Source of the DNA: Pseudomonas sp. MIACH
GTDB taxonomy: Bacteria; Pseudomonadota; Gammaproteobacteria; Pseudomonadales; Pseudomonadaceae
Length of the DNA: 46,135 nucleotides
Reading direction: 5' to 3'
Assembly (NCBI RefSeq): GCF_001269925.1
Contig: NZ_LHVO01000021.1
Span: forward strand, 1 to 46,135
Of this stretch, positions 1 to 46,135 are shown one piece after another. The stretch's first letter is position 1. Each line of letters opens with the position of its first letter. The notes under the pieces are model-generated. The model searched no databases and was not told the origin of the DNA. It worked only from the letters and a program-made list of their open reading frames with translations. Position numbers and translations under genes: made by a program.

Positions 1-30
1 GAGGCGGCCTTAAAGCCGACCTGATCTTTG
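1..30 (-). repeat. Edge of a further copy of the structured dispersed repeat
   Basis: The first bases resemble, in the same orientation, the sequence at about 14901-14925 that lies just outside the head of repeat copy B (a GGCGGCCT, three bases, AGCCGACC core). This suggests another minus-oriented copy whose body lies left of the window, placed head-to-head with copy A. Only about 25 bases support this. Confidence 0.3.
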
Positions 31-90
31 AAGCGTACGCGGTGTGGCTTCTACTTCCTTACCCGCTGACGAAGTCAGCAATCTTTTGAT

Positions 91-180
<90 letters not shown>

Positions 181-183
181 TTT

Positions 184-456
184 GATCTTGATCTCAGGCG
201 CCCCGTTAACCACGCTGGCCGAACGCAGGCTTGAATCCGTGGGTAACCCGGCAGGACGCCGGGTTAGCCGTCCTGGGCCAAGGATGGCCCATGACGGCGG
301 CCCACGGATTCAAGCCGGAGTGAGGGCACACCGAGCCCAAGCGAGGTGCCGAGTGGTGGGGCAAGAGCCCTTTGGTTACTTTGGGGCTCTTTTCCAAAGT
401 GACCCGCCGTAAGGGCGGAACCAATATCAGCCGTTACCGCAGCAACGGATATGTAC
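184..456 (+). repeat. Structured dispersed repeat, copy A
   Basis: About 270 bases, nearly identical to copy C (15111-15384) and inverted relative to copy B (14615-14890). It folds into a 16-bp closing stem (228-243 with 301-316) around two hairpins. One is 244-252 with 258-266. The other is 267-272 with 293-298, capped by 275-279 with 286-290. Further hairpins follow, and the element ends in CGGATATGTAC. The tail lies about 10 bases beyond the narL stop codon, so narXL transcripts would run into the element. No coding potential. Confidence 0.9.
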
Positions 457-466
457 ACAAACAAAC

Positions 467-1114
467 TCACCCCGCCTGCCGCAAATGCTCCATCGCCCAA
501 ACCGCCGCCTCCACCCGCGACCGTAACCCCAACTTATGCAGCAAATTCTTCACATGCACCTTCACCGTCCCCTCGGTAATCCCCAACTTATGCCCGATCA
601 CCTTATTACTGTGCCCACTGGCAATCGTCCTCAGCACCTGCCGTTCCCGCTCGGTCAACTCCACCGCCGCATGCGGTTGCGGCGAGCGCAGGGCCTGGGC
701 CAGGACGCGGGTCAGGCCAGGGCTGATCACCAACGCGCCATGCAACGCATCACGGATGTACTGGATCAACAACTCCGGCTCCATGTCCTTGAGCAGATAG
801 CCATTGGCATCCAGCCGCAACGCATCACGAATATCGTCTTCAGCGTCGGACACGGTAAACAGCAACACCTTGCCGCCATAGTTCATGGCGCGCAGGCGGC
901 GCAGGGTTTCGAGGCCGTTCATGTGCGGCATGTTGTTGTCCAGCAGCACCAGGTCCGGTTGCAGCGCGTCGATCTGGTCCAGGGCTTCCTGGCCGTTGCC
1001 GGCTTCGCCGACCACTTGCAGGTCGTCTTCCAGTTCAAGCATCTGGCGCATGCCGTGGCGCATCATCGGGTGGTCGTCGACCAGCAGGATACGGTGGCGA
1101 TTGGCTGTGTTCAT
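467..1114 (-). CDS. narL: Nitrate/nitrite response regulator NarL
   Basis: A 215-residue two-component regulator of the NarL/FixJ family. When phosphorylated by NarX it should bind TACYNMT-type heptamers and activate the divergent nitrate-reductase operon. The N-terminal receiver domain shows the acidic pair in LVDDHP (Asp13-Asp14) and the phospho-acceptor Asp59 in LVLLDNNMP. The C-terminal LuxR-type helix-turn-helix (about 148-207) is clear from LTERERQVLR and the TEGTVKVHVKNLL recognition region. The start overlaps the narX stop by four bases (ATGA), indicating translational coupling. A copy of the structured repeat begins about 10 bases after the stop codon. Identity rests on family features plus the nar context; a very close NarP/FixJ-type paralogue is excluded mainly by position. 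Confidence 0.95.
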   Translation of the reverse strand: MNTANRHRILLVDDHPMMRHGMRQMLELEDDLQVVGEAGNGQEALDQIDALQPDLVLLDNNMPHMNGLETLRRLRAMNYGGKVLLFTVSDAEDDIRDALRLDANGYLLKDMEPELLIQYIRDALHGALVISPGLTRVLAQALRSPQPHAAVELTERERQVLRTIASGHSNKVIGHKLGITEGTVKVHVKNLLHKLGLRSRVEAAVWAMEHLRQAG

Positions 1115-2910
1115 GGGTGGGTGCCTTGTAGGGGTTGCCCGAGAAACTCCGGGTGAAAGCGCAGTTGCACCCGCGTGCCCTGGGGCTCGCGGGGGCTGAT
1201 GTCGAGGTGGCCCTGCAGGCTGCGGGCGCGCTCGTCCATGATGGTCAGGCCGTGGTGTTCACGTCTGTCGACCTCTTCGCAAAAACCACGGCCGTCATCT
1301 TCGATGCTCAGGCTCACGGTTTCGCCCTCCTGGCGCAGTTGCAGCCAGGCGTTTTGCGCATGGGCATGGCGCAGGCAGTTGGAGAGGGCTTCGCGGGTGA
1401 TCTGCAGCAAGTGGATTTGTTCGCTGGCCGACAGTTGGAAGGCCAGGGCGTCCACATGCAGGTGCACCTGGAATTCGCCGCGCTGGGAGAACTCTTCGGC
1501 GGTGTCCTGTAGCTCCTGCACCAGCCCGGCATCGTGGATTTGCAGGCGGAAGGTCGTGAGTAATTCGCGCAGTTGACGGTAGGCGTTGTTCAGGCCGTCG
1601 CGCAGTTCGGCGGTGACGGTGGCCAGGGTCTCCACCGGTTCGCCACGGCGGATCAGGGTTTGCATGCGGCTGACTTGCAGCTTCATGTAGGACAGCGCCT
1701 GGGCCAGGGAGTCGTGCAGTTCGCGGGCGATGATGGTGCGTTCGTCGAGCAGCAGCAGGCGGTGGTCCTGCTCCCGCTGGCGCTTGAGCGACAGCGAGGT
1801 GCCGATCAGGTTGGCCAGGGCCTGGATCAACTGTTTCTCCCAGTCCTGGGGCGCATGGCCGTCGAGGAAGTGCGCCTTGAGTTCACCCAGTTCCGCGCCC
1901 TGGTTGCTGATGCTGAACACCTGGGGCAGTGCGACGTGGATCTTCTGGCAGGAGGCGCAGTCGCCGATGGCGCAGACGTTACGGCCGTTCTCGTGCAGCG
2001 ACAACATCTGCTGGGCCGGCGCGAGGAAGTGCCCTTGCAGGCACAGCGACAGGCGCAGCCCTGGCAGACGTTTCTGGAAGCGCCGGATCAGTTCATCCAG
2101 GCCCTCGGCATTCGCCAGGCGCGTGGCCAGGCTGCGGCTGCTCTGGTAGAGCAGCTCGAGGGCGGCGTTGGCTTGTTGCAGGTTGAGGGTTTTCTGCCGC
2201 ACCTGGCTCTCCAGGGTGCGGTGGGATTCTTCAATGGTCTCGGCCATGGCGTTGAAGCTCAGGGCCAGTTGCCCCAACTCGTCTTCGGAGCGGTGGTTGA
2301 CCCGAGTCTTGAAGTCGCCGTCACGAAAGCGTCGGGTCGCGTGCACCAGTTCTTCCAGGGGGTTGACCACGCCGTACTGCAATTCATACAGGCCGATCAG
2401 CAGGATGATCAGCGTGCTGAACAGTGCCAGCCCCTGGATACCCTGCTGCCAGCCTTGTTTCTGTTCGCTCTGTTGCTGCAACAGGCTGACGAACTGGTTG
2501 AGTTGATCGACAAAACCCGGCGCGCTGGCCTGGAACAGCCCTGCGTCGCCGCGAGCCAGGGCCGGGTGCAGGTCATCGTTCCAGCGCTGCTGGATCTGTT
2601 GGTAGCTCTGGAGCAGGGCGCTGCGCGGGCCGTCTTCGAGCACCGCCTTGAGCGATTGGCTGTCGAGGCGTCCTTGCAGGCTGTGGATGATGGCGTCGAT
2701 CTCGGCGGCAGGGGCACCGGCGGCGAGTTTCCAGCTGAGGTGGTAGGTCTCCATGCGCACCGAGCCGGCGGTGTTGATGGCGGCCGCATCGCCCTGGCTG
2801 AACCAGGCGATCAAGCCGGCGCTCAGCGAACTGGCGAGGGCGAGGATGGCGATCAGGATCACCGCCAGACCGGCGCGAGCGGGCAGGGAGCTGCGCAGCC
2901 AGTTAAACAT
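1111..2910 (-). CDS. narX: Nitrate/nitrite sensor histidine kinase NarX
   Basis: A 599-residue inner-membrane sensor kinase. Transmembrane helices lie at about 13-37 and 158-180 and enclose a periplasmic domain. Its P-box INTAGSVRMETYHL (45-58) is the nitrate-binding signature of NarX/NarQ, including Arg52. A HAMP linker (about 181-233) and a central module follow, the latter with the cysteine cluster Cys313, Cys318, Cys321 seen in NarX. The HisKA_3 box contains the phospho-acceptor His399 in IARELHDSLAQAL. The C-terminal ATPase domain shows the EDDGRGF glycine-rich motif near the end. The length matches the family (about 600). It is the first gene of narXL and diverges from narK1 across a 309-base control region. 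No strong Shine-Dalgarno sequence is visible before the ATG at 2910, so the exact start is less certain than the identity. Confidence 0.96.
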   Translation of the reverse strand: MFNWLRSSLPARAGLAVILIAILALASSLSAGLIAWFSQGDAAAINTAGSVRMETYHLSWKLAAGAPAAEIDAIIHSLQGRLDSQSLKAVLEDGPRSALLQSYQQIQQRWNDDLHPALARGDAGLFQASAPGFVDQLNQFVSLLQQQSEQKQGWQQGIQGLALFSTLIILLIGLYELQYGVVNPLEELVHATRRFRDGDFKTRVNHRSEDELGQLALSFNAMAETIEESHRTLESQVRQKTLNLQQANAALELLYQSSRSLATRLANAEGLDELIRRFQKRLPGLRLSLCLQGHFLAPAQQMLSLHENGRNVCAIGDCASCQKIHVALPQVFSISNQGAELGELKAHFLDGHAPQDWEKQLIQALANLIGTSLSLKRQREQDHRLLLLDERTIIARELHDSLAQALSYMKLQVSRMQTLIRRGEPVETLATVTAELRDGLNNAYRQLRELLTTFRLQIHDAGLVQELQDTAEEFSQRGEFQVHLHVDALAFQLSASEQIHLLQITREALSNCLRHAHAQNAWLQLRQEGETVSLSIEDDGRGFCEEVDRREHHGLTIMDERARSLQGHLDISPREPQGTRVQLRFHPEFLGQPLQGTHP

Positions 2911-2994
2911 GGCGGCTTAAACGAAGGGGGATGGAAGCCTGCATGGCGGCACCTGCAAAGGGAAAAAGGCTGAAAACCGCAATCCCTGGCGCAC

Positions 2995-3001
2995 TACCTC
3001 T
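2995..3001 (+). promoter_or_regulatory. Upstream NarL heptamer
   Basis: TACCTCT matches the NarL heptamer consensus TACYNMT. The following AA-AGAATTG is a poor second half, so this may be a single half site, about 200 bases upstream of the predicted narK1 transcription start. Confidence 0.5.
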
Positions 3002-3050
3002 AAAGAATTGCCGGCCAACCCTCCCACGGGAAAATACCGGCACAAGAGAC

Positions 3051-3063
3051 CAATCCATTGATA
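3051..3063 (-). promoter_or_regulatory. IHF binding site
   Basis: The minus strand reads TATCAATGGATTG, a perfect match to the IHF consensus WATCAANNNNTTR. It lies between the two NarL sites, where DNA bending would bring distal NarL to the promoter. It sits in an AT-rich patch. Confidence 0.7.
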
Positions 3064-3091
3064 AATAAAGACTTTCTCTTGTTATTAGGAC

Positions 3092-3107
3092 TACCTCCTT
3101 AGAGGTA
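3092..3107. promoter_or_regulatory. Paired 7-2-7 NarL site
   Basis: TACCTCC-TT-AGAGGTA is an inverted pair of NarL heptamers with the two-base spacing preferred by NarL dimers. The right half is a perfect match and the left half differs at its last base. It is centred about 94 bases upstream of the predicted narK1 start of transcription. Confidence 0.75.
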
Positions 3108-3145
3108 TGCGGGGCCAGCATAGCTCCATACCCCCCAGGCGGACG

Positions 3146-3159
3146 TTGATCTGGGTCAA
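3146..3159 (+). promoter_or_regulatory. ANR/FNR box of the narK1 promoter
   Basis: TTGAT-CTGG-GTCAA is one mismatch from the symmetric FNR/ANR consensus TTGAT-N4-ATCAA. Its centre lies 41.5 bases upstream of about 3194, the classical class II activator position, and the -10 box TAACCT (3181-3186) fits that start. Confidence 0.85.
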
Positions 3160-3180
3160 GTTCCACGGGGGTGTCGCCCC

Positions 3181-3186
3181 TAACCT
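3181..3186 (+). promoter_or_regulatory. -10 element of narK1 promoter
   Basis: TAACCT fits the extended TAnnnT pattern and lies 21 bases after the ANR box, predicting transcription from about 3193-3194. The ATG at 3193 would then have no leader, so translation should start at the GTG at 3220. Confidence 0.6.
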
Positions 3187-3219
3187 GCGCTCATGGAATC
3201 ACTTTCTGGAGCGCATACC

Positions 3220-4476
3220 GTGACTCAACCCCGTATGAGACAGGGCCTGGTGCTGGGCATGAGCACCCTGGCTTTCACCGTCTGCTTTATGGTGTGGATG
3301 ATGTTCGCCGTGTTGGGCGTACCCATCAAAGAGCTGTTGCAACTCAACGAAACCCAGTTCGGCCTGCTGGCCGCCACGCCGGTGTTGACCGGTTCCCTGG
3401 TGCGCTTGCCCCTGGGCCTGCTGACTGACCGCTTCGGCGGGCGCATCGTGTTCTTCCTGTTGATGCTCGCCTGTGTGCTGCCGCTGTACCTGATCACCTA
3501 CGCCACCGCCTATTGGCAGTTCCTGGTGCTGGGCCTGTTCGTCGGCCTGGCCGGCGGTTCGTTTTCGGTGGGCATCGCCTACGTCGCCAAGTGGTTCGAC
3601 AAAGAGAACCAGGGCTTTGCCATGGGCGTGTTCGGCGCCGGCAACGCGGGCGCCGCCGTCACCAAGTTTCTGGCCCCGGCGCTGATCGCCCTCGGCACCT
3701 GGCACCTGGTGCCCAAGGTGTTCGGCGCGATCCTGTTTATCACTGCGCTGCTGTTCTGGTTTCTCACCAGCGAGAACAAGGCCCACCGCAATGCCGACGG
3801 CGCCACTTTGCGCGAGCAGTTGCTGTGCCTGAAGGACCCGGCCGTGTGGCGCTACTGCCAGTACTACTCGATTGTGTTCGGCGGCTATGTGGCCCTGGCG
3901 CTGTGGATGACCAAGTACTACGTGCAGGAATACGGCTTCAGCCTGCAAAGCGCCGCGTTGCTGGCCGCGTGTTTCTCCCTGCCGGGCGGCGTGCTGCGTG
4001 CGGTGGGCGGCTGGATGTCCGACCGCTGGGGCGCCCAGAGCGTGACCTGGTGGGTGCTGTGGGTGAGCTGGATCTGCCTGTTCCTGCTCAGCTACCCGCA
4101 GACCCAATTGCAGGTGCAGACCGTCAACGGTCCCCTGGATTTCCACATCGGCCTCAACGCCACCCTGTTCACCGTGCTGCTGTTTGTGATGGGCATCGCC
4201 TTCGCGTTCGGCAAGGCCTCGGTGTTCAAGTACATCGCCAATGACTACCCACAGAACATGGGCGCGGTGTCCGGCATCGTCGGCCTGGCCGGTGGCCTGG
4301 GCGGCTTTGTGCTGCCGATCCTGTTTGGCGCCCTGGTGGACCTCACCGGCGTGCGCTCGTCCTGCTTCATGTTGATGTACGGCGTGGTCTGGGTGTCCCT
4401 GACCTGGATGTACTTCAGCGAAATGCGCAAGCAACCGCTGTTGGGCAAAACCGCCCAACCTCTCCAAGGAGAATGA
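3220..4476 (+). CDS. narK1: Nitrate/nitrite transporter NarK1 (MFS)
   Basis: A major-facilitator protein of about 418 residues with some twelve hydrophobic helices in the inner membrane. NarK1-type proteins are proposed nitrate/proton symporters that start nitrate import before any nitrite is available. The nitrate-signature region is visible in GVFGAGNAGAAVTKF, and the loop motif GGWMSDRWGAQSV is typical of the family. I chose the GTG at 3220, preceded by CTGGAG at eight bases, over the in-frame ATG at 3193. The ATG coincides with the predicted transcription start and has no ribosome site. It is the first gene of the narK1K2GHJI operon. The family is certain; the symport role is inferred from order and known pseudomonad pairs. 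Confidence 0.92.
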   Translation: MTQPRMRQGLVLGMSTLAFTVCFMVWMMFAVLGVPIKELLQLNETQFGLLAATPVLTGSLVRLPLGLLTDRFGGRIVFFLLMLACVLPLYLITYATAYWQFLVLGLFVGLAGGSFSVGIAYVAKWFDKENQGFAMGVFGAGNAGAAVTKFLAPALIALGTWHLVPKVFGAILFITALLFWFLTSENKAHRNADGATLREQLLCLKDPAVWRYCQYYSIVFGGYVALALWMTKYYVQEYGFSLQSAALLAACFSLPGGVLRAVGGWMSDRWGAQSVTWWVLWVSWICLFLLSYPQTQLQVQTVNGPLDFHIGLNATLFTVLLFVMGIAFAFGKASVFKYIANDYPQNMGAVSGIVGLAGGLGGFVLPILFGALVDLTGVRSSCFMLMYGVVWVSLTWMYFSEMRKQPLLGKTAQPLQGE

Positions 4477-4478
4477 AC

Positions 4479-5876
4479 ATGTCCATCGCGCAAAAGCCCG
4501 GCTCGGGGCCGGTGATCCACGACTGGCGCCCTGAAGACCCTGCGTTCTGGGGCGCCAGCGGCAAGAAGACCGCGACCCGCAACCTGTGGATCTCGATCCC
4601 TGCGCTGTTGCTGGCCTTCGCCGTGTGGATGGTGTGGAGCACGGTGATCGTGCGCCTGAACGCCATCGGCTTTATGTTCACCACCGACCAGCTGTTCTGG
4701 CTGGCGGCGTTGCCGGGTTTGTCCGGTGCCACCTTGCGGGTGTTCTACTCGTTCATGGTGCCGATCTTCGGCGGCCGCCGCTGGACCGCCCTGAGCACCG
4801 CGTCGCTGTTGCTGCCGTCGCTGTGGATGGGCTTTGCGGTGCAAGACCCCAACACCCCCTACAGCGTGTTTGTACTGATCGCGCTGCTGTGCGGTTTCGG
4901 CGGCGGCAACTTCGCCTCGAGCATGTCCAACATCAGCTTCTTCTACCCCAAGTCGCAGCAAGGCACGGCCCTGGGCCTGAACGCCGGCCTCGGCAACCTG
5001 GGGGTGTCGGTGATGCAGTTCTGCGTCCCGCTGGTGATCACGTTCGGCGTGTTCGGCCTGGTGGGCGGTCAACCGCAAACCTTGCCGGATGGCAGTCAAC
5101 TCTGGCTGCAGAACGCCGGTTTTATCTGGGTGCCTTTTATCCTCACCGTCACCGTGGCGGCCTGGTTCGGCATGAACGACCTGTCCAGCGCCCGTGCTTC
5201 GTTCAGCGAGCAGGCGGTGATCTTCAAGCGCAAGCACAACTGGCTGATGTGCTGGTTGTACCTGGCGACCTTCGGCTCCTTCATCGGCTTTTCGGCGGCG
5301 TTCCCGCTGCTGATCAAGACCTCGTTCCCCGACGTGGTGGCGTTGAAATTCGCCTTCCTCGGCCCACTCGTCGGTGCCCTGGTGCGCCCACTCGGCGGCT
5401 GGCTGGCGGACAAAATGGGCGGCGCACGGGTGACCTTGTGGAACTTCGTGCTGATGATCGTGATGGTGTTCGGCGTGCTGCACTTTTTGCCGGTGAACGG
5501 GCAGGGCGGCAGCTTCTACGGTTTCCTCGGCATGTTCATGCTGCTGTTCATCACCACCGGCGTCGGCAATGGCTCCACCTTCCGCATGATCCCGGTGATC
5601 TTCCGCACCCAGCACGAGAAGGCCAGTGCCGGTAAATCGGCCGCCGAGCGCGAGCAGGCGATCAAGGATGCCGGCAAGGAATCCGCCGCCGTGCTGGGCT
5701 TCAGTTCGGCCATGGGCGCCTTCGGTGCGTTCTTCATTCCCAAGTCCTTCGGCACGTCCATGGCCGCCACCGGCAGCCCGGCGATGGCCTTCTACATGTT
5801 TGTCGGTTTCTACCTGAGCTGCATCGTCGTGACCTGGTGGTGGTACGCCCGCAAAGGCTGCGCCACACCCTGCTGA
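4479..5876 (+). CDS. narK2: Nitrate/nitrite antiporter NarK2 (MFS)
   Basis: A 465-residue major-facilitator transporter, longer than NarK1 and of the NarK2/NarU type. Such proteins exchange cytoplasmic nitrite for nitrate and sustain respiration. The family motif is seen in GFGGGNFASSMSNISFF and the second nitrate signature in GLNAGLGNLGVSVMQF. Two ATGs are possible. The one at 4473 overlaps the narK1 stop but lies one base from the AAGGAG at 4466-4471. The one at 4479 has ideal spacing of seven and is chosen. Near the C-terminus a charged cytoplasmic loop (EKASAGKSAAEREQAIKDAG) precedes the last helices, as in other NarK2 proteins. It is cotranscribed with narK1 and narG. Confidence 0.92.
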   Translation: MSIAQKPGSGPVIHDWRPEDPAFWGASGKKTATRNLWISIPALLLAFAVWMVWSTVIVRLNAIGFMFTTDQLFWLAALPGLSGATLRVFYSFMVPIFGGRRWTALSTASLLLPSLWMGFAVQDPNTPYSVFVLIALLCGFGGGNFASSMSNISFFYPKSQQGTALGLNAGLGNLGVSVMQFCVPLVITFGVFGLVGGQPQTLPDGSQLWLQNAGFIWVPFILTVTVAAWFGMNDLSSARASFSEQAVIFKRKHNWLMCWLYLATFGSFIGFSAAFPLLIKTSFPDVVALKFAFLGPLVGALVRPLGGWLADKMGGARVTLWNFVLMIVMVFGVLHFLPVNGQGGSFYGFLGMFMLLFITTGVGNGSTFRMIPVIFRTQHEKASAGKSAAEREQAIKDAGKESAAVLGFSSAMGAFGAFFIPKSFGTSMAATGSPAMAFYMFVGFYLSCIVVTWWWYARKGCATPC

Positions 5877-5933
5877 TCGACCCGAATTCGCCGGGGCAAC
5901 GCACCCCACGGCACGCCTGATGAGGAAAGCATC

Positions 5934-8900
5934 ATGAGTCACTTATTGGATCAACTGCGGTTCTTCAACCGTAAGCAAAACGAATTCTCCGACGGTCACG
6001 GCGAGACCCGCAAGGAGTCCCGCGACTGGGAAAACGTCTACCGCTCGCGCTGGCAGTACGACAAGATCGTGCGCTCCACCCACGGCGTGAACTGCACCGG
6101 CTCGTGCTCGTGGAAGATCTACGTGAAGAACGGCCTGATCACCTGGGAAACCCAGCAGACCGACTACCCGCGCACCCGCAACGACCTGCCCAATCATGAG
6201 CCGCGCGGCTGCCCACGGGGTGCCAGCTACAGCTGGTACATCTACAGCGCCAACCGCCTCAAGTACCCGAAGATCCGCAAGCCGCTGCTCAAGCTGTGGC
6301 GTGACGCGCGCCAGACCCTGTCGCCGGTCGAGGCGTGGGCGAGCATCGTCGAGGACAAGGTCAAGGCCGACTCCTACAAGAGCAAACGCGGCATGGGCGG
6401 TTTCATTCGCTCGAACTGGGAGGAGGTCAACGAGATCATCGCCGCCTCCAACGTCTACACCATCAAGCAATACGGCCCGGACCGCATCGTCGGCTTCTCG
6501 CCGATCCCGGCCATGTCGATGGTCAGCTACGCGGCGGGTTCGCGTTACCTGTCGCTGATCGGCGGCGTGTGCCTGAGCTTCTACGATTGGTACTGCGACC
6601 TGCCACCGGCCTCGCCGATGGTGTGGGGCGAGCAGACCGACGTGCCGGAATCGGCCGACTGGTACAACTCCAACTACATCATCGCCTGGGGTTCCAACGT
6701 TCCGCAGACCCGCACCCCGGACGCGCACTTCTTCACCGAGGTGCGCTACAAGGGCACCAAGACCGTGGCTATCACCCCGGACTATTCGGAAGTGGCCAAG
6801 CTCACCGACCTGTGGCTCAACCCCAAGCAGGGCACCGACGCCGCGTTGGCCCAGGCCTTCAACCATGTGATCTTCAAGGAATTTCACCTGGATAAACCAA
6901 GCGCCTACTTCACCGACTACGCCAAGCGCTTTACCGACTTGCCGGTGCTGGTGATGCTCAAGCCGATGACCGGGTTCGCCCCTGGCGCCGGCTTCCAGCC
7001 CGACCGCTTCCTGCGCGCCTCGGACCTCACCGGCAACCTTGGTCAGGACAACAACCCGGAATGGAAAACCATCGCCCTCGACGAAAGCGGCGAGTTGGTC
7101 TCGCCACAAGGGTCCATCGGCTACCGCTGGGGCGAGAAGGGCAAGTGGAACATCCTCGCGAAGGAGGGCGGTGAAGGCCGTGCCATCGACCTCAAGCTCA
7201 GCCTGATCGGTGACGACGTCGCCGAAGTGGCCTTCCCGTATTTTGCCGGCGAAGCCCACGAGCACTTCCAGCACGTGGCTGGCGATGCCGTGCAGTTCCG
7301 CCGCGTGCCGGTGCACAGCGTGACCCTGGCCGACGGCAGCGTGGCCAAAGTGGCGACGGTGTTCGACTTGTCCGCCGCCAACCTGGCCATCGACCGTGGC
7401 CTGGGCGGCCAGAACGTGGCCAAGGACTACGACGACGCCAGCGTGCCGGGCACCCCGGCGTGGCAGGAAGCGATCACCGGCGTCAGCCGCGAGAAAGCCA
7501 TCCAGATCGCCCGTGAGTTCGCCGACAACGCCGACAAGACCAAGGGCCGTTCGATGATCATCGTCGGCGCGGCGATGAACCACTGGTACCACATGGACAT
7601 GAACTACCGCGGGCTGATCAATATGCTCATGCTCTGCGGTTGCGTCGGCCAGACCGGCGGCGGCTGGGCCCACTACGTCGGCCAGGAAAAGCTGCGCCCG
7701 CAATGCGGCTGGCTGCCCCTGGCCTTCGGCCTCGACTGGAACCGCCCGCCACGCCAGATGAACGGCACCAGCTTCTTTTACGGGCACAGCTCGCAATGGC
7801 GCCACGAGAAGATGAGCATGCACGACGTGCTCTCGCCGCTGGCCGACAAGTCGCAATTCCCGGAACACGCCCTGGACTACAACATCCGCGCCGAACGCGC
7901 CGGCTGGTTGCCGAGTGCGCCACAGCTCAACACCAACCCGCTGCACATTTGCCGTGATGCGGCTGCCGCCGGTATGACGCCGAAAGACTACGTGGTCAAA
8001 TCCTGGCAGGACGGCAGCCTGCGCTTCGCCTGCGAACAGCCGGACAGCCCGGTGAACTTCCCGCGCAACATGTTTATCTGGCGCTCCAACCTGCTCGGTT
8101 CCTCGGGCAAGGGCCATGAGTACATGCTCAAGTACCTGTTGGGCACCAAGAACGGCGTGATGAACGAAGACATCGGCCACAGCACCGAATGCAAGCCCAC
8201 CGAGGCCGAATGGGTCGAAGACGGCGCCATCGGCAAGCTCGACCTGGTGACCACCCTGGACTTTCGCATGTCCTCCACTTGCGTGTATTCCGACATCGTC
8301 TTGCCGACTGCCACCTGGTACGAAAAAGACGACATGAACACCTCGGACATGCACCCGTTCATTCACCCGTTGTCGGCGGCCATCGACCCGGCGTGGGAGT
8401 CGCGCTCGGACTGGGAAATCTACAAGGGCATCGCCAAGGCGTTCTCGGCCATGTCGGTCGGCCACCTGGGCGTGGAGCAAGACCTGGTCACCGTACCGTT
8501 GATGCACGATAGCGTCGGCGAACTGGCCCAGCCGTTTGGCGGCACCGACTGGAAAAGCGCCGGTGTGGCGCCGGTTCCAGGCAAGAACGCGCCGAACATG
8601 GCGGTGGTGGAACGCGACTACCCGAACATCTACAAGCAGTTCTCGTCGCTGGGCCCGATGCTGGAAAAACTCGGCAACGGCGGCAAGGGCATCAACTGGA
8701 ACACCGATGAAGAAGTCGAGTTCCTCGGCGAGCTGAACCATCACGAAAGCGCTGCGGGCATCAGCCACGGCCGGCCGAAAATCGACACGGCCATCGACGC
8801 CGCCGAAGTGATCCTGTCCCTGGCCCCGGAAACCAACGGCAAGGTCGCCTTGAAAGCCTGGGCCGCGCTATCGGAATTCACTGGTATCGACCACAGCCAC

Positions 8901-9707
8901 CTGGCGATCTCCAAGGCCCACGAAGCGATCCGCTTCCGCGACATCCAGGCGCAGCCGCGCAAGATCATCTCCAGCCCGACCTGGTCAGGCCTGGAAGACG
9001 AGCATGTGAGCTACAACGCCGGCTACACCAACGTGCATGAAAACATCCCATGGCGCACCATCACCGGCCGCCAGCAGTTCTACCAGGATCACCCGTGGAT
9101 GCAGGCGTTCGGCGAGCAGCTGATGAGCTACCGGCCACCGGTCAACACCCGCACCATCGAAGGGGTGAAGGGCAAGCGCAGCAATGGCGAGACCGAGATC
9201 GTGCTGAACTGGATCACCCCGCACCAGAAGTGGGGCATCCACAGCACCTACAGCGACAACCTGCTGATGCTCACCCTGAGCCGTGGCGGACCGATCGTGT
9301 GGCTCTCGGAAATCGACGCCAAGCGCGCCGGCATCGAAGACAACGACTGGATCGAATGCTTCAACGTCAACGGTGCATTGACCGCCCGTGCGGTGGTCAG
9401 CCAGCGCGTCAAGGAAGGCATGGTGATGATGTACCACGCCCAGGAACGCATCGTGAACGTGCCGGGTTCGGAAACCACCAAGACCCGTGGCGGCCACCAC
9501 AACTCGGTGACCCGCGTGGTGCTCAAGCCGACCCACATGATCGGCGGCTATGCCCAGCAGGCCTACGGTTTCAACTACTACGGCACGGTCGGTTGCAACC
9601 GCGATGAGTTTGTCGTGGTGCGCAAGATGGCCAAGGTCGACTGGCTCGATGGCTCCAGCGGTGATGATTTGCCGCGCCCATTGCCGACTGACATCGAGGA
9701 GAACTGA
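5934..9707 (+). CDS. narG: Respiratory nitrate reductase alpha subunit NarG
   Basis: A 1257-residue catalytic subunit that reduces nitrate to nitrite at a bis-MGD molybdenum centre on the cytoplasmic face of the membrane. The N-terminal FS0 cluster ligands are visible as His50, Cys54, Cys58 (HGVNCTGSCSW) and Cys93 (RGCPRGASYSW), the unusual His-Cys3 set of NarG. The stretch SNYIIAWGSNVPQTRTPDAH carries the region of the molybdenum Asp ligand. The length equals that of E. coli NarG (about 1247). A ribosome site (GAGGAAAG) precedes the ATG. It is followed after one base by narH. There is no twin-arginine signal, as expected for a cytoplasm-facing subunit. Complete, with no sign of decay. Confidence 0.98.
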   Translation: MSHLLDQLRFFNRKQNEFSDGHGETRKESRDWENVYRSRWQYDKIVRSTHGVNCTGSCSWKIYVKNGLITWETQQTDYPRTRNDLPNHEPRGCPRGASYSWYIYSANRLKYPKIRKPLLKLWRDARQTLSPVEAWASIVEDKVKADSYKSKRGMGGFIRSNWEEVNEIIAASNVYTIKQYGPDRIVGFSPIPAMSMVSYAAGSRYLSLIGGVCLSFYDWYCDLPPASPMVWGEQTDVPESADWYNSNYIIAWGSNVPQTRTPDAHFFTEVRYKGTKTVAITPDYSEVAKLTDLWLNPKQGTDAALAQAFNHVIFKEFHLDKPSAYFTDYAKRFTDLPVLVMLKPMTGFAPGAGFQPDRFLRASDLTGNLGQDNNPEWKTIALDESGELVSPQGSIGYRWGEKGKWNILAKEGGEGRAIDLKLSLIGDDVAEVAFPYFAGEAHEHFQHVAGDAVQFRRVPVHSVTLADGSVAKVATVFDLSAANLAIDRGLGGQNVAKDYDDASVPGTPAWQEAITGVSREKAIQIAREFADNADKTKGRSMIIVGAAMNHWYHMDMNYRGLINMLMLCGCVGQTGGGWAHYVGQEKLRPQCGWLPLAFGLDWNRPPRQMNGTSFFYGHSSQWRHEKMSMHDVLSPLADKSQFPEHALDYNIRAERAGWLPSAPQLNTNPLHICRDAAAAGMTPKDYVVKSWQDGSLRFACEQPDSPVNFPRNMFIWRSNLLGSSGKGHEYMLKYLLGTKNGVMNEDIGHSTECKPTEAEWVEDGAIGKLDLVTTLDFRMSSTCVYSDIVLPTATWYEKDDMNTSDMHPFIHPLSAAIDPAWESRSDWEIYKGIAKAFSAMSVGHLGVEQDLVTVPLMHDSVGELAQPFGGTDWKSAGVAPVPGKNAPNMAVVERDYPNIYKQFSSLGPMLEKLGNGGKGINWNTDEEVEFLGELNHHESAAGISHGRPKIDTAIDAAEVILSLAPETNGKVALKAWAALSEFTGIDHSHLAISKAHEAIRFRDIQAQPRKIISSPTWSGLEDEHVSYNAGYTNVHENIPWRTITGRQQFYQDHPWMQAFGEQLMSYRPPVNTRTIEGVKGKRSNGETEIVLNWITPHQKWGIHSTYSDNLLMLTLSRGGPIVWLSEIDAKRAGIEDNDWIECFNVNGALTARAVVSQRVKEGMVMMYHAQERIVNVPGSETTKTRGGHHNSVTRVVLKPTHMIGGYAQQAYGFNYYGTVGCNRDEFVVVRKMAKVDWLDGSSGDDLPRPLPTDIEEN

Positions 9708-9708
9708 G

Positions 9709-11247
9709 ATGAAAATTCGCTCACAGATCGGCATGGTCCTCAACCTGGACAAATGCATCGGCTGCCACACCTGTTCCATCACCTGCAAAAACGTGTGGAC
9801 CAGCCGTGAAGGCATGGAATACGCCTGGTTCAACAACGTCGAGTCCAAGCCCGGCATCGGCTACCCCAAGGAGTGGGAGAACCAGGACAAGTGGAAGGGC
9901 GGCTGGGTGCGCAACGCCAACGGCTCGATCAACCCACGCATCGGCGGCAAGTTCCGCGTGTTGGCGAACATCTTCGCCAACCCCGACCTGCCGAGCCTGG
10001 ACGACTACTACGAGCCGTTCGACTTCGACTATCAGCACTTGCACACCGCGCCATTGGGCGAGCACCAGCCGACCGCACGCCCGCGTTCGCTGGTGTCCGG
10101 CAAGCGCATGGAAAAGATCGAGTGGGGCCCGAACTGGGAGGAAATCCTCGGCACCGAATTCGCCAAGCGCCGCAAGGACAAGAACTTCGACCAGATCCAG
10201 GCCGACATTTATGGCGAGTACGAAAACACCTTCATGATGTACCTGCCGCGCCTGTGCGAGCACTGCCTAAACCCGGCGTGTGCGGCATCCTGCCCGAGCG
10301 GTGCGATCTACAAGCGTGAAGAAGACGGCATCGTGCTGATCGACCAGGAGAAGTGCCGGGGCTGGCGCATGTGCATCAGCGGCTGCCCGTACAAGAAAAT
10401 CTACTTCAACTGGAAGAGCGGCAAATCCGAGAAGTGCATCTTCTGCTACCCGCGTATCGAAGCCGGTATGCCGACCGTGTGCGCCGAAACCTGTGTGGGT
10501 CGGATTCGCTACCTCGGTGTGCTGCTGTATGACGCCGACCGCATCAGCGAAGTGGCCAGCACCGCCAACGAGCAGGACCTGTACGAGAAGCAACTGGAGA
10601 TCTTCCTCGACCCGAATGACCCGGCGGTGATTCGCCAGGCCCTGGCCGATGGCGTGCCGCAGTCGGTGATCGACTCGGCCCAGCGTTCGCCGGTGTACAA
10701 AATGGCCGTCGACTGGAAGTTGGCACTGCCGCTGCACCCGGAATACCGCACCTTGCCGATGGTCTGGTACGTGCCGCCGCTGTCACCGATCCAGAACGCC
10801 GCCGCTGCCGGCACCGTGGGCATGAACGGGGTGATCCCGGATGTGGACAGCCTGCGCATCCCCCTGCGCTACCTGGCCAACATGCTCACCGCCGGCGATG
10901 AAAAACCGGTCAAGCGTGCACTCAAGCGCCTGTTGGCGATGCGCGCCTACAAACGCTCCCAGCAAGTCGATGGCGTGCAGGACCTGCAAGTGCTCGAAGA
11001 CGTCGGCCTGAGCGTTGAACAGGTGGAAGAGATGTACCGCTACCTGGCCATTGCCAACTACGAAGACCGCTTCGTGGTACCGAGCGCCCACCGTGAAGAC
11101 GCCATGAGCGACGCGTTCGCCGAACGCTCCGGCTGTGGCTTCAGCTTCGGCAGCGGTTGCAGCGGCAGCTCTGACACCAACATGTTCGGCGCCAAGAAGG
11201 CCAACCGCCGTGACGTGCTGAAAACCGTCCAGATCTGGGAGGACTGA
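9709..11247 (+). CDS. narH: Respiratory nitrate reductase beta subunit NarH
   Basis: A 512-residue iron-sulfur subunit that passes electrons from NarI haem to NarG. All four cluster groups are visible: CIGCHTCSITC (Cys16, 19, 22, 26), CEHCLNPACAASCP, CRGWRMCISGCP and CIFCYPR with CAETC. In the third group a Trp replaces one cysteine, which gives the three-iron cluster FS4 as in E. coli. The ATG at 9709 begins one base after the narG stop and has GAGGAG upstream inside the narG end. The open frame extends further upstream inside narG, but that part has no NarH character. The C-terminal end is rich in Gly, Ser and Cys (GCGFSFGSGCSGSS), a feature also found at the N-terminus of the PPIase two genes further on. 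Confidence 0.98.
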   Translation: MKIRSQIGMVLNLDKCIGCHTCSITCKNVWTSREGMEYAWFNNVESKPGIGYPKEWENQDKWKGGWVRNANGSINPRIGGKFRVLANIFANPDLPSLDDYYEPFDFDYQHLHTAPLGEHQPTARPRSLVSGKRMEKIEWGPNWEEILGTEFAKRRKDKNFDQIQADIYGEYENTFMMYLPRLCEHCLNPACAASCPSGAIYKREEDGIVLIDQEKCRGWRMCISGCPYKKIYFNWKSGKSEKCIFCYPRIEAGMPTVCAETCVGRIRYLGVLLYDADRISEVASTANEQDLYEKQLEIFLDPNDPAVIRQALADGVPQSVIDSAQRSPVYKMAVDWKLALPLHPEYRTLPMVWYVPPLSPIQNAAAAGTVGMNGVIPDVDSLRIPLRYLANMLTAGDEKPVKRALKRLLAMRAYKRSQQVDGVQDLQVLEDVGLSVEQVEEMYRYLAIANYEDRFVVPSAHREDAMSDAFAERSGCGFSFGSGCSGSSDTNMFGAKKANRRDVLKTVQIWED

Positions 11248-11250
11248 GCC

Positions 11251-12006
11251 ATGCGCATTCTTAAAGTGATTTCGTTGCTGCTCGACTACCCCACTGAAAC
11301 CCTGGTGAACGGTCGCGATGAACTGGAGCAGGCGATTCTTGAAGCACGGGAAATCAGCCCCAAGCAGCGCGGTGCGTTGTTCGAACTGCTGGAACTGATC
11401 TGCGCCAATGACCTGATGGACGGCCAGGAACACTACGGCGCGTTGTTTGGCCGGGGGCGTTCGCTGTCGCTGTTGTTGTTCGAACACGTGCACGGCGAGT
11501 CCCGCGACCGCGGCCAGGCCATGGTCGACATGATGGCCCAGTACGAGGAGGCCGGCTTCGCCATTGGCGTCAAGGAGCTGCCGGACTACATCCCGCTGTA
11601 CCTGGAGTTCCTGTCCACCCGCGAAGACATCGAGGCCCGCGAGGGCCTGGCGGATGTGGCGCACCTGTTGGCCTTGCTCGCTGCGCGTCTGGACGAGCGT
11701 GAGAGCGGCTATGCCAGTTGCTTCCGTGCGCTGTTGCAGATTGCCGGCGCCGAGCCGCACCAGGCCGTGGCCGAACTGCGTGCCCAGGTCGCCGCCGAAC
11801 CGCGCGACGACTCCCTCGAAGCCCTGGACAAAATCTGGGAAGAGGAAGCGGTGGACTTTATGCAGGCTGAGCAACAGGACCGCTGCAGCTCGATGCCAAG
11901 CGCCCCCGGCAAGGCCCGCGAAGAAAGCGCGGTGCCGTTGCATTGGGTGGATTTTCAGCAAGAAGGCCGGGCCACAGCGCCAGCCGGGGAGGTGGGTAAT
12001 GTCTAA
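11251..12006 (+). CDS. narJ: Nitrate reductase assembly chaperone NarJ
   Basis: A 251-residue soluble chaperone of the NarJ/TorD family that binds the NarG N-terminus and allows cofactor insertion before membrane docking. It is largely helical and acidic. Characteristic NarJ signatures are LLDYPTE near the start and GVKELPDYIPLYLEFLS in the middle. The length matches the family (about 230-250). It starts three bases after the narH stop (ATG at 11251) and overlaps narI by eight bases, so it is translationally coupled on both sides. It is not part of the mature enzyme. Confidence 0.96.
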   Translation: MRILKVISLLLDYPTETLVNGRDELEQAILEAREISPKQRGALFELLELICANDLMDGQEHYGALFGRGRSLSLLLFEHVHGESRDRGQAMVDMMAQYEEAGFAIGVKELPDYIPLYLEFLSTREDIEAREGLADVAHLLALLAARLDERESGYASCFRALLQIAGAEPHQAVAELRAQVAAEPRDDSLEALDKIWEEEAVDFMQAEQQDRCSSMPSAPGKAREESAVPLHWVDFQQEGRATAPAGEVGNV

Positions 12007-12679
12007 GTGGAATTTGCTGGTATTCGGGGTGTATCCCTATGTGGCCCTGGCGATCTGCCTGTTGGGCAGTTGGGCGCGGTTCGACCTGTCGCAGTACACC
12101 TGGAAGGCCGGTTCCAGCCAGATGCTCAACAACCGGGGCATGCGCGTGGCGAGCAACTTCTTCCATATCGGCGTGCTGTTCGTGCTGGCCGGGCATTTTG
12201 TCGGCCTGCTGACCCCGGCGTCGGTTTACCACCATGTGATCAGCACTGAGAACAAGCAGTTGCTGGCGATGATCTCGGGTGGCTTCTTCGGCCTGCTGTG
12301 CCTGGTGGGCCTGCTGATGCTGGTCAAGCGTCGCCTGGGGGACCCGCGCGTGCGGGCGACCTCGAGCCCGTCGGACATCCTGATCCTGCTGGTGTTGCTG
12401 GCGCAGTTGCTGCTGGGCCTGCTGACCATCGTCGCCTCCACCGGGCATATGGACGGCTCGGTGATGGTGATGCTCGCCGACTGGGCGCAGAACGTGGTGC
12501 TGTTGCGGCCGGTGGAAGCCGCCGAGTCGATTGCGCCGGTGTCGCTGATCTACAAGGCCCACGTGGCGCTGGGCTTGACCCTGTTCGTGCTGTTCCCATT
12601 TACCCGCTTGGTGCACATGGTCAGCGCGCCGATCTGGTACCTGGGGCGTCGTTATCAAATCGTGCGGCAGAAGTACTGA
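11999..12679 (+). CDS. narI: Respiratory nitrate reductase gamma subunit NarI
   Basis: A 226-residue integral membrane cytochrome b subunit that oxidises quinol and feeds electrons to NarH. Five hydrophobic helices are apparent. Histidines placed to hold the two b haems are found in FFHIGVLFVLAGHFVGL and in YKAHVALGLTLF ... RLVHMV. The length and start (MSKWNLLVFGVYPYVALAI) match NarI. The ATG at 11999 lies within the end of narJ, preceded by GGGGAGG. It is the last structural subunit of the reductase. The PPIase gene follows after ten bases. Confidence 0.97.
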   Translation: MSKWNLLVFGVYPYVALAICLLGSWARFDLSQYTWKAGSSQMLNNRGMRVASNFFHIGVLFVLAGHFVGLLTPASVYHHVISTENKQLLAMISGGFFGLLCLVGLLMLVKRRLGDPRVRATSSPSDILILLVLLAQLLLGLLTIVASTGHMDGSVMVMLADWAQNVVLLRPVEAAESIAPVSLIYKAHVALGLTLFVLFPFTRLVHMVSAPIWYLGRRYQIVRQKY

Positions 12680-12689
12680 GGAGAACGTC

Positions 12690-13604
12690 ATGACTACAGG
12701 ATGCGGATGTGGTGGCGGTAACGGCGGCAGCGGTGGTTGCGGCTCGTCGGCCAAAGAACCGGTGGTGGCCCAGGCTTCTTTCGAGGAGATCAAGGCGCCG
12801 GAGTTGATCGCCAGCAGTGAACAGGAATGGCCGATCATCAGCGTCAACGGCGTGGCGGTCACCCCCGAGGCCATGGCCCTGGAGTTGCAATACCACCCGG
12901 CCGACAGCCGTGAGGAAGCGGTGTACCTGGCCGCCCGCGCGCTGGTGATCCGCGAGCTGTTGCAACAGCGGATCGCCGAGCTGGGCCTGGCGGTGGAAAT
13001 CGCCGCCGGAGAGAACGAAGAGGAAGCCGCCACGCGCCTGCTGCTGGAGCGTGAGGTGACGGTACCCGACTGCGACGAGGCGACCTGTGTGCGCTACTTC
13101 GAGAACAACCGTGGGCGCTTTCACAGCGCGCCGTTGCTGGCGGCGCGGCACATTCTGCTTGAATGCGCGCCGGACGACGCCGAGGCGCGCCACCTGGCGC
13201 GCACCCAGGCCGAAGTCCTGCTGCTGAGCCTGGAAGAACAACCGGGCCAATTTGCCGAACTGGCGCTCAAGTATTCGGCCTGTCCGTCCAAGGCCCAGGG
13301 CGGTTCGCTGGGCCAGGTGAGCAAGGGCCAGACCGTGCCGGAGTTGGAGCGCCAGTTGTTCACCCTGGCCCCAGGTTTGGCCGCCAAGCCGCTGGAGAGC
13401 CGTTATGGCTGGCACGTGATCAGCGTCGACCAACGTATCGAAGGCCAGCCGTTGCCGTATGAAGCGGTGGCCGTGGCGATTCGCACCCAGTTGCAGCAAG
13501 GGGTGTGGCAGAAGGCATTGGTGCAGTACCTGCAAACCCTGATCGGCGCAGCGGACATCCGCGGCATCGCGCTGCAGGGTGCCGACTCACCGTTGGTGCA
13601 GTGA
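12690..13604 (+). CDS. Parvulin-type peptidyl-prolyl isomerase of the nar operon
   Basis: A 304-residue protein with a rotamase (PpiC/parvulin) domain at about 145-245. It is recognised from [45 protein letters not shown] and [11 protein letters not shown]. The N-terminal part resembles the SurA/NifM helical arm. The first twenty residues are an unusual Cys-Gly-Ser segment ([17 protein letters not shown]) with four cysteines and no signal peptide, so the protein is probably cytoplasmic. It sits between narI and moaA, as in other denitrifying pseudomonads, and may help fold a nitrate-reductase subunit; that role is inference. The start has GAGGAGA nine bases upstream. An alternative view is a metal- or cluster-binding tail as in SlyD, but that is a different family. 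Confidence 0.88.
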
Positions 13605-13605
13605 C

Positions 13606-14592
13606 ATGAGCCTGGTGGATGGGGTGGGCCGTTCGATCGATTACCTGCGCTTGTCGGTGACCGACCGTTGCGATTTTCGCTGTGTGTACTGCATGGCGAA
13701 AAACATGACATTCCTGCCGCGCCAGCAGGTGCTGAACCTGGAAGAACTGCAACGCCTGGCCGCGCTGTTTGTGGGGCAGGGCGTACGCAAGATCCGCCTG
13801 ACTGGCGGCGAGCCGCTGATTCGCCCGGGCATTGTCGGGCTGTGCCGCAACATCGCGGCGCTGCCGGGCTTGCGTGAACTGGTGATGACCAGCAATGGCT
13901 CGCAGTTGGCGCGACTGGCGCGGCCGTTGGTGGATGCGGGGGTCAAACGCATGAACATCAGCCTCGATAGCCTGGATGCGTCGCGCTTTCGTGGGATTAC
14001 CCGCAACGGTGATCTGCGCCAGGTGCTGGACGGTATCGAGGTCGCGCGGGAGGCGGGGTTCGAGCGGGTCAAGCTCAATTGCGTGGTGATGAAGGGGCGC
14101 AACTTTGACGAGGTTCCGGCGTTGGTGCGGTATGCCATTGACCAGGGTGTCGACATCAGTTTTATCGAGGAAATGCCCCTGGGGGACGTGGGGCGGTCGC
14201 GGGGGGAGACCTTCTGCGCCAGCGATGAAGTACGGGCGGTGATTGCCCGTGAGCATGGGTTGATCGACAGCACCGAGAACAGCGGAGGGCCAGCGCGGTA
14301 TGTGCGGTTGGCGGCGCATCCTGGGACGCGGGTGGGGTTTATTTCGCCTAATTCGCATAACTTTTGTGGCAGTTGTAATCGGGTACGGATGACGGTGGAA
14401 GGGCAGTTGCTGCTGTGCCTGGGGCAGGAGGAGGCGCTGGATTTTCGCGCTTTGTTACGGCGCTATCCGTTGGAGGATGGGCCGTTGGTTGAGGCGTTGC
14501 ACAGGGGGTTGAAGGGCAAGCCGTTGCGGCATGATTTCAGTGGGGAGGGGGAGGTGCAGGTGGTGCGGTTTATGAATATGAGTGGGGGGTGA
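13606..14592 (+). CDS. moaA: GTP 3',8-cyclase MoaA (nar-linked copy)
   Basis: A 328-residue radical-SAM enzyme that, with MoaC, converts GTP to cyclic pyranopterin monophosphate, the first step of molybdenum-cofactor synthesis. The N-terminal cluster is Cys22, Cys26, Cys29 (RCDFRCVYC). The C-terminal cluster is [19 protein letters not shown]. The SAM-binding TGGEP is present, and the chain ends with the double glycine (MSGG) needed for activity. The start at 13606 lies one base after the PPIase stop; an upstream in-frame ATG at 13579 lies inside that gene and is not preferred. A moaA gene at the end of the nar operon supplies cofactor when nitrate reductase is made; a housekeeping paralogue is likely elsewhere. 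The structured repeat starts 23 bases after the stop. Confidence 0.95.
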
Positions 14593-14614
14593 GGGGTGTG
14601 TGGGGTGGTACTGA

Positions 14615-14890
14615 GTACATATCCGTTTCTTCGGTAACGGCTACTTAGGGTTCCGCTCTTACAGCGGGTCACTTTTGGAGGGACCCAAAAGTAACCAAAA
14701 GGTCCTCGCCCCAACACTCGGCACCTCGCCTAGGCTCGGTGTGCCCGAACGAAGGCTTTGGAGCGTGGGCCGCCGCGATGGGCCATCCTTGGCCCAGCGC
14801 GGCTAACCCGGCGTCCTGCCGGGTTACCCACGCTCCAAAGCCTGCGTTCGGCCAGCGTGTTTGACGGGGCGATTTGAGATCAAGAGCCAA
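14615..14890 (-). repeat. Structured dispersed repeat, copy B (inverted)
   Basis: An inverted, diverged copy of the element at 184-456. The closing stem (14754-14769 with 14827-14842) uses GGCTTTGGAGCGTGGG and its complement, differing at five positions from copies A and C yet fully paired. A second stem is GCCGCG/CGCGGC in place of GCCGTC/GACGGC. The tail (GTACATATCCG) lies just after moaA, so the operon transcript reads into it in the same orientation as narXL reads into copy A. Confidence 0.9.
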
Positions 14891-14941
14891 AGCGCGGCGG
14901 CCTGAGAGCCGACCGGAGTTGGGTCTGGTGTACTGGGTTAA

Positions 14942-15051
14942 AAATGTGGGAGGGGGCTTGCCCCCGATGAGGGAGTGTCGGTCACTTATTTTTTAACTGA
15001 CCCGGCGCTATCGGGGGCAAGTCGAATCGTCGCACCGCCCCTCCCACATTT
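14942..15051. repeat. REP pair (REPIN-like) with one variant arm
   Basis: Two REP sequences in inverted orientation: a left arm GTGGGAGGGGGCTTGCCCCC and a right arm ending in CTCCCACATTT, enclosing about 60 bases. The right arm carries a 16-base insert (15022-15037) that is also found, inverted, in the REP at 20076-20115. Paired REPs of this kind are moved in trans by RAYT transposases; none is encoded here. Confidence 0.85.
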
Positions 15052-15110
15052 GGATCTCCACATATCAGCTAGACCTCGGTCTGCTTTTGCTCTGCTTTTG
15101 CTCTGGCTTT

Positions 15111-15384
15111 TGATCTTGATCCTAGGCGCCCCGTCAAACACGCTGGCCGAACGCAGGCTTGAATCCGTGGGTAACCCGGCAGGACGCCGGGTTAGCCGTC
15201 CTGGGCCAAGGATGGCCCATGACGGCGGCCCACGGATTCAAGCCGGAGTGAGGGCATGCCGAGCCTAGGCGAGGCACCGAGTGTTGGGGCAAGAGCCCTT
15301 TGGTTACTTTGGGGCTCTTTTCCAAAGTGACCCGCTGTAAGAGCGGAACCATAGGCCGCCGTTACCTAAATAACGGATATGTAC
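15111..15384 (+). repeat. Structured dispersed repeat, copy C
   Basis: Nearly identical to copy A over the core. The closing stem is 15156-15171 with 15229-15244. Differences from A are largely compensated: a distal stem reads TGCC/GGCA where A has CACC/GGTG, and the terminal hairpin reads CCGCT/AGCGG where A has CCGCC/GGCGG. The tail ends 14 bases before the ANR box of the nrd promoter. It stands head-to-head with copy B; the 220 bases between them hold only the REP pair and no gene. Confidence 0.9.
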
Positions 15385-15398
15385 CCAATCAAAAAAGC

Positions 15399-15412
15399 TT
15401 GACCCCGATCAA
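15399..15412 (+). promoter_or_regulatory. ANR/FNR box of the nrdD promoter
   Basis: TTGAC-CCCG-ATCAA is one mismatch from the ANR consensus. The centre is 41.5 bases upstream of about 15447, and TAATAT at 15435-15440 forms a good -10 element. Anaerobic induction by ANR (or DNR) is expected, fitting an oxygen-sensitive enzyme. Confidence 0.85.
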
Positions 15413-15434
15413 GGGAAGCAAAACCCAGTCTCCG

Positions 15435-15440
15435 TAATAT
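15435..15440 (+). promoter_or_regulatory. -10 element of nrdD promoter
   Basis: TAATAT lies 22 bases after the ANR box and predicts transcription from about 15447. The ATG at 15447 is then at the very 5' end, so translation from 15501 is preferred, leaving a leader of about 54 bases. Confidence 0.65.
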
Positions 15441-15500
15441 CACTGCATGTTGTGTTTTAAGTTGTTATTTAATCTATATGTAGTGTCTGGAGCCCGGAAA

Positions 15501-17501
15501 ATGCAAAACACGCTCACCCCGTTGGTCAGCACCCGCCTACACAAACGCGACGGCAGCCTGGTCCCCTTCAACGCCGAAAAAATCCACCACGCCCTGACCG
15601 CTGCCGGCACCGCAACCGGCGAGTACCAAGAGGCCGACGTCGACCTGTTACTGGGCGCCGTCCTGGCCCGCCTGAGGGGTATCGAACACCTGGACGTCGA
15701 ACAAATCCAGGACAGCGTCGAACGCGTGTTGATGGACGCCGGCTACTTCCTCTCCATGCGCGCCTATATCGTCTACCGCGAACAACACGGCCGCCTGCGC
15801 CGCGACCGCAAGACACTGGTGGAAGTCGCCACCTCGATGAACGAATACCTCGACCGCGAAGACTGGCGCGTGCAAGCCAATGCCAACCAGGGCTATTCCC
15901 TGGGGGGGCTGGTGTTGAACGTGTCGGGCAAGGTCACCGCCAACTATTGGCTCGACGAGGTCTACAGCCAGCAGATCGGCCGCGCGCACCGCGAGGCGGA
16001 TTTGCATATCCATGACCTGGACATGCTCGCCGGTTATTGCGCCGGCTGGTCGCTGCGTTCGCTGTTGCACGAAGGCCTCAATGGCGTGCCGGGCCGTGTC
16101 GAAGCGGGACCGCCCAAGCACTTGAGCAGCGCCCTGGGGCAGATGGTCAATTTCCTCGGCACCCTGCAAAACGAATGGGCCGGCGCCCAGGCGTTCAGCT
16201 CGTTCGATACCTACCTGGCGCCCTATGTGCGCAAGGACCAACTGAGTTACGCCGAGGTGCGCCAGGCGGTGCAGGAGTTCATCTACAACCTCAACGTGCC
16301 GTCGCGCTGGGGCACCCAGACGCCGTTTACCAACCTGACCTTCGACTGGGTGTGCCCGGAAGATCTGCGCGAGCAGGTGCCGGTGATCGGTGGTGAGGAA
16401 ATGCCGTTTGCCTATGGCGACCTGCAAGCGGAAATGGAGCTGATCAACCGCGCCTATATCGAAGTGATGCAGGCCGGCGATGCCAAGGGCCGGGTCTTCA
16501 CCTTCCCGATTCCCACCTACAACATCACCCACGATTTCCCTTGGGACAGCGAGAACGCCGACCGTCTGTTCGAGATGACCGCGCGCTACGGCCTGCCGTA
16601 TTTCCAGAACTTCCTCAATTCCGATATGCAACCCAACCAGGTGCGCTCGATGTGCTGCCGCCTGCAACTGGATGTGCGCGAGCTGCTCAAGCGCGGCGGT
16701 GGGTTGTTCGGTTCGGCGGAGCAGACCGGCAGCCTGGGCGTGGTGACGATCAACTGCGCGCGCCTCGGCTATCTGTTCAAGGGCGACACCTCGGGCCTGT
16801 TGCAACGCCTGGACAGCCTGATGGACATGGCCATGGAAAGCCTGGAGGTCAAGCGCAAGGTGATCCAGCACCATATGGACGCCGGCTTGTACCCCTACAC
16901 CAAGCGTTACCTCGGCACCTTGCGCAATCACTTCTCCACCATCGGCCTCAACGGCATGCACGAGATGCTGCGCAATTTCACCGGCGACGAGCAGGGCATG
17001 CACACCGAAGAGGGCCGCGCCTTTGCCCTCAAGCTGCTCGACCATGTGCGCGCCACCTTGCTGCGCTTCCAGGAAGACACCGGCCACCTCTACAACCTCG
17101 AAGCCACGCCGGCGGAAGGCACTACCTACCGTTTCGCCAAGGAAGACCGCAAGCGCTACCCGGACATCCTGCAGGCCGGCAGCGACGTCGCGCCGTACTA
17201 CACCAACTCCTCGCAACTGCCGGTGGGCTTTACCCAAGACCCCTTCGAAGCCCTGGAGCTGCAAGACGAACTGCAATGCAAATACACCGGCGGCACCGTG
17301 TTGCACCTGTACATGGCCGAGCAGATTTCCTCGGCCCAGGCCTGCAAGCAACTGGTGCGCAAGGCGTTGGGGCGTTTCCGCCTGCCGTACCTGACGATCA
17401 CCCCGACGTTCTCGATCTGCCCGGTGCACGGCTACCTCGCCGGTGAGCATGAGTTCTGTCCCAAGTGCGATGAAGTGCTGGCACTTGCCGCTGCGCATTG
17501 A
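15501..17501 (+). CDS. nrdD: Class III ribonucleotide reductase large chain, lacking the glycyl-radical end
   Basis: A 666-residue oxygen-sensitive reductase that makes deoxynucleotides under anaerobiosis. An N-terminal ATP-cone (about 7-100, HKRDGSLVPFNAEKIHHAL) senses ATP/dATP. The barrel follows with conserved NLNVPSRWGTQTPFTNL and the cysteine pair RSMCCRLQL. The chain ends in a zinc site, Cys640 and His643 (CPVHGY) with Cys653 and Cys656 (CPKC), then stops ten residues later. The usual C-terminal RVxGY loop with the radical glycine is absent here; it is found in the next reading frame at 17533-17688. The start at 15501 has GGAG nine bases upstream; an earlier ATG at 15447 lies at the predicted transcription start. 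Confidence 0.93.
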   Translation: MQNTLTPLVSTRLHKRDGSLVPFNAEKIHHALTAAGTATGEYQEADVDLLLGAVLARLRGIEHLDVEQIQDSVERVLMDAGYFLSMRAYIVYREQHGRLRRDRKTLVEVATSMNEYLDREDWRVQANANQGYSLGGLVLNVSGKVTANYWLDEVYSQQIGRAHREADLHIHDLDMLAGYCAGWSLRSLLHEGLNGVPGRVEAGPPKHLSSALGQMVNFLGTLQNEWAGAQAFSSFDTYLAPYVRKDQLSYAEVRQAVQEFIYNLNVPSRWGTQTPFTNLTFDWVCPEDLREQVPVIGGEEMPFAYGDLQAEMELINRAYIEVMQAGDAKGRVFTFPIPTYNITHDFPWDSENADRLFEMTARYGLPYFQNFLNSDMQPNQVRSMCCRLQLDVRELLKRGGGLFGSAEQTGSLGVVTINCARLGYLFKGDTSGLLQRLDSLMDMAMESLEVKRKVIQHHMDAGLYPYTKRYLGTLRNHFSTIGLNGMHEMLRNFTGDEQGMHTEEGRAFALKLLDHVRATLLRFQEDTGHLYNLEATPAEGTTYRFAKEDRKRYPDILQAGSDVAPYYTNSSQLPVGFTQDPFEALELQDELQCKYTGGTVLHLYMAEQISSAQACKQLVRKALGRFRLPYLTITPTFSICPVHGYLAGEHEFCPKCDEVLALAAAH

Positions 17502-17532
17502 ACCGATCTTCCAACCCGCAAGGAGATTCACC

Positions 17533-17688
17533 ATGCAAACATCCCAGCCACAACGTCAGCGCTGCGAAGTCTGGACCCGGGTGATGGGTTATCACCGGCC
17601 CGTGTCGGCGTTCAATCCTGGCAAACAATCCGAGCACAAGGAACGCGTGCATTTCACTGAAACGGCCGCCGTGGCCGGGCGCCAATGA
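17533..17688 (+). CDS. Separate glycyl-radical domain of class III ribonucleotide reductase
   Basis: A 51-residue protein whose segment RCEVWTRVMGYHRPVSAFN carries the RVxGY motif, with Gly19 as the likely radical site activated by NrdG. This segment normally forms the C-terminus of NrdD, just after the zinc site where the large chain ends here. It has its own ribosome site (AAGGAG, seven bases before ATG 17533) and lies in a different frame from nrdD after a 31-base gap. Its stop overlaps the nrdG start (ATGA). It may dock on NrdD in trans, much as the stand-alone protein GrcA (YfiD) replaces a damaged radical domain in pyruvate formate-lyase. A sequencing frameshift could mimic a split, but the dedicated ribosome site argues for a real gene. 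Confidence 0.85.
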   Translation: MQTSQPQRQRCEVWTRVMGYHRPVSAFNPGKQSEHKERVHFTETAAVAGRQ

Positions 17689-18380
17689 GTCGAGCGCTAC
17701 GGGTCGGGGGCCTCGTGCCCCTGACCACCCTCGACTACCCCGGCATGCTCGCCTGTGTGCTGTTTTGCCAAGGCTGTGCCTGGCGCTGTCGTTACTGCCA
17801 CAACCCGGACCTGATCCCGCCGCGCGGTAGCACGGAGGTGGATTGGCGCCGGGTGTTGCTGTTTTTGCAGCGACGCAAGGACTTGCTCGACGCCGTGGTG
17901 TTCAGTGGTGGCGAGCCGACCTTGCAGGAAGGCTTGCCGGCCGCCATGGATGAAGTGCGGGCGATGGGCTTTCATGTCGGCCTGCACAGCGCCGGGATCA
18001 AACCGGCAGGGTTTGCCAATGCGTTGCGGCATGCCGATTGGGTCGGCTTTGACGTCAAGGCGCTCGCCGAGGATTGCCAGTTGATCACCCAGGTCAAGCA
18101 CAGCGGTGCCGCCAACTGGCGCAGCCTCGACACCCTGTTGGCCAGCGGCGTGGAATACGAGTGCCGCACCACGGTGCATTGGCATTTGATCGACCCTCCT
18201 CGGTTGCTGTTGCTGGCCCAGCGTTTGCAAGCCAACGGCGTGCGACGCTTCGCAGTGCAAATGGTGCGTACGGCCAGCATGCTCGATGCGCAATTGTCGA
18301 GTTCACCGGCACAGGCCGCGTTGCCGGAGTTATGGGGCCGATTGCGCGAGTTGTTTCCTGCTTTTGTATTGCGAGGGTGA
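17685..18380 (+). CDS. nrdG: Anaerobic ribonucleotide reductase activase NrdG
   Basis: A 231-residue radical-SAM enzyme that uses SAM and a [4Fe-4S] cluster to generate the glycyl radical of the class III reductase. The cluster motif is CAWRCRYC (Cys31, Cys35, Cys38). The SAM-binding glycine region reads FSGGEPTLQ. The opening ([22 protein letters not shown]) is typical of the NrdG/PflA-like group used with this NrdD type, which is longer than E. coli NrdG (154). The start overlaps the stop of the small glycyl-radical gene by four bases, coupling activator and target. It is the last gene of the nrd operon. Confidence 0.93.
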
Positions 18381-18409
18381 CGCGCGCCCTCACCGGATTT
18401 TTATACAGG

Positions 18410-18426
18410 CTGCCCATGGTGGGCAG
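18410..18426 (+). terminator. Possible weak terminator after nrdG
   Basis: CTGCCC and GGGCAG (loop ATGGT) form a six-base-pair stem followed by GTTTTC. A second hairpin, GAGGG/CCCTC at 18373-18391, overlaps the end of nrdG and is followed by ATTTTTAT. Either could end the nrd transcript just before the chemoreceptor gene. Confidence 0.4.
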
Positions 18427-18448
18427 GTTTTCATCAGGGACTCTCAGA

Positions 18449-20068
18449 ATGAAGCAATTAACCACGGCACAACGCATTGTCATCGGTTTCGCGATTGCGC
18501 CGTTGGCCCTGGTCGGGTTGGTGTTCTACGCCCTTCACGACCTGGCAACCCTCAAGCAGCAGTCCGAACAGATCGTGCAGCAGGACTGGCCACGGATCGC
18601 GCCGATCATGGTGATCGCCACCGGTGTGCGCGATAACGGGCGCAACACCCGCGACCTGCTGATCGACCAGGATAACCAGCAGGCCCAGGCCTCCATCGGC
18701 ACCACGCGCGAACGCATCACCCAGGCGTTCGCCACCCTTGAGCCGCTGCTCGACACCGCCGAAGGCAAGGCCGCCTATGCCACCTTGAAAACCCATCGCG
18801 AAGCCTACGTGGCGGCCTTCACCCAAGTGCAGGCGCTGATCAGGCAGGGCGCCCGCGAGCAGGGCCTGGCCCAGCTCAAGCAACAGGTGATCCCGGCCGA
18901 GCTGGAGGTGTTCAAGAGCCTGGATGCATTGATGGCCATGCAGGGGCGGTTGTTCGCCGAGCGCCAGCAGGCCGCGCAAACCCTGTATGACGAGGCTCGA
19001 GGCACCATGCTCGGGCTGTTCCTGCTGTGCCTGGCGCTGGTGGTGGTGGCGGCGGTGATCGTCACGCGCAGCGTCACCCGACCGTTGGGCGGCGAGCCGG
19101 ATGAAGTGGCGCGGGTGTTGAGTCATATCGCCGAGGGCAACCTGTCTATCGAGGTGCCGCTGGGCAACAGTATCGACGGCAGTGTGATGCGCAATCTGCA
19201 CCAGATGCAGCAGAACCTTAACCAGATGGTCCGGCATATCGCCGCGTCGGTGGACGGCGTGGCCAGCTCGTCGGAAGAGTTGAGCGCGGTGAGCGGCCAG
19301 ACCAGCAGCAGCCTGCAGTTGCAGGGCCAGGAAATCGAACAGGCCGCCACGGCGGTGAATGAAATGACCGCCGCCGTCGACGAAGTGGCACGCAATGCCG
19401 TGAGCACCAGCGAAGCTTCGCGCCTGTCGGAGCAGACCGCCCAGCGTGGACAGGCGCAGGTGCAGGAAACCGTGGCGTCGATCAATACCTTGGCCACCGG
19501 CGTGGTGGAAACCTCGGAGCGTATCCAGCAACTGGCCGGCCGCGTGCAAGACATCAGCAGCGTGCTCGAAGTGATCCGCAGCATTGCCGACCAGACCAAC
19601 CTGCTGGCGTTGAACGCCGCCATCGAAGCGGCCCGCGCCGGGGATGCCGGACGCGGGTTTGCGGTAGTCGCCGATGAAGTACGTGCACTGGCCCATCGCA
19701 CGCAGACCTCGACCCAGGAGATCGAGCAGATGATCGGCAATATCCGCCAGGACACCGAACACGCCGTGGCCGCCATGCACAGCAGCAGTGAGCGGGTACA
19801 GGCGACCCTGAGCGTGGCACAACGCTCGGGAGAGGCGCTGGAGGAAATCACCCGGTCCATCTCACAGATCAACGAACGCAATATGATGATTGCCAGTGCC
19901 ACCGAGGAACAGGCACTGGTGGCGCGCGAAGTGGATCGCAACCTGGTGGGCATTCGCAACCTGTCGCAGCAGGTGTTGCAGGGGGCGATACACACCGAGA
20001 CTGCCGGGCATGACCTGGCCGGAATGGCGGGGACGCTGCATCAGACGGTGGCGCGGTTCAAGGTGTAA
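18449..20068 (+). CDS. Methyl-accepting chemotaxis protein
   Basis: A 539-residue membrane receptor that signals to CheA/CheW. A transmembrane helix at about 9-29 and another near 185-208 ([18 protein letters not shown]) enclose a helical periplasmic domain of four-helix-bundle type. A HAMP domain follows, then a long signalling coiled coil. The highly conserved hairpin tip lies in [20 protein letters not shown], followed by [16 protein letters not shown]. No CheR-binding pentapeptide is present at the end (ARFKV). The ATG at 18449 is preceded by AGGGA at eight bases; upstream in-frame sequence lies inside nrdG. The ligand is unknown. Its place after the anaerobic operon may be chance, since a possible terminator lies between. 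Confidence 0.9.
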
Positions 20069-20074
20069 CTTTGC

Positions 20075-20374
20075 CTGTGGGAGGGGCGGTGCGACGATTC
20101 GACTTGCTCCCGATAGCCATAGGTATCCACAACGTTGGCTCAACGCTGAACGCCCGGCAGATAGGGCTGTTGTGGCGAGCGGGCTTGTCCCGCGTTGGGC
20201 TGCGTAGCAGCCCCAGTAAGGAAGAACGCAGTGCATCAGACACTCTGTGGAGGCTGGTTTTGGGACTGCTTCGCAGCCCAACGCGGGACAAGCCCGCTCG
20301 CCACAGGGGAACTCGCCAGTCTCTGAAATTGTGTAGATATCTATGGCCATCGGGGGCAAGCCCCTCCCACATTT
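20075..20374. repeat. Nested repeats: an inverted-repeat element inside a split REP pair
   Basis: The outer arms are REPs (20075-20115, carrying the 16-base insert at 20087-20102, and 20335-20374). Their inner flanks (ATAGCCATAGGTATCCACAAC and its near-complement at about 20325-20350) still pair. Inside lies a second inverted repeat, GTGGCGAGCGGGCTTGTCCC at 20172 onward and its complement ending at 20304. It is of the same family as 25942-26098. The gene-free region between the chemoreceptor and ftrD contains nothing else. Confidence 0.85.
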
Positions 20375-20387
20375 GCATCAGTGTGCA

Positions 20388-21743
20388 TCAGCCAGCCCAC
20401 CCCCAGAACTGCAACCACCAGCCACACCCCACCAGCCCATTACTCAGCAGTACGCACAACCACCCCAGGCAGCGCGGTCGGGTTCCAAGCCCCTTGAGCT
20501 GCCGCCAACCCAACCACAAGCACCAGCCAATCGCGGCGCTCAGCATCAGTGCGCGCGCCGGTTGGACCCATGCCAATGCCAACCCTTCATAGCGCAACAA
20601 CTTCACTGTCGTCGCCGACAGCCCCAGGAACAGCCCTGCACCACCCAGGGGCGTGAGTGTCAGCGCCAGAGGCCGAAACAGTGCGCGATCACCCGCCGCG
20701 CGTGCGGCCAGGCGCAGCAGCAGCCAGCAGCCACCGCCGATCAGCAGTGCGCTGCCACCCAGGTACAGCACGATGCACAGGCCATCGAGCCAGCTGAAGC
20801 TGTCGTTGAGTTGCGGGTAGTGCGTGAGCAGCCACCACGGCGCGTTGTCTTGCAGCAGCCATAGCCAGTCGCGGCTCACCAACCATTCGGCGAGTGTCTG
20901 TTTGAGGGCGATAAACCACGGGCTGACGCTCCATTGGAACGCGCCCATGGCCAATCCGATCACGCCAAACAGCAGCAGGCGCGCATCCCACGGCGAGCCG
21001 GGTTGTCGCGGCGCCTGGAGAATCTCTTGATTGCACGAGCGGGCGATCAGTTGCACTGCGCCGCGTTGCCCGCTGCAACGGCCACAGGCATGGCAGTCGC
21101 TGGCGCCTTGCAGGCGGCGGATGTCCAGGAGGGGCGCGCAGTTGGGCAGCGGCAGGCGCGGGGCATTGTTGGCTTTCCAGCGTTGTTCATCCACGGCGAA
21201 ATGCAGCGGCGCCAGGCGGGCGAGCAGGGCGAACACGCCGCTGACCGGGCACAGGTAACGGCACCACACGCGCTTGCCGCGCACGAACAACAGGCCGACC
21301 ACCACCGCCGCCAACGTCGAGCCGCCCAGGATCAGCAATGCTGCCTGGGCGTAGTCGTACACGCTGATCAACTGGCCGTAGAGCGTGGTGAGGCAAAAGC
21401 CCAGGGTCGGCCAGCCGCCCCAACGCAGCCAGCGCGGTATGCCCAGGCCGCGCCCGTGCTGGCTGGCCCATTCGCTCAGCGAACCCTCCGGGCACAGCAC
21501 GCCGCACCACAGGCGCCCGAACAGCACCATCGACAGCAACACGAACGGCCACCAGATCCCCCAGAAGATAAATTGCGCGAGCAGCGTCAGGTTGTTCACC
21601 ACGCGCGCCTGGCTATCGGGCAACGGCAGCACGGCGGGCAGCACCAGCAACACGGCGTAGACCAGCACCACCGCCCATTGCGCGGCACGGATCAACCGCC
21701 CATGGCGGCGCATGCCATCGCCCAGTTGCTGCAACCAGCTCAT
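20388..21743 (-). CDS. ftrD: Polyferredoxin-like membrane protein FtrD
   Basis: A 451-residue inner-membrane protein with about ten hydrophobic helices and several cysteine motifs: LWCGVLCPEG, WCRYLCP and CHACGRCSG, typical of NosR/CcoG/NapH-type membrane ferredoxins. In ftrABCD operons this protein is thought to accept electrons from ferrous iron oxidised by the periplasmic FtrA/FtrB pair, allowing uptake through FtrC. The cysteine spacing around CHACGRC is reduced compared with a full 2[4Fe-4S] ferredoxin, so cluster content is uncertain. The start overlaps the ftrC stop by four bases. It is the last gene of the operon and borders the nested repeats. Confidence 0.85.
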   Translation of the reverse strand: MSWLQQLGDGMRRHGRLIRAAQWAVVLVYAVLLVLPAVLPLPDSQARVVNNLTLLAQFIFWGIWWPFVLLSMVLFGRLWCGVLCPEGSLSEWASQHGRGLGIPRWLRWGGWPTLGFCLTTLYGQLISVYDYAQAALLILGGSTLAAVVVGLLFVRGKRVWCRYLCPVSGVFALLARLAPLHFAVDEQRWKANNAPRLPLPNCAPLLDIRRLQGASDCHACGRCSGQRGAVQLIARSCNQEILQAPRQPGSPWDARLLLFGVIGLAMGAFQWSVSPWFIALKQTLAEWLVSRDWLWLLQDNAPWWLLTHYPQLNDSFSWLDGLCIVLYLGGSALLIGGGCWLLLRLAARAAGDRALFRPLALTLTPLGGAGLFLGLSATTVKLLRYEGLALAWVQPARALMLSAAIGWCLWLGWRQLKGLGTRPRCLGWLCVLLSNGLVGCGWWLQFWGWAG

Positions 21744-22582
21744 GCCGCGTGCCGGGCGCGACGCAGGCCGTTGCCCACCCAGAGCCAGTAGCCGAGCAGT
21801 ACCAACACGGTGATAAGGCTAGGCGCCGCTCGGTAGCCGGCAAAGTCGGCCAGCAGCGCGCCCAGGCCGTGGCTGTCACTGAGCAGTGCGCTGCTGTCCC
21901 AGCGGCTGTCACCGACTGCGGCGTAGGCCCACTCGGGCATGTCCAGGCCCAGCAGTTGCCCACTGATACGGTCCACGGCCGCGACCAGCAAGGCCCCGCC
22001 GAGCAGTAACAGCAGCGCCTCGCTGAGGGTGAAAAACCGTGACCAGGAGATAAAGCGCCGACTGCCGCGCAACACCAGGACGGTGAGCCCCGCCAGTGCC
22101 AGGCCGAGCAGGCCGCCAAGGGCGAACAGGCCTTGCGCCTCATCGTGCAGGCGCGCCCCGGCGCCATACAAGAACACCACGGTTTCACTGCCTTCGCGGC
22201 TCACCGCCAGCAGCGCCAGTAACAGCACGCCCCAGCCGCCCTGGCGCGCCAGGCGCTCGTCGGCTTCGCGTACCAGGGTGTGTTTGAGCGTGGCCGCGTT
22301 GCGGTGCATCCAGAACACCATCTGCACCATCAAGCCGCTGGCCAACAGGGTCAGCGCCGCTTGCAGCCACTCGCCCTGTGGACCGGTCATGGTGTCACCG
22401 GCCCAGAGCATCAAACCGGCCAGCCCGGCCGAGCACAACAACCCCAGCAGCACCCCGGCCCAGAGGAAGCGGGCCAGTTGTGCATGGCCGGCCTGGCGGC
22501 TGATCCAGGCCTGCAGAATGCCGATCACCAGCAGGGCCTCGACGCTTTCACGCCAGACAATAAACATCGATTGATTCATCAA
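21740..22582 (-). CDS. ftrC: FTR1-family iron permease FtrC
   Basis: A 280-residue integral membrane permease of the FTR1/EfeU family that carries iron across the inner membrane. The two diagnostic R-E-x-x-E iron motifs are visible: RESVE (residues 11-15) in the first helix and REGSE (129-133) in the middle. About seven hydrophobic helices are evident and the length is usual for the family. It follows ftrB by six bases and overlaps ftrD by four. The combination with a P19-like protein, a cupredoxin and a polyferredoxin marks the Ftr system rather than EfeUOB. Confidence 0.92.
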   Translation of the reverse strand: MMNQSMFIVWRESVEALLVIGILQAWISRQAGHAQLARFLWAGVLLGLLCSAGLAGLMLWAGDTMTGPQGEWLQAALTLLASGLMVQMVFWMHRNAATLKHTLVREADERLARQGGWGVLLLALLAVSREGSETVVFLYGAGARLHDEAQGLFALGGLLGLALAGLTVLVLRGSRRFISWSRFFTLSEALLLLLGGALLVAAVDRISGQLLGLDMPEWAYAAVGDSRWDSSALLSDSHGLGALLADFAGYRAAPSLITVLVLLGYWLWVGNGLRRARHAA

Positions 22583-22588
22583 CGGCTC

Positions 22589-22915
22589 CTATTCGGCGAG
22601 GATGCTGCCTTCGGGCAACTGAGGGTTGAACTCGTCGAAGAACGGGTACAACCCCGGCTTGAGCGGGTGGATCACCACAAAGGTGGTCACCCCCGCAGAC
22701 AACACCTTCTCGACCCGCAACGGTGTGCTTTCGAATTCGGCCGGGCCTTGGCCGATGTTCTTGAGCACGATCTTGAAACGCTCATCGGCCTTGACCACCA
22801 GTTGTGGTGGGTTGAAATGGCCGTCCTGCAGGCTCAACTCATAGGTGGGCAACGGTGCCGCCACTGCCGGGCCGCTTAGCAGCAGGCCGCCCAGCAACAG
22901 GGCGCGGCGCATCAA
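22589..22915 (-). CDS. ftrB: Periplasmic cupredoxin FtrB
   Basis: A 108-residue protein with a signal peptide (MMRRALLLGGLLLSGPAVAA) and a small cupredoxin-like beta-barrel (YELSLQDGHFNPPQLVV ... FVVIHPLKPGLYPFFDEF). No type 1 copper Cys ligand is apparent in the usual position, as in other FtrB/EfeO-cupredoxin-like domains. It is proposed to act with FtrA in oxidising ferrous iron before transport by FtrC. The ATG overlaps the ftrA stop by four bases, and ftrC follows six bases after its stop. Confidence 0.85.
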   Translation of the reverse strand: MMRRALLLGGLLLSGPAVAAPLPTYELSLQDGHFNPPQLVVKADERFKIVLKNIGQGPAEFESTPLRVEKVLSAGVTTFVVIHPLKPGLYPFFDEFNPQLPEGSILAE

Positions 22916-23442
22916 TAACCGCCTTTTTTGCCGATGCCGGCGTAGACGAATTCGTAGTGCACCTCGCAGCGTTCGAACCAGGGGGCGACCCCGGTTTCCT
23001 TGTCGGTATGACGGCCCAGGGAGTGGTGGCCGGTGGGCGGCAATACGCTGAAGGTGAGGGTGTATTTGCCTGGGCCTTGCAGCTTGACGTTATCGCCATA
23101 GTGCGGCCCGTCGTTGGCGACCATGGCGTGGAAGTCGCCGCTGATGGGGGTGTCGCTGCCTTGTTTCTTCAGGGTGAAAGACAGGTTGAGGTAGGGCACG
23201 AAACTGCCTTCCTGAAACCCTTGGGCATTGTCCGCCGTGGCGCGTACGTCGGCCTCCAGATGCACATCGGAATCGGCGGTGGCGCGCATCATGCCGGCGG
23301 GTGCCATCTCGATCGGTTGCAGGTACACCGCGCCGATTTCCAGGCCGGGGCAGTGTTGCGGTTCACCGATCGGGTACTCCTTGGCAACTGCCACGGAGGT
23401 ACTCAGCAGCAGGGCAAGGGACAACAAAGAAGGGCTACGCAT
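22912..23442 (-). CDS. ftrA: P19-like periplasmic iron-binding protein FtrA
   Basis: A 176-residue periplasmic protein of the P19/Tp34/FtrA family, with a signal peptide ending near VAVAKEYPIG. It binds copper and ferrous iron and presents iron to the FtrC permease. Conserved family stretches include GLEIGAVYLQPIEMAP with its metal-site Met, FVPYLNLSFTL, FHAMVANDGPHYGDN and YTLTFSVLPP. It is the first gene of the ftrABCD operon, with AGGAAG six bases before the ATG and a probable Fur site about 53 bases upstream. Confidence 0.9.
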   Translation of the reverse strand: MRSPSLLSLALLLSTSVAVAKEYPIGEPQHCPGLEIGAVYLQPIEMAPAGMMRATADSDVHLEADVRATADNAQGFQEGSFVPYLNLSFTLKKQGSDTPISGDFHAMVANDGPHYGDNVKLQGPGKYTLTFSVLPPTGHHSLGRHTDKETGVAPWFERCEVHYEFVYAGIGKKGGY

Positions 23443-23494
23443 GGAGGCTTCCTGACGGGTGAGGGGAGAGAACCCGAGTCTAGGAAGGTCAGCC

Positions 23495-23513
23495 GTAAAT
23501 AATAATGATTCCT
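23495..23513. promoter_or_regulatory. Probable Fur box of ftrABCD
   Basis: On the minus strand AGGAATCATTATTATTTAC matches 11 of 19 positions of the Fur consensus (GATAATGATAATCATTATC). It is an AT-rich island in GC-rich DNA 53 bases before ftrA, the position expected for iron repression of an uptake operon. Confidence 0.5.
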
Positions 23514-23621
23514 GTCAAGTTTCGAGGATATTTCATCTTGTCCAGGCTTGATGCCGGTCAAGGTTGCACCGGCTTTATGGGGGTAGGTTGCAGGGAGTGT
23601 TCGTCGCCAGGGAGCCCCATC

Positions 23622-23831
23622 ATGGCCAAGCCTTTTCCGCTGCACCCCAAGCACCCCGAGCGCATCTGCTGGGGCTGTGATCGCTACTGCGCTGCCACCG
23701 ACCTGGCCTGCGGCAATGGCGCCGACCGCACCATGCACCCGGCCGAAATGATCGGGGATGACTGGTACGAACATGGCGACTGGGGGCTTGCGCCCGAGCC
23801 GCCGGTTGCGGATGAGCCGTCAGCTGCCTGA
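23622..23831 (+). CDS. Small cysteine-rich protein, DUF3079 family
   Basis: A 69-residue protein of the DUF3079 type: FPLHPKHPERICWGCDRYC followed by LACGNGADRTMHPAEMIGDDWY. Four conserved cysteines in CWGCDRYC...ACGNG suggest a metal-binding site; no function is established. The ATG at 23622 has AGGGAG seven bases upstream. An upstream in-frame extension has no such site. The last 12 bases overlap the convergent gene at 23820. It is transcribed away from ftrA, so its promoter may share the Fur-site region. Confidence 0.85.
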   Translation: MAKPFPLHPKHPERICWGCDRYCAATDLACGNGADRTMHPAEMIGDDWYEHGDWGLAPEPPVADEPSAA

Positions 23832-24098
23832 GCGGGGTTTTTCCTTGCCGTCTTCATGGGTGTCAGCCGGCCTGGCGGGTTTGCTCGGCGGTTTGGCGGT
23901 GTCCTTGGTTTTTTTGTCGCTGTCCGAGGGGCTGCTGGGGTAGGTCCCCGGTGGCAGGGCGGAACCGGCGGCGCTGTCGCCACTCAATGCGTTGGAGGCA
24001 GGTTCCGGGTTATCGCCAAAGGCGGCGAGGGCGGGGCCCGAGAGCAGGGCTGACAGGCCGACGATAAGCACAATCCGTTGGGACGATCTGGTCTTCAT
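23820..24098 (-). CDS. Small secreted protein of unknown function
   Basis: A 92-residue protein with a good signal peptide (MKTRSSQRIVLIVGLSALLS ... ALAAF, cleavage near residue 26). A short low-complexity mature part follows, rich in Pro, Ser, Asp and Lys (SDSDKKTKDTAKPPSKPARP). It is probably disordered in the periplasm. A GGGGAT ribosome-like site lies upstream of the ATG. I do not recognise a family. It overlaps the end of the DUF3079 gene tail-to-tail by 12 bases and is preceded by the hemerythrin gene region on the same side. Confidence 0.7.
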   Translation of the reverse strand: MKTRSSQRIVLIVGLSALLSGPALAAFGDNPEPASNALSGDSAAGSALPPGTYPSSPSDSDKKTKDTAKPPSKPARPADTHEDGKEKPRSGS

Positions 24099-24166
24099 GA
24101 CGCTATCCCCTATCGTGTGGATGTATCAAGAGCCTGGATGGATTCCAGGCTCTGGTCATGCCTCGA

Positions 24167-24643
24167 TCAAGCCGCCATGGGCTTGCTCGACTGCAACTTT
24201 TTATGCGCCGCTTTCATGGCTTCCATTTCAGCGCCCAACTCTTCAAGCAGCGCCTTGCCCAGCAGCTTTTTAGCCTGCGGGAACATCTCGGTTTCCTCTT
24301 CTTCGATATGGTGCTCGAGCAATTCCTTGACTACTTTGACGCGGCCGGAAAACTCGGTGGTCGAAGGTTCGGTTTGCTTCAGGTCGGGCAGTACCAGGGA
24401 GTCGACGGTGCGATGCTCTTCCTTGGCCTCGTGGTACATGATGTCCTGTTCCTTGCCGCCGGCTTTTCTGAACGCCGGGTAGAGGATTTCTTCTTCCAGC
24501 TTGGTGTGCAGGCTGATTTCCGCTTCCAGCTTGGCCAGCAACTCGGTGCGCTTTTTAACCCCGCGTTCGGTGGATTCACTCAGTTGGGTGAGCAGGGCCT
24601 TCACGCGTTCGTGGTCGGCTTTGAGCAGGTCAATGGCATTCAT
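24167..24643 (-). CDS. Hemerythrin HHE-domain protein
   Basis: A 158-residue all-helical protein with two HHE-type halves that can hold a di-iron centre binding oxygen or nitric oxide. Ligand-bearing segments are ADHERVKALL near the N-terminus, HTKLEEEILYPAF, and LLEHHIEEEETEMFPQAKK. It is probably cytoplasmic. I start at the ATG at 24643, eight bases after GAGG, and not at the GTG at 24652. Such proteins occur with stress genes (PfpI, PLDc_N) as here. The 256 bases upstream to 24899 hold an AT-rich patch, but I cannot assign a promoter. Confidence 0.88.
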   Translation of the reverse strand: MNAIDLLKADHERVKALLTQLSESTERGVKKRTELLAKLEAEISLHTKLEEEILYPAFRKAGGKEQDIMYHEAKEEHRTVDSLVLPDLKQTEPSTTEFSGRVKVVKELLEHHIEEEETEMFPQAKKLLGKALLEELGAEMEAMKAAHKKLQSSKPMAA

Positions 24644-24899
24644 GGGTGACACCTCACGGGAATTTCAGGGCGTGTCGATATGCACGCCTCGTCTACTGCT
24701 GTGGTGCATCAGTTGTACCAACTTGAGTTTTTTTAAATTCGTGTTTTATTTCAATGGGCTACAAAAGGCGGGAGGCAGTGCCCGTCGTGCAGGTTGCATG
24801 GTTGGCCGTGCGGCGCGTTGCATTCCACAACGCAAGAAAATTTAAATGAACCCTCGTGCCCGATGCTTGACCTAACCCATACGACCTAGGAGGTGAAGC

Positions 24900-25106
24900 A
24901 TGGAAATTCAATATATCTGGATCGGCTTGGCGGTGATTTTGCTGTTGCTGGAGTTGTGGGCGATCAATATCGTCCTGCGCAGCACCGGTGGTTGGGAGAG
25001 CAAGGGGTTGTGGTTGGTGATCCTGATTTTTGTGCCGTTGTTTGGCTTGATTGCCTGGGCGATGTTCGGGCCCAAACGTGAGATGCCGCAGCAGCGTAAA
25101 AGCTGA
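24900..25106 (+). CDS. Small two-helix membrane protein, PLDc_N domain
   Basis: A 68-residue protein with two hydrophobic helices (YIWIGLAVILLLLELWAI and LWLVILIFVPLFGLIAWAMF) and a short charged tail. The pattern VILLLLELWAI ... FVPLFGLIAW resembles the phospholipase D-nuclease N-terminal (PLDc_N) family found as free-standing membrane proteins. The function is unknown. An excellent ribosome site (TAGGAGGTG) stands before the ATG. A strong hairpin terminator follows 17 bases after the stop. Confidence 0.85.
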   Translation: MEIQYIWIGLAVILLLLELWAINIVLRSTGGWESKGLWLVILIFVPLFGLIAWAMFGPKREMPQQRKS

Positions 25107-25123
25107 GTGGTTTGGGGAAAGGA

Positions 25124-25149
25124 AAACAGGCGCCGAGAGGCGCCTGTTT
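25124..25149. terminator. Bidirectional rho-independent terminator
   Basis: An 11-bp perfect stem, AAACAGGCGCC with its complement around a GAGA loop, has A-rich bases on the left and T-rich bases on the right. It lies between two convergent genes (PLDc_N protein and PfpI protein) and can end both transcripts. Confidence 0.88.
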
Positions 25150-25167
25150 ACATTCAACCGTGGCCGT

Positions 25168-25728
25168 TCAACCGGCGACAGCCTTGGCAATCGCCTCATT
25201 GAACGCTGGCAAATCATCCGGTGTGCGCGAGGTGATCAACGTCCAGCCATTGGCCTGGCACTGCTTGACCTCGGCATCCACCCATCCAGCGGCGCCGGCG
25301 TTTTCCAGGTCGATGCGCACGCTCTTATAGGAGGTCAGGGTCTTGCCCTTGATCACGCCGGCGTCGATCAAGGTCCATGGGCCGTGACAGATCGCCGCGA
25401 TGGTTTTACCCGCGTCGGTGAAGTCCTTGATCAGGCGCAGCGCGGCCGCATCCTGGCGCAGGGTATCGGCATTGACGGTACCGCCGGGGATGACCAAGGC
25501 GTCAAAGTCGCTGCTCACGACGTCCGACAGTTGCACGTCGGATTCCACGGTTTTGTCCTTCTCGGTGTCGCCGACAAAGGTCTGGGTAGTGCCGCCTTTG
25601 CTCGAAGCGTGGGTCACCGCGGCGCCGTAACCGCGCAAGGCGTCCAGGGGCTTGAGCAGTTCGTCGCGCTCGATGCCGGTGTTGGAGGTGATGATCAAAA
25701 TCTTCTTGCCGTTAAGGTGTGAACTCAT
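25168..25728 (-). CDS. DJ-1/PfpI family protein (YhbO-like)
   Basis: A 186-residue cytoplasmic protein of the DJ-1/PfpI superfamily; members act as glyoxalases/deglycases or stress chaperones. The nucleophile is Cys114 in AAICHGPW, with His115 next to it and the activating Glu20 in NTGIERDEL. The length is that of PfpI/YhbO (about 170-190). A clear AGGAGA precedes the ATG. It is convergent with the PLDc_N gene across a strong terminator. The older label of intracellular protease is less likely than a deglycase-type role, but the substrate cannot be told from sequence. Confidence 0.9.
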   Translation of the reverse strand: MSSHLNGKKILIITSNTGIERDELLKPLDALRGYGAAVTHASSKGGTTQTFVGDTEKDKTVESDVQLSDVVSSDFDALVIPGGTVNADTLRQDAAALRLIKDFTDAGKTIAAICHGPWTLIDAGVIKGKTLTSYKSVRIDLENAGAAGWVDAEVKQCQANGWTLITSRTPDDLPAFNEAIAKAVAG

Positions 25729-25941
25729 GATCGAGTGTCTCCTGAGGGGTGGATTAAAGAAGCGATATGGGAGAGTGGATCGAGTCCGGGCGGCAAAGGT
25801 TTAAATTAATTTGCGCTTATTTCGCCGGCGGTTGGCGCGGGCAATTTCCTTGAACTATCCAAATTCACCGGCCTCTGCGAGCAGGCTGCCGAGACCGAGC
25901 GCAAGCTGGGTCACTGAGTGCCAAAGTGCGGCAAGCGGGCT

Positions 25942-26098
25942 TTTGTGGCGAGCGGGCTTGCCCCGCGTTGGGCTGCGAAGCGGCCCTAAAACCAGCCACC
26001 GCGTTTAGGCAGGATAGTGGCGGCGGGCTTATTGAGGGGCGCTACGCGCCCCAACGCGGGGCAAGCCCGCTCGCCACAACAAGCCCGCTCGCCACAAC
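25942..26098. repeat. Inverted-repeat element (GTGGCGAGCGGG family)
   Basis: The left arm GTGGCGAGCGGGCTTGCCCC (from 25944) and its complement ending at about 26077 enclose about 90 bases. The right arm is partly duplicated in tandem (AACAAGCCCGCTCGCCAC, second copy to about 26096). It is the same family as the inner element at 20172-20304. The rest of the gene-free 25729-26123 is leader DNA of PfpI and a 35-codon open stretch discussed in the findings. Confidence 0.8.
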
Positions 26099-26123
26099 AA
26101 GCCTGCCAGCCGCACCGTTGCTG

Positions 26124-26909
26124 CTACTCGGTATCCACCCGCAACACCTCCAACCCTAACTGCTCATACGCCTCCACACTCGGCACATGCCACTCCGTGA
26201 TCAACGTGTGAATACGGTTGCACGGCGCCACCACAAACGGCTCCACCGCTCCCAGCTTGTCCGCCAGGGTCACCGCTACCACATGGGAGGCGCTGTCGAG
26301 CAGGGCCTGTTTGACCGCGACCTCGTCAAAATGCAGCGAGCTGATGCCCACTTGCGGGTGCAGTGCGCAGACCCCGGTAAACAGCAGGTCGGCCTTGATA
26401 CTCTGGATCAGGCGCACGCTTTCCTGGCCGCTGGTAGACAAGGTGGCCGGGTTGAGTTGGCCGCCGGCGAGAATCACTTTTACGTCGGGATGGTCGGCCA
26501 GGGCGATGGCGATCATCGGTGACGGCGTGACAACGGTCAGGCGGATCGAACGTGGCAATGACTGGGCGATCTGCAACGTGGTGGAGCCGGAATCGAACAG
26601 CACGATCTGGCCGTCTTGCACCTGATCGGCGGCGAGTTGGGCAAGTTGACGCTTGGCTTCATTGGTCTCGCCGACACGGGTGAAGAAGTCCTTGCCGGTG
26701 TCCTTGGGCCGGGGCAGGGCGCCACCGTGTACGCGCTGCAACAGGCCGGCGGCGGCGAGTTCACCGAGGTCGCGGCGGATTGTGTCCTGGGACACCGCGA
26801 AGTGGTCCACCAGTTCCGAGGCAGTGACTTTGCCGTCGCGTTCCAGCAGCAACAGGATCTTCTGTTTGCGCAGCGAAGGCAGGTCGATGGCGTGATGAGT
26901 GTTGTGCAT
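26124..26909 (-). CDS. DeoR/GlpR-family transcriptional regulator
   Basis: A 261-residue regulator. The N-terminal DeoR helix-turn-helix is clear from LRKQKILLLLERDGKVTASE and VSQDTIRRDLGELAAAGLLQ, followed by the VHGGAL signature. The C-terminal sugar-phosphate-sensing domain (DeoRC) shows LFDSGSTTLQIA and the later DLLFTGVCALHP segment. Such proteins usually repress a neighbouring catabolic operon and are released by a phosphorylated sugar. It is divergent from the dehydrogenase gene at 27031 across 121 bases, so that gene is the likely target. No convincing operator repeat was found by eye. Confidence 0.9.
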   Translation of the reverse strand: MHNTHHAIDLPSLRKQKILLLLERDGKVTASELVDHFAVSQDTIRRDLGELAAAGLLQRVHGGALPRPKDTGKDFFTRVGETNEAKRQLAQLAADQVQDGQIVLFDSGSTTLQIAQSLPRSIRLTVVTPSPMIAIALADHPDVKVILAGGQLNPATLSTSGQESVRLIQSIKADLLFTGVCALHPQVGISSLHFDEVAVKQALLDSASHVVAVTLADKLGAVEPFVVAPCNRIHTLITEWHVPSVEAYEQLGLEVLRVDTE

Positions 26910-27030
26910 GGTTATGCGCTTTTTTGCGGGTTTGTGCGAGATTAGTCCGCAGTCGATATAAACGCAATGGCTGGTTGCCCACCCGTGGGGCGGTTACTCT
27001 CTGTGCTCAGTTCAGGGAGAGGTGACCTAG

Positions 27031-28206
27031 ATGTCGTTGATTACAACCATCGAAGATTTACGCAAGCTCGCGCAAAAACGTGTCCCACGGATGTTCTACG
27101 ACTACGCCGATTCCGGGTCCTGGACTGAGAGCACCTACCGGGCCAATGAAAGCGATTTTGCCCGGATCAAATTCCGCCAGCGTGTGGCGCGCAATATCGA
27201 TGAACGTTCGATCCGTACCACCATGATCGGCCAGGACATGGCCATGCCGTTGGCCCTCGCACCGACGGGCCTGGCCGGCATGCAGCATGCCGATGGCGAG
27301 ATCCTCACCGCCCGTGCCGCGGCCGCGTTCGGCCTGCGCTATACCTTGTCGACCATGAGTATCTGTTCCCTCGAAGACATTGCCGAACACGTCGGCAAGC
27401 CGTTCTGGTTCCAGCTGTATGTGATGCGCGATCGTGGGTTTGTCGAGCAATTGATCGAGCGCGCCAAGGCTGCCGGCGTGGATGCGCTGGTGCTGACCCT
27501 GGACCTGCAGATCCTCGGGCAGCGCCACAAGGATCTGATCAACGGCCTGTCGGCACCGCCCAAGCTGACCCTGGCGAATATCCTCAACATGGCCACCAAG
27601 CCGCGCTGGGTGATGGGCATGCTCGGCACCCAACGGCGCGGTTTCGGCAATATCGTCGGGCATGTGAAGGGTGTGGCGGACATGAGTTCGCTGTCGTCGT
27701 GGACCGCCCAGCAATTCGACCCGCGCCTGAGTTGGGACGATGTGGAATGGATCAAGAAGTGCTGGGGCGGCAAGCTGATCATCAAGGGCATTCTCGATGT
27801 AGAAGACGCGCGCCTGGCCGCCAATTCCGGTGCCGATGCACTGGTGGTGAGCAACCACGGTGGCCGCCAGTTGGACGGCGCACCGTCGAGCATCAGCCAA
27901 TTGCCGGCGATTGTCGAAGCGGTGGGCGAGCGTATCGAGGTATGGCTGGATGGCGGGATTCGTTCCGGCCAGGACGTGCTCAAGGCCATGGCACTCGGCG
28001 CCAAGGGCACCATGATCGGCCGCCCGCATTTGTACGGTTTGGGCGCGATGGGCGAGGCCGGTGTGACCAAGGCACTCGACATCATCGCCCGTGAGCTGGA
28101 CGTCACGATGGCACTGTGTGGCTATAACGATATACGCGATGTGAATCGCCAGATTTTGCTGCCGGGTACCTTCCCCGAAAGCGTTTATGCAGCAAAAAAA
28201 TCGTAA
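27031..28206 (+). CDS. FMN-dependent alpha-hydroxy-acid dehydrogenase (L-lactate dehydrogenase type)
   Basis: A 391-residue flavoenzyme of the glycolate oxidase/LldD family that oxidises 2-hydroxy acids such as L-lactate to 2-oxo acids, passing electrons to quinone. The active-site histidine lies in VVSNHGGRQLDGAPS. FMN-binding parts are APTGLAGMQH, WFQLYVMRDR, LIIKGILDVEDA and WLDGGIRSGQDVLKA-LGA. GGAGAGGTGA precedes the ATG at 27031. It is divergent from a DeoR regulator, an arrangement different from lldR-lldD pairs (GntR type), so a different hydroxy acid is possible. Confidence 0.88.
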   Translation: MSLITTIEDLRKLAQKRVPRMFYDYADSGSWTESTYRANESDFARIKFRQRVARNIDERSIRTTMIGQDMAMPLALAPTGLAGMQHADGEILTARAAAAFGLRYTLSTMSICSLEDIAEHVGKPFWFQLYVMRDRGFVEQLIERAKAAGVDALVLTLDLQILGQRHKDLINGLSAPPKLTLANILNMATKPRWVMGMLGTQRRGFGNIVGHVKGVADMSSLSSWTAQQFDPRLSWDDVEWIKKCWGGKLIIKGILDVEDARLAANSGADALVVSNHGGRQLDGAPSSISQLPAIVEAVGERIEVWLDGGIRSGQDVLKAMALGAKGTMIGRPHLYGLGAMGEAGVTKALDIIARELDVTMALCGYNDIRDVNRQILLPGTFPESVYAAKKS

Positions 28207-28335
28207 AAAAATAAAAAGAGTTGTCCACGAAAACCGTGGGTATCTCTGTGGATAACTTTGCGAACGCCCGGCAGGGTTGGCGATTTAACCAAAGGTTAAT
28301 ATTTGATCAACTGCCGGCGAGGGCCAGTATGGGCA

Positions 28336-28366
28336 GGGTTTGCGCTTGACAGCCAAGCGCGAACCC
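28336..28366. terminator. Hairpin between convergent genes
   Basis: GGGTT-T-GCGCTTG pairs with CAAGCGC-G-AACCC across a five-base loop, with one internal mismatch. It lies between the dehydrogenase and the convergent hydrolase. There is no clear T run, so it may be a weak bidirectional terminator. Confidence 0.4.
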
Positions 28367-28383
28367 AGTGCCGAAAAGCACAT

Positions 28384-29310
28384 TTATGACTCGTTGTTGC
28401 GACCTGCGGCGTGGGTCACAACCTGGGCCGGCATCTTCGCTTGCATCAGGTTATCCAGTGCCTGGCGATAGCTGCGACCGGCCAGGCTCATGCTGTTGTT
28501 GTGGCTGGCACCGGGCACCAGCAACAGTCGCTTGGGTTCCTGGGCGGCTTCAAACAGTTGCTCGCTGAAACGCGGCGGTACGTAGCGGTCGTCCAGGCCA
28601 TGCACCACCAGCAGCGGCATATGGATGTCGGCGATCTTGTCGATGGAGTCGAACTTCTGCGACAGCAGCCAGCGTACCGGTAATGAGGTGTTGGCCACCG
28701 CCGTGGCGACGTCCGCCAGGGATGTAAATGTCGACTCGATCACCAGGCCGCGTACCGGCAGCGGCGTTTGCTTGCCTAGTTCGGCGGCCAGGTCGATGGC
28801 CACCGCGCCGCCGAGTGAGTGTCCATAGATCAGGCGTTTGCCAGGGTCCGGTTGCAGTACCTGGAAGCGTTCCCAGGCGACGCGCGCATCTTCGTACACG
28901 GTGGTCTCCGACGGCAGTTCACCGTGGCTCTGGCCGAAACCGCGATAGTCGATGGCCAGCACCGAGAACCCGAGTGCATGCAATTGCTCGATGCGAAACA
29001 GCTGGCCGGTGAGGTTCCAGCGTACGCCGTGCAGGTAGAGGATCGCCGGCGCGTCCTTGTTGGCTGCCGGGTACCACCAGCCATGAATGTTCTGCCCCGA
29101 CTTGAAACTGGCGGGCTTGAGTTCGAATTCCTGCACCGCCTTGGGCAAGCCGCTGTACCAACCGGCAGTGCCCGGCTCGATACGAAATACCAGCTCGCGC
29201 TCCTTGTGCTGCAGCACGCTGCAACCCACCGGCAGGCCAATGATCAACAGCGCCATGCACAGCAGGGGAAACCAGCGCAGGCTCAGGCGCGAGAGAAAAC
29301 GAGAGGGCAT
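28384..29310 (-). CDS. Alpha/beta hydrolase, probable membrane-anchored lipoprotein
   Basis: A 308-residue serine hydrolase. The N-terminus (MPSRFLSRLSLRWFPLLCMA ... GLPVGCSV) is a hydrophobic signal followed by a Cys that may be lipidated, though proline at the -3 position is unusual. The alpha/beta fold shows AILYLHGVRWNLTG, AIDYRGFGQSHGEL, the nucleophile elbow YGHSLGG and the late acid/His region LVVHGLDDRYVP and PGASHNNS. The family resembles YfhR/BEM46 membrane hydrolases; the substrate is unknown. I start at 29310; an earlier in-frame ATG at 29433 adds residues with no signal character. Confidence 0.82.
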   Translation of the reverse strand: MPSRFLSRLSLRWFPLLCMALLIIGLPVGCSVLQHKERELVFRIEPGTAGWYSGLPKAVQEFELKPASFKSGQNIHGWWYPAANKDAPAILYLHGVRWNLTGQLFRIEQLHALGFSVLAIDYRGFGQSHGELPSETTVYEDARVAWERFQVLQPDPGKRLIYGHSLGGAVAIDLAAELGKQTPLPVRGLVIESTFTSLADVATAVANTSLPVRWLLSQKFDSIDKIADIHMPLLVVHGLDDRYVPPRFSEQLFEAAQEPKRLLLVPGASHNNSMSLAGRSYRQALDNLMQAKMPAQVVTHAAGRNNES

Positions 29311-29472
29311 GAAGATTCCAGGGCAAAGGTGAAACGGTGGTTTTACCAGATGGCCTACACAGGCAGGTATAAATTCGACGGCTGTCCAGGGTGATTGCTT
29401 GCAAAGTGTTACAGCGTTGAACAACCCGTGCACAGGTTGTTAGGGTAGGCGGCCGAACAGGAGAACAAGCAC

Positions 29473-30318
29473 ATGGATTTCACAGGTAAAACCGCCATCG
29501 TGACTGGCGGTGCGCGCGGGTTGGGACTCAGTTATGCACGAGCGCTGGCCCTGGGCGGTGCCCGGGTGGTGATCAGCGATATCGGCGCCGACAAGGCCGG
29601 TGCCGGCAACGATGCCTCGGTAGTACAGGCGGCGGCGGAGGCCTTGCAGGCCGAAGGGCTCGCAGTGGTCGGACATGGCGGCGACTTGTCCACCAACGAG
29701 GGTTGCCAGCAACTGGTTGCGTACGCCATCGAGGCATTCGGTCAACTCGATATCCTGATTCACAACGCCGGTTGGGTGGGTTACCAGAACATCCAGGACC
29801 TGGATGCCGCGTTCCTGCAGCGGGCCATGGACATCAACCTCTACGCGCCACTTTGGTTGTGCAAACACGCGTGGCCGCACCTGCTGCGCTCAACCGCGCC
29901 ACGCATTATCCTCACCACCTCCGACCGCGCCATGTACGCACAATACGAGCAGACCGGCCTGGTGGCCTACAGCGCTGGCAAGATGGCGCAACTGGGGATC
30001 ATGAACGCGCTGAGCCATGAGGGTGCCGAAGCTGGCATCCGGGTCAATGCGATCTCGCCGGTGGCCAAGACGCGGATGTGGGGCGTGACCGAGGAACCCG
30101 ACGAGCTCAAGCCGGATTGGGTGACACCGGGAGTATTGTTTCTCGCCTCCACGCTGTGCGAGGACACCGGCTACATCCTGCGGGCCAGCAACGGTCAATT
30201 CACCGCAACGCGTTTCACTGAGAATCCTGGTGTGGATTACCCGCGCAACCTGGCGCGGATCCACGCCGGCAGTGCTGAAGAAGTCGCCGCCGCGTGGCCT
30301 CGCATCAAACAAGCGTGA
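29473..30318 (+). CDS. Short-chain dehydrogenase/reductase
   Basis: A 281-residue NAD(P)-dependent SDR. The Rossmann glycine motif is TGGARGLG (11-18), and NAG (98-100) lies in the usual fourth strand. The catalytic set is Ser150, Tyr166 and Lys170 (YSAGK). Asp at the end of the second strand (ISDIGAD) suggests NAD preference. The C-terminal extension after the fold (residues about 245-281) is somewhat longer than in minimal SDRs, resembling the bacterial multifunctional-enzyme/hydroxyacyl group. AGGAGA precedes the ATG. The Nudix gene follows 34 bases later, so the two are probably cotranscribed. The substrate is unknown. Confidence 0.88.
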
Positions 30319-30352
30319 ACCCCGATTACTCCTTGGAACAAAGAGCCTGACC

Positions 30353-30940
30353 ATGGACAACAGCCCCGTTCGCATCACCGCCGAAGAAACCCTCTCGGAC
30401 AACTGGTACCTGCTGAAAAAATACAGCTTCGACCTGCGTCGCCGCGACGGCAGTTGGCAAGCCCAGACCCGCGAGGTGTATGACCGCGGCAACGGCGCGA
30501 CCATCCTGCTGTACAACCGCGAGCAGCGCACGGTGTTGCTGATTCGCCAGTTCCGCATGCCCACCTTCGTCAATGACTACCACGGCTATCTGATTGAAGC
30601 GGCGGCGGGGTTACTGGACAACGCCAGCCCCGAAGAGCGCATTCGCCTGGAGGCGGAGGAAGAGACGGGTTATCGCGTCGGGCATGTGGAGAAGATCTAT
30701 GCGGCGTTCATGAGCCCAGGGTCGGTCACCGAGCGGATTCACTTTTTCCTCGGCGAGTACCGGCCAGGAGATCGGATCGGCAGTGGCGGTGGCCTGGAAG
30801 AGGAGGGCGAGGACATCGAGGTGCTGGAGCTGGGCTTCGAGCAGGCGTTGGCCATGGTGCAGAGCGGCGAGATCGCAGACGGCAAGACCATCATGTTGTT
30901 GCAGCACCTGGAGTTGCGCATGCTCAAACAAGGTTGGTGA
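30353..30940 (+). CDS. nudK: Nudix hydrolase, NudK (GDP-mannose pyrophosphatase) type
   Basis: A 195-residue Nudix hydrolase. The Nudix box lies around residues 83-104 ([22 protein letters not shown]), where the EAEEETGY core holds the metal-binding glutamates. The N-terminal [21 protein letters not shown] and RQFRMPT are typical of NudK, which hydrolyses GDP-mannose and related sugar nucleotides. E. coli NudK has 191 residues. The start at 30353 is chosen over an open frame reaching back into the SDR gene. The exact substrate cannot be fixed from sequence; an ADP-ribose pyrophosphatase is the alternative. Confidence 0.85.
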
Positions 30941-31046
30941 CCCCCTGGCAGCGATCCCCCTTAAACAGCACGTACATGCAATTTTCCCACCCCCATCCCC
31001 GGCACACTCCCCTCATCGCTGAAATTTCAAGGCAGAGGGGCACACC

Positions 31047-31637
31047 ATGGACCCAGCACCGCAGACCGGGCGCGACGAAGTCGTCACCCTGGTGGTCAAA
31101 CACCTGATCAAACCCGGTCAGGAAGCCAACTACGAAGCCTGGTTGCGTCGCATCGTGCGCATTGCCGGCGAGCGTCCCGGCCACCTCGGTGTCGACGTGG
31201 TGCGCAGCAAACAGAACAACCTGGCGCTGTTCACCTGTGTCCTGCGCTACCGCTCCACCGATGATCTGGAAACCTGGCTCGAATCCCCCGAGCGCAAAAC
31301 CCTCATCACCGAAGCCGCGCCCATGCTGGCCGACGGCGACAAGACCGAGATCGGTGCGGTCAATGAATTCTGGTTCAGCCCCGACAGCGAAAACGCCGTC
31401 AAGCCGCCGCGCTGGAAGCAGGCGGTGGTGACCTTGTGCGTGATCCTGCCGCTGACCCTGCTGGTGCCGATCGTGTGGGGCCCGATCCTGCGTCTGCACC
31501 CGTTCCTGTCCAACTACGTGGTCGCCACCTTCCTGGTCACCGTGACCATCGTCCTGCTGGTGGTCTACCTGTTGATGCCGGCGGCCACCCGCCTGTTCGC
31601 TCCCTGGCTTGAAGCCTCTGTAAAGGAAACCCTATGA
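31047..31637 (+). CDS. ABM-domain membrane protein
   Basis: A 196-residue protein. It joins an antibiotic-biosynthesis-monooxygenase-type ferredoxin-like domain (about 10-105, VTLVVKHLIKPGQEANYEAW, with HLGVDVVR) to two C-terminal transmembrane helices (about 128-150 and 161-180). The soluble domain faces one side of the inner membrane. ABM folds act as small monooxygenases or haem/quinol-binding dimers, but which applies is unknown. AGAGGGG precedes the ATG. The stop overlaps the amidohydrolase start by four bases (ATGA), so the two are translationally coupled. The 106 bases upstream hold no recognised site. Confidence 0.85.
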   Translation: MDPAPQTGRDEVVTLVVKHLIKPGQEANYEAWLRRIVRIAGERPGHLGVDVVRSKQNNLALFTCVLRYRSTDDLETWLESPERKTLITEAAPMLADGDKTEIGAVNEFWFSPDSENAVKPPRWKQAVVTLCVILPLTLLVPIVWGPILRLHPFLSNYVVATFLVTVTIVLLVVYLLMPAATRLFAPWLEASVKETL

Positions 31638-33472
31638 ACGCCGATCTGATTCTGTTCAATGGCCAGTTCCACACCGTGGACCGTGAAAACCCACGGGCAA
31701 CCGCCGTCGCCATCCGCGAGGGGCGCTTCGTTGCCGTTGGCACCGATGGCGAGGCCATGGCCCTGCGTGGCAGCGGCACCCAGGTCATCGACCTCAAGGG
31801 CCGCACGGTGATCCCCGGCCTCAACGACTCGCACCTGCACCTGATCCGTGGCGGGCTGAACTACAACCTCGAACTGCGCTGGGAAGGCGTGCCGTCCCTG
31901 GCCGATGCCCTGCGCATGCTCAAGGAGCAGGCCGACCGTACCCCGACGCCGCAATGGGTGCGGGTGGTCGGTGGCTGGAACGAATTCCAGTTCGCCGAAA
32001 AACGCATGCCGACCCTGGAAGAGCTCAACCAGGCCGCGCCGGACACCCCGGTGTTTGTGCTGCACCTGTATGACCGTGCCTTGCTCAACCGCGCCGCCCT
32101 GCGCGTGGCCGGCTACACCAAGGACACGCCGAACCCGCCGGGTGGCGAGATCGTGCGCGACAGCAACGGCAACCCCACCGGCATGCTGGTGGCGCGACCC
32201 AACGCGATGATCCTCTACTCGACCTTGGCCAAAGGCCCGAAACTGCCGCTGGAATATCAGGTCAACTCGACGCGCCAGTTCATGCGCGAACTCAATCGCC
32301 TCGGCCTGACCAGCGCCATCGATGCCGGCGGTGGTTTCCAGAACTACCCCGATGACTACGCGGTGATCGAACAACTGGCCAAGGATGAACAGTTGACGGT
32401 GCGCATCGCCTACAACCTGTTCACCCAGAAGCCCAAGGAAGAACTCAGCGACTTCAAGAACTGGACCGGCAGCGTCACCCTGCACCAGGGCGATGACTAC
32501 CTGCGTCACAACGGCGCTGGCGAGATGCTGGTGTTCTCGGCCGCCGACTTCGAAGACTTCCTCGAACCCCGTCCCGACCTGCCGCTGACCATGGAGCAGG
32601 AGTTGGAACCGGTGGTGCGCCACCTGGTGGAGCAGCGCTGGCCGTTCCGCCTGCATGCCACCTATGACGAATCGATCTCGCGCATGCTCGACGTGTTCGA
32701 GAAGGTCAACCGCGACATTCCGTTCAATGGCTTGCCGTGGTTCTTCGACCATGCCGAAACCATCACACCGAAGAATATCGAGCGAGTGCGCGCCCTCGGG
32801 GGTGGTATTGCGATCCAGGACCGCATGGCGTTCCAGGGCGAATACTTCGTCGAGCGCTACGGCGCCAAGGCCGCCGAAGCCACACCACCGATCAAGCGCA
32901 TGCTCGCCGAAGGGGTGCCGGTAGGGGCGGGCACCGATGCCACGCGGGTGTCGAGCTACAACCCGTGGACCTCGCTGTACTGGATGGTCAGCGGCCGCAC
33001 CGTCGGTGGCCTGGAGCTGCACGCCGAAGGCCTGCCGCGCCTGACCGCGCTGGAGCTGTTCACCCATGGCAGCGCCTGGTTCTCGTCCGAGCAGGGCAAG
33101 AAAGGCCAGATCAAGGTCGGCCAATTGGCGGACGTGGCGGCGCTGTCGGCGGACTTTTTCAGCGTCGATGAAGAAGCCATCAAGTGGATCGAATCGGTGC
33201 TCACTGTCGTGGGCGGCAAGGTGGTCTACGGCGCCGGCGACTTTGAAGACTACGCACCGCCTCGCGTGCCGGTGCTGCCGGACTGGTCGCCGGTGGTCAA
33301 GGTGCCGGGGCACTGGCGCCCCAGTTCGCCGTTGCAAGCTCAAGTACACCAATGCAGCGGCCCGTGCGGCGTGCATTCCCACAGCCACGAAAAGGCGCGC
33401 CTTTCCAAAGTGCCGGTCAGCGACTTCCAGGGCTTCTGGGGAGCGTTTGGCTGCTCGTGCTTTGCGTTCTGA
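31634..33472 (+). CDS. YtcJ-like amidohydrolase
   Basis: A 612-residue metal-dependent hydrolase of the amidohydrolase_3 (YtcJ) group. Metal ligands His67 and His69 lie in PGLNDSHLHL. Later metal/active-site histidines lie in FRLHATYDES and WFFDHAETI, and the C-terminal catalytic Asp region in VPVGAGTDATRVSSYNPW. The last 50 residues form an unusual Cys/His-rich tail: CSGPCGVHSHSHEK, then WGAFGCSCFAF at the very end. The substrate is unknown. It is coupled to the ABM gene upstream and lies 27 bases before the YcaC-like gene, forming an operon. Confidence 0.88.
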   Translation: MNADLILFNGQFHTVDRENPRATAVAIREGRFVAVGTDGEAMALRGSGTQVIDLKGRTVIPGLNDSHLHLIRGGLNYNLELRWEGVPSLADALRMLKEQADRTPTPQWVRVVGGWNEFQFAEKRMPTLEELNQAAPDTPVFVLHLYDRALLNRAALRVAGYTKDTPNPPGGEIVRDSNGNPTGMLVARPNAMILYSTLAKGPKLPLEYQVNSTRQFMRELNRLGLTSAIDAGGGFQNYPDDYAVIEQLAKDEQLTVRIAYNLFTQKPKEELSDFKNWTGSVTLHQGDDYLRHNGAGEMLVFSAADFEDFLEPRPDLPLTMEQELEPVVRHLVEQRWPFRLHATYDESISRMLDVFEKVNRDIPFNGLPWFFDHAETITPKNIERVRALGGGIAIQDRMAFQGEYFVERYGAKAAEATPPIKRMLAEGVPVGAGTDATRVSSYNPWTSLYWMVSGRTVGGLELHAEGLPRLTALELFTHGSAWFSSEQGKKGQIKVGQLADVAALSADFFSVDEEAIKWIESVLTVVGGKVVYGAGDFEDYAPPRVPVLPDWSPVVKVPGHWRPSSPLQAQVHQCSGPCGVHSHSHEKARLSKVPVSDFQGFWGAFGCSCFAF

Positions 33473-33499
33473 TACCTAAACCCACAAAGGAGTTACCCC

Positions 33500-34117
33500 A
33501 TGACTTACAAGCGCTTGAACAAAGATGACGCGGTGGTGCTGTTGGTGGATCACCAGACCGGCCTGATCTCCCTGGTGCAGGATTTCTCCCCTAACGAATT
33601 CAAGAACAACGTGCTGGCCCTGGCCGATGTGGCGAAGTTCTTCAACCTGCCGACCATCCTGACCACCAGTTTTGAAGGCGGTCCTAACGGCCCACTGGTG
33701 CCAGAGCTCAAGGCACTGTTCCCGGACGCGCCGTACATCGCCCGCCCTGGCCAGATCAACGCCTGGGACAACGAAGATTTCGTCAAGGCGGTCAAGGCTA
33801 CCGGTCGTAAGCAGATCATCATTGCCGGCGTGGTGACGGACGTGTGCGTAGCGTTCCCGACCCTGTGCGCCCTCGACGAAGGCTTCGAGGTGTTCGTGGT
33901 CACCGACGCCTCCGGCACCTTCAACGAAACCGTGCAACAAGCCGCCTGGGCCCGTATGACCGCCGCCGGTGCGCAACTGGTGAACTGGTTCGCCGTGGCT
34001 TGTGAGCTGCAAGTGGACTGGCGCAACGACATGGAAGGCCTGGCCAACCTGCTGTCGCCGCGTATTCCCAACTACCGCAACCTGATGAACAGCTACTCGG
34101 CGTTCACTGCCAAGTAA
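33500..34117 (+). CDS. ycaC: Isochorismatase-family hydrolase, YcaC-like
   Basis: A 205-residue cysteine hydrolase of the YcaC/isochorismatase superfamily. The catalytic Asp17 is in LVDHQTG and the nucleophile Cys116 in GVVTDVCVAFP. The RPGQINAWDN segment is characteristic of YcaC. Family members form octamers and cleave C-N bonds, but YcaC's own substrate is unknown. AAGGAG precedes the ATG. It is the last gene of the ABM-amidohydrolase-YcaC operon. A REP pair directly after it may stabilise the mRNA end. Confidence 0.9.
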   Translation: MTYKRLNKDDAVVLLVDHQTGLISLVQDFSPNEFKNNVLALADVAKFFNLPTILTTSFEGGPNGPLVPELKALFPDAPYIARPGQINAWDNEDFVKAVKATGRKQIIIAGVVTDVCVAFPTLCALDEGFEVFVVTDASGTFNETVQQAAWARMTAAGAQLVNWFAVACELQVDWRNDMEGLANLLSPRIPNYRNLMNSYSAFTAK

Positions 34118-34140
34118 GCGGTTTTCAAGCCTGTAGGTAA

Positions 34141-34238
34141 TCAATGTGGGAGGGGGCTTGCTCCCGATAGCGGTGTATCAGTCAAAGCTATTGAGACTGA
34201 CACACCGCAATCGGGGGCAAGCCCCCTCCCACATTTGA
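34141..34238. repeat. REP pair forming one long hairpin (REPIN)
   Basis: Two REP sequences (GTGGGAGGGGGCTTGCTCCC, and the complement of the GCCCCC type ending in CTCCCACATTTGA) flank a nearly palindromic spacer, so almost the whole 98 bases can fold into one hairpin. It is located between the YcaC-like gene and a LysR regulator. Confidence 0.9.
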
Positions 34239-34296
34239 TTTGTGGTGTTGCGACCATCCAGTTATAAATCAGCCCATCGTCCACCGAGAAGCGACA

Positions 34297-35178
34297 ATGA
34301 ACCCTTTCGAAGACATGCGCCTGTTCTGCCAGGTCATGGAATCCGGCAGCTTCACCGCCGCCGCCGAACAGCTGGGCTTGTCCAAGCAGTTTGTCAGCCG
34401 CCGCCTGATCCAGCTGGAAGACCGCCTCGGCGTGCGCCTGCTCAACCGCTCCACGCGCCGCCTGGATATCACGCCCCTGGGCCAGAGTTACTACGAATCC
34501 GCTTTGCGCCTGCTCGGTGAAGTCGAGCAAGTGGAGCAGGGCATCGCCGGCCAGAACAGCGAACCGCGCGGCACCCTGCGCCTCAGCGCGCCGTTGTCGT
34601 TTGCCATGGCCCATCTGGGTTGCCTGCTGCCGCTGTTTTTGCAGCGCCATCCGCTGGTCTCGGTGGAGGTCGACCTCAGCGACCGTCCCGTGGACCTGAT
34701 TGGCGAAGGCTACGACCTGGTGCTGCGGATCGGCACCCTGGAAGACTCCACCCTGATCGCCCGCCGTATCGCCAGCATCCCGCGTGTGTATTGCGCCAGT
34801 CCCGACTACCTGGCGCTGCGCGGCACCCCGCAAAAACCCGAGGACCTTGCCGAGCACGACTGCCTGCCCTACGGCCATGGCCGCCAGGTGCAATGGCGCT
34901 TCAAGGGCAAGGTGCAGGCGCTGCCGGTCAGCGGCCGCATGCGTGTGAACAACGGTGACCTGTTGCGTGACACCGCCATCGCGGGGCTGGGCGTGACCTA
35001 CTTGCCGACCTTTATCGTCGGCGACGCCTTGAAGGACGGGCGCCTGGTCACCGTCCTCGATGACTTCGCCCCCGAAGCCCTGACCCTGTCGGCGGTGTAC
35101 CCCCAGCATCGGCAAAGCTCACGGCCGGTGCAGGCGCTGGTGGAGTTTTTGCGCGAACGCCTGGCTAGCGGCTGTTGA
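34297..35178 (+). CDS. LysR-family transcriptional regulator
   Basis: A 293-residue regulator. The N-terminal winged helix-turn-helix is typical (MRLFCQVMESGSFTAAAEQL then SKQFVSRRLIQLEDRLG). The C-terminal effector domain (about 90-290) shows GTLRLSAPLSF and the INNGDLL-like NNGDLLRDTAIAGLG stretch. It lies 179 bases after the YcaC-like gene in the same direction, so it may control that operon, though its target could equally be unlinked. The start at 34297 begins the usual LysR opening; a longer frame upstream runs into the REP pair. The end overlaps the convergent AraC gene by 14 bases. Confidence 0.9.
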   Translation: MNPFEDMRLFCQVMESGSFTAAAEQLGLSKQFVSRRLIQLEDRLGVRLLNRSTRRLDITPLGQSYYESALRLLGEVEQVEQGIAGQNSEPRGTLRLSAPLSFAMAHLGCLLPLFLQRHPLVSVEVDLSDRPVDLIGEGYDLVLRIGTLEDSTLIARRIASIPRVYCASPDYLALRGTPQKPEDLAEHDCLPYGHGRQVQWRFKGKVQALPVSGRMRVNNGDLLRDTAIAGLGVTYLPTFIVGDALKDGRLVTVLDDFAPEALTLSAVYPQHRQSSRPVQALVEFLRERLASGC

Positions 35179-36202
35179 ACAGCTGGCGGATCAGGTTCGG
35201 GGTGCTGCCGGTCCAGCGCTTGAACGAACGCCGGAAGTTCGCCGCATCGTTGAAGTTCAGGTACGCCGCCACTTCGTCATTGCTGTAGCCCTTGACCTGG
35301 TACAGGTGCAACGCCACCTGTTTGCGCACGCGGTCCACCTGCTGTTGAAAACCGGTGTCGTGCTTGTGCAACTTGCGCTTGAGGGTCGCCGGGCTCATGG
35401 CGAAGGCCTGGGCCGCCTGTTCCAGGCTGGGCGGCTGGCGCACCTGGTCGCGCAGGTACTCGTAGAGGCAGTCGAGAAAACTGCTGGCAAAGCCTAATTG
35501 TTCGATCTGCTCGCGGGCTTGCCGCCGCGCAACCTGGCCGGCCGTGGCCGAGGCGCCAGGCCAGGCGCGGGTGAGGTATTCGCGTGGCAGGCACATCATG
35601 TCCAGCGGGCGCTCGAAGCGCGTGCCTTCGCCCAGATGTACCCAGTACTGCTCGATATAGCGCGGTTCGGCATGGCTGAAACTGCACGTCCATGGCAAGC
35701 GCTCGCCGCTGAGCCATTGGCTCATGGCAACCAGCGAGGTCATGCTGGCTTCCAGCAGGAAGCGCCAGTGTTCGCCGGCGCCGCAACTGTCCAGCCAGTA
35801 CAGGTAGGCGTGGTGCTCATCCAGCTCCAGTTGCAGGGTGGCCAACGGGCTGAGCAGCACCTGTTGCTGGATCAGGATTTCCAGCGCCTGGTGCAGGTTC
35901 TGCGCATGCCCAAGGGCGTGGCTGGCGGCGCCGTAATAGCCGGGTAGCAGGCGCTGGCCAAACAGGAAGCTGCTGTCGTCGGCGTCCAGTAACTTGCGGC
36001 TGTTGCCGATCAAGCCGAAAAACTGCTGCGGGCTCAACTGCGCGGTGCCGGCCAGGATGTCCTCGTGAAACAGCCCGGTGCCGCGCAGCAGGCGATGGCT
36101 GTCGATGTCGCGGGACAAGGCCAGGTCGATCAGCGTGGCGGGTTGGTAATGCCCTGGGATGAAGCGGCTGTCGGCTTCGTACCAGCTGGTTTTCACGGCC
36201 AT
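35165..36202 (-). CDS. AraC-family transcriptional regulator
   Basis: A 345-residue regulator with an N-terminal AraC_arabin-type sensing domain (about 15-200, IDLALSRDIDSHRLLRGTGL) and a C-terminal double helix-turn-helix (about 245-340). The latter is recognised from LEQAAQAFAMSPATLKRKLH and DEVAAYLNFNDAANFRRSFK-WTG. This architecture is shared with OruR/ArgR-like and virulence-type regulators. The start at 36202 lies one base after the stop of the upstream GGDEF gene, so both are almost certainly translated together. It ends tail-to-tail with the LysR gene. The ligand is unknown. Confidence 0.88.
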   Translation of the reverse strand: MAVKTSWYEADSRFIPGHYQPATLIDLALSRDIDSHRLLRGTGLFHEDILAGTAQLSPQQFFGLIGNSRKLLDADDSSFLFGQRLLPGYYGAASHALGHAQNLHQALEILIQQQVLLSPLATLQLELDEHHAYLYWLDSCGAGEHWRFLLEASMTSLVAMSQWLSGERLPWTCSFSHAEPRYIEQYWVHLGEGTRFERPLDMMCLPREYLTRAWPGASATAGQVARRQAREQIEQLGFASSFLDCLYEYLRDQVRQPPSLEQAAQAFAMSPATLKRKLHKHDTGFQQQVDRVRKQVALHLYQVKGYSNDEVAAYLNFNDAANFRRSFKRWTGSTPNLIRQLFNSR

Positions 36203-36203
36203 C

Positions 36204-37118
36204 TCAGGCACTTTTCGCAAGCGGTTGCTTGGCCCTGGCCAATGCCAGGTTCAGGCGCTTGAGCAAGTCCTGGGGCGGTTCTTCAAGGGCCATGACCACG
36301 GCGGTGGTCGCCGCCAGTTGCAGGCGTTCGCCCTGTTGCCGGGTCTTGTGGGCCAGACCGCGCACCGCTTGCTGCAACTCCAGCGCCAGCTCCTTGGCCT
36401 GGCGCTCGCCGGTATTGGGCAGCAGCACCACAAAACGGTCGCCGGCCAGGCGGCACAGCAGGTCCTGGCGGCGCAGGTTGAGCAGCAGCAAATGACTGAG
36501 GGCCTGCAACACCGCGTCGCCCTCGGCATGCCCGTAGGCCTGGTTGATGGCGGCGAAGTTGTCCAGGTCCAGGGCCAGCAGCGACAGCGGTTGTTGCTGC
36601 GCACGGCTGTCTTGCAGGCTGTCGGCCAACTGACGCTTGAGGTAGTCGGCGCCGGCCAGCGGTGTGAGTTTGTCGAACAACCGATGCTCACGGAACAAGC
36701 GCTCGCGTTTTTCCATCTGCGCGCTGATCGCCAGTTGTTCACGGTGCCAGTGGTAGATGCCGATGGTCAGCAGGATCATGCCCACCGGCATCGGCCCGGA
36801 CTCGAGCCAATGGTCCCAGGTGATGCTGTCGGGCAGGCGGATAAATTCGTCGAGGCTGTCGATCCACCAGGAGAAAAAGATGCACGACAGGCCCAGCGCC
36901 AGGTAATTGGTGACGCGCCCGGCGGGGCGGCTTTTGAGCACCAGGCCCAGCCACACCAGGGCGAGCAGGGCGGAACCGCCTTCGCCGAAAATGTCCAGCC
37001 ACACCCACTCGCTGACGCTTTTCAATTCGCCACAGGCCAGGTGCAGGATCAGCCCGAGGTTGGCGGCGAGCAGCAGCAACGTGAGTTTCCAGCGGTGGGG
37101 CTTGAGCACGGAAAACAT
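36204..37118 (-). CDS. Membrane protein with degenerate GGDEF domain
   Basis: A 304-residue protein with about four to five N-terminal transmembrane helices (up to about residue 122) and a GGDEF domain (about 145-300). The signature reads AGDRF (225-229) in place of GGDEF: the first Gly is Ala and the metal-binding Glu is Arg, so cyclase activity is unlikely. The upstream metal Asp region ALDLDNFAAINQ is kept. The allosteric I-site RRQD (216-219) is intact with the normal five-residue spacing, which suggests it binds c-di-GMP as a receptor. It is the first gene of a two-gene unit with the AraC regulator (one-base gap). Confidence 0.88.
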   Translation of the reverse strand: MFSVLKPHRWKLTLLLLAANLGLILHLACGELKSVSEWVWLDIFGEGGSALLALVWLGLVLKSRPAGRVTNYLALGLSCIFFSWWIDSLDEFIRLPDSITWDHWLESGPMPVGMILLTIGIYHWHREQLAISAQMEKRERLFREHRLFDKLTPLAGADYLKRQLADSLQDSRAQQQPLSLLALDLDNFAAINQAYGHAEGDAVLQALSHLLLLNLRRQDLLCRLAGDRFVVLLPNTGERQAKELALELQQAVRGLAHKTRQQGERLQLAATTAVVMALEEPPQDLLKRLNLALARAKQPLAKSA

Positions 37119-37228
37119 GGCCGCGGGTCCTTGGGCAAATGAGCGATGGGCGCCAGCACAGCAGATGGATGTGACCGTTGGATGACGGTGGAGGAGGGTC
37201 GAATCAGCTCAGCTCAAACACACTGGAG

Positions 37229-37333
37229 ATCAAAAAATGTGGGAGGGGGCTCGCTCCCGATAGCGCTGGATCAGTAGAGAAACAGGTGACTGACCCACCC
37301 CTATCGGGAGCAAGCCCCCTCCCACATTCGATC
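37229..37333. repeat. REP pair (REPIN)
   Basis: Inverted REPs (AATGTGGGAGGGGGCTCGCT and the complement ending CTCCCACATTCGATC) flank about 45 bases. It lies in the 381-base gap between the GGDEF gene and the receptor gene. That gap also contains the Pho promoter (37409-37442) and no other recognised element. Confidence 0.88.
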
Positions 37334-37408
37334 TGCTGAGGTCATTTCAGCTCATTTCAAGCCGGAAACCGGCTAAACCCCCCGGTTTATGGGCCTGCCA
37401 CAGACCGT

Positions 37409-37426
37409 CTGTCACAGAACCGTCAT
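37409..37426 (+). promoter_or_regulatory. Pho box of the receptor-phytase operon
   Basis: CTGTCAC-AGAA-CCGTCAT matches the PhoB consensus CTGTCAT-N4-CTGTCAT with two mismatches. TAGCTT at 37437-37442, ten bases later, fits the -10 element of a PhoB-dependent promoter in which the Pho box replaces -35. Predicted transcription starts near 37449, about 50 bases before the receptor ATG. Confidence 0.82.
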
Positions 37427-37499
37427 CCCCCACCCCTAGCTTGCCCTCCCAGTTGCCGGGCCCCTTGCCTGGCGCCAACGGATTCTTGGGGAGGATTGC

Positions 37500-40013
37500 A
37501 TGTACAAGCGCACCGGGCTCGTCAGCTTTACGCTTACCGCCTTGGCCCTGGCGATGGCCAGTGAACGGTTGAGCGCCGCCGACGCGAGCGCCACCGAGCA
37601 CGTCGAAGTGGTCGGCCAGGCTGCCGCCATCGACCAGGCGCTCAAGGAGCAACGTAGTTCCGACAGCATCAAGAGCGTGGTGCATGCCGATGGCGTGGCC
37701 CAGTTGCCGGATGAAAACGTCGCCGAAGCGGTGCAGCGCCTGCCGGGCATCAGTGTCGAGCGCGACCAGGGCGAAGGGCGTTTTGTCAGCGTGCGCGGCC
37801 TGGGCCCGGACCTCAACAGCGTGACCATCAACGGCACCCTGGTGCCCGCCCCGGAAAGCGCGCGCCGCGCCGTGGCCCTCGATGTGCTGCCCTCGGAGCT
37901 GGTGCAGTCGCTGTCGGTGATCAAGACCCTCACTCCGGACATGGACGCCAACTCCCTCGGTGGCACCGTCGATGTGCAAAGCCTCTCGGCCTTCGACCAT
38001 AAAGGCCTGTTCTATACCGGCAGCAGCGAAGCCAGCTACGACAAGAACACCCGCCAGACCAGCCCGAAATTCTCCGGCGCCGCCAGTAACCGGTTCAGCC
38101 TCGGCGACGGCATCGACAACTTCGGCGTGGCCGCAGCGCTGAGCTGGCAAAAGCGCGACTTCGGCTCGGACAACGTCGAAACCGGTGGCGCCTGGGATTT
38201 CACCGACGGCGCGCGGCTCAACGAGTTCGAACAACGCGACTACGACATCAGCCGCGAACGCGCCGGCGGTGGCCTGAACTTCGACTACAAGCCTGATGAC
38301 CTCAGCAGCTACTACCTGCGCACCCTCTACAGCCGCTACACCGACACCGAAACCCGCAACTCCACCAGCATTGAATTTGCCGACCCCCAGGCCCCGGGTC
38401 AACTGGGCGATGCCGAGGGCAAGCGCAAGCTGAAAAACCGTGAGGAAACCCAGGAAATCCAATCCTATGTGTTCGGCGGCGAACGCATGCTCGGCCTGTG
38501 GACCTTAAGCGGCCAGGCCGGCTACAGCCAATCCAGCGAAGACAGCCCGGCACACATCGCCGGCGCCACCTTCGACGGCGGCGACTTTGCCAACAGCGGT
38601 TTCTACGACAAGGACAAACCCCGCCCGATCATCGGCAGCGGCTTCTACGACGCCCGCAATTTCAGCCTCGACAAGGTCGACTGGGAAAAACAGAACACCA
38701 GAGACACCGAGAAAAACCTGCGCCTGGACCTGGCCCGCGACTATGACCTGAGCGGCTATGCGTCCCAGGTCAAGTTCGGTGGCAAGGTCAGCCGCCGCAA
38801 CAAGGACAACGACCTGGAAGCCTGGGTCTACGAAGACTTCGACACCCTCGGCTTCACCGCCGACCAACTCAACCTCACCCGGTTCCAAAAGGGCAGCGTC
38901 GACTATCGCCTTGGCAACTACGGCCCCGGCATCAGCCCCAGCGCCATCAAGCAACTGATCGGCAGCCTCAACCCGGCGGACTTCTATGACGAGACCGAAT
39001 CGCGGGTCAACGACTTCACCATCCGTGAAGACATCAACGCCGGCTACCTGATGAACACCCTCGATATCGATGACTGGCGCTTTATCGCCGGCCTGCGCTA
39101 CGAAGGCACCGAGTTCGAAGCCAAGGGCACCGGTGCCACCGATGGCGTGTTCACGCCCACCGAGACCCAACGCCGCTATCACCATTGGCTGCCGGGCCTG
39201 CATGCGCGCTACAAGATCGACAAGAACACCCAGGTGCGTGCGGCCTGGACCAAGTCGGTGGTGCGCCCGACGTTCGGCCAGTTGGCGCCGGGTTTCGTGA
39301 TCGACGATGACGAAGCCACCTTCGGCAACCCGGACCTCAAGCCCCTGGAGTCGAGCAACCTTGACCTGGGCATCGAGCACTTTATGGGCCGTGCCGGCAC
39401 CGTGTCGGCGTTCGTGTTCTACAAGGACATCAAGAACTTCGTCTACAACACCGACCTCGCCGGCACCGGCGCCTGGACCAACTTCGCCGAGGCCCACAAC
39501 TACGCCAACGGCGACAGCGCCAAGCTCTACGGCCTGGAACTGGCCTACTCACAGAAGTTCGACTGGCTACCCGCACCGTGGAACGGTTTGCTGATCGGCG
39601 CCAACAGCACCTTCAGCCGCTCCAGCGCCGATATCGAAGGCTTCGACGCCGCCAGCGGCACGAATCGCAAACGCAACATCAGCCTGCCCAACCAGTCGGA
39701 CACCGTCGGCAACCTGATGCTCGGCTGGGAGGACGACAAGCTCAGCCTGCGCCTGTCGGCCAACTACAAGTCGGCCTATCTGTATGAACTGGCCTCGATC
39801 AACGACAAGGCCCACGACCTGCACGTCGACGCGCAGACCTTCGTCGACTTCAGCGCGCGCTACTCGCTGACCAAGAACCTGCAAGTCAGCTTCGAGGCCC
39901 AGAACCTCACCGATGAGTCGTACTTCGTCTACACCGGCCACCGCAGCTACAACGGCCAATACGAAGAGTACGGACCCACCTACAAAGTGGGCCTGACCTT
40001 CACCCATTTTTGA
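37500..40013 (+). CDS. TonB-dependent outer-membrane receptor of the phytase operon
   Basis: An 837-residue receptor. A signal peptide (to about residue 26, ERLSAADAS) is followed by a TonB-box-like EHVEVVG, then a plug domain (LPDENVAEAVQRLPGISVER, RGLGPDLNSVTINGT). A large 22-strand beta-barrel ends in the aromatic residue of TFTHF. It belongs to the group of Caulobacter/Sphingomonas-like receptors often found next to beta-propeller phytases, and probably imports phytate, its breakdown products or another phosphorus compound. The substrate is inferred from neighbours. GGGGAGG precedes the ATG, and a Pho box lies 74 bases upstream. The phytase gene follows after 46 bases. Confidence 0.88.
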   Translation: MYKRTGLVSFTLTALALAMASERLSAADASATEHVEVVGQAAAIDQALKEQRSSDSIKSVVHADGVAQLPDENVAEAVQRLPGISVERDQGEGRFVSVRGLGPDLNSVTINGTLVPAPESARRAVALDVLPSELVQSLSVIKTLTPDMDANSLGGTVDVQSLSAFDHKGLFYTGSSEASYDKNTRQTSPKFSGAASNRFSLGDGIDNFGVAAALSWQKRDFGSDNVETGGAWDFTDGARLNEFEQRDYDISRERAGGGLNFDYKPDDLSSYYLRTLYSRYTDTETRNSTSIEFADPQAPGQLGDAEGKRKLKNREETQEIQSYVFGGERMLGLWTLSGQAGYSQSSEDSPAHIAGATFDGGDFANSGFYDKDKPRPIIGSGFYDARNFSLDKVDWEKQNTRDTEKNLRLDLARDYDLSGYASQVKFGGKVSRRNKDNDLEAWVYEDFDTLGFTADQLNLTRFQKGSVDYRLGNYGPGISPSAIKQLIGSLNPADFYDETESRVNDFTIREDINAGYLMNTLDIDDWRFIAGLRYEGTEFEAKGTGATDGVFTPTETQRRYHHWLPGLHARYKIDKNTQVRAAWTKSVVRPTFGQLAPGFVIDDDEATFGNPDLKPLESSNLDLGIEHFMGRAGTVSAFVFYKDIKNFVYNTDLAGTGAWTNFAEAHNYANGDSAKLYGLELAYSQKFDWLPAPWNGLLIGANSTFSRSSADIEGFDAASGTNRKRNISLPNQSDTVGNLMLGWEDDKLSLRLSANYKSAYLYELASINDKAHDLHVDAQTFVDFSARYSLTKNLQVSFEAQNLTDESYFVYTGHRSYNGQYEEYGPTYKVGLTFTHF

Positions 40014-40059
40014 ATTCAACACATTTGATCTCCATTGTTTTTGAAGGATTTGTTTGTTC

Positions 40060-41925
40060 ATGAGAATTTCCAAGCTGTACCTGCTGATTGCCCTGGTCAC
40101 CAGCGGCCATACGTTCGCCGCCGACCTGGCGCTGACCCCGTGGGCACCCAGCCTGAAGGCCGAAGCCGTGACCTTCCTGCCCAACGCCACCGAGCGCGTG
40201 GCTGCCAGCACCCGCGACGGCCTGCAACTGCTTGACAGCAAGGGCGCCGTGCTGGCGCGTTTCAAGGGTAACTTCAGCAGCCTCGACACCCGCGCCGCAG
40301 GTGCCCAGGTGCTGGTCGCCAGCCTCGACAACGAGCGCCAACAGGCGCTGCTGATCAGCCTGGACAGCGCCAGCAAAAACTGGGGCAAACCGCTGTACCT
40401 GCCGACCCGCGACTACCCGGTAAATGGCCTGTGCCTGTACCGCGACGCCGCGGCCAACCTGTTTGTGTTCCTGGTGGGCGAAGAGGGCAAGGGCGAGCAA
40501 TGGCTGGTGGGCAACGGCTCGACGCTGCTCACCGACCCCCAGCGTGTACGTGGTTTGCCGCTGCCGCCGTCGGCGCAGTTCTGCCAGGTGGACGACGCCA
40601 CCCAGCAGTTGCTGGTGAATGAAGAGAATGTCGGCTGGTGGGCCTACCCGGCGCACCCGGAAGCCGAGGTGAAACGCACGCCGGTGGCGCTGTTCGACAC
40701 TCCCAAGCGCGAAGCCGGGGCCATGGCGCTGGTACCCGGTGGCGTGGTTGCGCTGGACCCGAAGACCGCCCGGTTGCATCTGTTCCAGCACACCGGCGAA
40801 CGTTGGGTGGAGCAATCGAGCCTGGGCCTGCCGGGTCTGAAAGAACCGGAGCAATTGGCGATCAATGGCCGCCAGTTGCTGGTGCGCGATGATGACAGTG
40901 GCACGCTCTACCAGGCCAGGCTCGACTGGCAGGCCACGCCCGTCGCGGCGGCTGCGGTGCTGCCGGAAGTCGCGGCCTTGCGCCAGAGCGACCCGGTCGG
41001 CCGCCAGGGCGACGCGGCGGATGACCCGGCGATCTGGATTCACCCCGAAACCCCGGCCAACAGCCGTGTGCTCGGCACCAACAAGAAACAGGGCCTGCTC
41101 GCCTACGACCTCGACGGCAAGCTGTTGCAGGAACTGGCGGTGGGCCGCCTGAATAACGTCGATGTACGTCCCAACTTCAAGCTCGGCGCGCAAACTGTCG
41201 ACCTGGCTGTGGCGAGCAATCGCGATCACAACAGCCTGAGCCTGTTCAGCATCGACCGTCAGAGCGGCGAGCTGCGTGAGGCCGGTGAAGTGCCCACGCC
41301 GCTCAAGGAAATCTATGGCATCTGCCTGTTCCAGCCCGCCAGCGGCGAGATCTACGCGATTGCCAATGGCAAGGACGGCACCTTCCTGCAATACCGCCTC
41401 AGTGCGCCGGACGGCCGTGTGCATGGCGAGCTGGTGCGCCAGTTCAAGGTCGACAGCCAGCCCGAAGGCTGTGTGGCCGACGACCAGCGCCAGCGCCTGT
41501 TTATCGGTGAGGAAGACGTCGGCGTGTGGGCGGTGGATGCGCGCGCCGATCAACCGGCGACGCTGACCAGTGTGATCAAGGTCGGCCCGCAATTGCACGC
41601 GGATGTCGAGGGCCTGGCGCTGTACCAGAGCGATAAACATGACTACCTGGTGATCTCCAGCCAAGGCAATGACAGCTACCTGGTGGTGGATGCCGAACCG
41701 CCGTTTGCCGTGCACGGCGGCTTCCGCGTCGGCTTGAACGCCGCCGCCGGTATCGATGGCGCGTCGGAAACCGATGGCCTGGAAGTCACCGCCATCAACC
41801 TCGGTGGGCCATGGAGCCAAGGCATGCTGGTGGTGCAGGACGGGCGCAAGCGCATGCCCGAGCAAACCCAGAATTTCAAGTTCGTGCCCTGGGCCGAGGT
41901 CACCCGTGCATTGAAATTGCCGTGA
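40060..41925 (+). CDS. Two-domain beta-propeller phytase
   Basis: A 621-residue exported enzyme with a signal peptide (MRISKLYLLIALVTSGHTFA). The C-terminal half (about 305-621) is a calcium-dependent beta-propeller phytase (3-phytase) that releases phosphate from phytate. Its signature is Asp321-Asp322-Pro-Ala-Ile-Trp with IHPE, then NNVDVRPNF, and EGCVADDQRQRLFIGEEDVG near the end. The N-terminal half (about 25-300) is a second, divergent propeller with VDDATQQLLVNEENVGWW, matching the dual-domain phytases in which the first domain assists the second. I chose the ATG at 40060 with AAGGA upstream. It lies between the receptor and a second Pho box. Confidence 0.9.
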   Translation: MRISKLYLLIALVTSGHTFAADLALTPWAPSLKAEAVTFLPNATERVAASTRDGLQLLDSKGAVLARFKGNFSSLDTRAAGAQVLVASLDNERQQALLISLDSASKNWGKPLYLPTRDYPVNGLCLYRDAAANLFVFLVGEEGKGEQWLVGNGSTLLTDPQRVRGLPLPPSAQFCQVDDATQQLLVNEENVGWWAYPAHPEAEVKRTPVALFDTPKREAGAMALVPGGVVALDPKTARLHLFQHTGERWVEQSSLGLPGLKEPEQLAINGRQLLVRDDDSGTLYQARLDWQATPVAAAAVLPEVAALRQSDPVGRQGDAADDPAIWIHPETPANSRVLGTNKKQGLLAYDLDGKLLQELAVGRLNNVDVRPNFKLGAQTVDLAVASNRDHNSLSLFSIDRQSGELREAGEVPTPLKEIYGICLFQPASGEIYAIANGKDGTFLQYRLSAPDGRVHGELVRQFKVDSQPEGCVADDQRQRLFIGEEDVGVWAVDARADQPATLTSVIKVGPQLHADVEGLALYQSDKHDYLVISSQGNDSYLVVDAEPPFAVHGGFRVGLNAAAGIDGASETDGLEVTAINLGGPWSQGMLVVQDGRKRMPEQTQNFKFVPWAEVTRALKLP

Positions 41926-41926
41926 A

Positions 41927-41944
41927 CCGTCATCAACCGGTCAT
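41927..41944 (+). promoter_or_regulatory. Second Pho box, before the TolQ-like gene
   Basis: CCGTCAT-CAAC-CGGTCAT is a 7-4-7 direct repeat matching the PhoB consensus with a few mismatches. It begins one base after the phytase stop codon. A TCGAAT at 41955, ten bases later, could be the -10 element. This would make the transport-motor genes inducible on their own by phosphate starvation. Confidence 0.7.
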
Positions 41945-41972
41945 CACTTTTTAATCGAATGGGAGATTCACT

Positions 41973-42665
41973 ATGCACGCGACGATGGAACATATGACGA
42001 TCTGGGGTTTGATCAGCGACGCCAGCCTGTTGGTCAAGGCTGTCATGGTCACCTTGCTGTTGGCGTCCTTGCTCAGTTGGTACCTGATTATCCAGCGCGG
42101 CAGTGTGCTGCGCCGCCTGGAGCGTCAGTTGAACGCTTTTGTGCAGCGCTTTCGCGCCGCGCCGGATTTACAGGCGCTGTCCCGTGAGATCCAGCAGGCG
42201 GGCGAGGGCGGCATTGCGCCGATCTTTATCGCCGGGGTCCAGGAATACCAGCACCTGCACAGCCATGACCCGGCGGTGCTCGAAGGCGTAGAGCGGGCCT
42301 TGCAAGTGGCGATCACCGAGCAGGAAATCGAGTTGGAAAAGGGCCTGCAATTTCTCGCGACTGTGGGTTCGGTCAGCCCGTACATCGGCCTGTTCGGCAC
42401 GGTGTGGGGCATCATGAATTCCTTTATCGGCTTGTCCCAGGTGCAACAGGCGACGTTGTCCACCGTAGCGCCGGGCATCGCCGAAGCCTTGATCGCCACG
42501 GCCATTGGCCTGTTTGCAGCCATCCCGGCGGTGATCGCCTATAACCGCTTCGCGGCGCGCGGCCAGACCCTGCTCACCCGCTACTACGCCTTCGGCAACG
42601 AGCTGCAAGTGCGCCTGCACCGCACCCTGCGCGGTACGTCGATCAACCTGGCCGTCGCCGCCTGA
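41973..42665 (+). CDS. TolQ/ExbB-type proton-channel subunit
   Basis: A 230-residue inner-membrane protein of the MotA/TolQ/ExbB family with three transmembrane helices (about 17-38, 130-155 and 170-195). With its partner it uses the proton gradient to power an envelope transducer. The family core is FLATVGSVSPYIGLFGTVWG, then SFIGLSQVQQ and GIAEALIATAIGLFAAIPAV. The length and termini are closer to TolQ (230) than to ExbB. Its ATG has GGGAG upstream; the TolR-like gene starts 14 bases after its stop. It forms a private motor with the next two genes. Confidence 0.92.
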   Translation: MHATMEHMTIWGLISDASLLVKAVMVTLLLASLLSWYLIIQRGSVLRRLERQLNAFVQRFRAAPDLQALSREIQQAGEGGIAPIFIAGVQEYQHLHSHDPAVLEGVERALQVAITEQEIELEKGLQFLATVGSVSPYIGLFGTVWGIMNSFIGLSQVQQATLSTVAPGIAEALIATAIGLFAAIPAVIAYNRFAARGQTLLTRYYAFGNELQVRLHRTLRGTSINLAVAA

Positions 42666-42679
42666 AAGGAGCAACTCCC

Positions 42680-43126
42680 ATGTTAGTCAGGCCGCAACGC
42701 AAGCACGGGCCCAAGGCCGAGATGAACGTGGTGCCGTATATCGACGTGATGCTGGTGCTGCTGGTGATCTTCATGGTCACCGCGCCGATGCTGACCCAGG
42801 GCGTGAAGATCGACCTGCCCAAGGTCGCCGCCGAGGCGTTGGCCACCGACACCCGCCAGCAGATCCTCACGCTGTCGGTTAAGGCCGACGGTGGCTACTA
42901 CTGGAACCTCGGCGGCGAACTCGATACCCAGCACCAGACCGACAGCGCCGTGAGCCTGGATGAAATGGGCGCCAAGGTCATGCAGGTGGTGGCGGCGCGC
43001 AGCGACACCCAGGTCTATATCCGCGCCGACGACAACGCCGGTTACGGCCGTGTGGTCGCGGCCATGGCGGTGTTGCAGAAGGGTGGAGTCAGCAACCTGG
43101 GGCTGGTGACCGAGGCCCCGCAATGA
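42680..43126 (+). CDS. TolR/ExbD-type subunit
   Basis: A 148-residue protein with one N-terminal membrane helix and a periplasmic domain. The helix region EMNVVPYIDVMLVLLVIFMV contains the essential proton-path Asp (PYIDV) and reads much more like TolR than ExbD. The periplasmic part ends with VYIRADDNAGYGRVVAAMAVL and GLVTEAP, typical of the TolR/ExbD fold. AAGGAG precedes the ATG. The stop overlaps the start of the transducer gene (ATGA). Confidence 0.92.
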   Translation: MLVRPQRKHGPKAEMNVVPYIDVMLVLLVIFMVTAPMLTQGVKIDLPKVAAEALATDTRQQILTLSVKADGGYYWNLGGELDTQHQTDSAVSLDEMGAKVMQVVAARSDTQVYIRADDNAGYGRVVAAMAVLQKGGVSNLGLVTEAPQ

Positions 43127-43887
43127 CGGCGATGATCATGCACAGTCCCACCCTGACGATGGCGCCCCGGGATGCTTTCGGGTTTTGGAGAAACAGCCTC
43201 GCCGCCAGCCTGGCGGTGGCGCTGCACGTCGGCGTGCTGGCCGCGTTGATGCTGGGCTGGTCGACGGAGAAGCCCGTGGTGGATGCCCCTCGGGTGATGC
43301 ACACGCAGTTGGTCATGCTGCCGCCGGCGCCAGCACCCGAGCCTGAACCGGTGGTGGCTGCTCCCGCACCGCCGGAACCGGTGGTGATACCGGTGCCGGT
43401 AAAGCCCGTGGTCGATCCACAGGTCCAGGCGCAAAAACTCGAGAAAGCCGCCCTGGCGCGTAAACGCGTCGAAGACAAGAAGATCGAGCAGCAGGAACGC
43501 CTGGCCAGCGAACAACGCAACCGCGAGCTGGAACAGCAACGCCTCGATCAGCAACGCCTGGCCGCTGAAAAAGCCCGGGCTGCCACACCCGCGCCAGCCC
43601 CGGCACCCGCCTTCGACAGCCGCCAATACCAACCCCTGAGCAAGGAGGCACCGGACTATCCCGAGCGCGCCCTGGACAAGAACATCGAGGGCGACTGCAC
43701 CTTGGAATACAGCGTCAACACCCAAGGCCGCGTGGAAAACCCCAAGGTGCTGGACGGCTGCCACCCATTGTTTATCCGGCCTTCACTGGCGGCGGCGAAC
43801 ACCTTTCGCTACCAGCCGAGGATCGTTGATGGCAAGGCCGTGGCCGTGCCGGCAGTGCGCAACACCTTCCACTACCGCATCAAGTAA
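43123..43887 (+). CDS. TonB-like energy transducer with TolA-like linker
   Basis: A 254-residue protein. Its single membrane helix (about 26-46) contains His35, as in the SxxxH motif of TonB and TolA, though the Ser position is Ala31. A short proline-rich stretch (about 60-92) follows, then a long charged helical segment (about 100-152, rich in Glu, Lys, Arg, Gln) that resembles TolA domain II. The C-terminal TonB domain (about 168-254) has the usual YPERALDKNIEGDCTLEYSV and FRYQPRIVDGKAV. Two cysteines there may form a disulfide. It likely energises the receptor upstream and perhaps the convergent one downstream. Confidence 0.88.
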   Translation: MTAMIMHSPTLTMAPRDAFGFWRNSLAASLAVALHVGVLAALMLGWSTEKPVVDAPRVMHTQLVMLPPAPAPEPEPVVAAPAPPEPVVIPVPVKPVVDPQVQAQKLEKAALARKRVEDKKIEQQERLASEQRNRELEQQRLDQQRLAAEKARAATPAPAPAPAFDSRQYQPLSKEAPDYPERALDKNIEGDCTLEYSVNTQGRVENPKVLDGCHPLFIRPSLAAANTFRYQPRIVDGKAVAVPAVRNTFHYRIK

Positions 43888-43892
43888 CGCAC

Positions 43893-46013
43893 TCAGAGGT
43901 CATAGCGCACCGACAGCAACAGCGTGCGCGGATCGTTGACCGAGTAATAACGGGCGCCGCTGGACGGCACATAGCCCACCGATTGCGGGTAAGCGCGGTC
44001 CAGCAGGTTTTTCACCGCCAGGGTGGTGGTCCAGTGGCCGTCGCCGCTGATGTAGCGAGTGTTGGCGTTCCAGAAGGTTTGCTGCGGCACTTCCTGGATG
44101 TCGTCGTTCAGCGCGTTGGCGTAGGACTTGGTCTGGAACTGCGCATCCGTGCCAGCCAGCCAGGTGCCCGGCAGGCCTGCGGGAATGGTGTAGTTCAGGC
44201 CGACACTGGCGTTCCAGCGCGGCGAGAACACCAGTTGCTTGCCATTGGCGTCGACCCCGGCACCGCTGGCGTTCTGGAAGTCGTCGTACTGGCTCTCCAG
44301 GTAGCCGAGGTTGGCGCTCAGTTGCAGGTCGCGGCTCAGGGCGGTGAGGGTTTCCAGCTCGACGCCGTAGGTGTGGGCCTGGCCGACGTTGGTGCGCAGG
44401 CTCACCCCCAGCGCCGGGTCGTAGGCGTTGGTCTGCAGGTCTTTGTAGTCGTTGTAGAACAGCGCGACGTTGGCCCGCAGGCGCTGGTCGAAGAAGTCGC
44501 CCTTGAAGCCGGTTTCCCAGGTGGTCACGTCTTCCGGCGAGAACGCCTGCTCGGCGGCGGCGCGGGTGGGCGCACGGTTGTCGTAACCGCCGGCCTTGAA
44601 ACCCTTGGCGACGTAGGCGTACTGGTTGAGGTGCGGCGTCCAGGCATATTCGAAGCCGATTTTCGGGCTGGTGGACTGCCAGGATTTGCTCGACTCGGCC
44701 GCGAAGTTGGTGCCGGTAATCTGCCGGTCGGTATTGATCGCGTAATTGGTGAACTCGAAGTTCTTGTGTTCGCGGGTAAAGCGCAGGCCGGCGATCAGCG
44801 ACAGCTGCGGGGTGATCTTGTAGGTGCCCTGGCCATACAGCGCGTAGCTTTCGGTGTTGGTGGTGCTGTACTGGCCCTGGCCGATCACCCGGTTGCGTGC
44901 GATGGAGTAGGTGAGGTTGTCGCGGTCTGCATCGAAGCGTTCGCGGTACAGGTACAGGCCGGTGCTGAAGCTGAAGTCGTCATAGTCACCGTTGAGCTGG
45001 AATTCCTGGGTGGCGTAGTTCTGCTTGTAGAGGATCAGGTTGTTCTGGATCAGCGCGGCCTGCCCCGAGTTGTCGTAGTCCACCGGCTGGTTGAAGGACG
45101 ACCAGGCAGTGACCGATTTGACATTCAAGTGATCGTTGATCGCATAGATCGCGCGCAATACCGAACTGCCCTGGTCAAGGCGGTTTTTCGGGTCGAGGCT
45201 GCTGTAGCTCTTGAACTTGTCGAAACGGCCATTGGCGTCGAACGGCGAGTAGCTGGTGGTGTCGCCACGGTCAAAGGTGCCGGCCAGGGTCAACTGCACA
45301 TCCCAGGGTGAATCCTCCGGCTTGTAGCGCAGCTTGCCACGGTAGGACTGGATATCGACGTTGTTCACATCCTTGCCCCGGGTCGGGTTGGACACCGTGC
45401 CGTCGCGGCTCAGGCGGATCGCCGAAAAGCTGCCGAACAAGGCGTTGTCCACCAGCGGGCCGCTGATCAGGAAACGGCCGTTCTGCGCGTTGTAATTACC
45501 CGCACCGAGCTCGACGAAACCACGGGTTTCCTGGTTGGGGTCACGGGTGATCACGCGGATCGCCCCCGCGCTGCTGTTGCGCCCGTACAGGGTGCCCTGG
45601 GGGCCGCGCAGCACTTCGACGCGCTCGACGTCATTGAAATCGAGCATCGAAGAAATCGCCCTTGGGATGTACAAGTCATCGGCATACACCGCCACGGCGG
45701 CTTCCTGGATCGGATCGGTTTCACCGATGCCGCGAATGCCATAGGTCTGGGCGCTGTAGGAGATCGACTGGCGGCTGAGAGTCAGGTTCGGCACCTGGCC
45801 CGACAGGTCGCGCACGCTGCGGATCTGCTTGTCGTCGAGGCTCTTCTCGTCGAAGGCGGAAATCGCCAGTGGGGTTTTCTGCAAGTCTTCACTGCGGTGC
45901 TCGGCCGTGACATTGACCACCGGCAGCGCGGCGTCATCGGCGTGGGCGTACGCGCCGAACAGGGCGAGGGAGACAGCAAGGGTGAGGCGATTGGGCGCGG
46001 CGATGTGGCTCAT
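43893..46013 (-). CDS. TonB-dependent outer-membrane receptor
   Basis: A 706-residue receptor. The signal peptide ends near AYAHADDAA, with a TonB-box-like LPVVNVTAE next. The plug follows (TYGIRGIGETDPIQEAAVAV, VERVEVLRGPQGTLYGRNSS), then the barrel, ending in VRYDL. It resembles the FyuA-like/sphingomonad receptor group; the substrate is unknown. The start at 46013 has AGGGA seven bases upstream and begins the signal peptide; a longer frame to 46085 adds residues without signal character. It converges with the TonB-like gene, with only five bases between stops. No Pho box was found in its upstream 120 bases. Confidence 0.9.
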   Translation of the reverse strand: MSHIAAPNRLTLAVSLALFGAYAHADDAALPVVNVTAEHRSEDLQKTPLAISAFDEKSLDDKQIRSVRDLSGQVPNLTLSRQSISYSAQTYGIRGIGETDPIQEAAVAVYADDLYIPRAISSMLDFNDVERVEVLRGPQGTLYGRNSSAGAIRVITRDPNQETRGFVELGAGNYNAQNGRFLISGPLVDNALFGSFSAIRLSRDGTVSNPTRGKDVNNVDIQSYRGKLRYKPEDSPWDVQLTLAGTFDRGDTTSYSPFDANGRFDKFKSYSSLDPKNRLDQGSSVLRAIYAINDHLNVKSVTAWSSFNQPVDYDNSGQAALIQNNLILYKQNYATQEFQLNGDYDDFSFSTGLYLYRERFDADRDNLTYSIARNRVIGQGQYSTTNTESYALYGQGTYKITPQLSLIAGLRFTREHKNFEFTNYAINTDRQITGTNFAAESSKSWQSTSPKIGFEYAWTPHLNQYAYVAKGFKAGGYDNRAPTRAAAEQAFSPEDVTTWETGFKGDFFDQRLRANVALFYNDYKDLQTNAYDPALGVSLRTNVGQAHTYGVELETLTALSRDLQLSANLGYLESQYDDFQNASGAGVDANGKQLVFSPRWNASVGLNYTIPAGLPGTWLAGTDAQFQTKSYANALNDDIQEVPQQTFWNANTRYISGDGHWTTTLAVKNLLDRAYPQSVGYVPSSGARYYSVNDPRTLLLSVRYDL

Positions 46014-46135
46014 GGTAGGTCCCTGAGAAAGTGGTGGTTCAGGCAAGGCCTCCACCTGGTCAGGGGTCGGTGCTGGACATAACAATATGGATAGGAAAGG
46101 CGTTCGTAAAAGTCCGTTTTGTTATATGTTAATTA

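What the first reader, a model, noticed from the sequence alone, without database searches (positions are those of the whole stretch)
184..15384. Dispersed 270-bp repeat with compensatory stem changes
Copies A (184-456), B (14615-14890, inverted) and C (15111-15384) share a fold. The 16-bp closing stem differs at five positions between A/C (GGCTTGAATCCGTGGG) and B (GGCTTTGGAGCGTGGG), yet the opposite arms change to match. Another stem is GCCGTC/GACGGC in A/C and GCCGCG/CGCGGC in B. A distal stem is CACC/GGTG in A/B and TGCC/GGCA in C. The last hairpin is CCGCC/GGCGG in A and CCGCT/AGCGG in C. That is about ten covarying pairs. The folded form, RNA or cruciform DNA, seems to be what selection keeps. 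It could be an unnamed structured RNA or a non-autonomous element.
Basis: seen in the sequence. Interest (0 to 1): 0.82.

Follow-up and report, generated by a model that had tools for sequence, protein, structure and literature searches.

The report
Dispersed Rsm/CsrA decoy RNA repeats
A 270-base non-coding repeat, present about 30 times in this bacterium, keeps compensating changes that preserve one fold with two GGA hairpin loops like the known target of the global regulator RsmA/CsrA, so its RNA copies would likely act together as a decoy for that regulator.

Summary
Observation confirmed: copies A, B and C are real and the ten stated covarying pairs check out. The genome holds 30 BLAST matches of at least 140 bp. 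The element is not unnamed: each core passes Rfam RF01731 TwoAYGGAY (50-59 bits, cut-off 43), which shares clan CL00106 with the Rsm-binding RNA RsmZ. In relatives, 18 of 45 core pairs and 10 of 41 flanking pairs covary beyond a tree-aware null; two supported helices cross. Changes to G-U outnumber changes to A-C 42 to 5, so one strand folds, which disfavours a cruciform. Loops keep A(N)GGA while stems drift, matching the published high-affinity RsmE site. Close neighbours are inverted in 77 of 80 cases; copies are nearly absent from plasmids and phages. Best reading: transcripts would hold an Rsm/CsrA dimer and act as a distributed decoy. Transcription and binding were not tested. A published P. 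putida pull-down of Rsm-bound 'long palindromic' intergenic DNA may be this element; I could not check. Known family, in a large, paired, high-copy form.

The parts
183..456 (+). copy A, whole element (right half of a pair cut by the contig end)
14615..14885 (-). copy B, whole element (left member of a divergent pair)
15111..15384 (+). copy C, whole element (right member of the pair)
221..323 (+). TwoAYGGAY core of A (RF01731, 50.4 bits)
14739..14857 (-). TwoAYGGAY core of B (RF01731, 58.7 bits)
15149..15251 (+). TwoAYGGAY core of C (RF01731, 50.4 bits)
228..243 (+). A: 5' arm of closing stem P2 (partner 301-316)
   Evidence: sequence; covariation
301..316 (+). A: 3' arm of closing stem P2
   Evidence: sequence; covariation
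245..265 (+). A: hairpin H1, loop AGGAC at 253-257
267..298 (+). A: hairpin H2 with basal part P3, loop AAGGAT at 280-285
363..404 (+). A: crossing helices PA (GAGCCC with GGGCTC) and P5 (GGTTACTTTGG with CCAAAGTGACC)
   Evidence: sequence; covariation
404..418 (+). A: hairpin P6
14785..14790 (-). B: H2 loop AAGGAT on the minus strand
   Evidence: sequence
14813..14817 (-). B: H1 loop AGGAC on the minus strand
   Evidence: sequence
15181..15185 (+). C: H1 loop AGGAC
   Evidence: sequence
15208..15213 (+). C: H2 loop AAGGAT
   Evidence: sequence
14886..15110 (.). centre of the B/C pair, holding a REP-like doublet and GCTCTGGC/GCTTTT repeats
   Evidence: sequence

Best explanation
The three copies belong to a chromosomal repeat family, often laid in inverted pairs, whose sense strand keeps covarying helices and matches Rfam TwoAYGGAY, and whose transcripts would likely act as a decoy by holding an Rsm/CsrA dimer on their two A(N)GGA hairpin loops. 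Shown here: the fold is kept by covariation; the strand bias of wobble changes marks the GGA strand as the folded one; the loops keep A(N)GGA while stems drift; close copies are inverted. From papers: an ANGGAX hexaloop directly on a stem is the high-affinity RsmE site (PMC4005645, passages), and CsrA is a dimer whose halves each bind one such hairpin (PMC4333381, passages). Inferred and untested: that the copies are transcribed, by read-through from neighbours; that Rsm proteins bind them; that dozens of copies shift the free Rsm pool. An inverted pair would put one sense copy into a transcript whichever way read-through runs.
For: Family and clan. Covariation: 18 of 45 core pairs, 10 of 41 flanking pairs on an alignment not fitted to the structure, 28 of 45 pairs changed on both sides against 19.9 in shuffles on the MAFFT alignment A2. 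Strand: 42 to 5. Loops: GGA kept in 62 of 62 H1 and 61 of 62 H2 loops anchored in related copies; outside the genus 17 of 17 H1 and 13 of 17 H2 (one of 18 loci dropped). Loop spacing 22 or 23 nt in 41 of 41 instances of a scan that allowed 14-40. RsmE bound ATGGA and AGGGA hairpins best (PMC9928087, passages), the commonest loops of the family. The genome has three CsrA-family genes and an RsmZ gene. In P. putida KT2440 RsmA, RsmE and RsmI all pulled down intergenic regions, one called a long palindromic region (PMC7937890, passages); P. putida-type genomes carry this element as long palindromic pairs.
Against: No transcription or binding data. The KT2440 regions were not shown to be this element. 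The authors of that study hold rsmY and rsmZ to be the main, if not the only, true Rsm antagonists. Window copies have the weaker loop forms: H1 AGGAC lacks N (lower affinity in PMC4005645), H2 AAGGAT is not among the two motifs RsmE bound effectively in PMC9928087. Three of 17 H2 loops outside the genus are ACGAC and one lacks the A. RF01731 itself models the GGA loops, so its hits are selected for them. No promoter-like site at B/C, though only 0.4 were expected; no GacA box in the element loci. About half of the copies are not in close pairs. Whole-helix cassettes are exchanged between copies, so rows are not independent.
Confidence: 0.5

Rival explanations
1. Cis-acting 3'-end element: read-through transcripts carry the fold, and Rsm binding or the PA/P5 region changes the stability or end of the neighbouring message, without any global decoy effect.
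For: In Pseudomonas sp. BP8, 19 classifiable pairs of 20 lie between convergent (11) or co-directional (8) genes and none between divergent gene starts (ORF heuristic). Some copies have a stem followed by TTTT (sequence). Rfam types the family as cis-regulatory.
Against: Copies lie in either orientation to neighbouring genes; in the own genome no clear 3'-UTR rule was seen. In L217 the genes have terminator-like hairpins of their own before the pair (sequence). The 2010 list marks it probably not cis-regulatory.
Confidence: 0.2
2. Selfish or non-autonomous element: the fold serves copying or insertion through RNA or single-stranded DNA, and GGA loops are used by or protect the intermediate.
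For: High copy number (111 in one genome), nearly always inverted close neighbours (77 of 80), strong within-genome likeness, patchy spread over genera. Single-stranded DNA of the sense strand would also show the G-T bias.
Against: No transposase looked for or seen to belong to it; nearly absent from plasmids and phages; at moaA-nrdD relatives differ by loss, shortening and stem change. I did not search for target-site duplications systematically.
Confidence: 0.2
3. Cruciform DNA or protein-binding palindrome acting at the DNA level.
For: Inverted pairs make long palindromes.
Against: Strand bias of changes, G-U 42 to A-C 5; the antisense strand scores 24-54 bits against 66-123 for the sense strand with model R1; A(N)GGA is kept on one strand.
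Confidence: 0.05

Closest known systems
TwoAYGGAY RNA (Rfam RF01731, clan CL00106)
   Same: Core passes the family cut-off in all three copies: long closing stem, two hairpins with A(N)GGA loops.
   Different: The unit here is about 270 nt, with an outer stem, P4, crossing helices PA/P5, P6 and P7; it is a high-copy repeat with inverted close neighbours. Loops are ANGGAY or AGGAC rather than strict AYGGAY.
RsmZ/RsmY and CsrB-type Rsm/CsrA-sequestering sRNAs
   Same: Same Rfam clan; GGA in hairpin loops.
   Different: No promoter or GacA box found; two GGA hairpins instead of three or more; dispersed copies instead of one gene.
REP/REPIN and other Pseudomonas intergenic repeats, including SBW25 family R200 (320 bp, 47 copies in SBW25; PMC2718517, passages)
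   Same: Dispersed, intergenic, able to fold; R200 is similar in length and number.
   Different: REPs are far shorter. Identity with R200 is open: its consensus is only in a supplement that I could not read.
ISPpu8-flanking 'long palindromic' regions of P. putida KT2440, bound by RsmA/E/I (PMC7937890, passages)
   Same: Intergenic, long palindromes, bound by Rsm proteins; relatives of KT2440 carry this element in convergent pairs.
   Different: Not shown to be the same sequence; KT2440 was not in reach.

Membership tests
TwoAYGGAY RF01731 | score at or above the family's gathering cut-off (43 bits) | tested here: met
   58.7, 50.4, 50.4 bits
TwoAYGGAY RF01731 | two adjacent hairpins inside one closing stem | tested here: met
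   folds and covariation
TwoAYGGAY RF01731 | both terminal loops read AYGGAY | tested here: inconclusive
   window copies have AGGAC and AAGGAT, so the strict motif is not met; in related copies H2 is ATGGAT in 46 of 62 and H1 in 23 of 62
Rsm/CsrA-sequestering sRNA (RsmX/Y/Z type) | several GGA motifs in hairpin loops | tested here: met
   two per element
Rsm/CsrA-sequestering sRNA (RsmX/Y/Z type) | own promoter with GacA box (TGTAAG-N6-CTTACA, recalled) | tested here: not met
   exact box absent from the element loci, found in four rsmY loci as a positive control; no promoter-like site
Rsm/CsrA-sequestering sRNA (RsmX/Y/Z type) | binds Rsm/CsrA protein and relieves repression | not testable with these tools
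   needs EMSA and reporter assays
REP/REPIN | short palindrome of about 20-40 bp (recalled) | tested here: not met
   about 270 bp, many helices
MITE or other non-autonomous transposon | ends recognised by a transposase, target-site duplication, new insertions | tested here: inconclusive
   one locus compared in 30 regions, 13 read: sharing, loss and conversion, no clean new insertion; transposases not searched
R200 repeat of P. fluorescens SBW25 | sequence match to the published consensus | not tested
   consensus only in a supplement not readable here

The most novel reading that the evidence does not exclude
A genome-wide distributed sponge: tens to more than a hundred dispersed copies, with inverted neighbours so that read-through from either side yields one sense fold, together buffer the free pool of Rsm/CsrA, while each genome homogenises its own stem sequence and the GGA loops stay fixed.
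Probability: 0.25. Interest if true: 0.88.

Novelty: new variant of a known kind. Interest (0 to 1): 0.64.

Why it matters
Control by RsmA/CsrA is thought to be set by a few dedicated small RNAs. If dozens of intergenic repeats per genome add binding sites, the regulator's free pool would depend on repeat load, which differs from none detected to over a hundred between species. It would give a function to a large class of intergenic palindromes, could explain Rsm-bound intergenic regions reported in P. putida, and makes a poorly understood Rfam family testable.

Tried and rejected
Cruciform DNA: disfavoured by the strand bias. Unlike arms within a pair, to avoid a perfect palindrome: several own-genome pairs are type 2 with type 1, but in 20 pairs of Pseudomonas sp. 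BP8 the arms are 95-100% alike and no different from arms of other pairs, so dropped. Copy number following CsrA paralogue number: not seen. mir-652 at 14953-15026: 31.6 bits against a cut-off of 73, lies on the REP-like doublet. Gene orientation in the own genome by an ORF heuristic: no clear rule. P. hunanensis contigs ending at the element were first read as a sign of an adjacent IS; the breaks lie inside or just after the element, so no support. First tally of pair orientation (79 of 81) was redone with all genomes and without fragments under 140 bp of the own genome: 77 of 80.

Literature searches that showed no paper describing this repeat as Rsm-binding: (open-licence PMC library only). 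Papers: only passages found by term search were seen of PMC4333381, PMC2864571, PMC2718517, PMC7937890, PMC4005645, PMC9928087, PMC11701678, PMC4353343 and PMC6849547; all others only as search listings.
Full report
What was checked. As RNA they fold with z-scores of -6.3, -9.6 and -6.9, none of 200 shuffles as stable.

It has a name. All three cores score above the cut-off of Rfam RF01731, TwoAYGGAY: 50.4, 58.7 and 50.4 against 43 bits. Rfam places it in clan CL00106; a scan of the RsmZ gene found in this same genome shows RsmZ in that clan too. TwoAYGGAY was listed in 2010 as a probable RNA, probably not cis-regulatory, in human gut, gamma-proteobacteria and Clostridiales (PMC2864571). A 2014 motif study predicted CsrA-binding sRNAs of this family in Clostridia (PMC4333381). 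I saw no paper that describes the repeat in these terms; the searches were made, in an open-licence library only.

Anatomy. From outside in: an outer stem P1 (GCCCC with GGGGC; CCAC/GTGG or ACAC/GTGT), a closing stem P2 of up to 25-26 pairs, hairpin H1 with loop AGGAC or ANGGAY, and hairpin H2 with its basal part P3 and loop ANGGAY; then hairpin P4, two crossing helices PA and P5, hairpins P6 and P7, and an end GGATATGTAC in most own-genome copies. A scan for two A(N)GGA hairpins 14-40 nt apart gave 41 distinct instances in the first loci, all with loops 22 or 23 nt apart.

Covariation. Sixty-three unique cores, aligned by model R1 (built from the 39 sequences of A2), give 18 of 45 pairs with E below 0.05 against simulations on the sequences' own tree; no pair outside the structure passes the test over all pairs, which is stricter. 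That alignment was fitted to the structure, so two unfitted checks were made. On the MAFFT alignment A2 the structure pairs 84% of cells, against 73% in shuffles and 32-47% when slid by 1-3 columns, and 28 pairs change on both sides. With arms counted outward from the loops without gaps, each of the eight H1 pairs holds in 98-100% of 62 rows, against 16-46% when shifted. On 55 unfitted rows 10 of 41 flanking pairs covary: one in P1, two in P4, three in P5, two in PA, two in P6, none in P7. The three outer PA pairs are not supported there (46-90% paired). PA and P5 cross, so they form a pseudoknot or exclude each other. A caution: stem differences can travel as whole cassettes. At the C position one relative has a type 1 closing stem with a type 3 inner hairpin (L193) and another has type 3 (L195). 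The number of independent events is therefore lower than the number of rows.

Which strand. Counted on the tree, Watson-Crick pairs turned into G-U 42 times and into A-C 5 times. A structure formed equally by both DNA strands should give about equal numbers. The strand with GGA loops is the one that folds. Single-stranded DNA of that strand is not excluded.

The loops. In 62 anchored rows H1 is ATGGAT 23, AGGAC 17, AGGGAT 13, AAGGAT 8, AGGAT 1; H2 is ATGGAT 46, AAGGAT 7, AGGGAT 6 and three others, one of which has lost GGA. Among 17 loci from the class sample (one of 18 dropped), 17 H1 loops and 13 H2 loops keep A(N)GGA; three H2 loops are ACGAC and one lacks the A. These hits were found with a model that itself contains the loops. 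Solved RsmE complexes define the high-affinity site as an ANGGAX hexaloop directly on a stem; dropping N lowers affinity (PMC4005645). In another assay RsmE effectively bound only ATGGA and AGGGA hairpins (PMC9928087). The family's commonest loops fit RsmE best; the window copies (AAGGAT and AGGAC) fit less well. This genome has three CsrA-family genes.

Number and spread. This genome: 30 BLAST matches of 140 bp or more. Named genomes: 7 of 8 with a match, P. taiwanensis 10, P. hunanensis 6, P. entomophila 4, P. monteilii 4, P. juntendi 1, P. mosselii 1, P. guariconensis 0, Pseudomonas sp. BP8 111. Class sample: 17 of 276 genomes, 16 of 216 genera, own genome included, with the same core plan; 0 of 14 control genomes. 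Plasmids: 1 of 72,556 records with two queries; phages: 1 of 50,697 with one query; 16 viral contigs hold one pattern match.

Inverted neighbours. Of copies less than 1.6 kb apart, Pseudomonas sp. BP8 has 31 divergent, 1 convergent and 1 tandem of 33; 19 other genomes, 189 copies, have 35 divergent, 10 convergent and 2 tandem of 47. So 77 of 80 are inverted. The convergent form is seen in P. monteilii, P. taiwanensis (2 of 3) and G057, which carry a P. putida-type sequence; the divergent form in the rest. About half of all copies have no close neighbour. B and C are a divergent pair around a REP-like doublet. In BP8, of 20 pairs read, 19 could be classified: 11 between convergent and 8 between co-directional genes, none between divergent gene starts (ORF heuristic).

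History at one locus. Thirty regions before nrdD were compared and thirteen read. Relatives with 97-98% identity in nrdD have the whole pair (L188), a shortened B (L189), or only the outermost bases of both copies (L190). L195 (91%) has the pair with another stem type, L193 only C, L194, L196 and L199 none, L191, L192 and L197 remnants, and L207 (83%) a B-like copy. The picture is sharing, loss and conversion.

Mechanism. Committed reading: transcripts that run through a copy fold and hold an Rsm/CsrA dimer on H1 and H2, and many copies together act as a decoy. Shown: fold, strand, loops, inverted neighbours, spread. Inferred: transcription, binding, effect. Supporting but not decisive: in P. 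putida KT2440, RsmA, RsmE and RsmI all pulled down intergenic regions next to ISPpu8 or resembling its flanks, one called a long palindromic region (PMC7937890). I could not reach the KT2440 sequence. Relatives of it carry the element as long palindromic pairs; I did not search for a transposase beside them. Against: no promoter-like site at B/C, where only 0.4 were expected, no GacA box, no rise of copy number with CsrA paralogues (Spearman -0.20), and those authors' own conclusion that rsmY and rsmZ are the main antagonists. The cis-acting 3'-end reading and the selfish-element reading remain open.

Verdict. A real, strongly structured element; a member by score of a known Rfam family in the RsmZ clan, though the strict AYGGAY loops are not met in the window copies; in a form (about 270 nt, crossing helices, high copy, inverted neighbours) that I did not find described.

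Noticed in passing
window 97-180 and 15084-15110: Tandem GGCTCT hexamers (and GCTTTT/GATCTT variants) run up to the 5' end of A and C; similar hexamer or TTGATC runs precede many copies in other genomes.
   Followed up: partly
window 14946-15049: A REP-like doublet (GTGGGAGGGGGCTTGCCCCCGAT and its inverted partner) sits in the centre of the B/C pair; in L188 the centre holds a different spacer between the same ends.
   Followed up: no
window 15395-15415: TTGACCCCGATCAA, an ANR/FNR-like box (recalled), stands between copy C and the anaerobic ribonucleotide reductase gene and is kept in the relatives read.
   Followed up: no
L217-L236 (Pseudomonas sp. BP8): Over a hundred copies nearly alike within one genome (cores 95-100% alike) while other species have different stems: concerted evolution.
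   Followed up: partly
L080-L097: Copies in other families share a downstream helix of the type GTTCGTTTTCTTTG/CAAAGAAAATGAAC followed by CTCGC, which looks like the counterpart of P5.
   Followed up: partly
L099 (NZ_VWXI01000006.1): A record titled Pantoea sp. Cy-639 carries an rsmY-type terminator match and an exact GacA box like Pseudomonas rsmY loci; it may be mislabelled.
   Followed up: no
window 467-2910 (-): Response regulator and HAMP/PilJ histidine kinase pair (NarX/NarL-like by domains) next to copy A.
   Followed up: no
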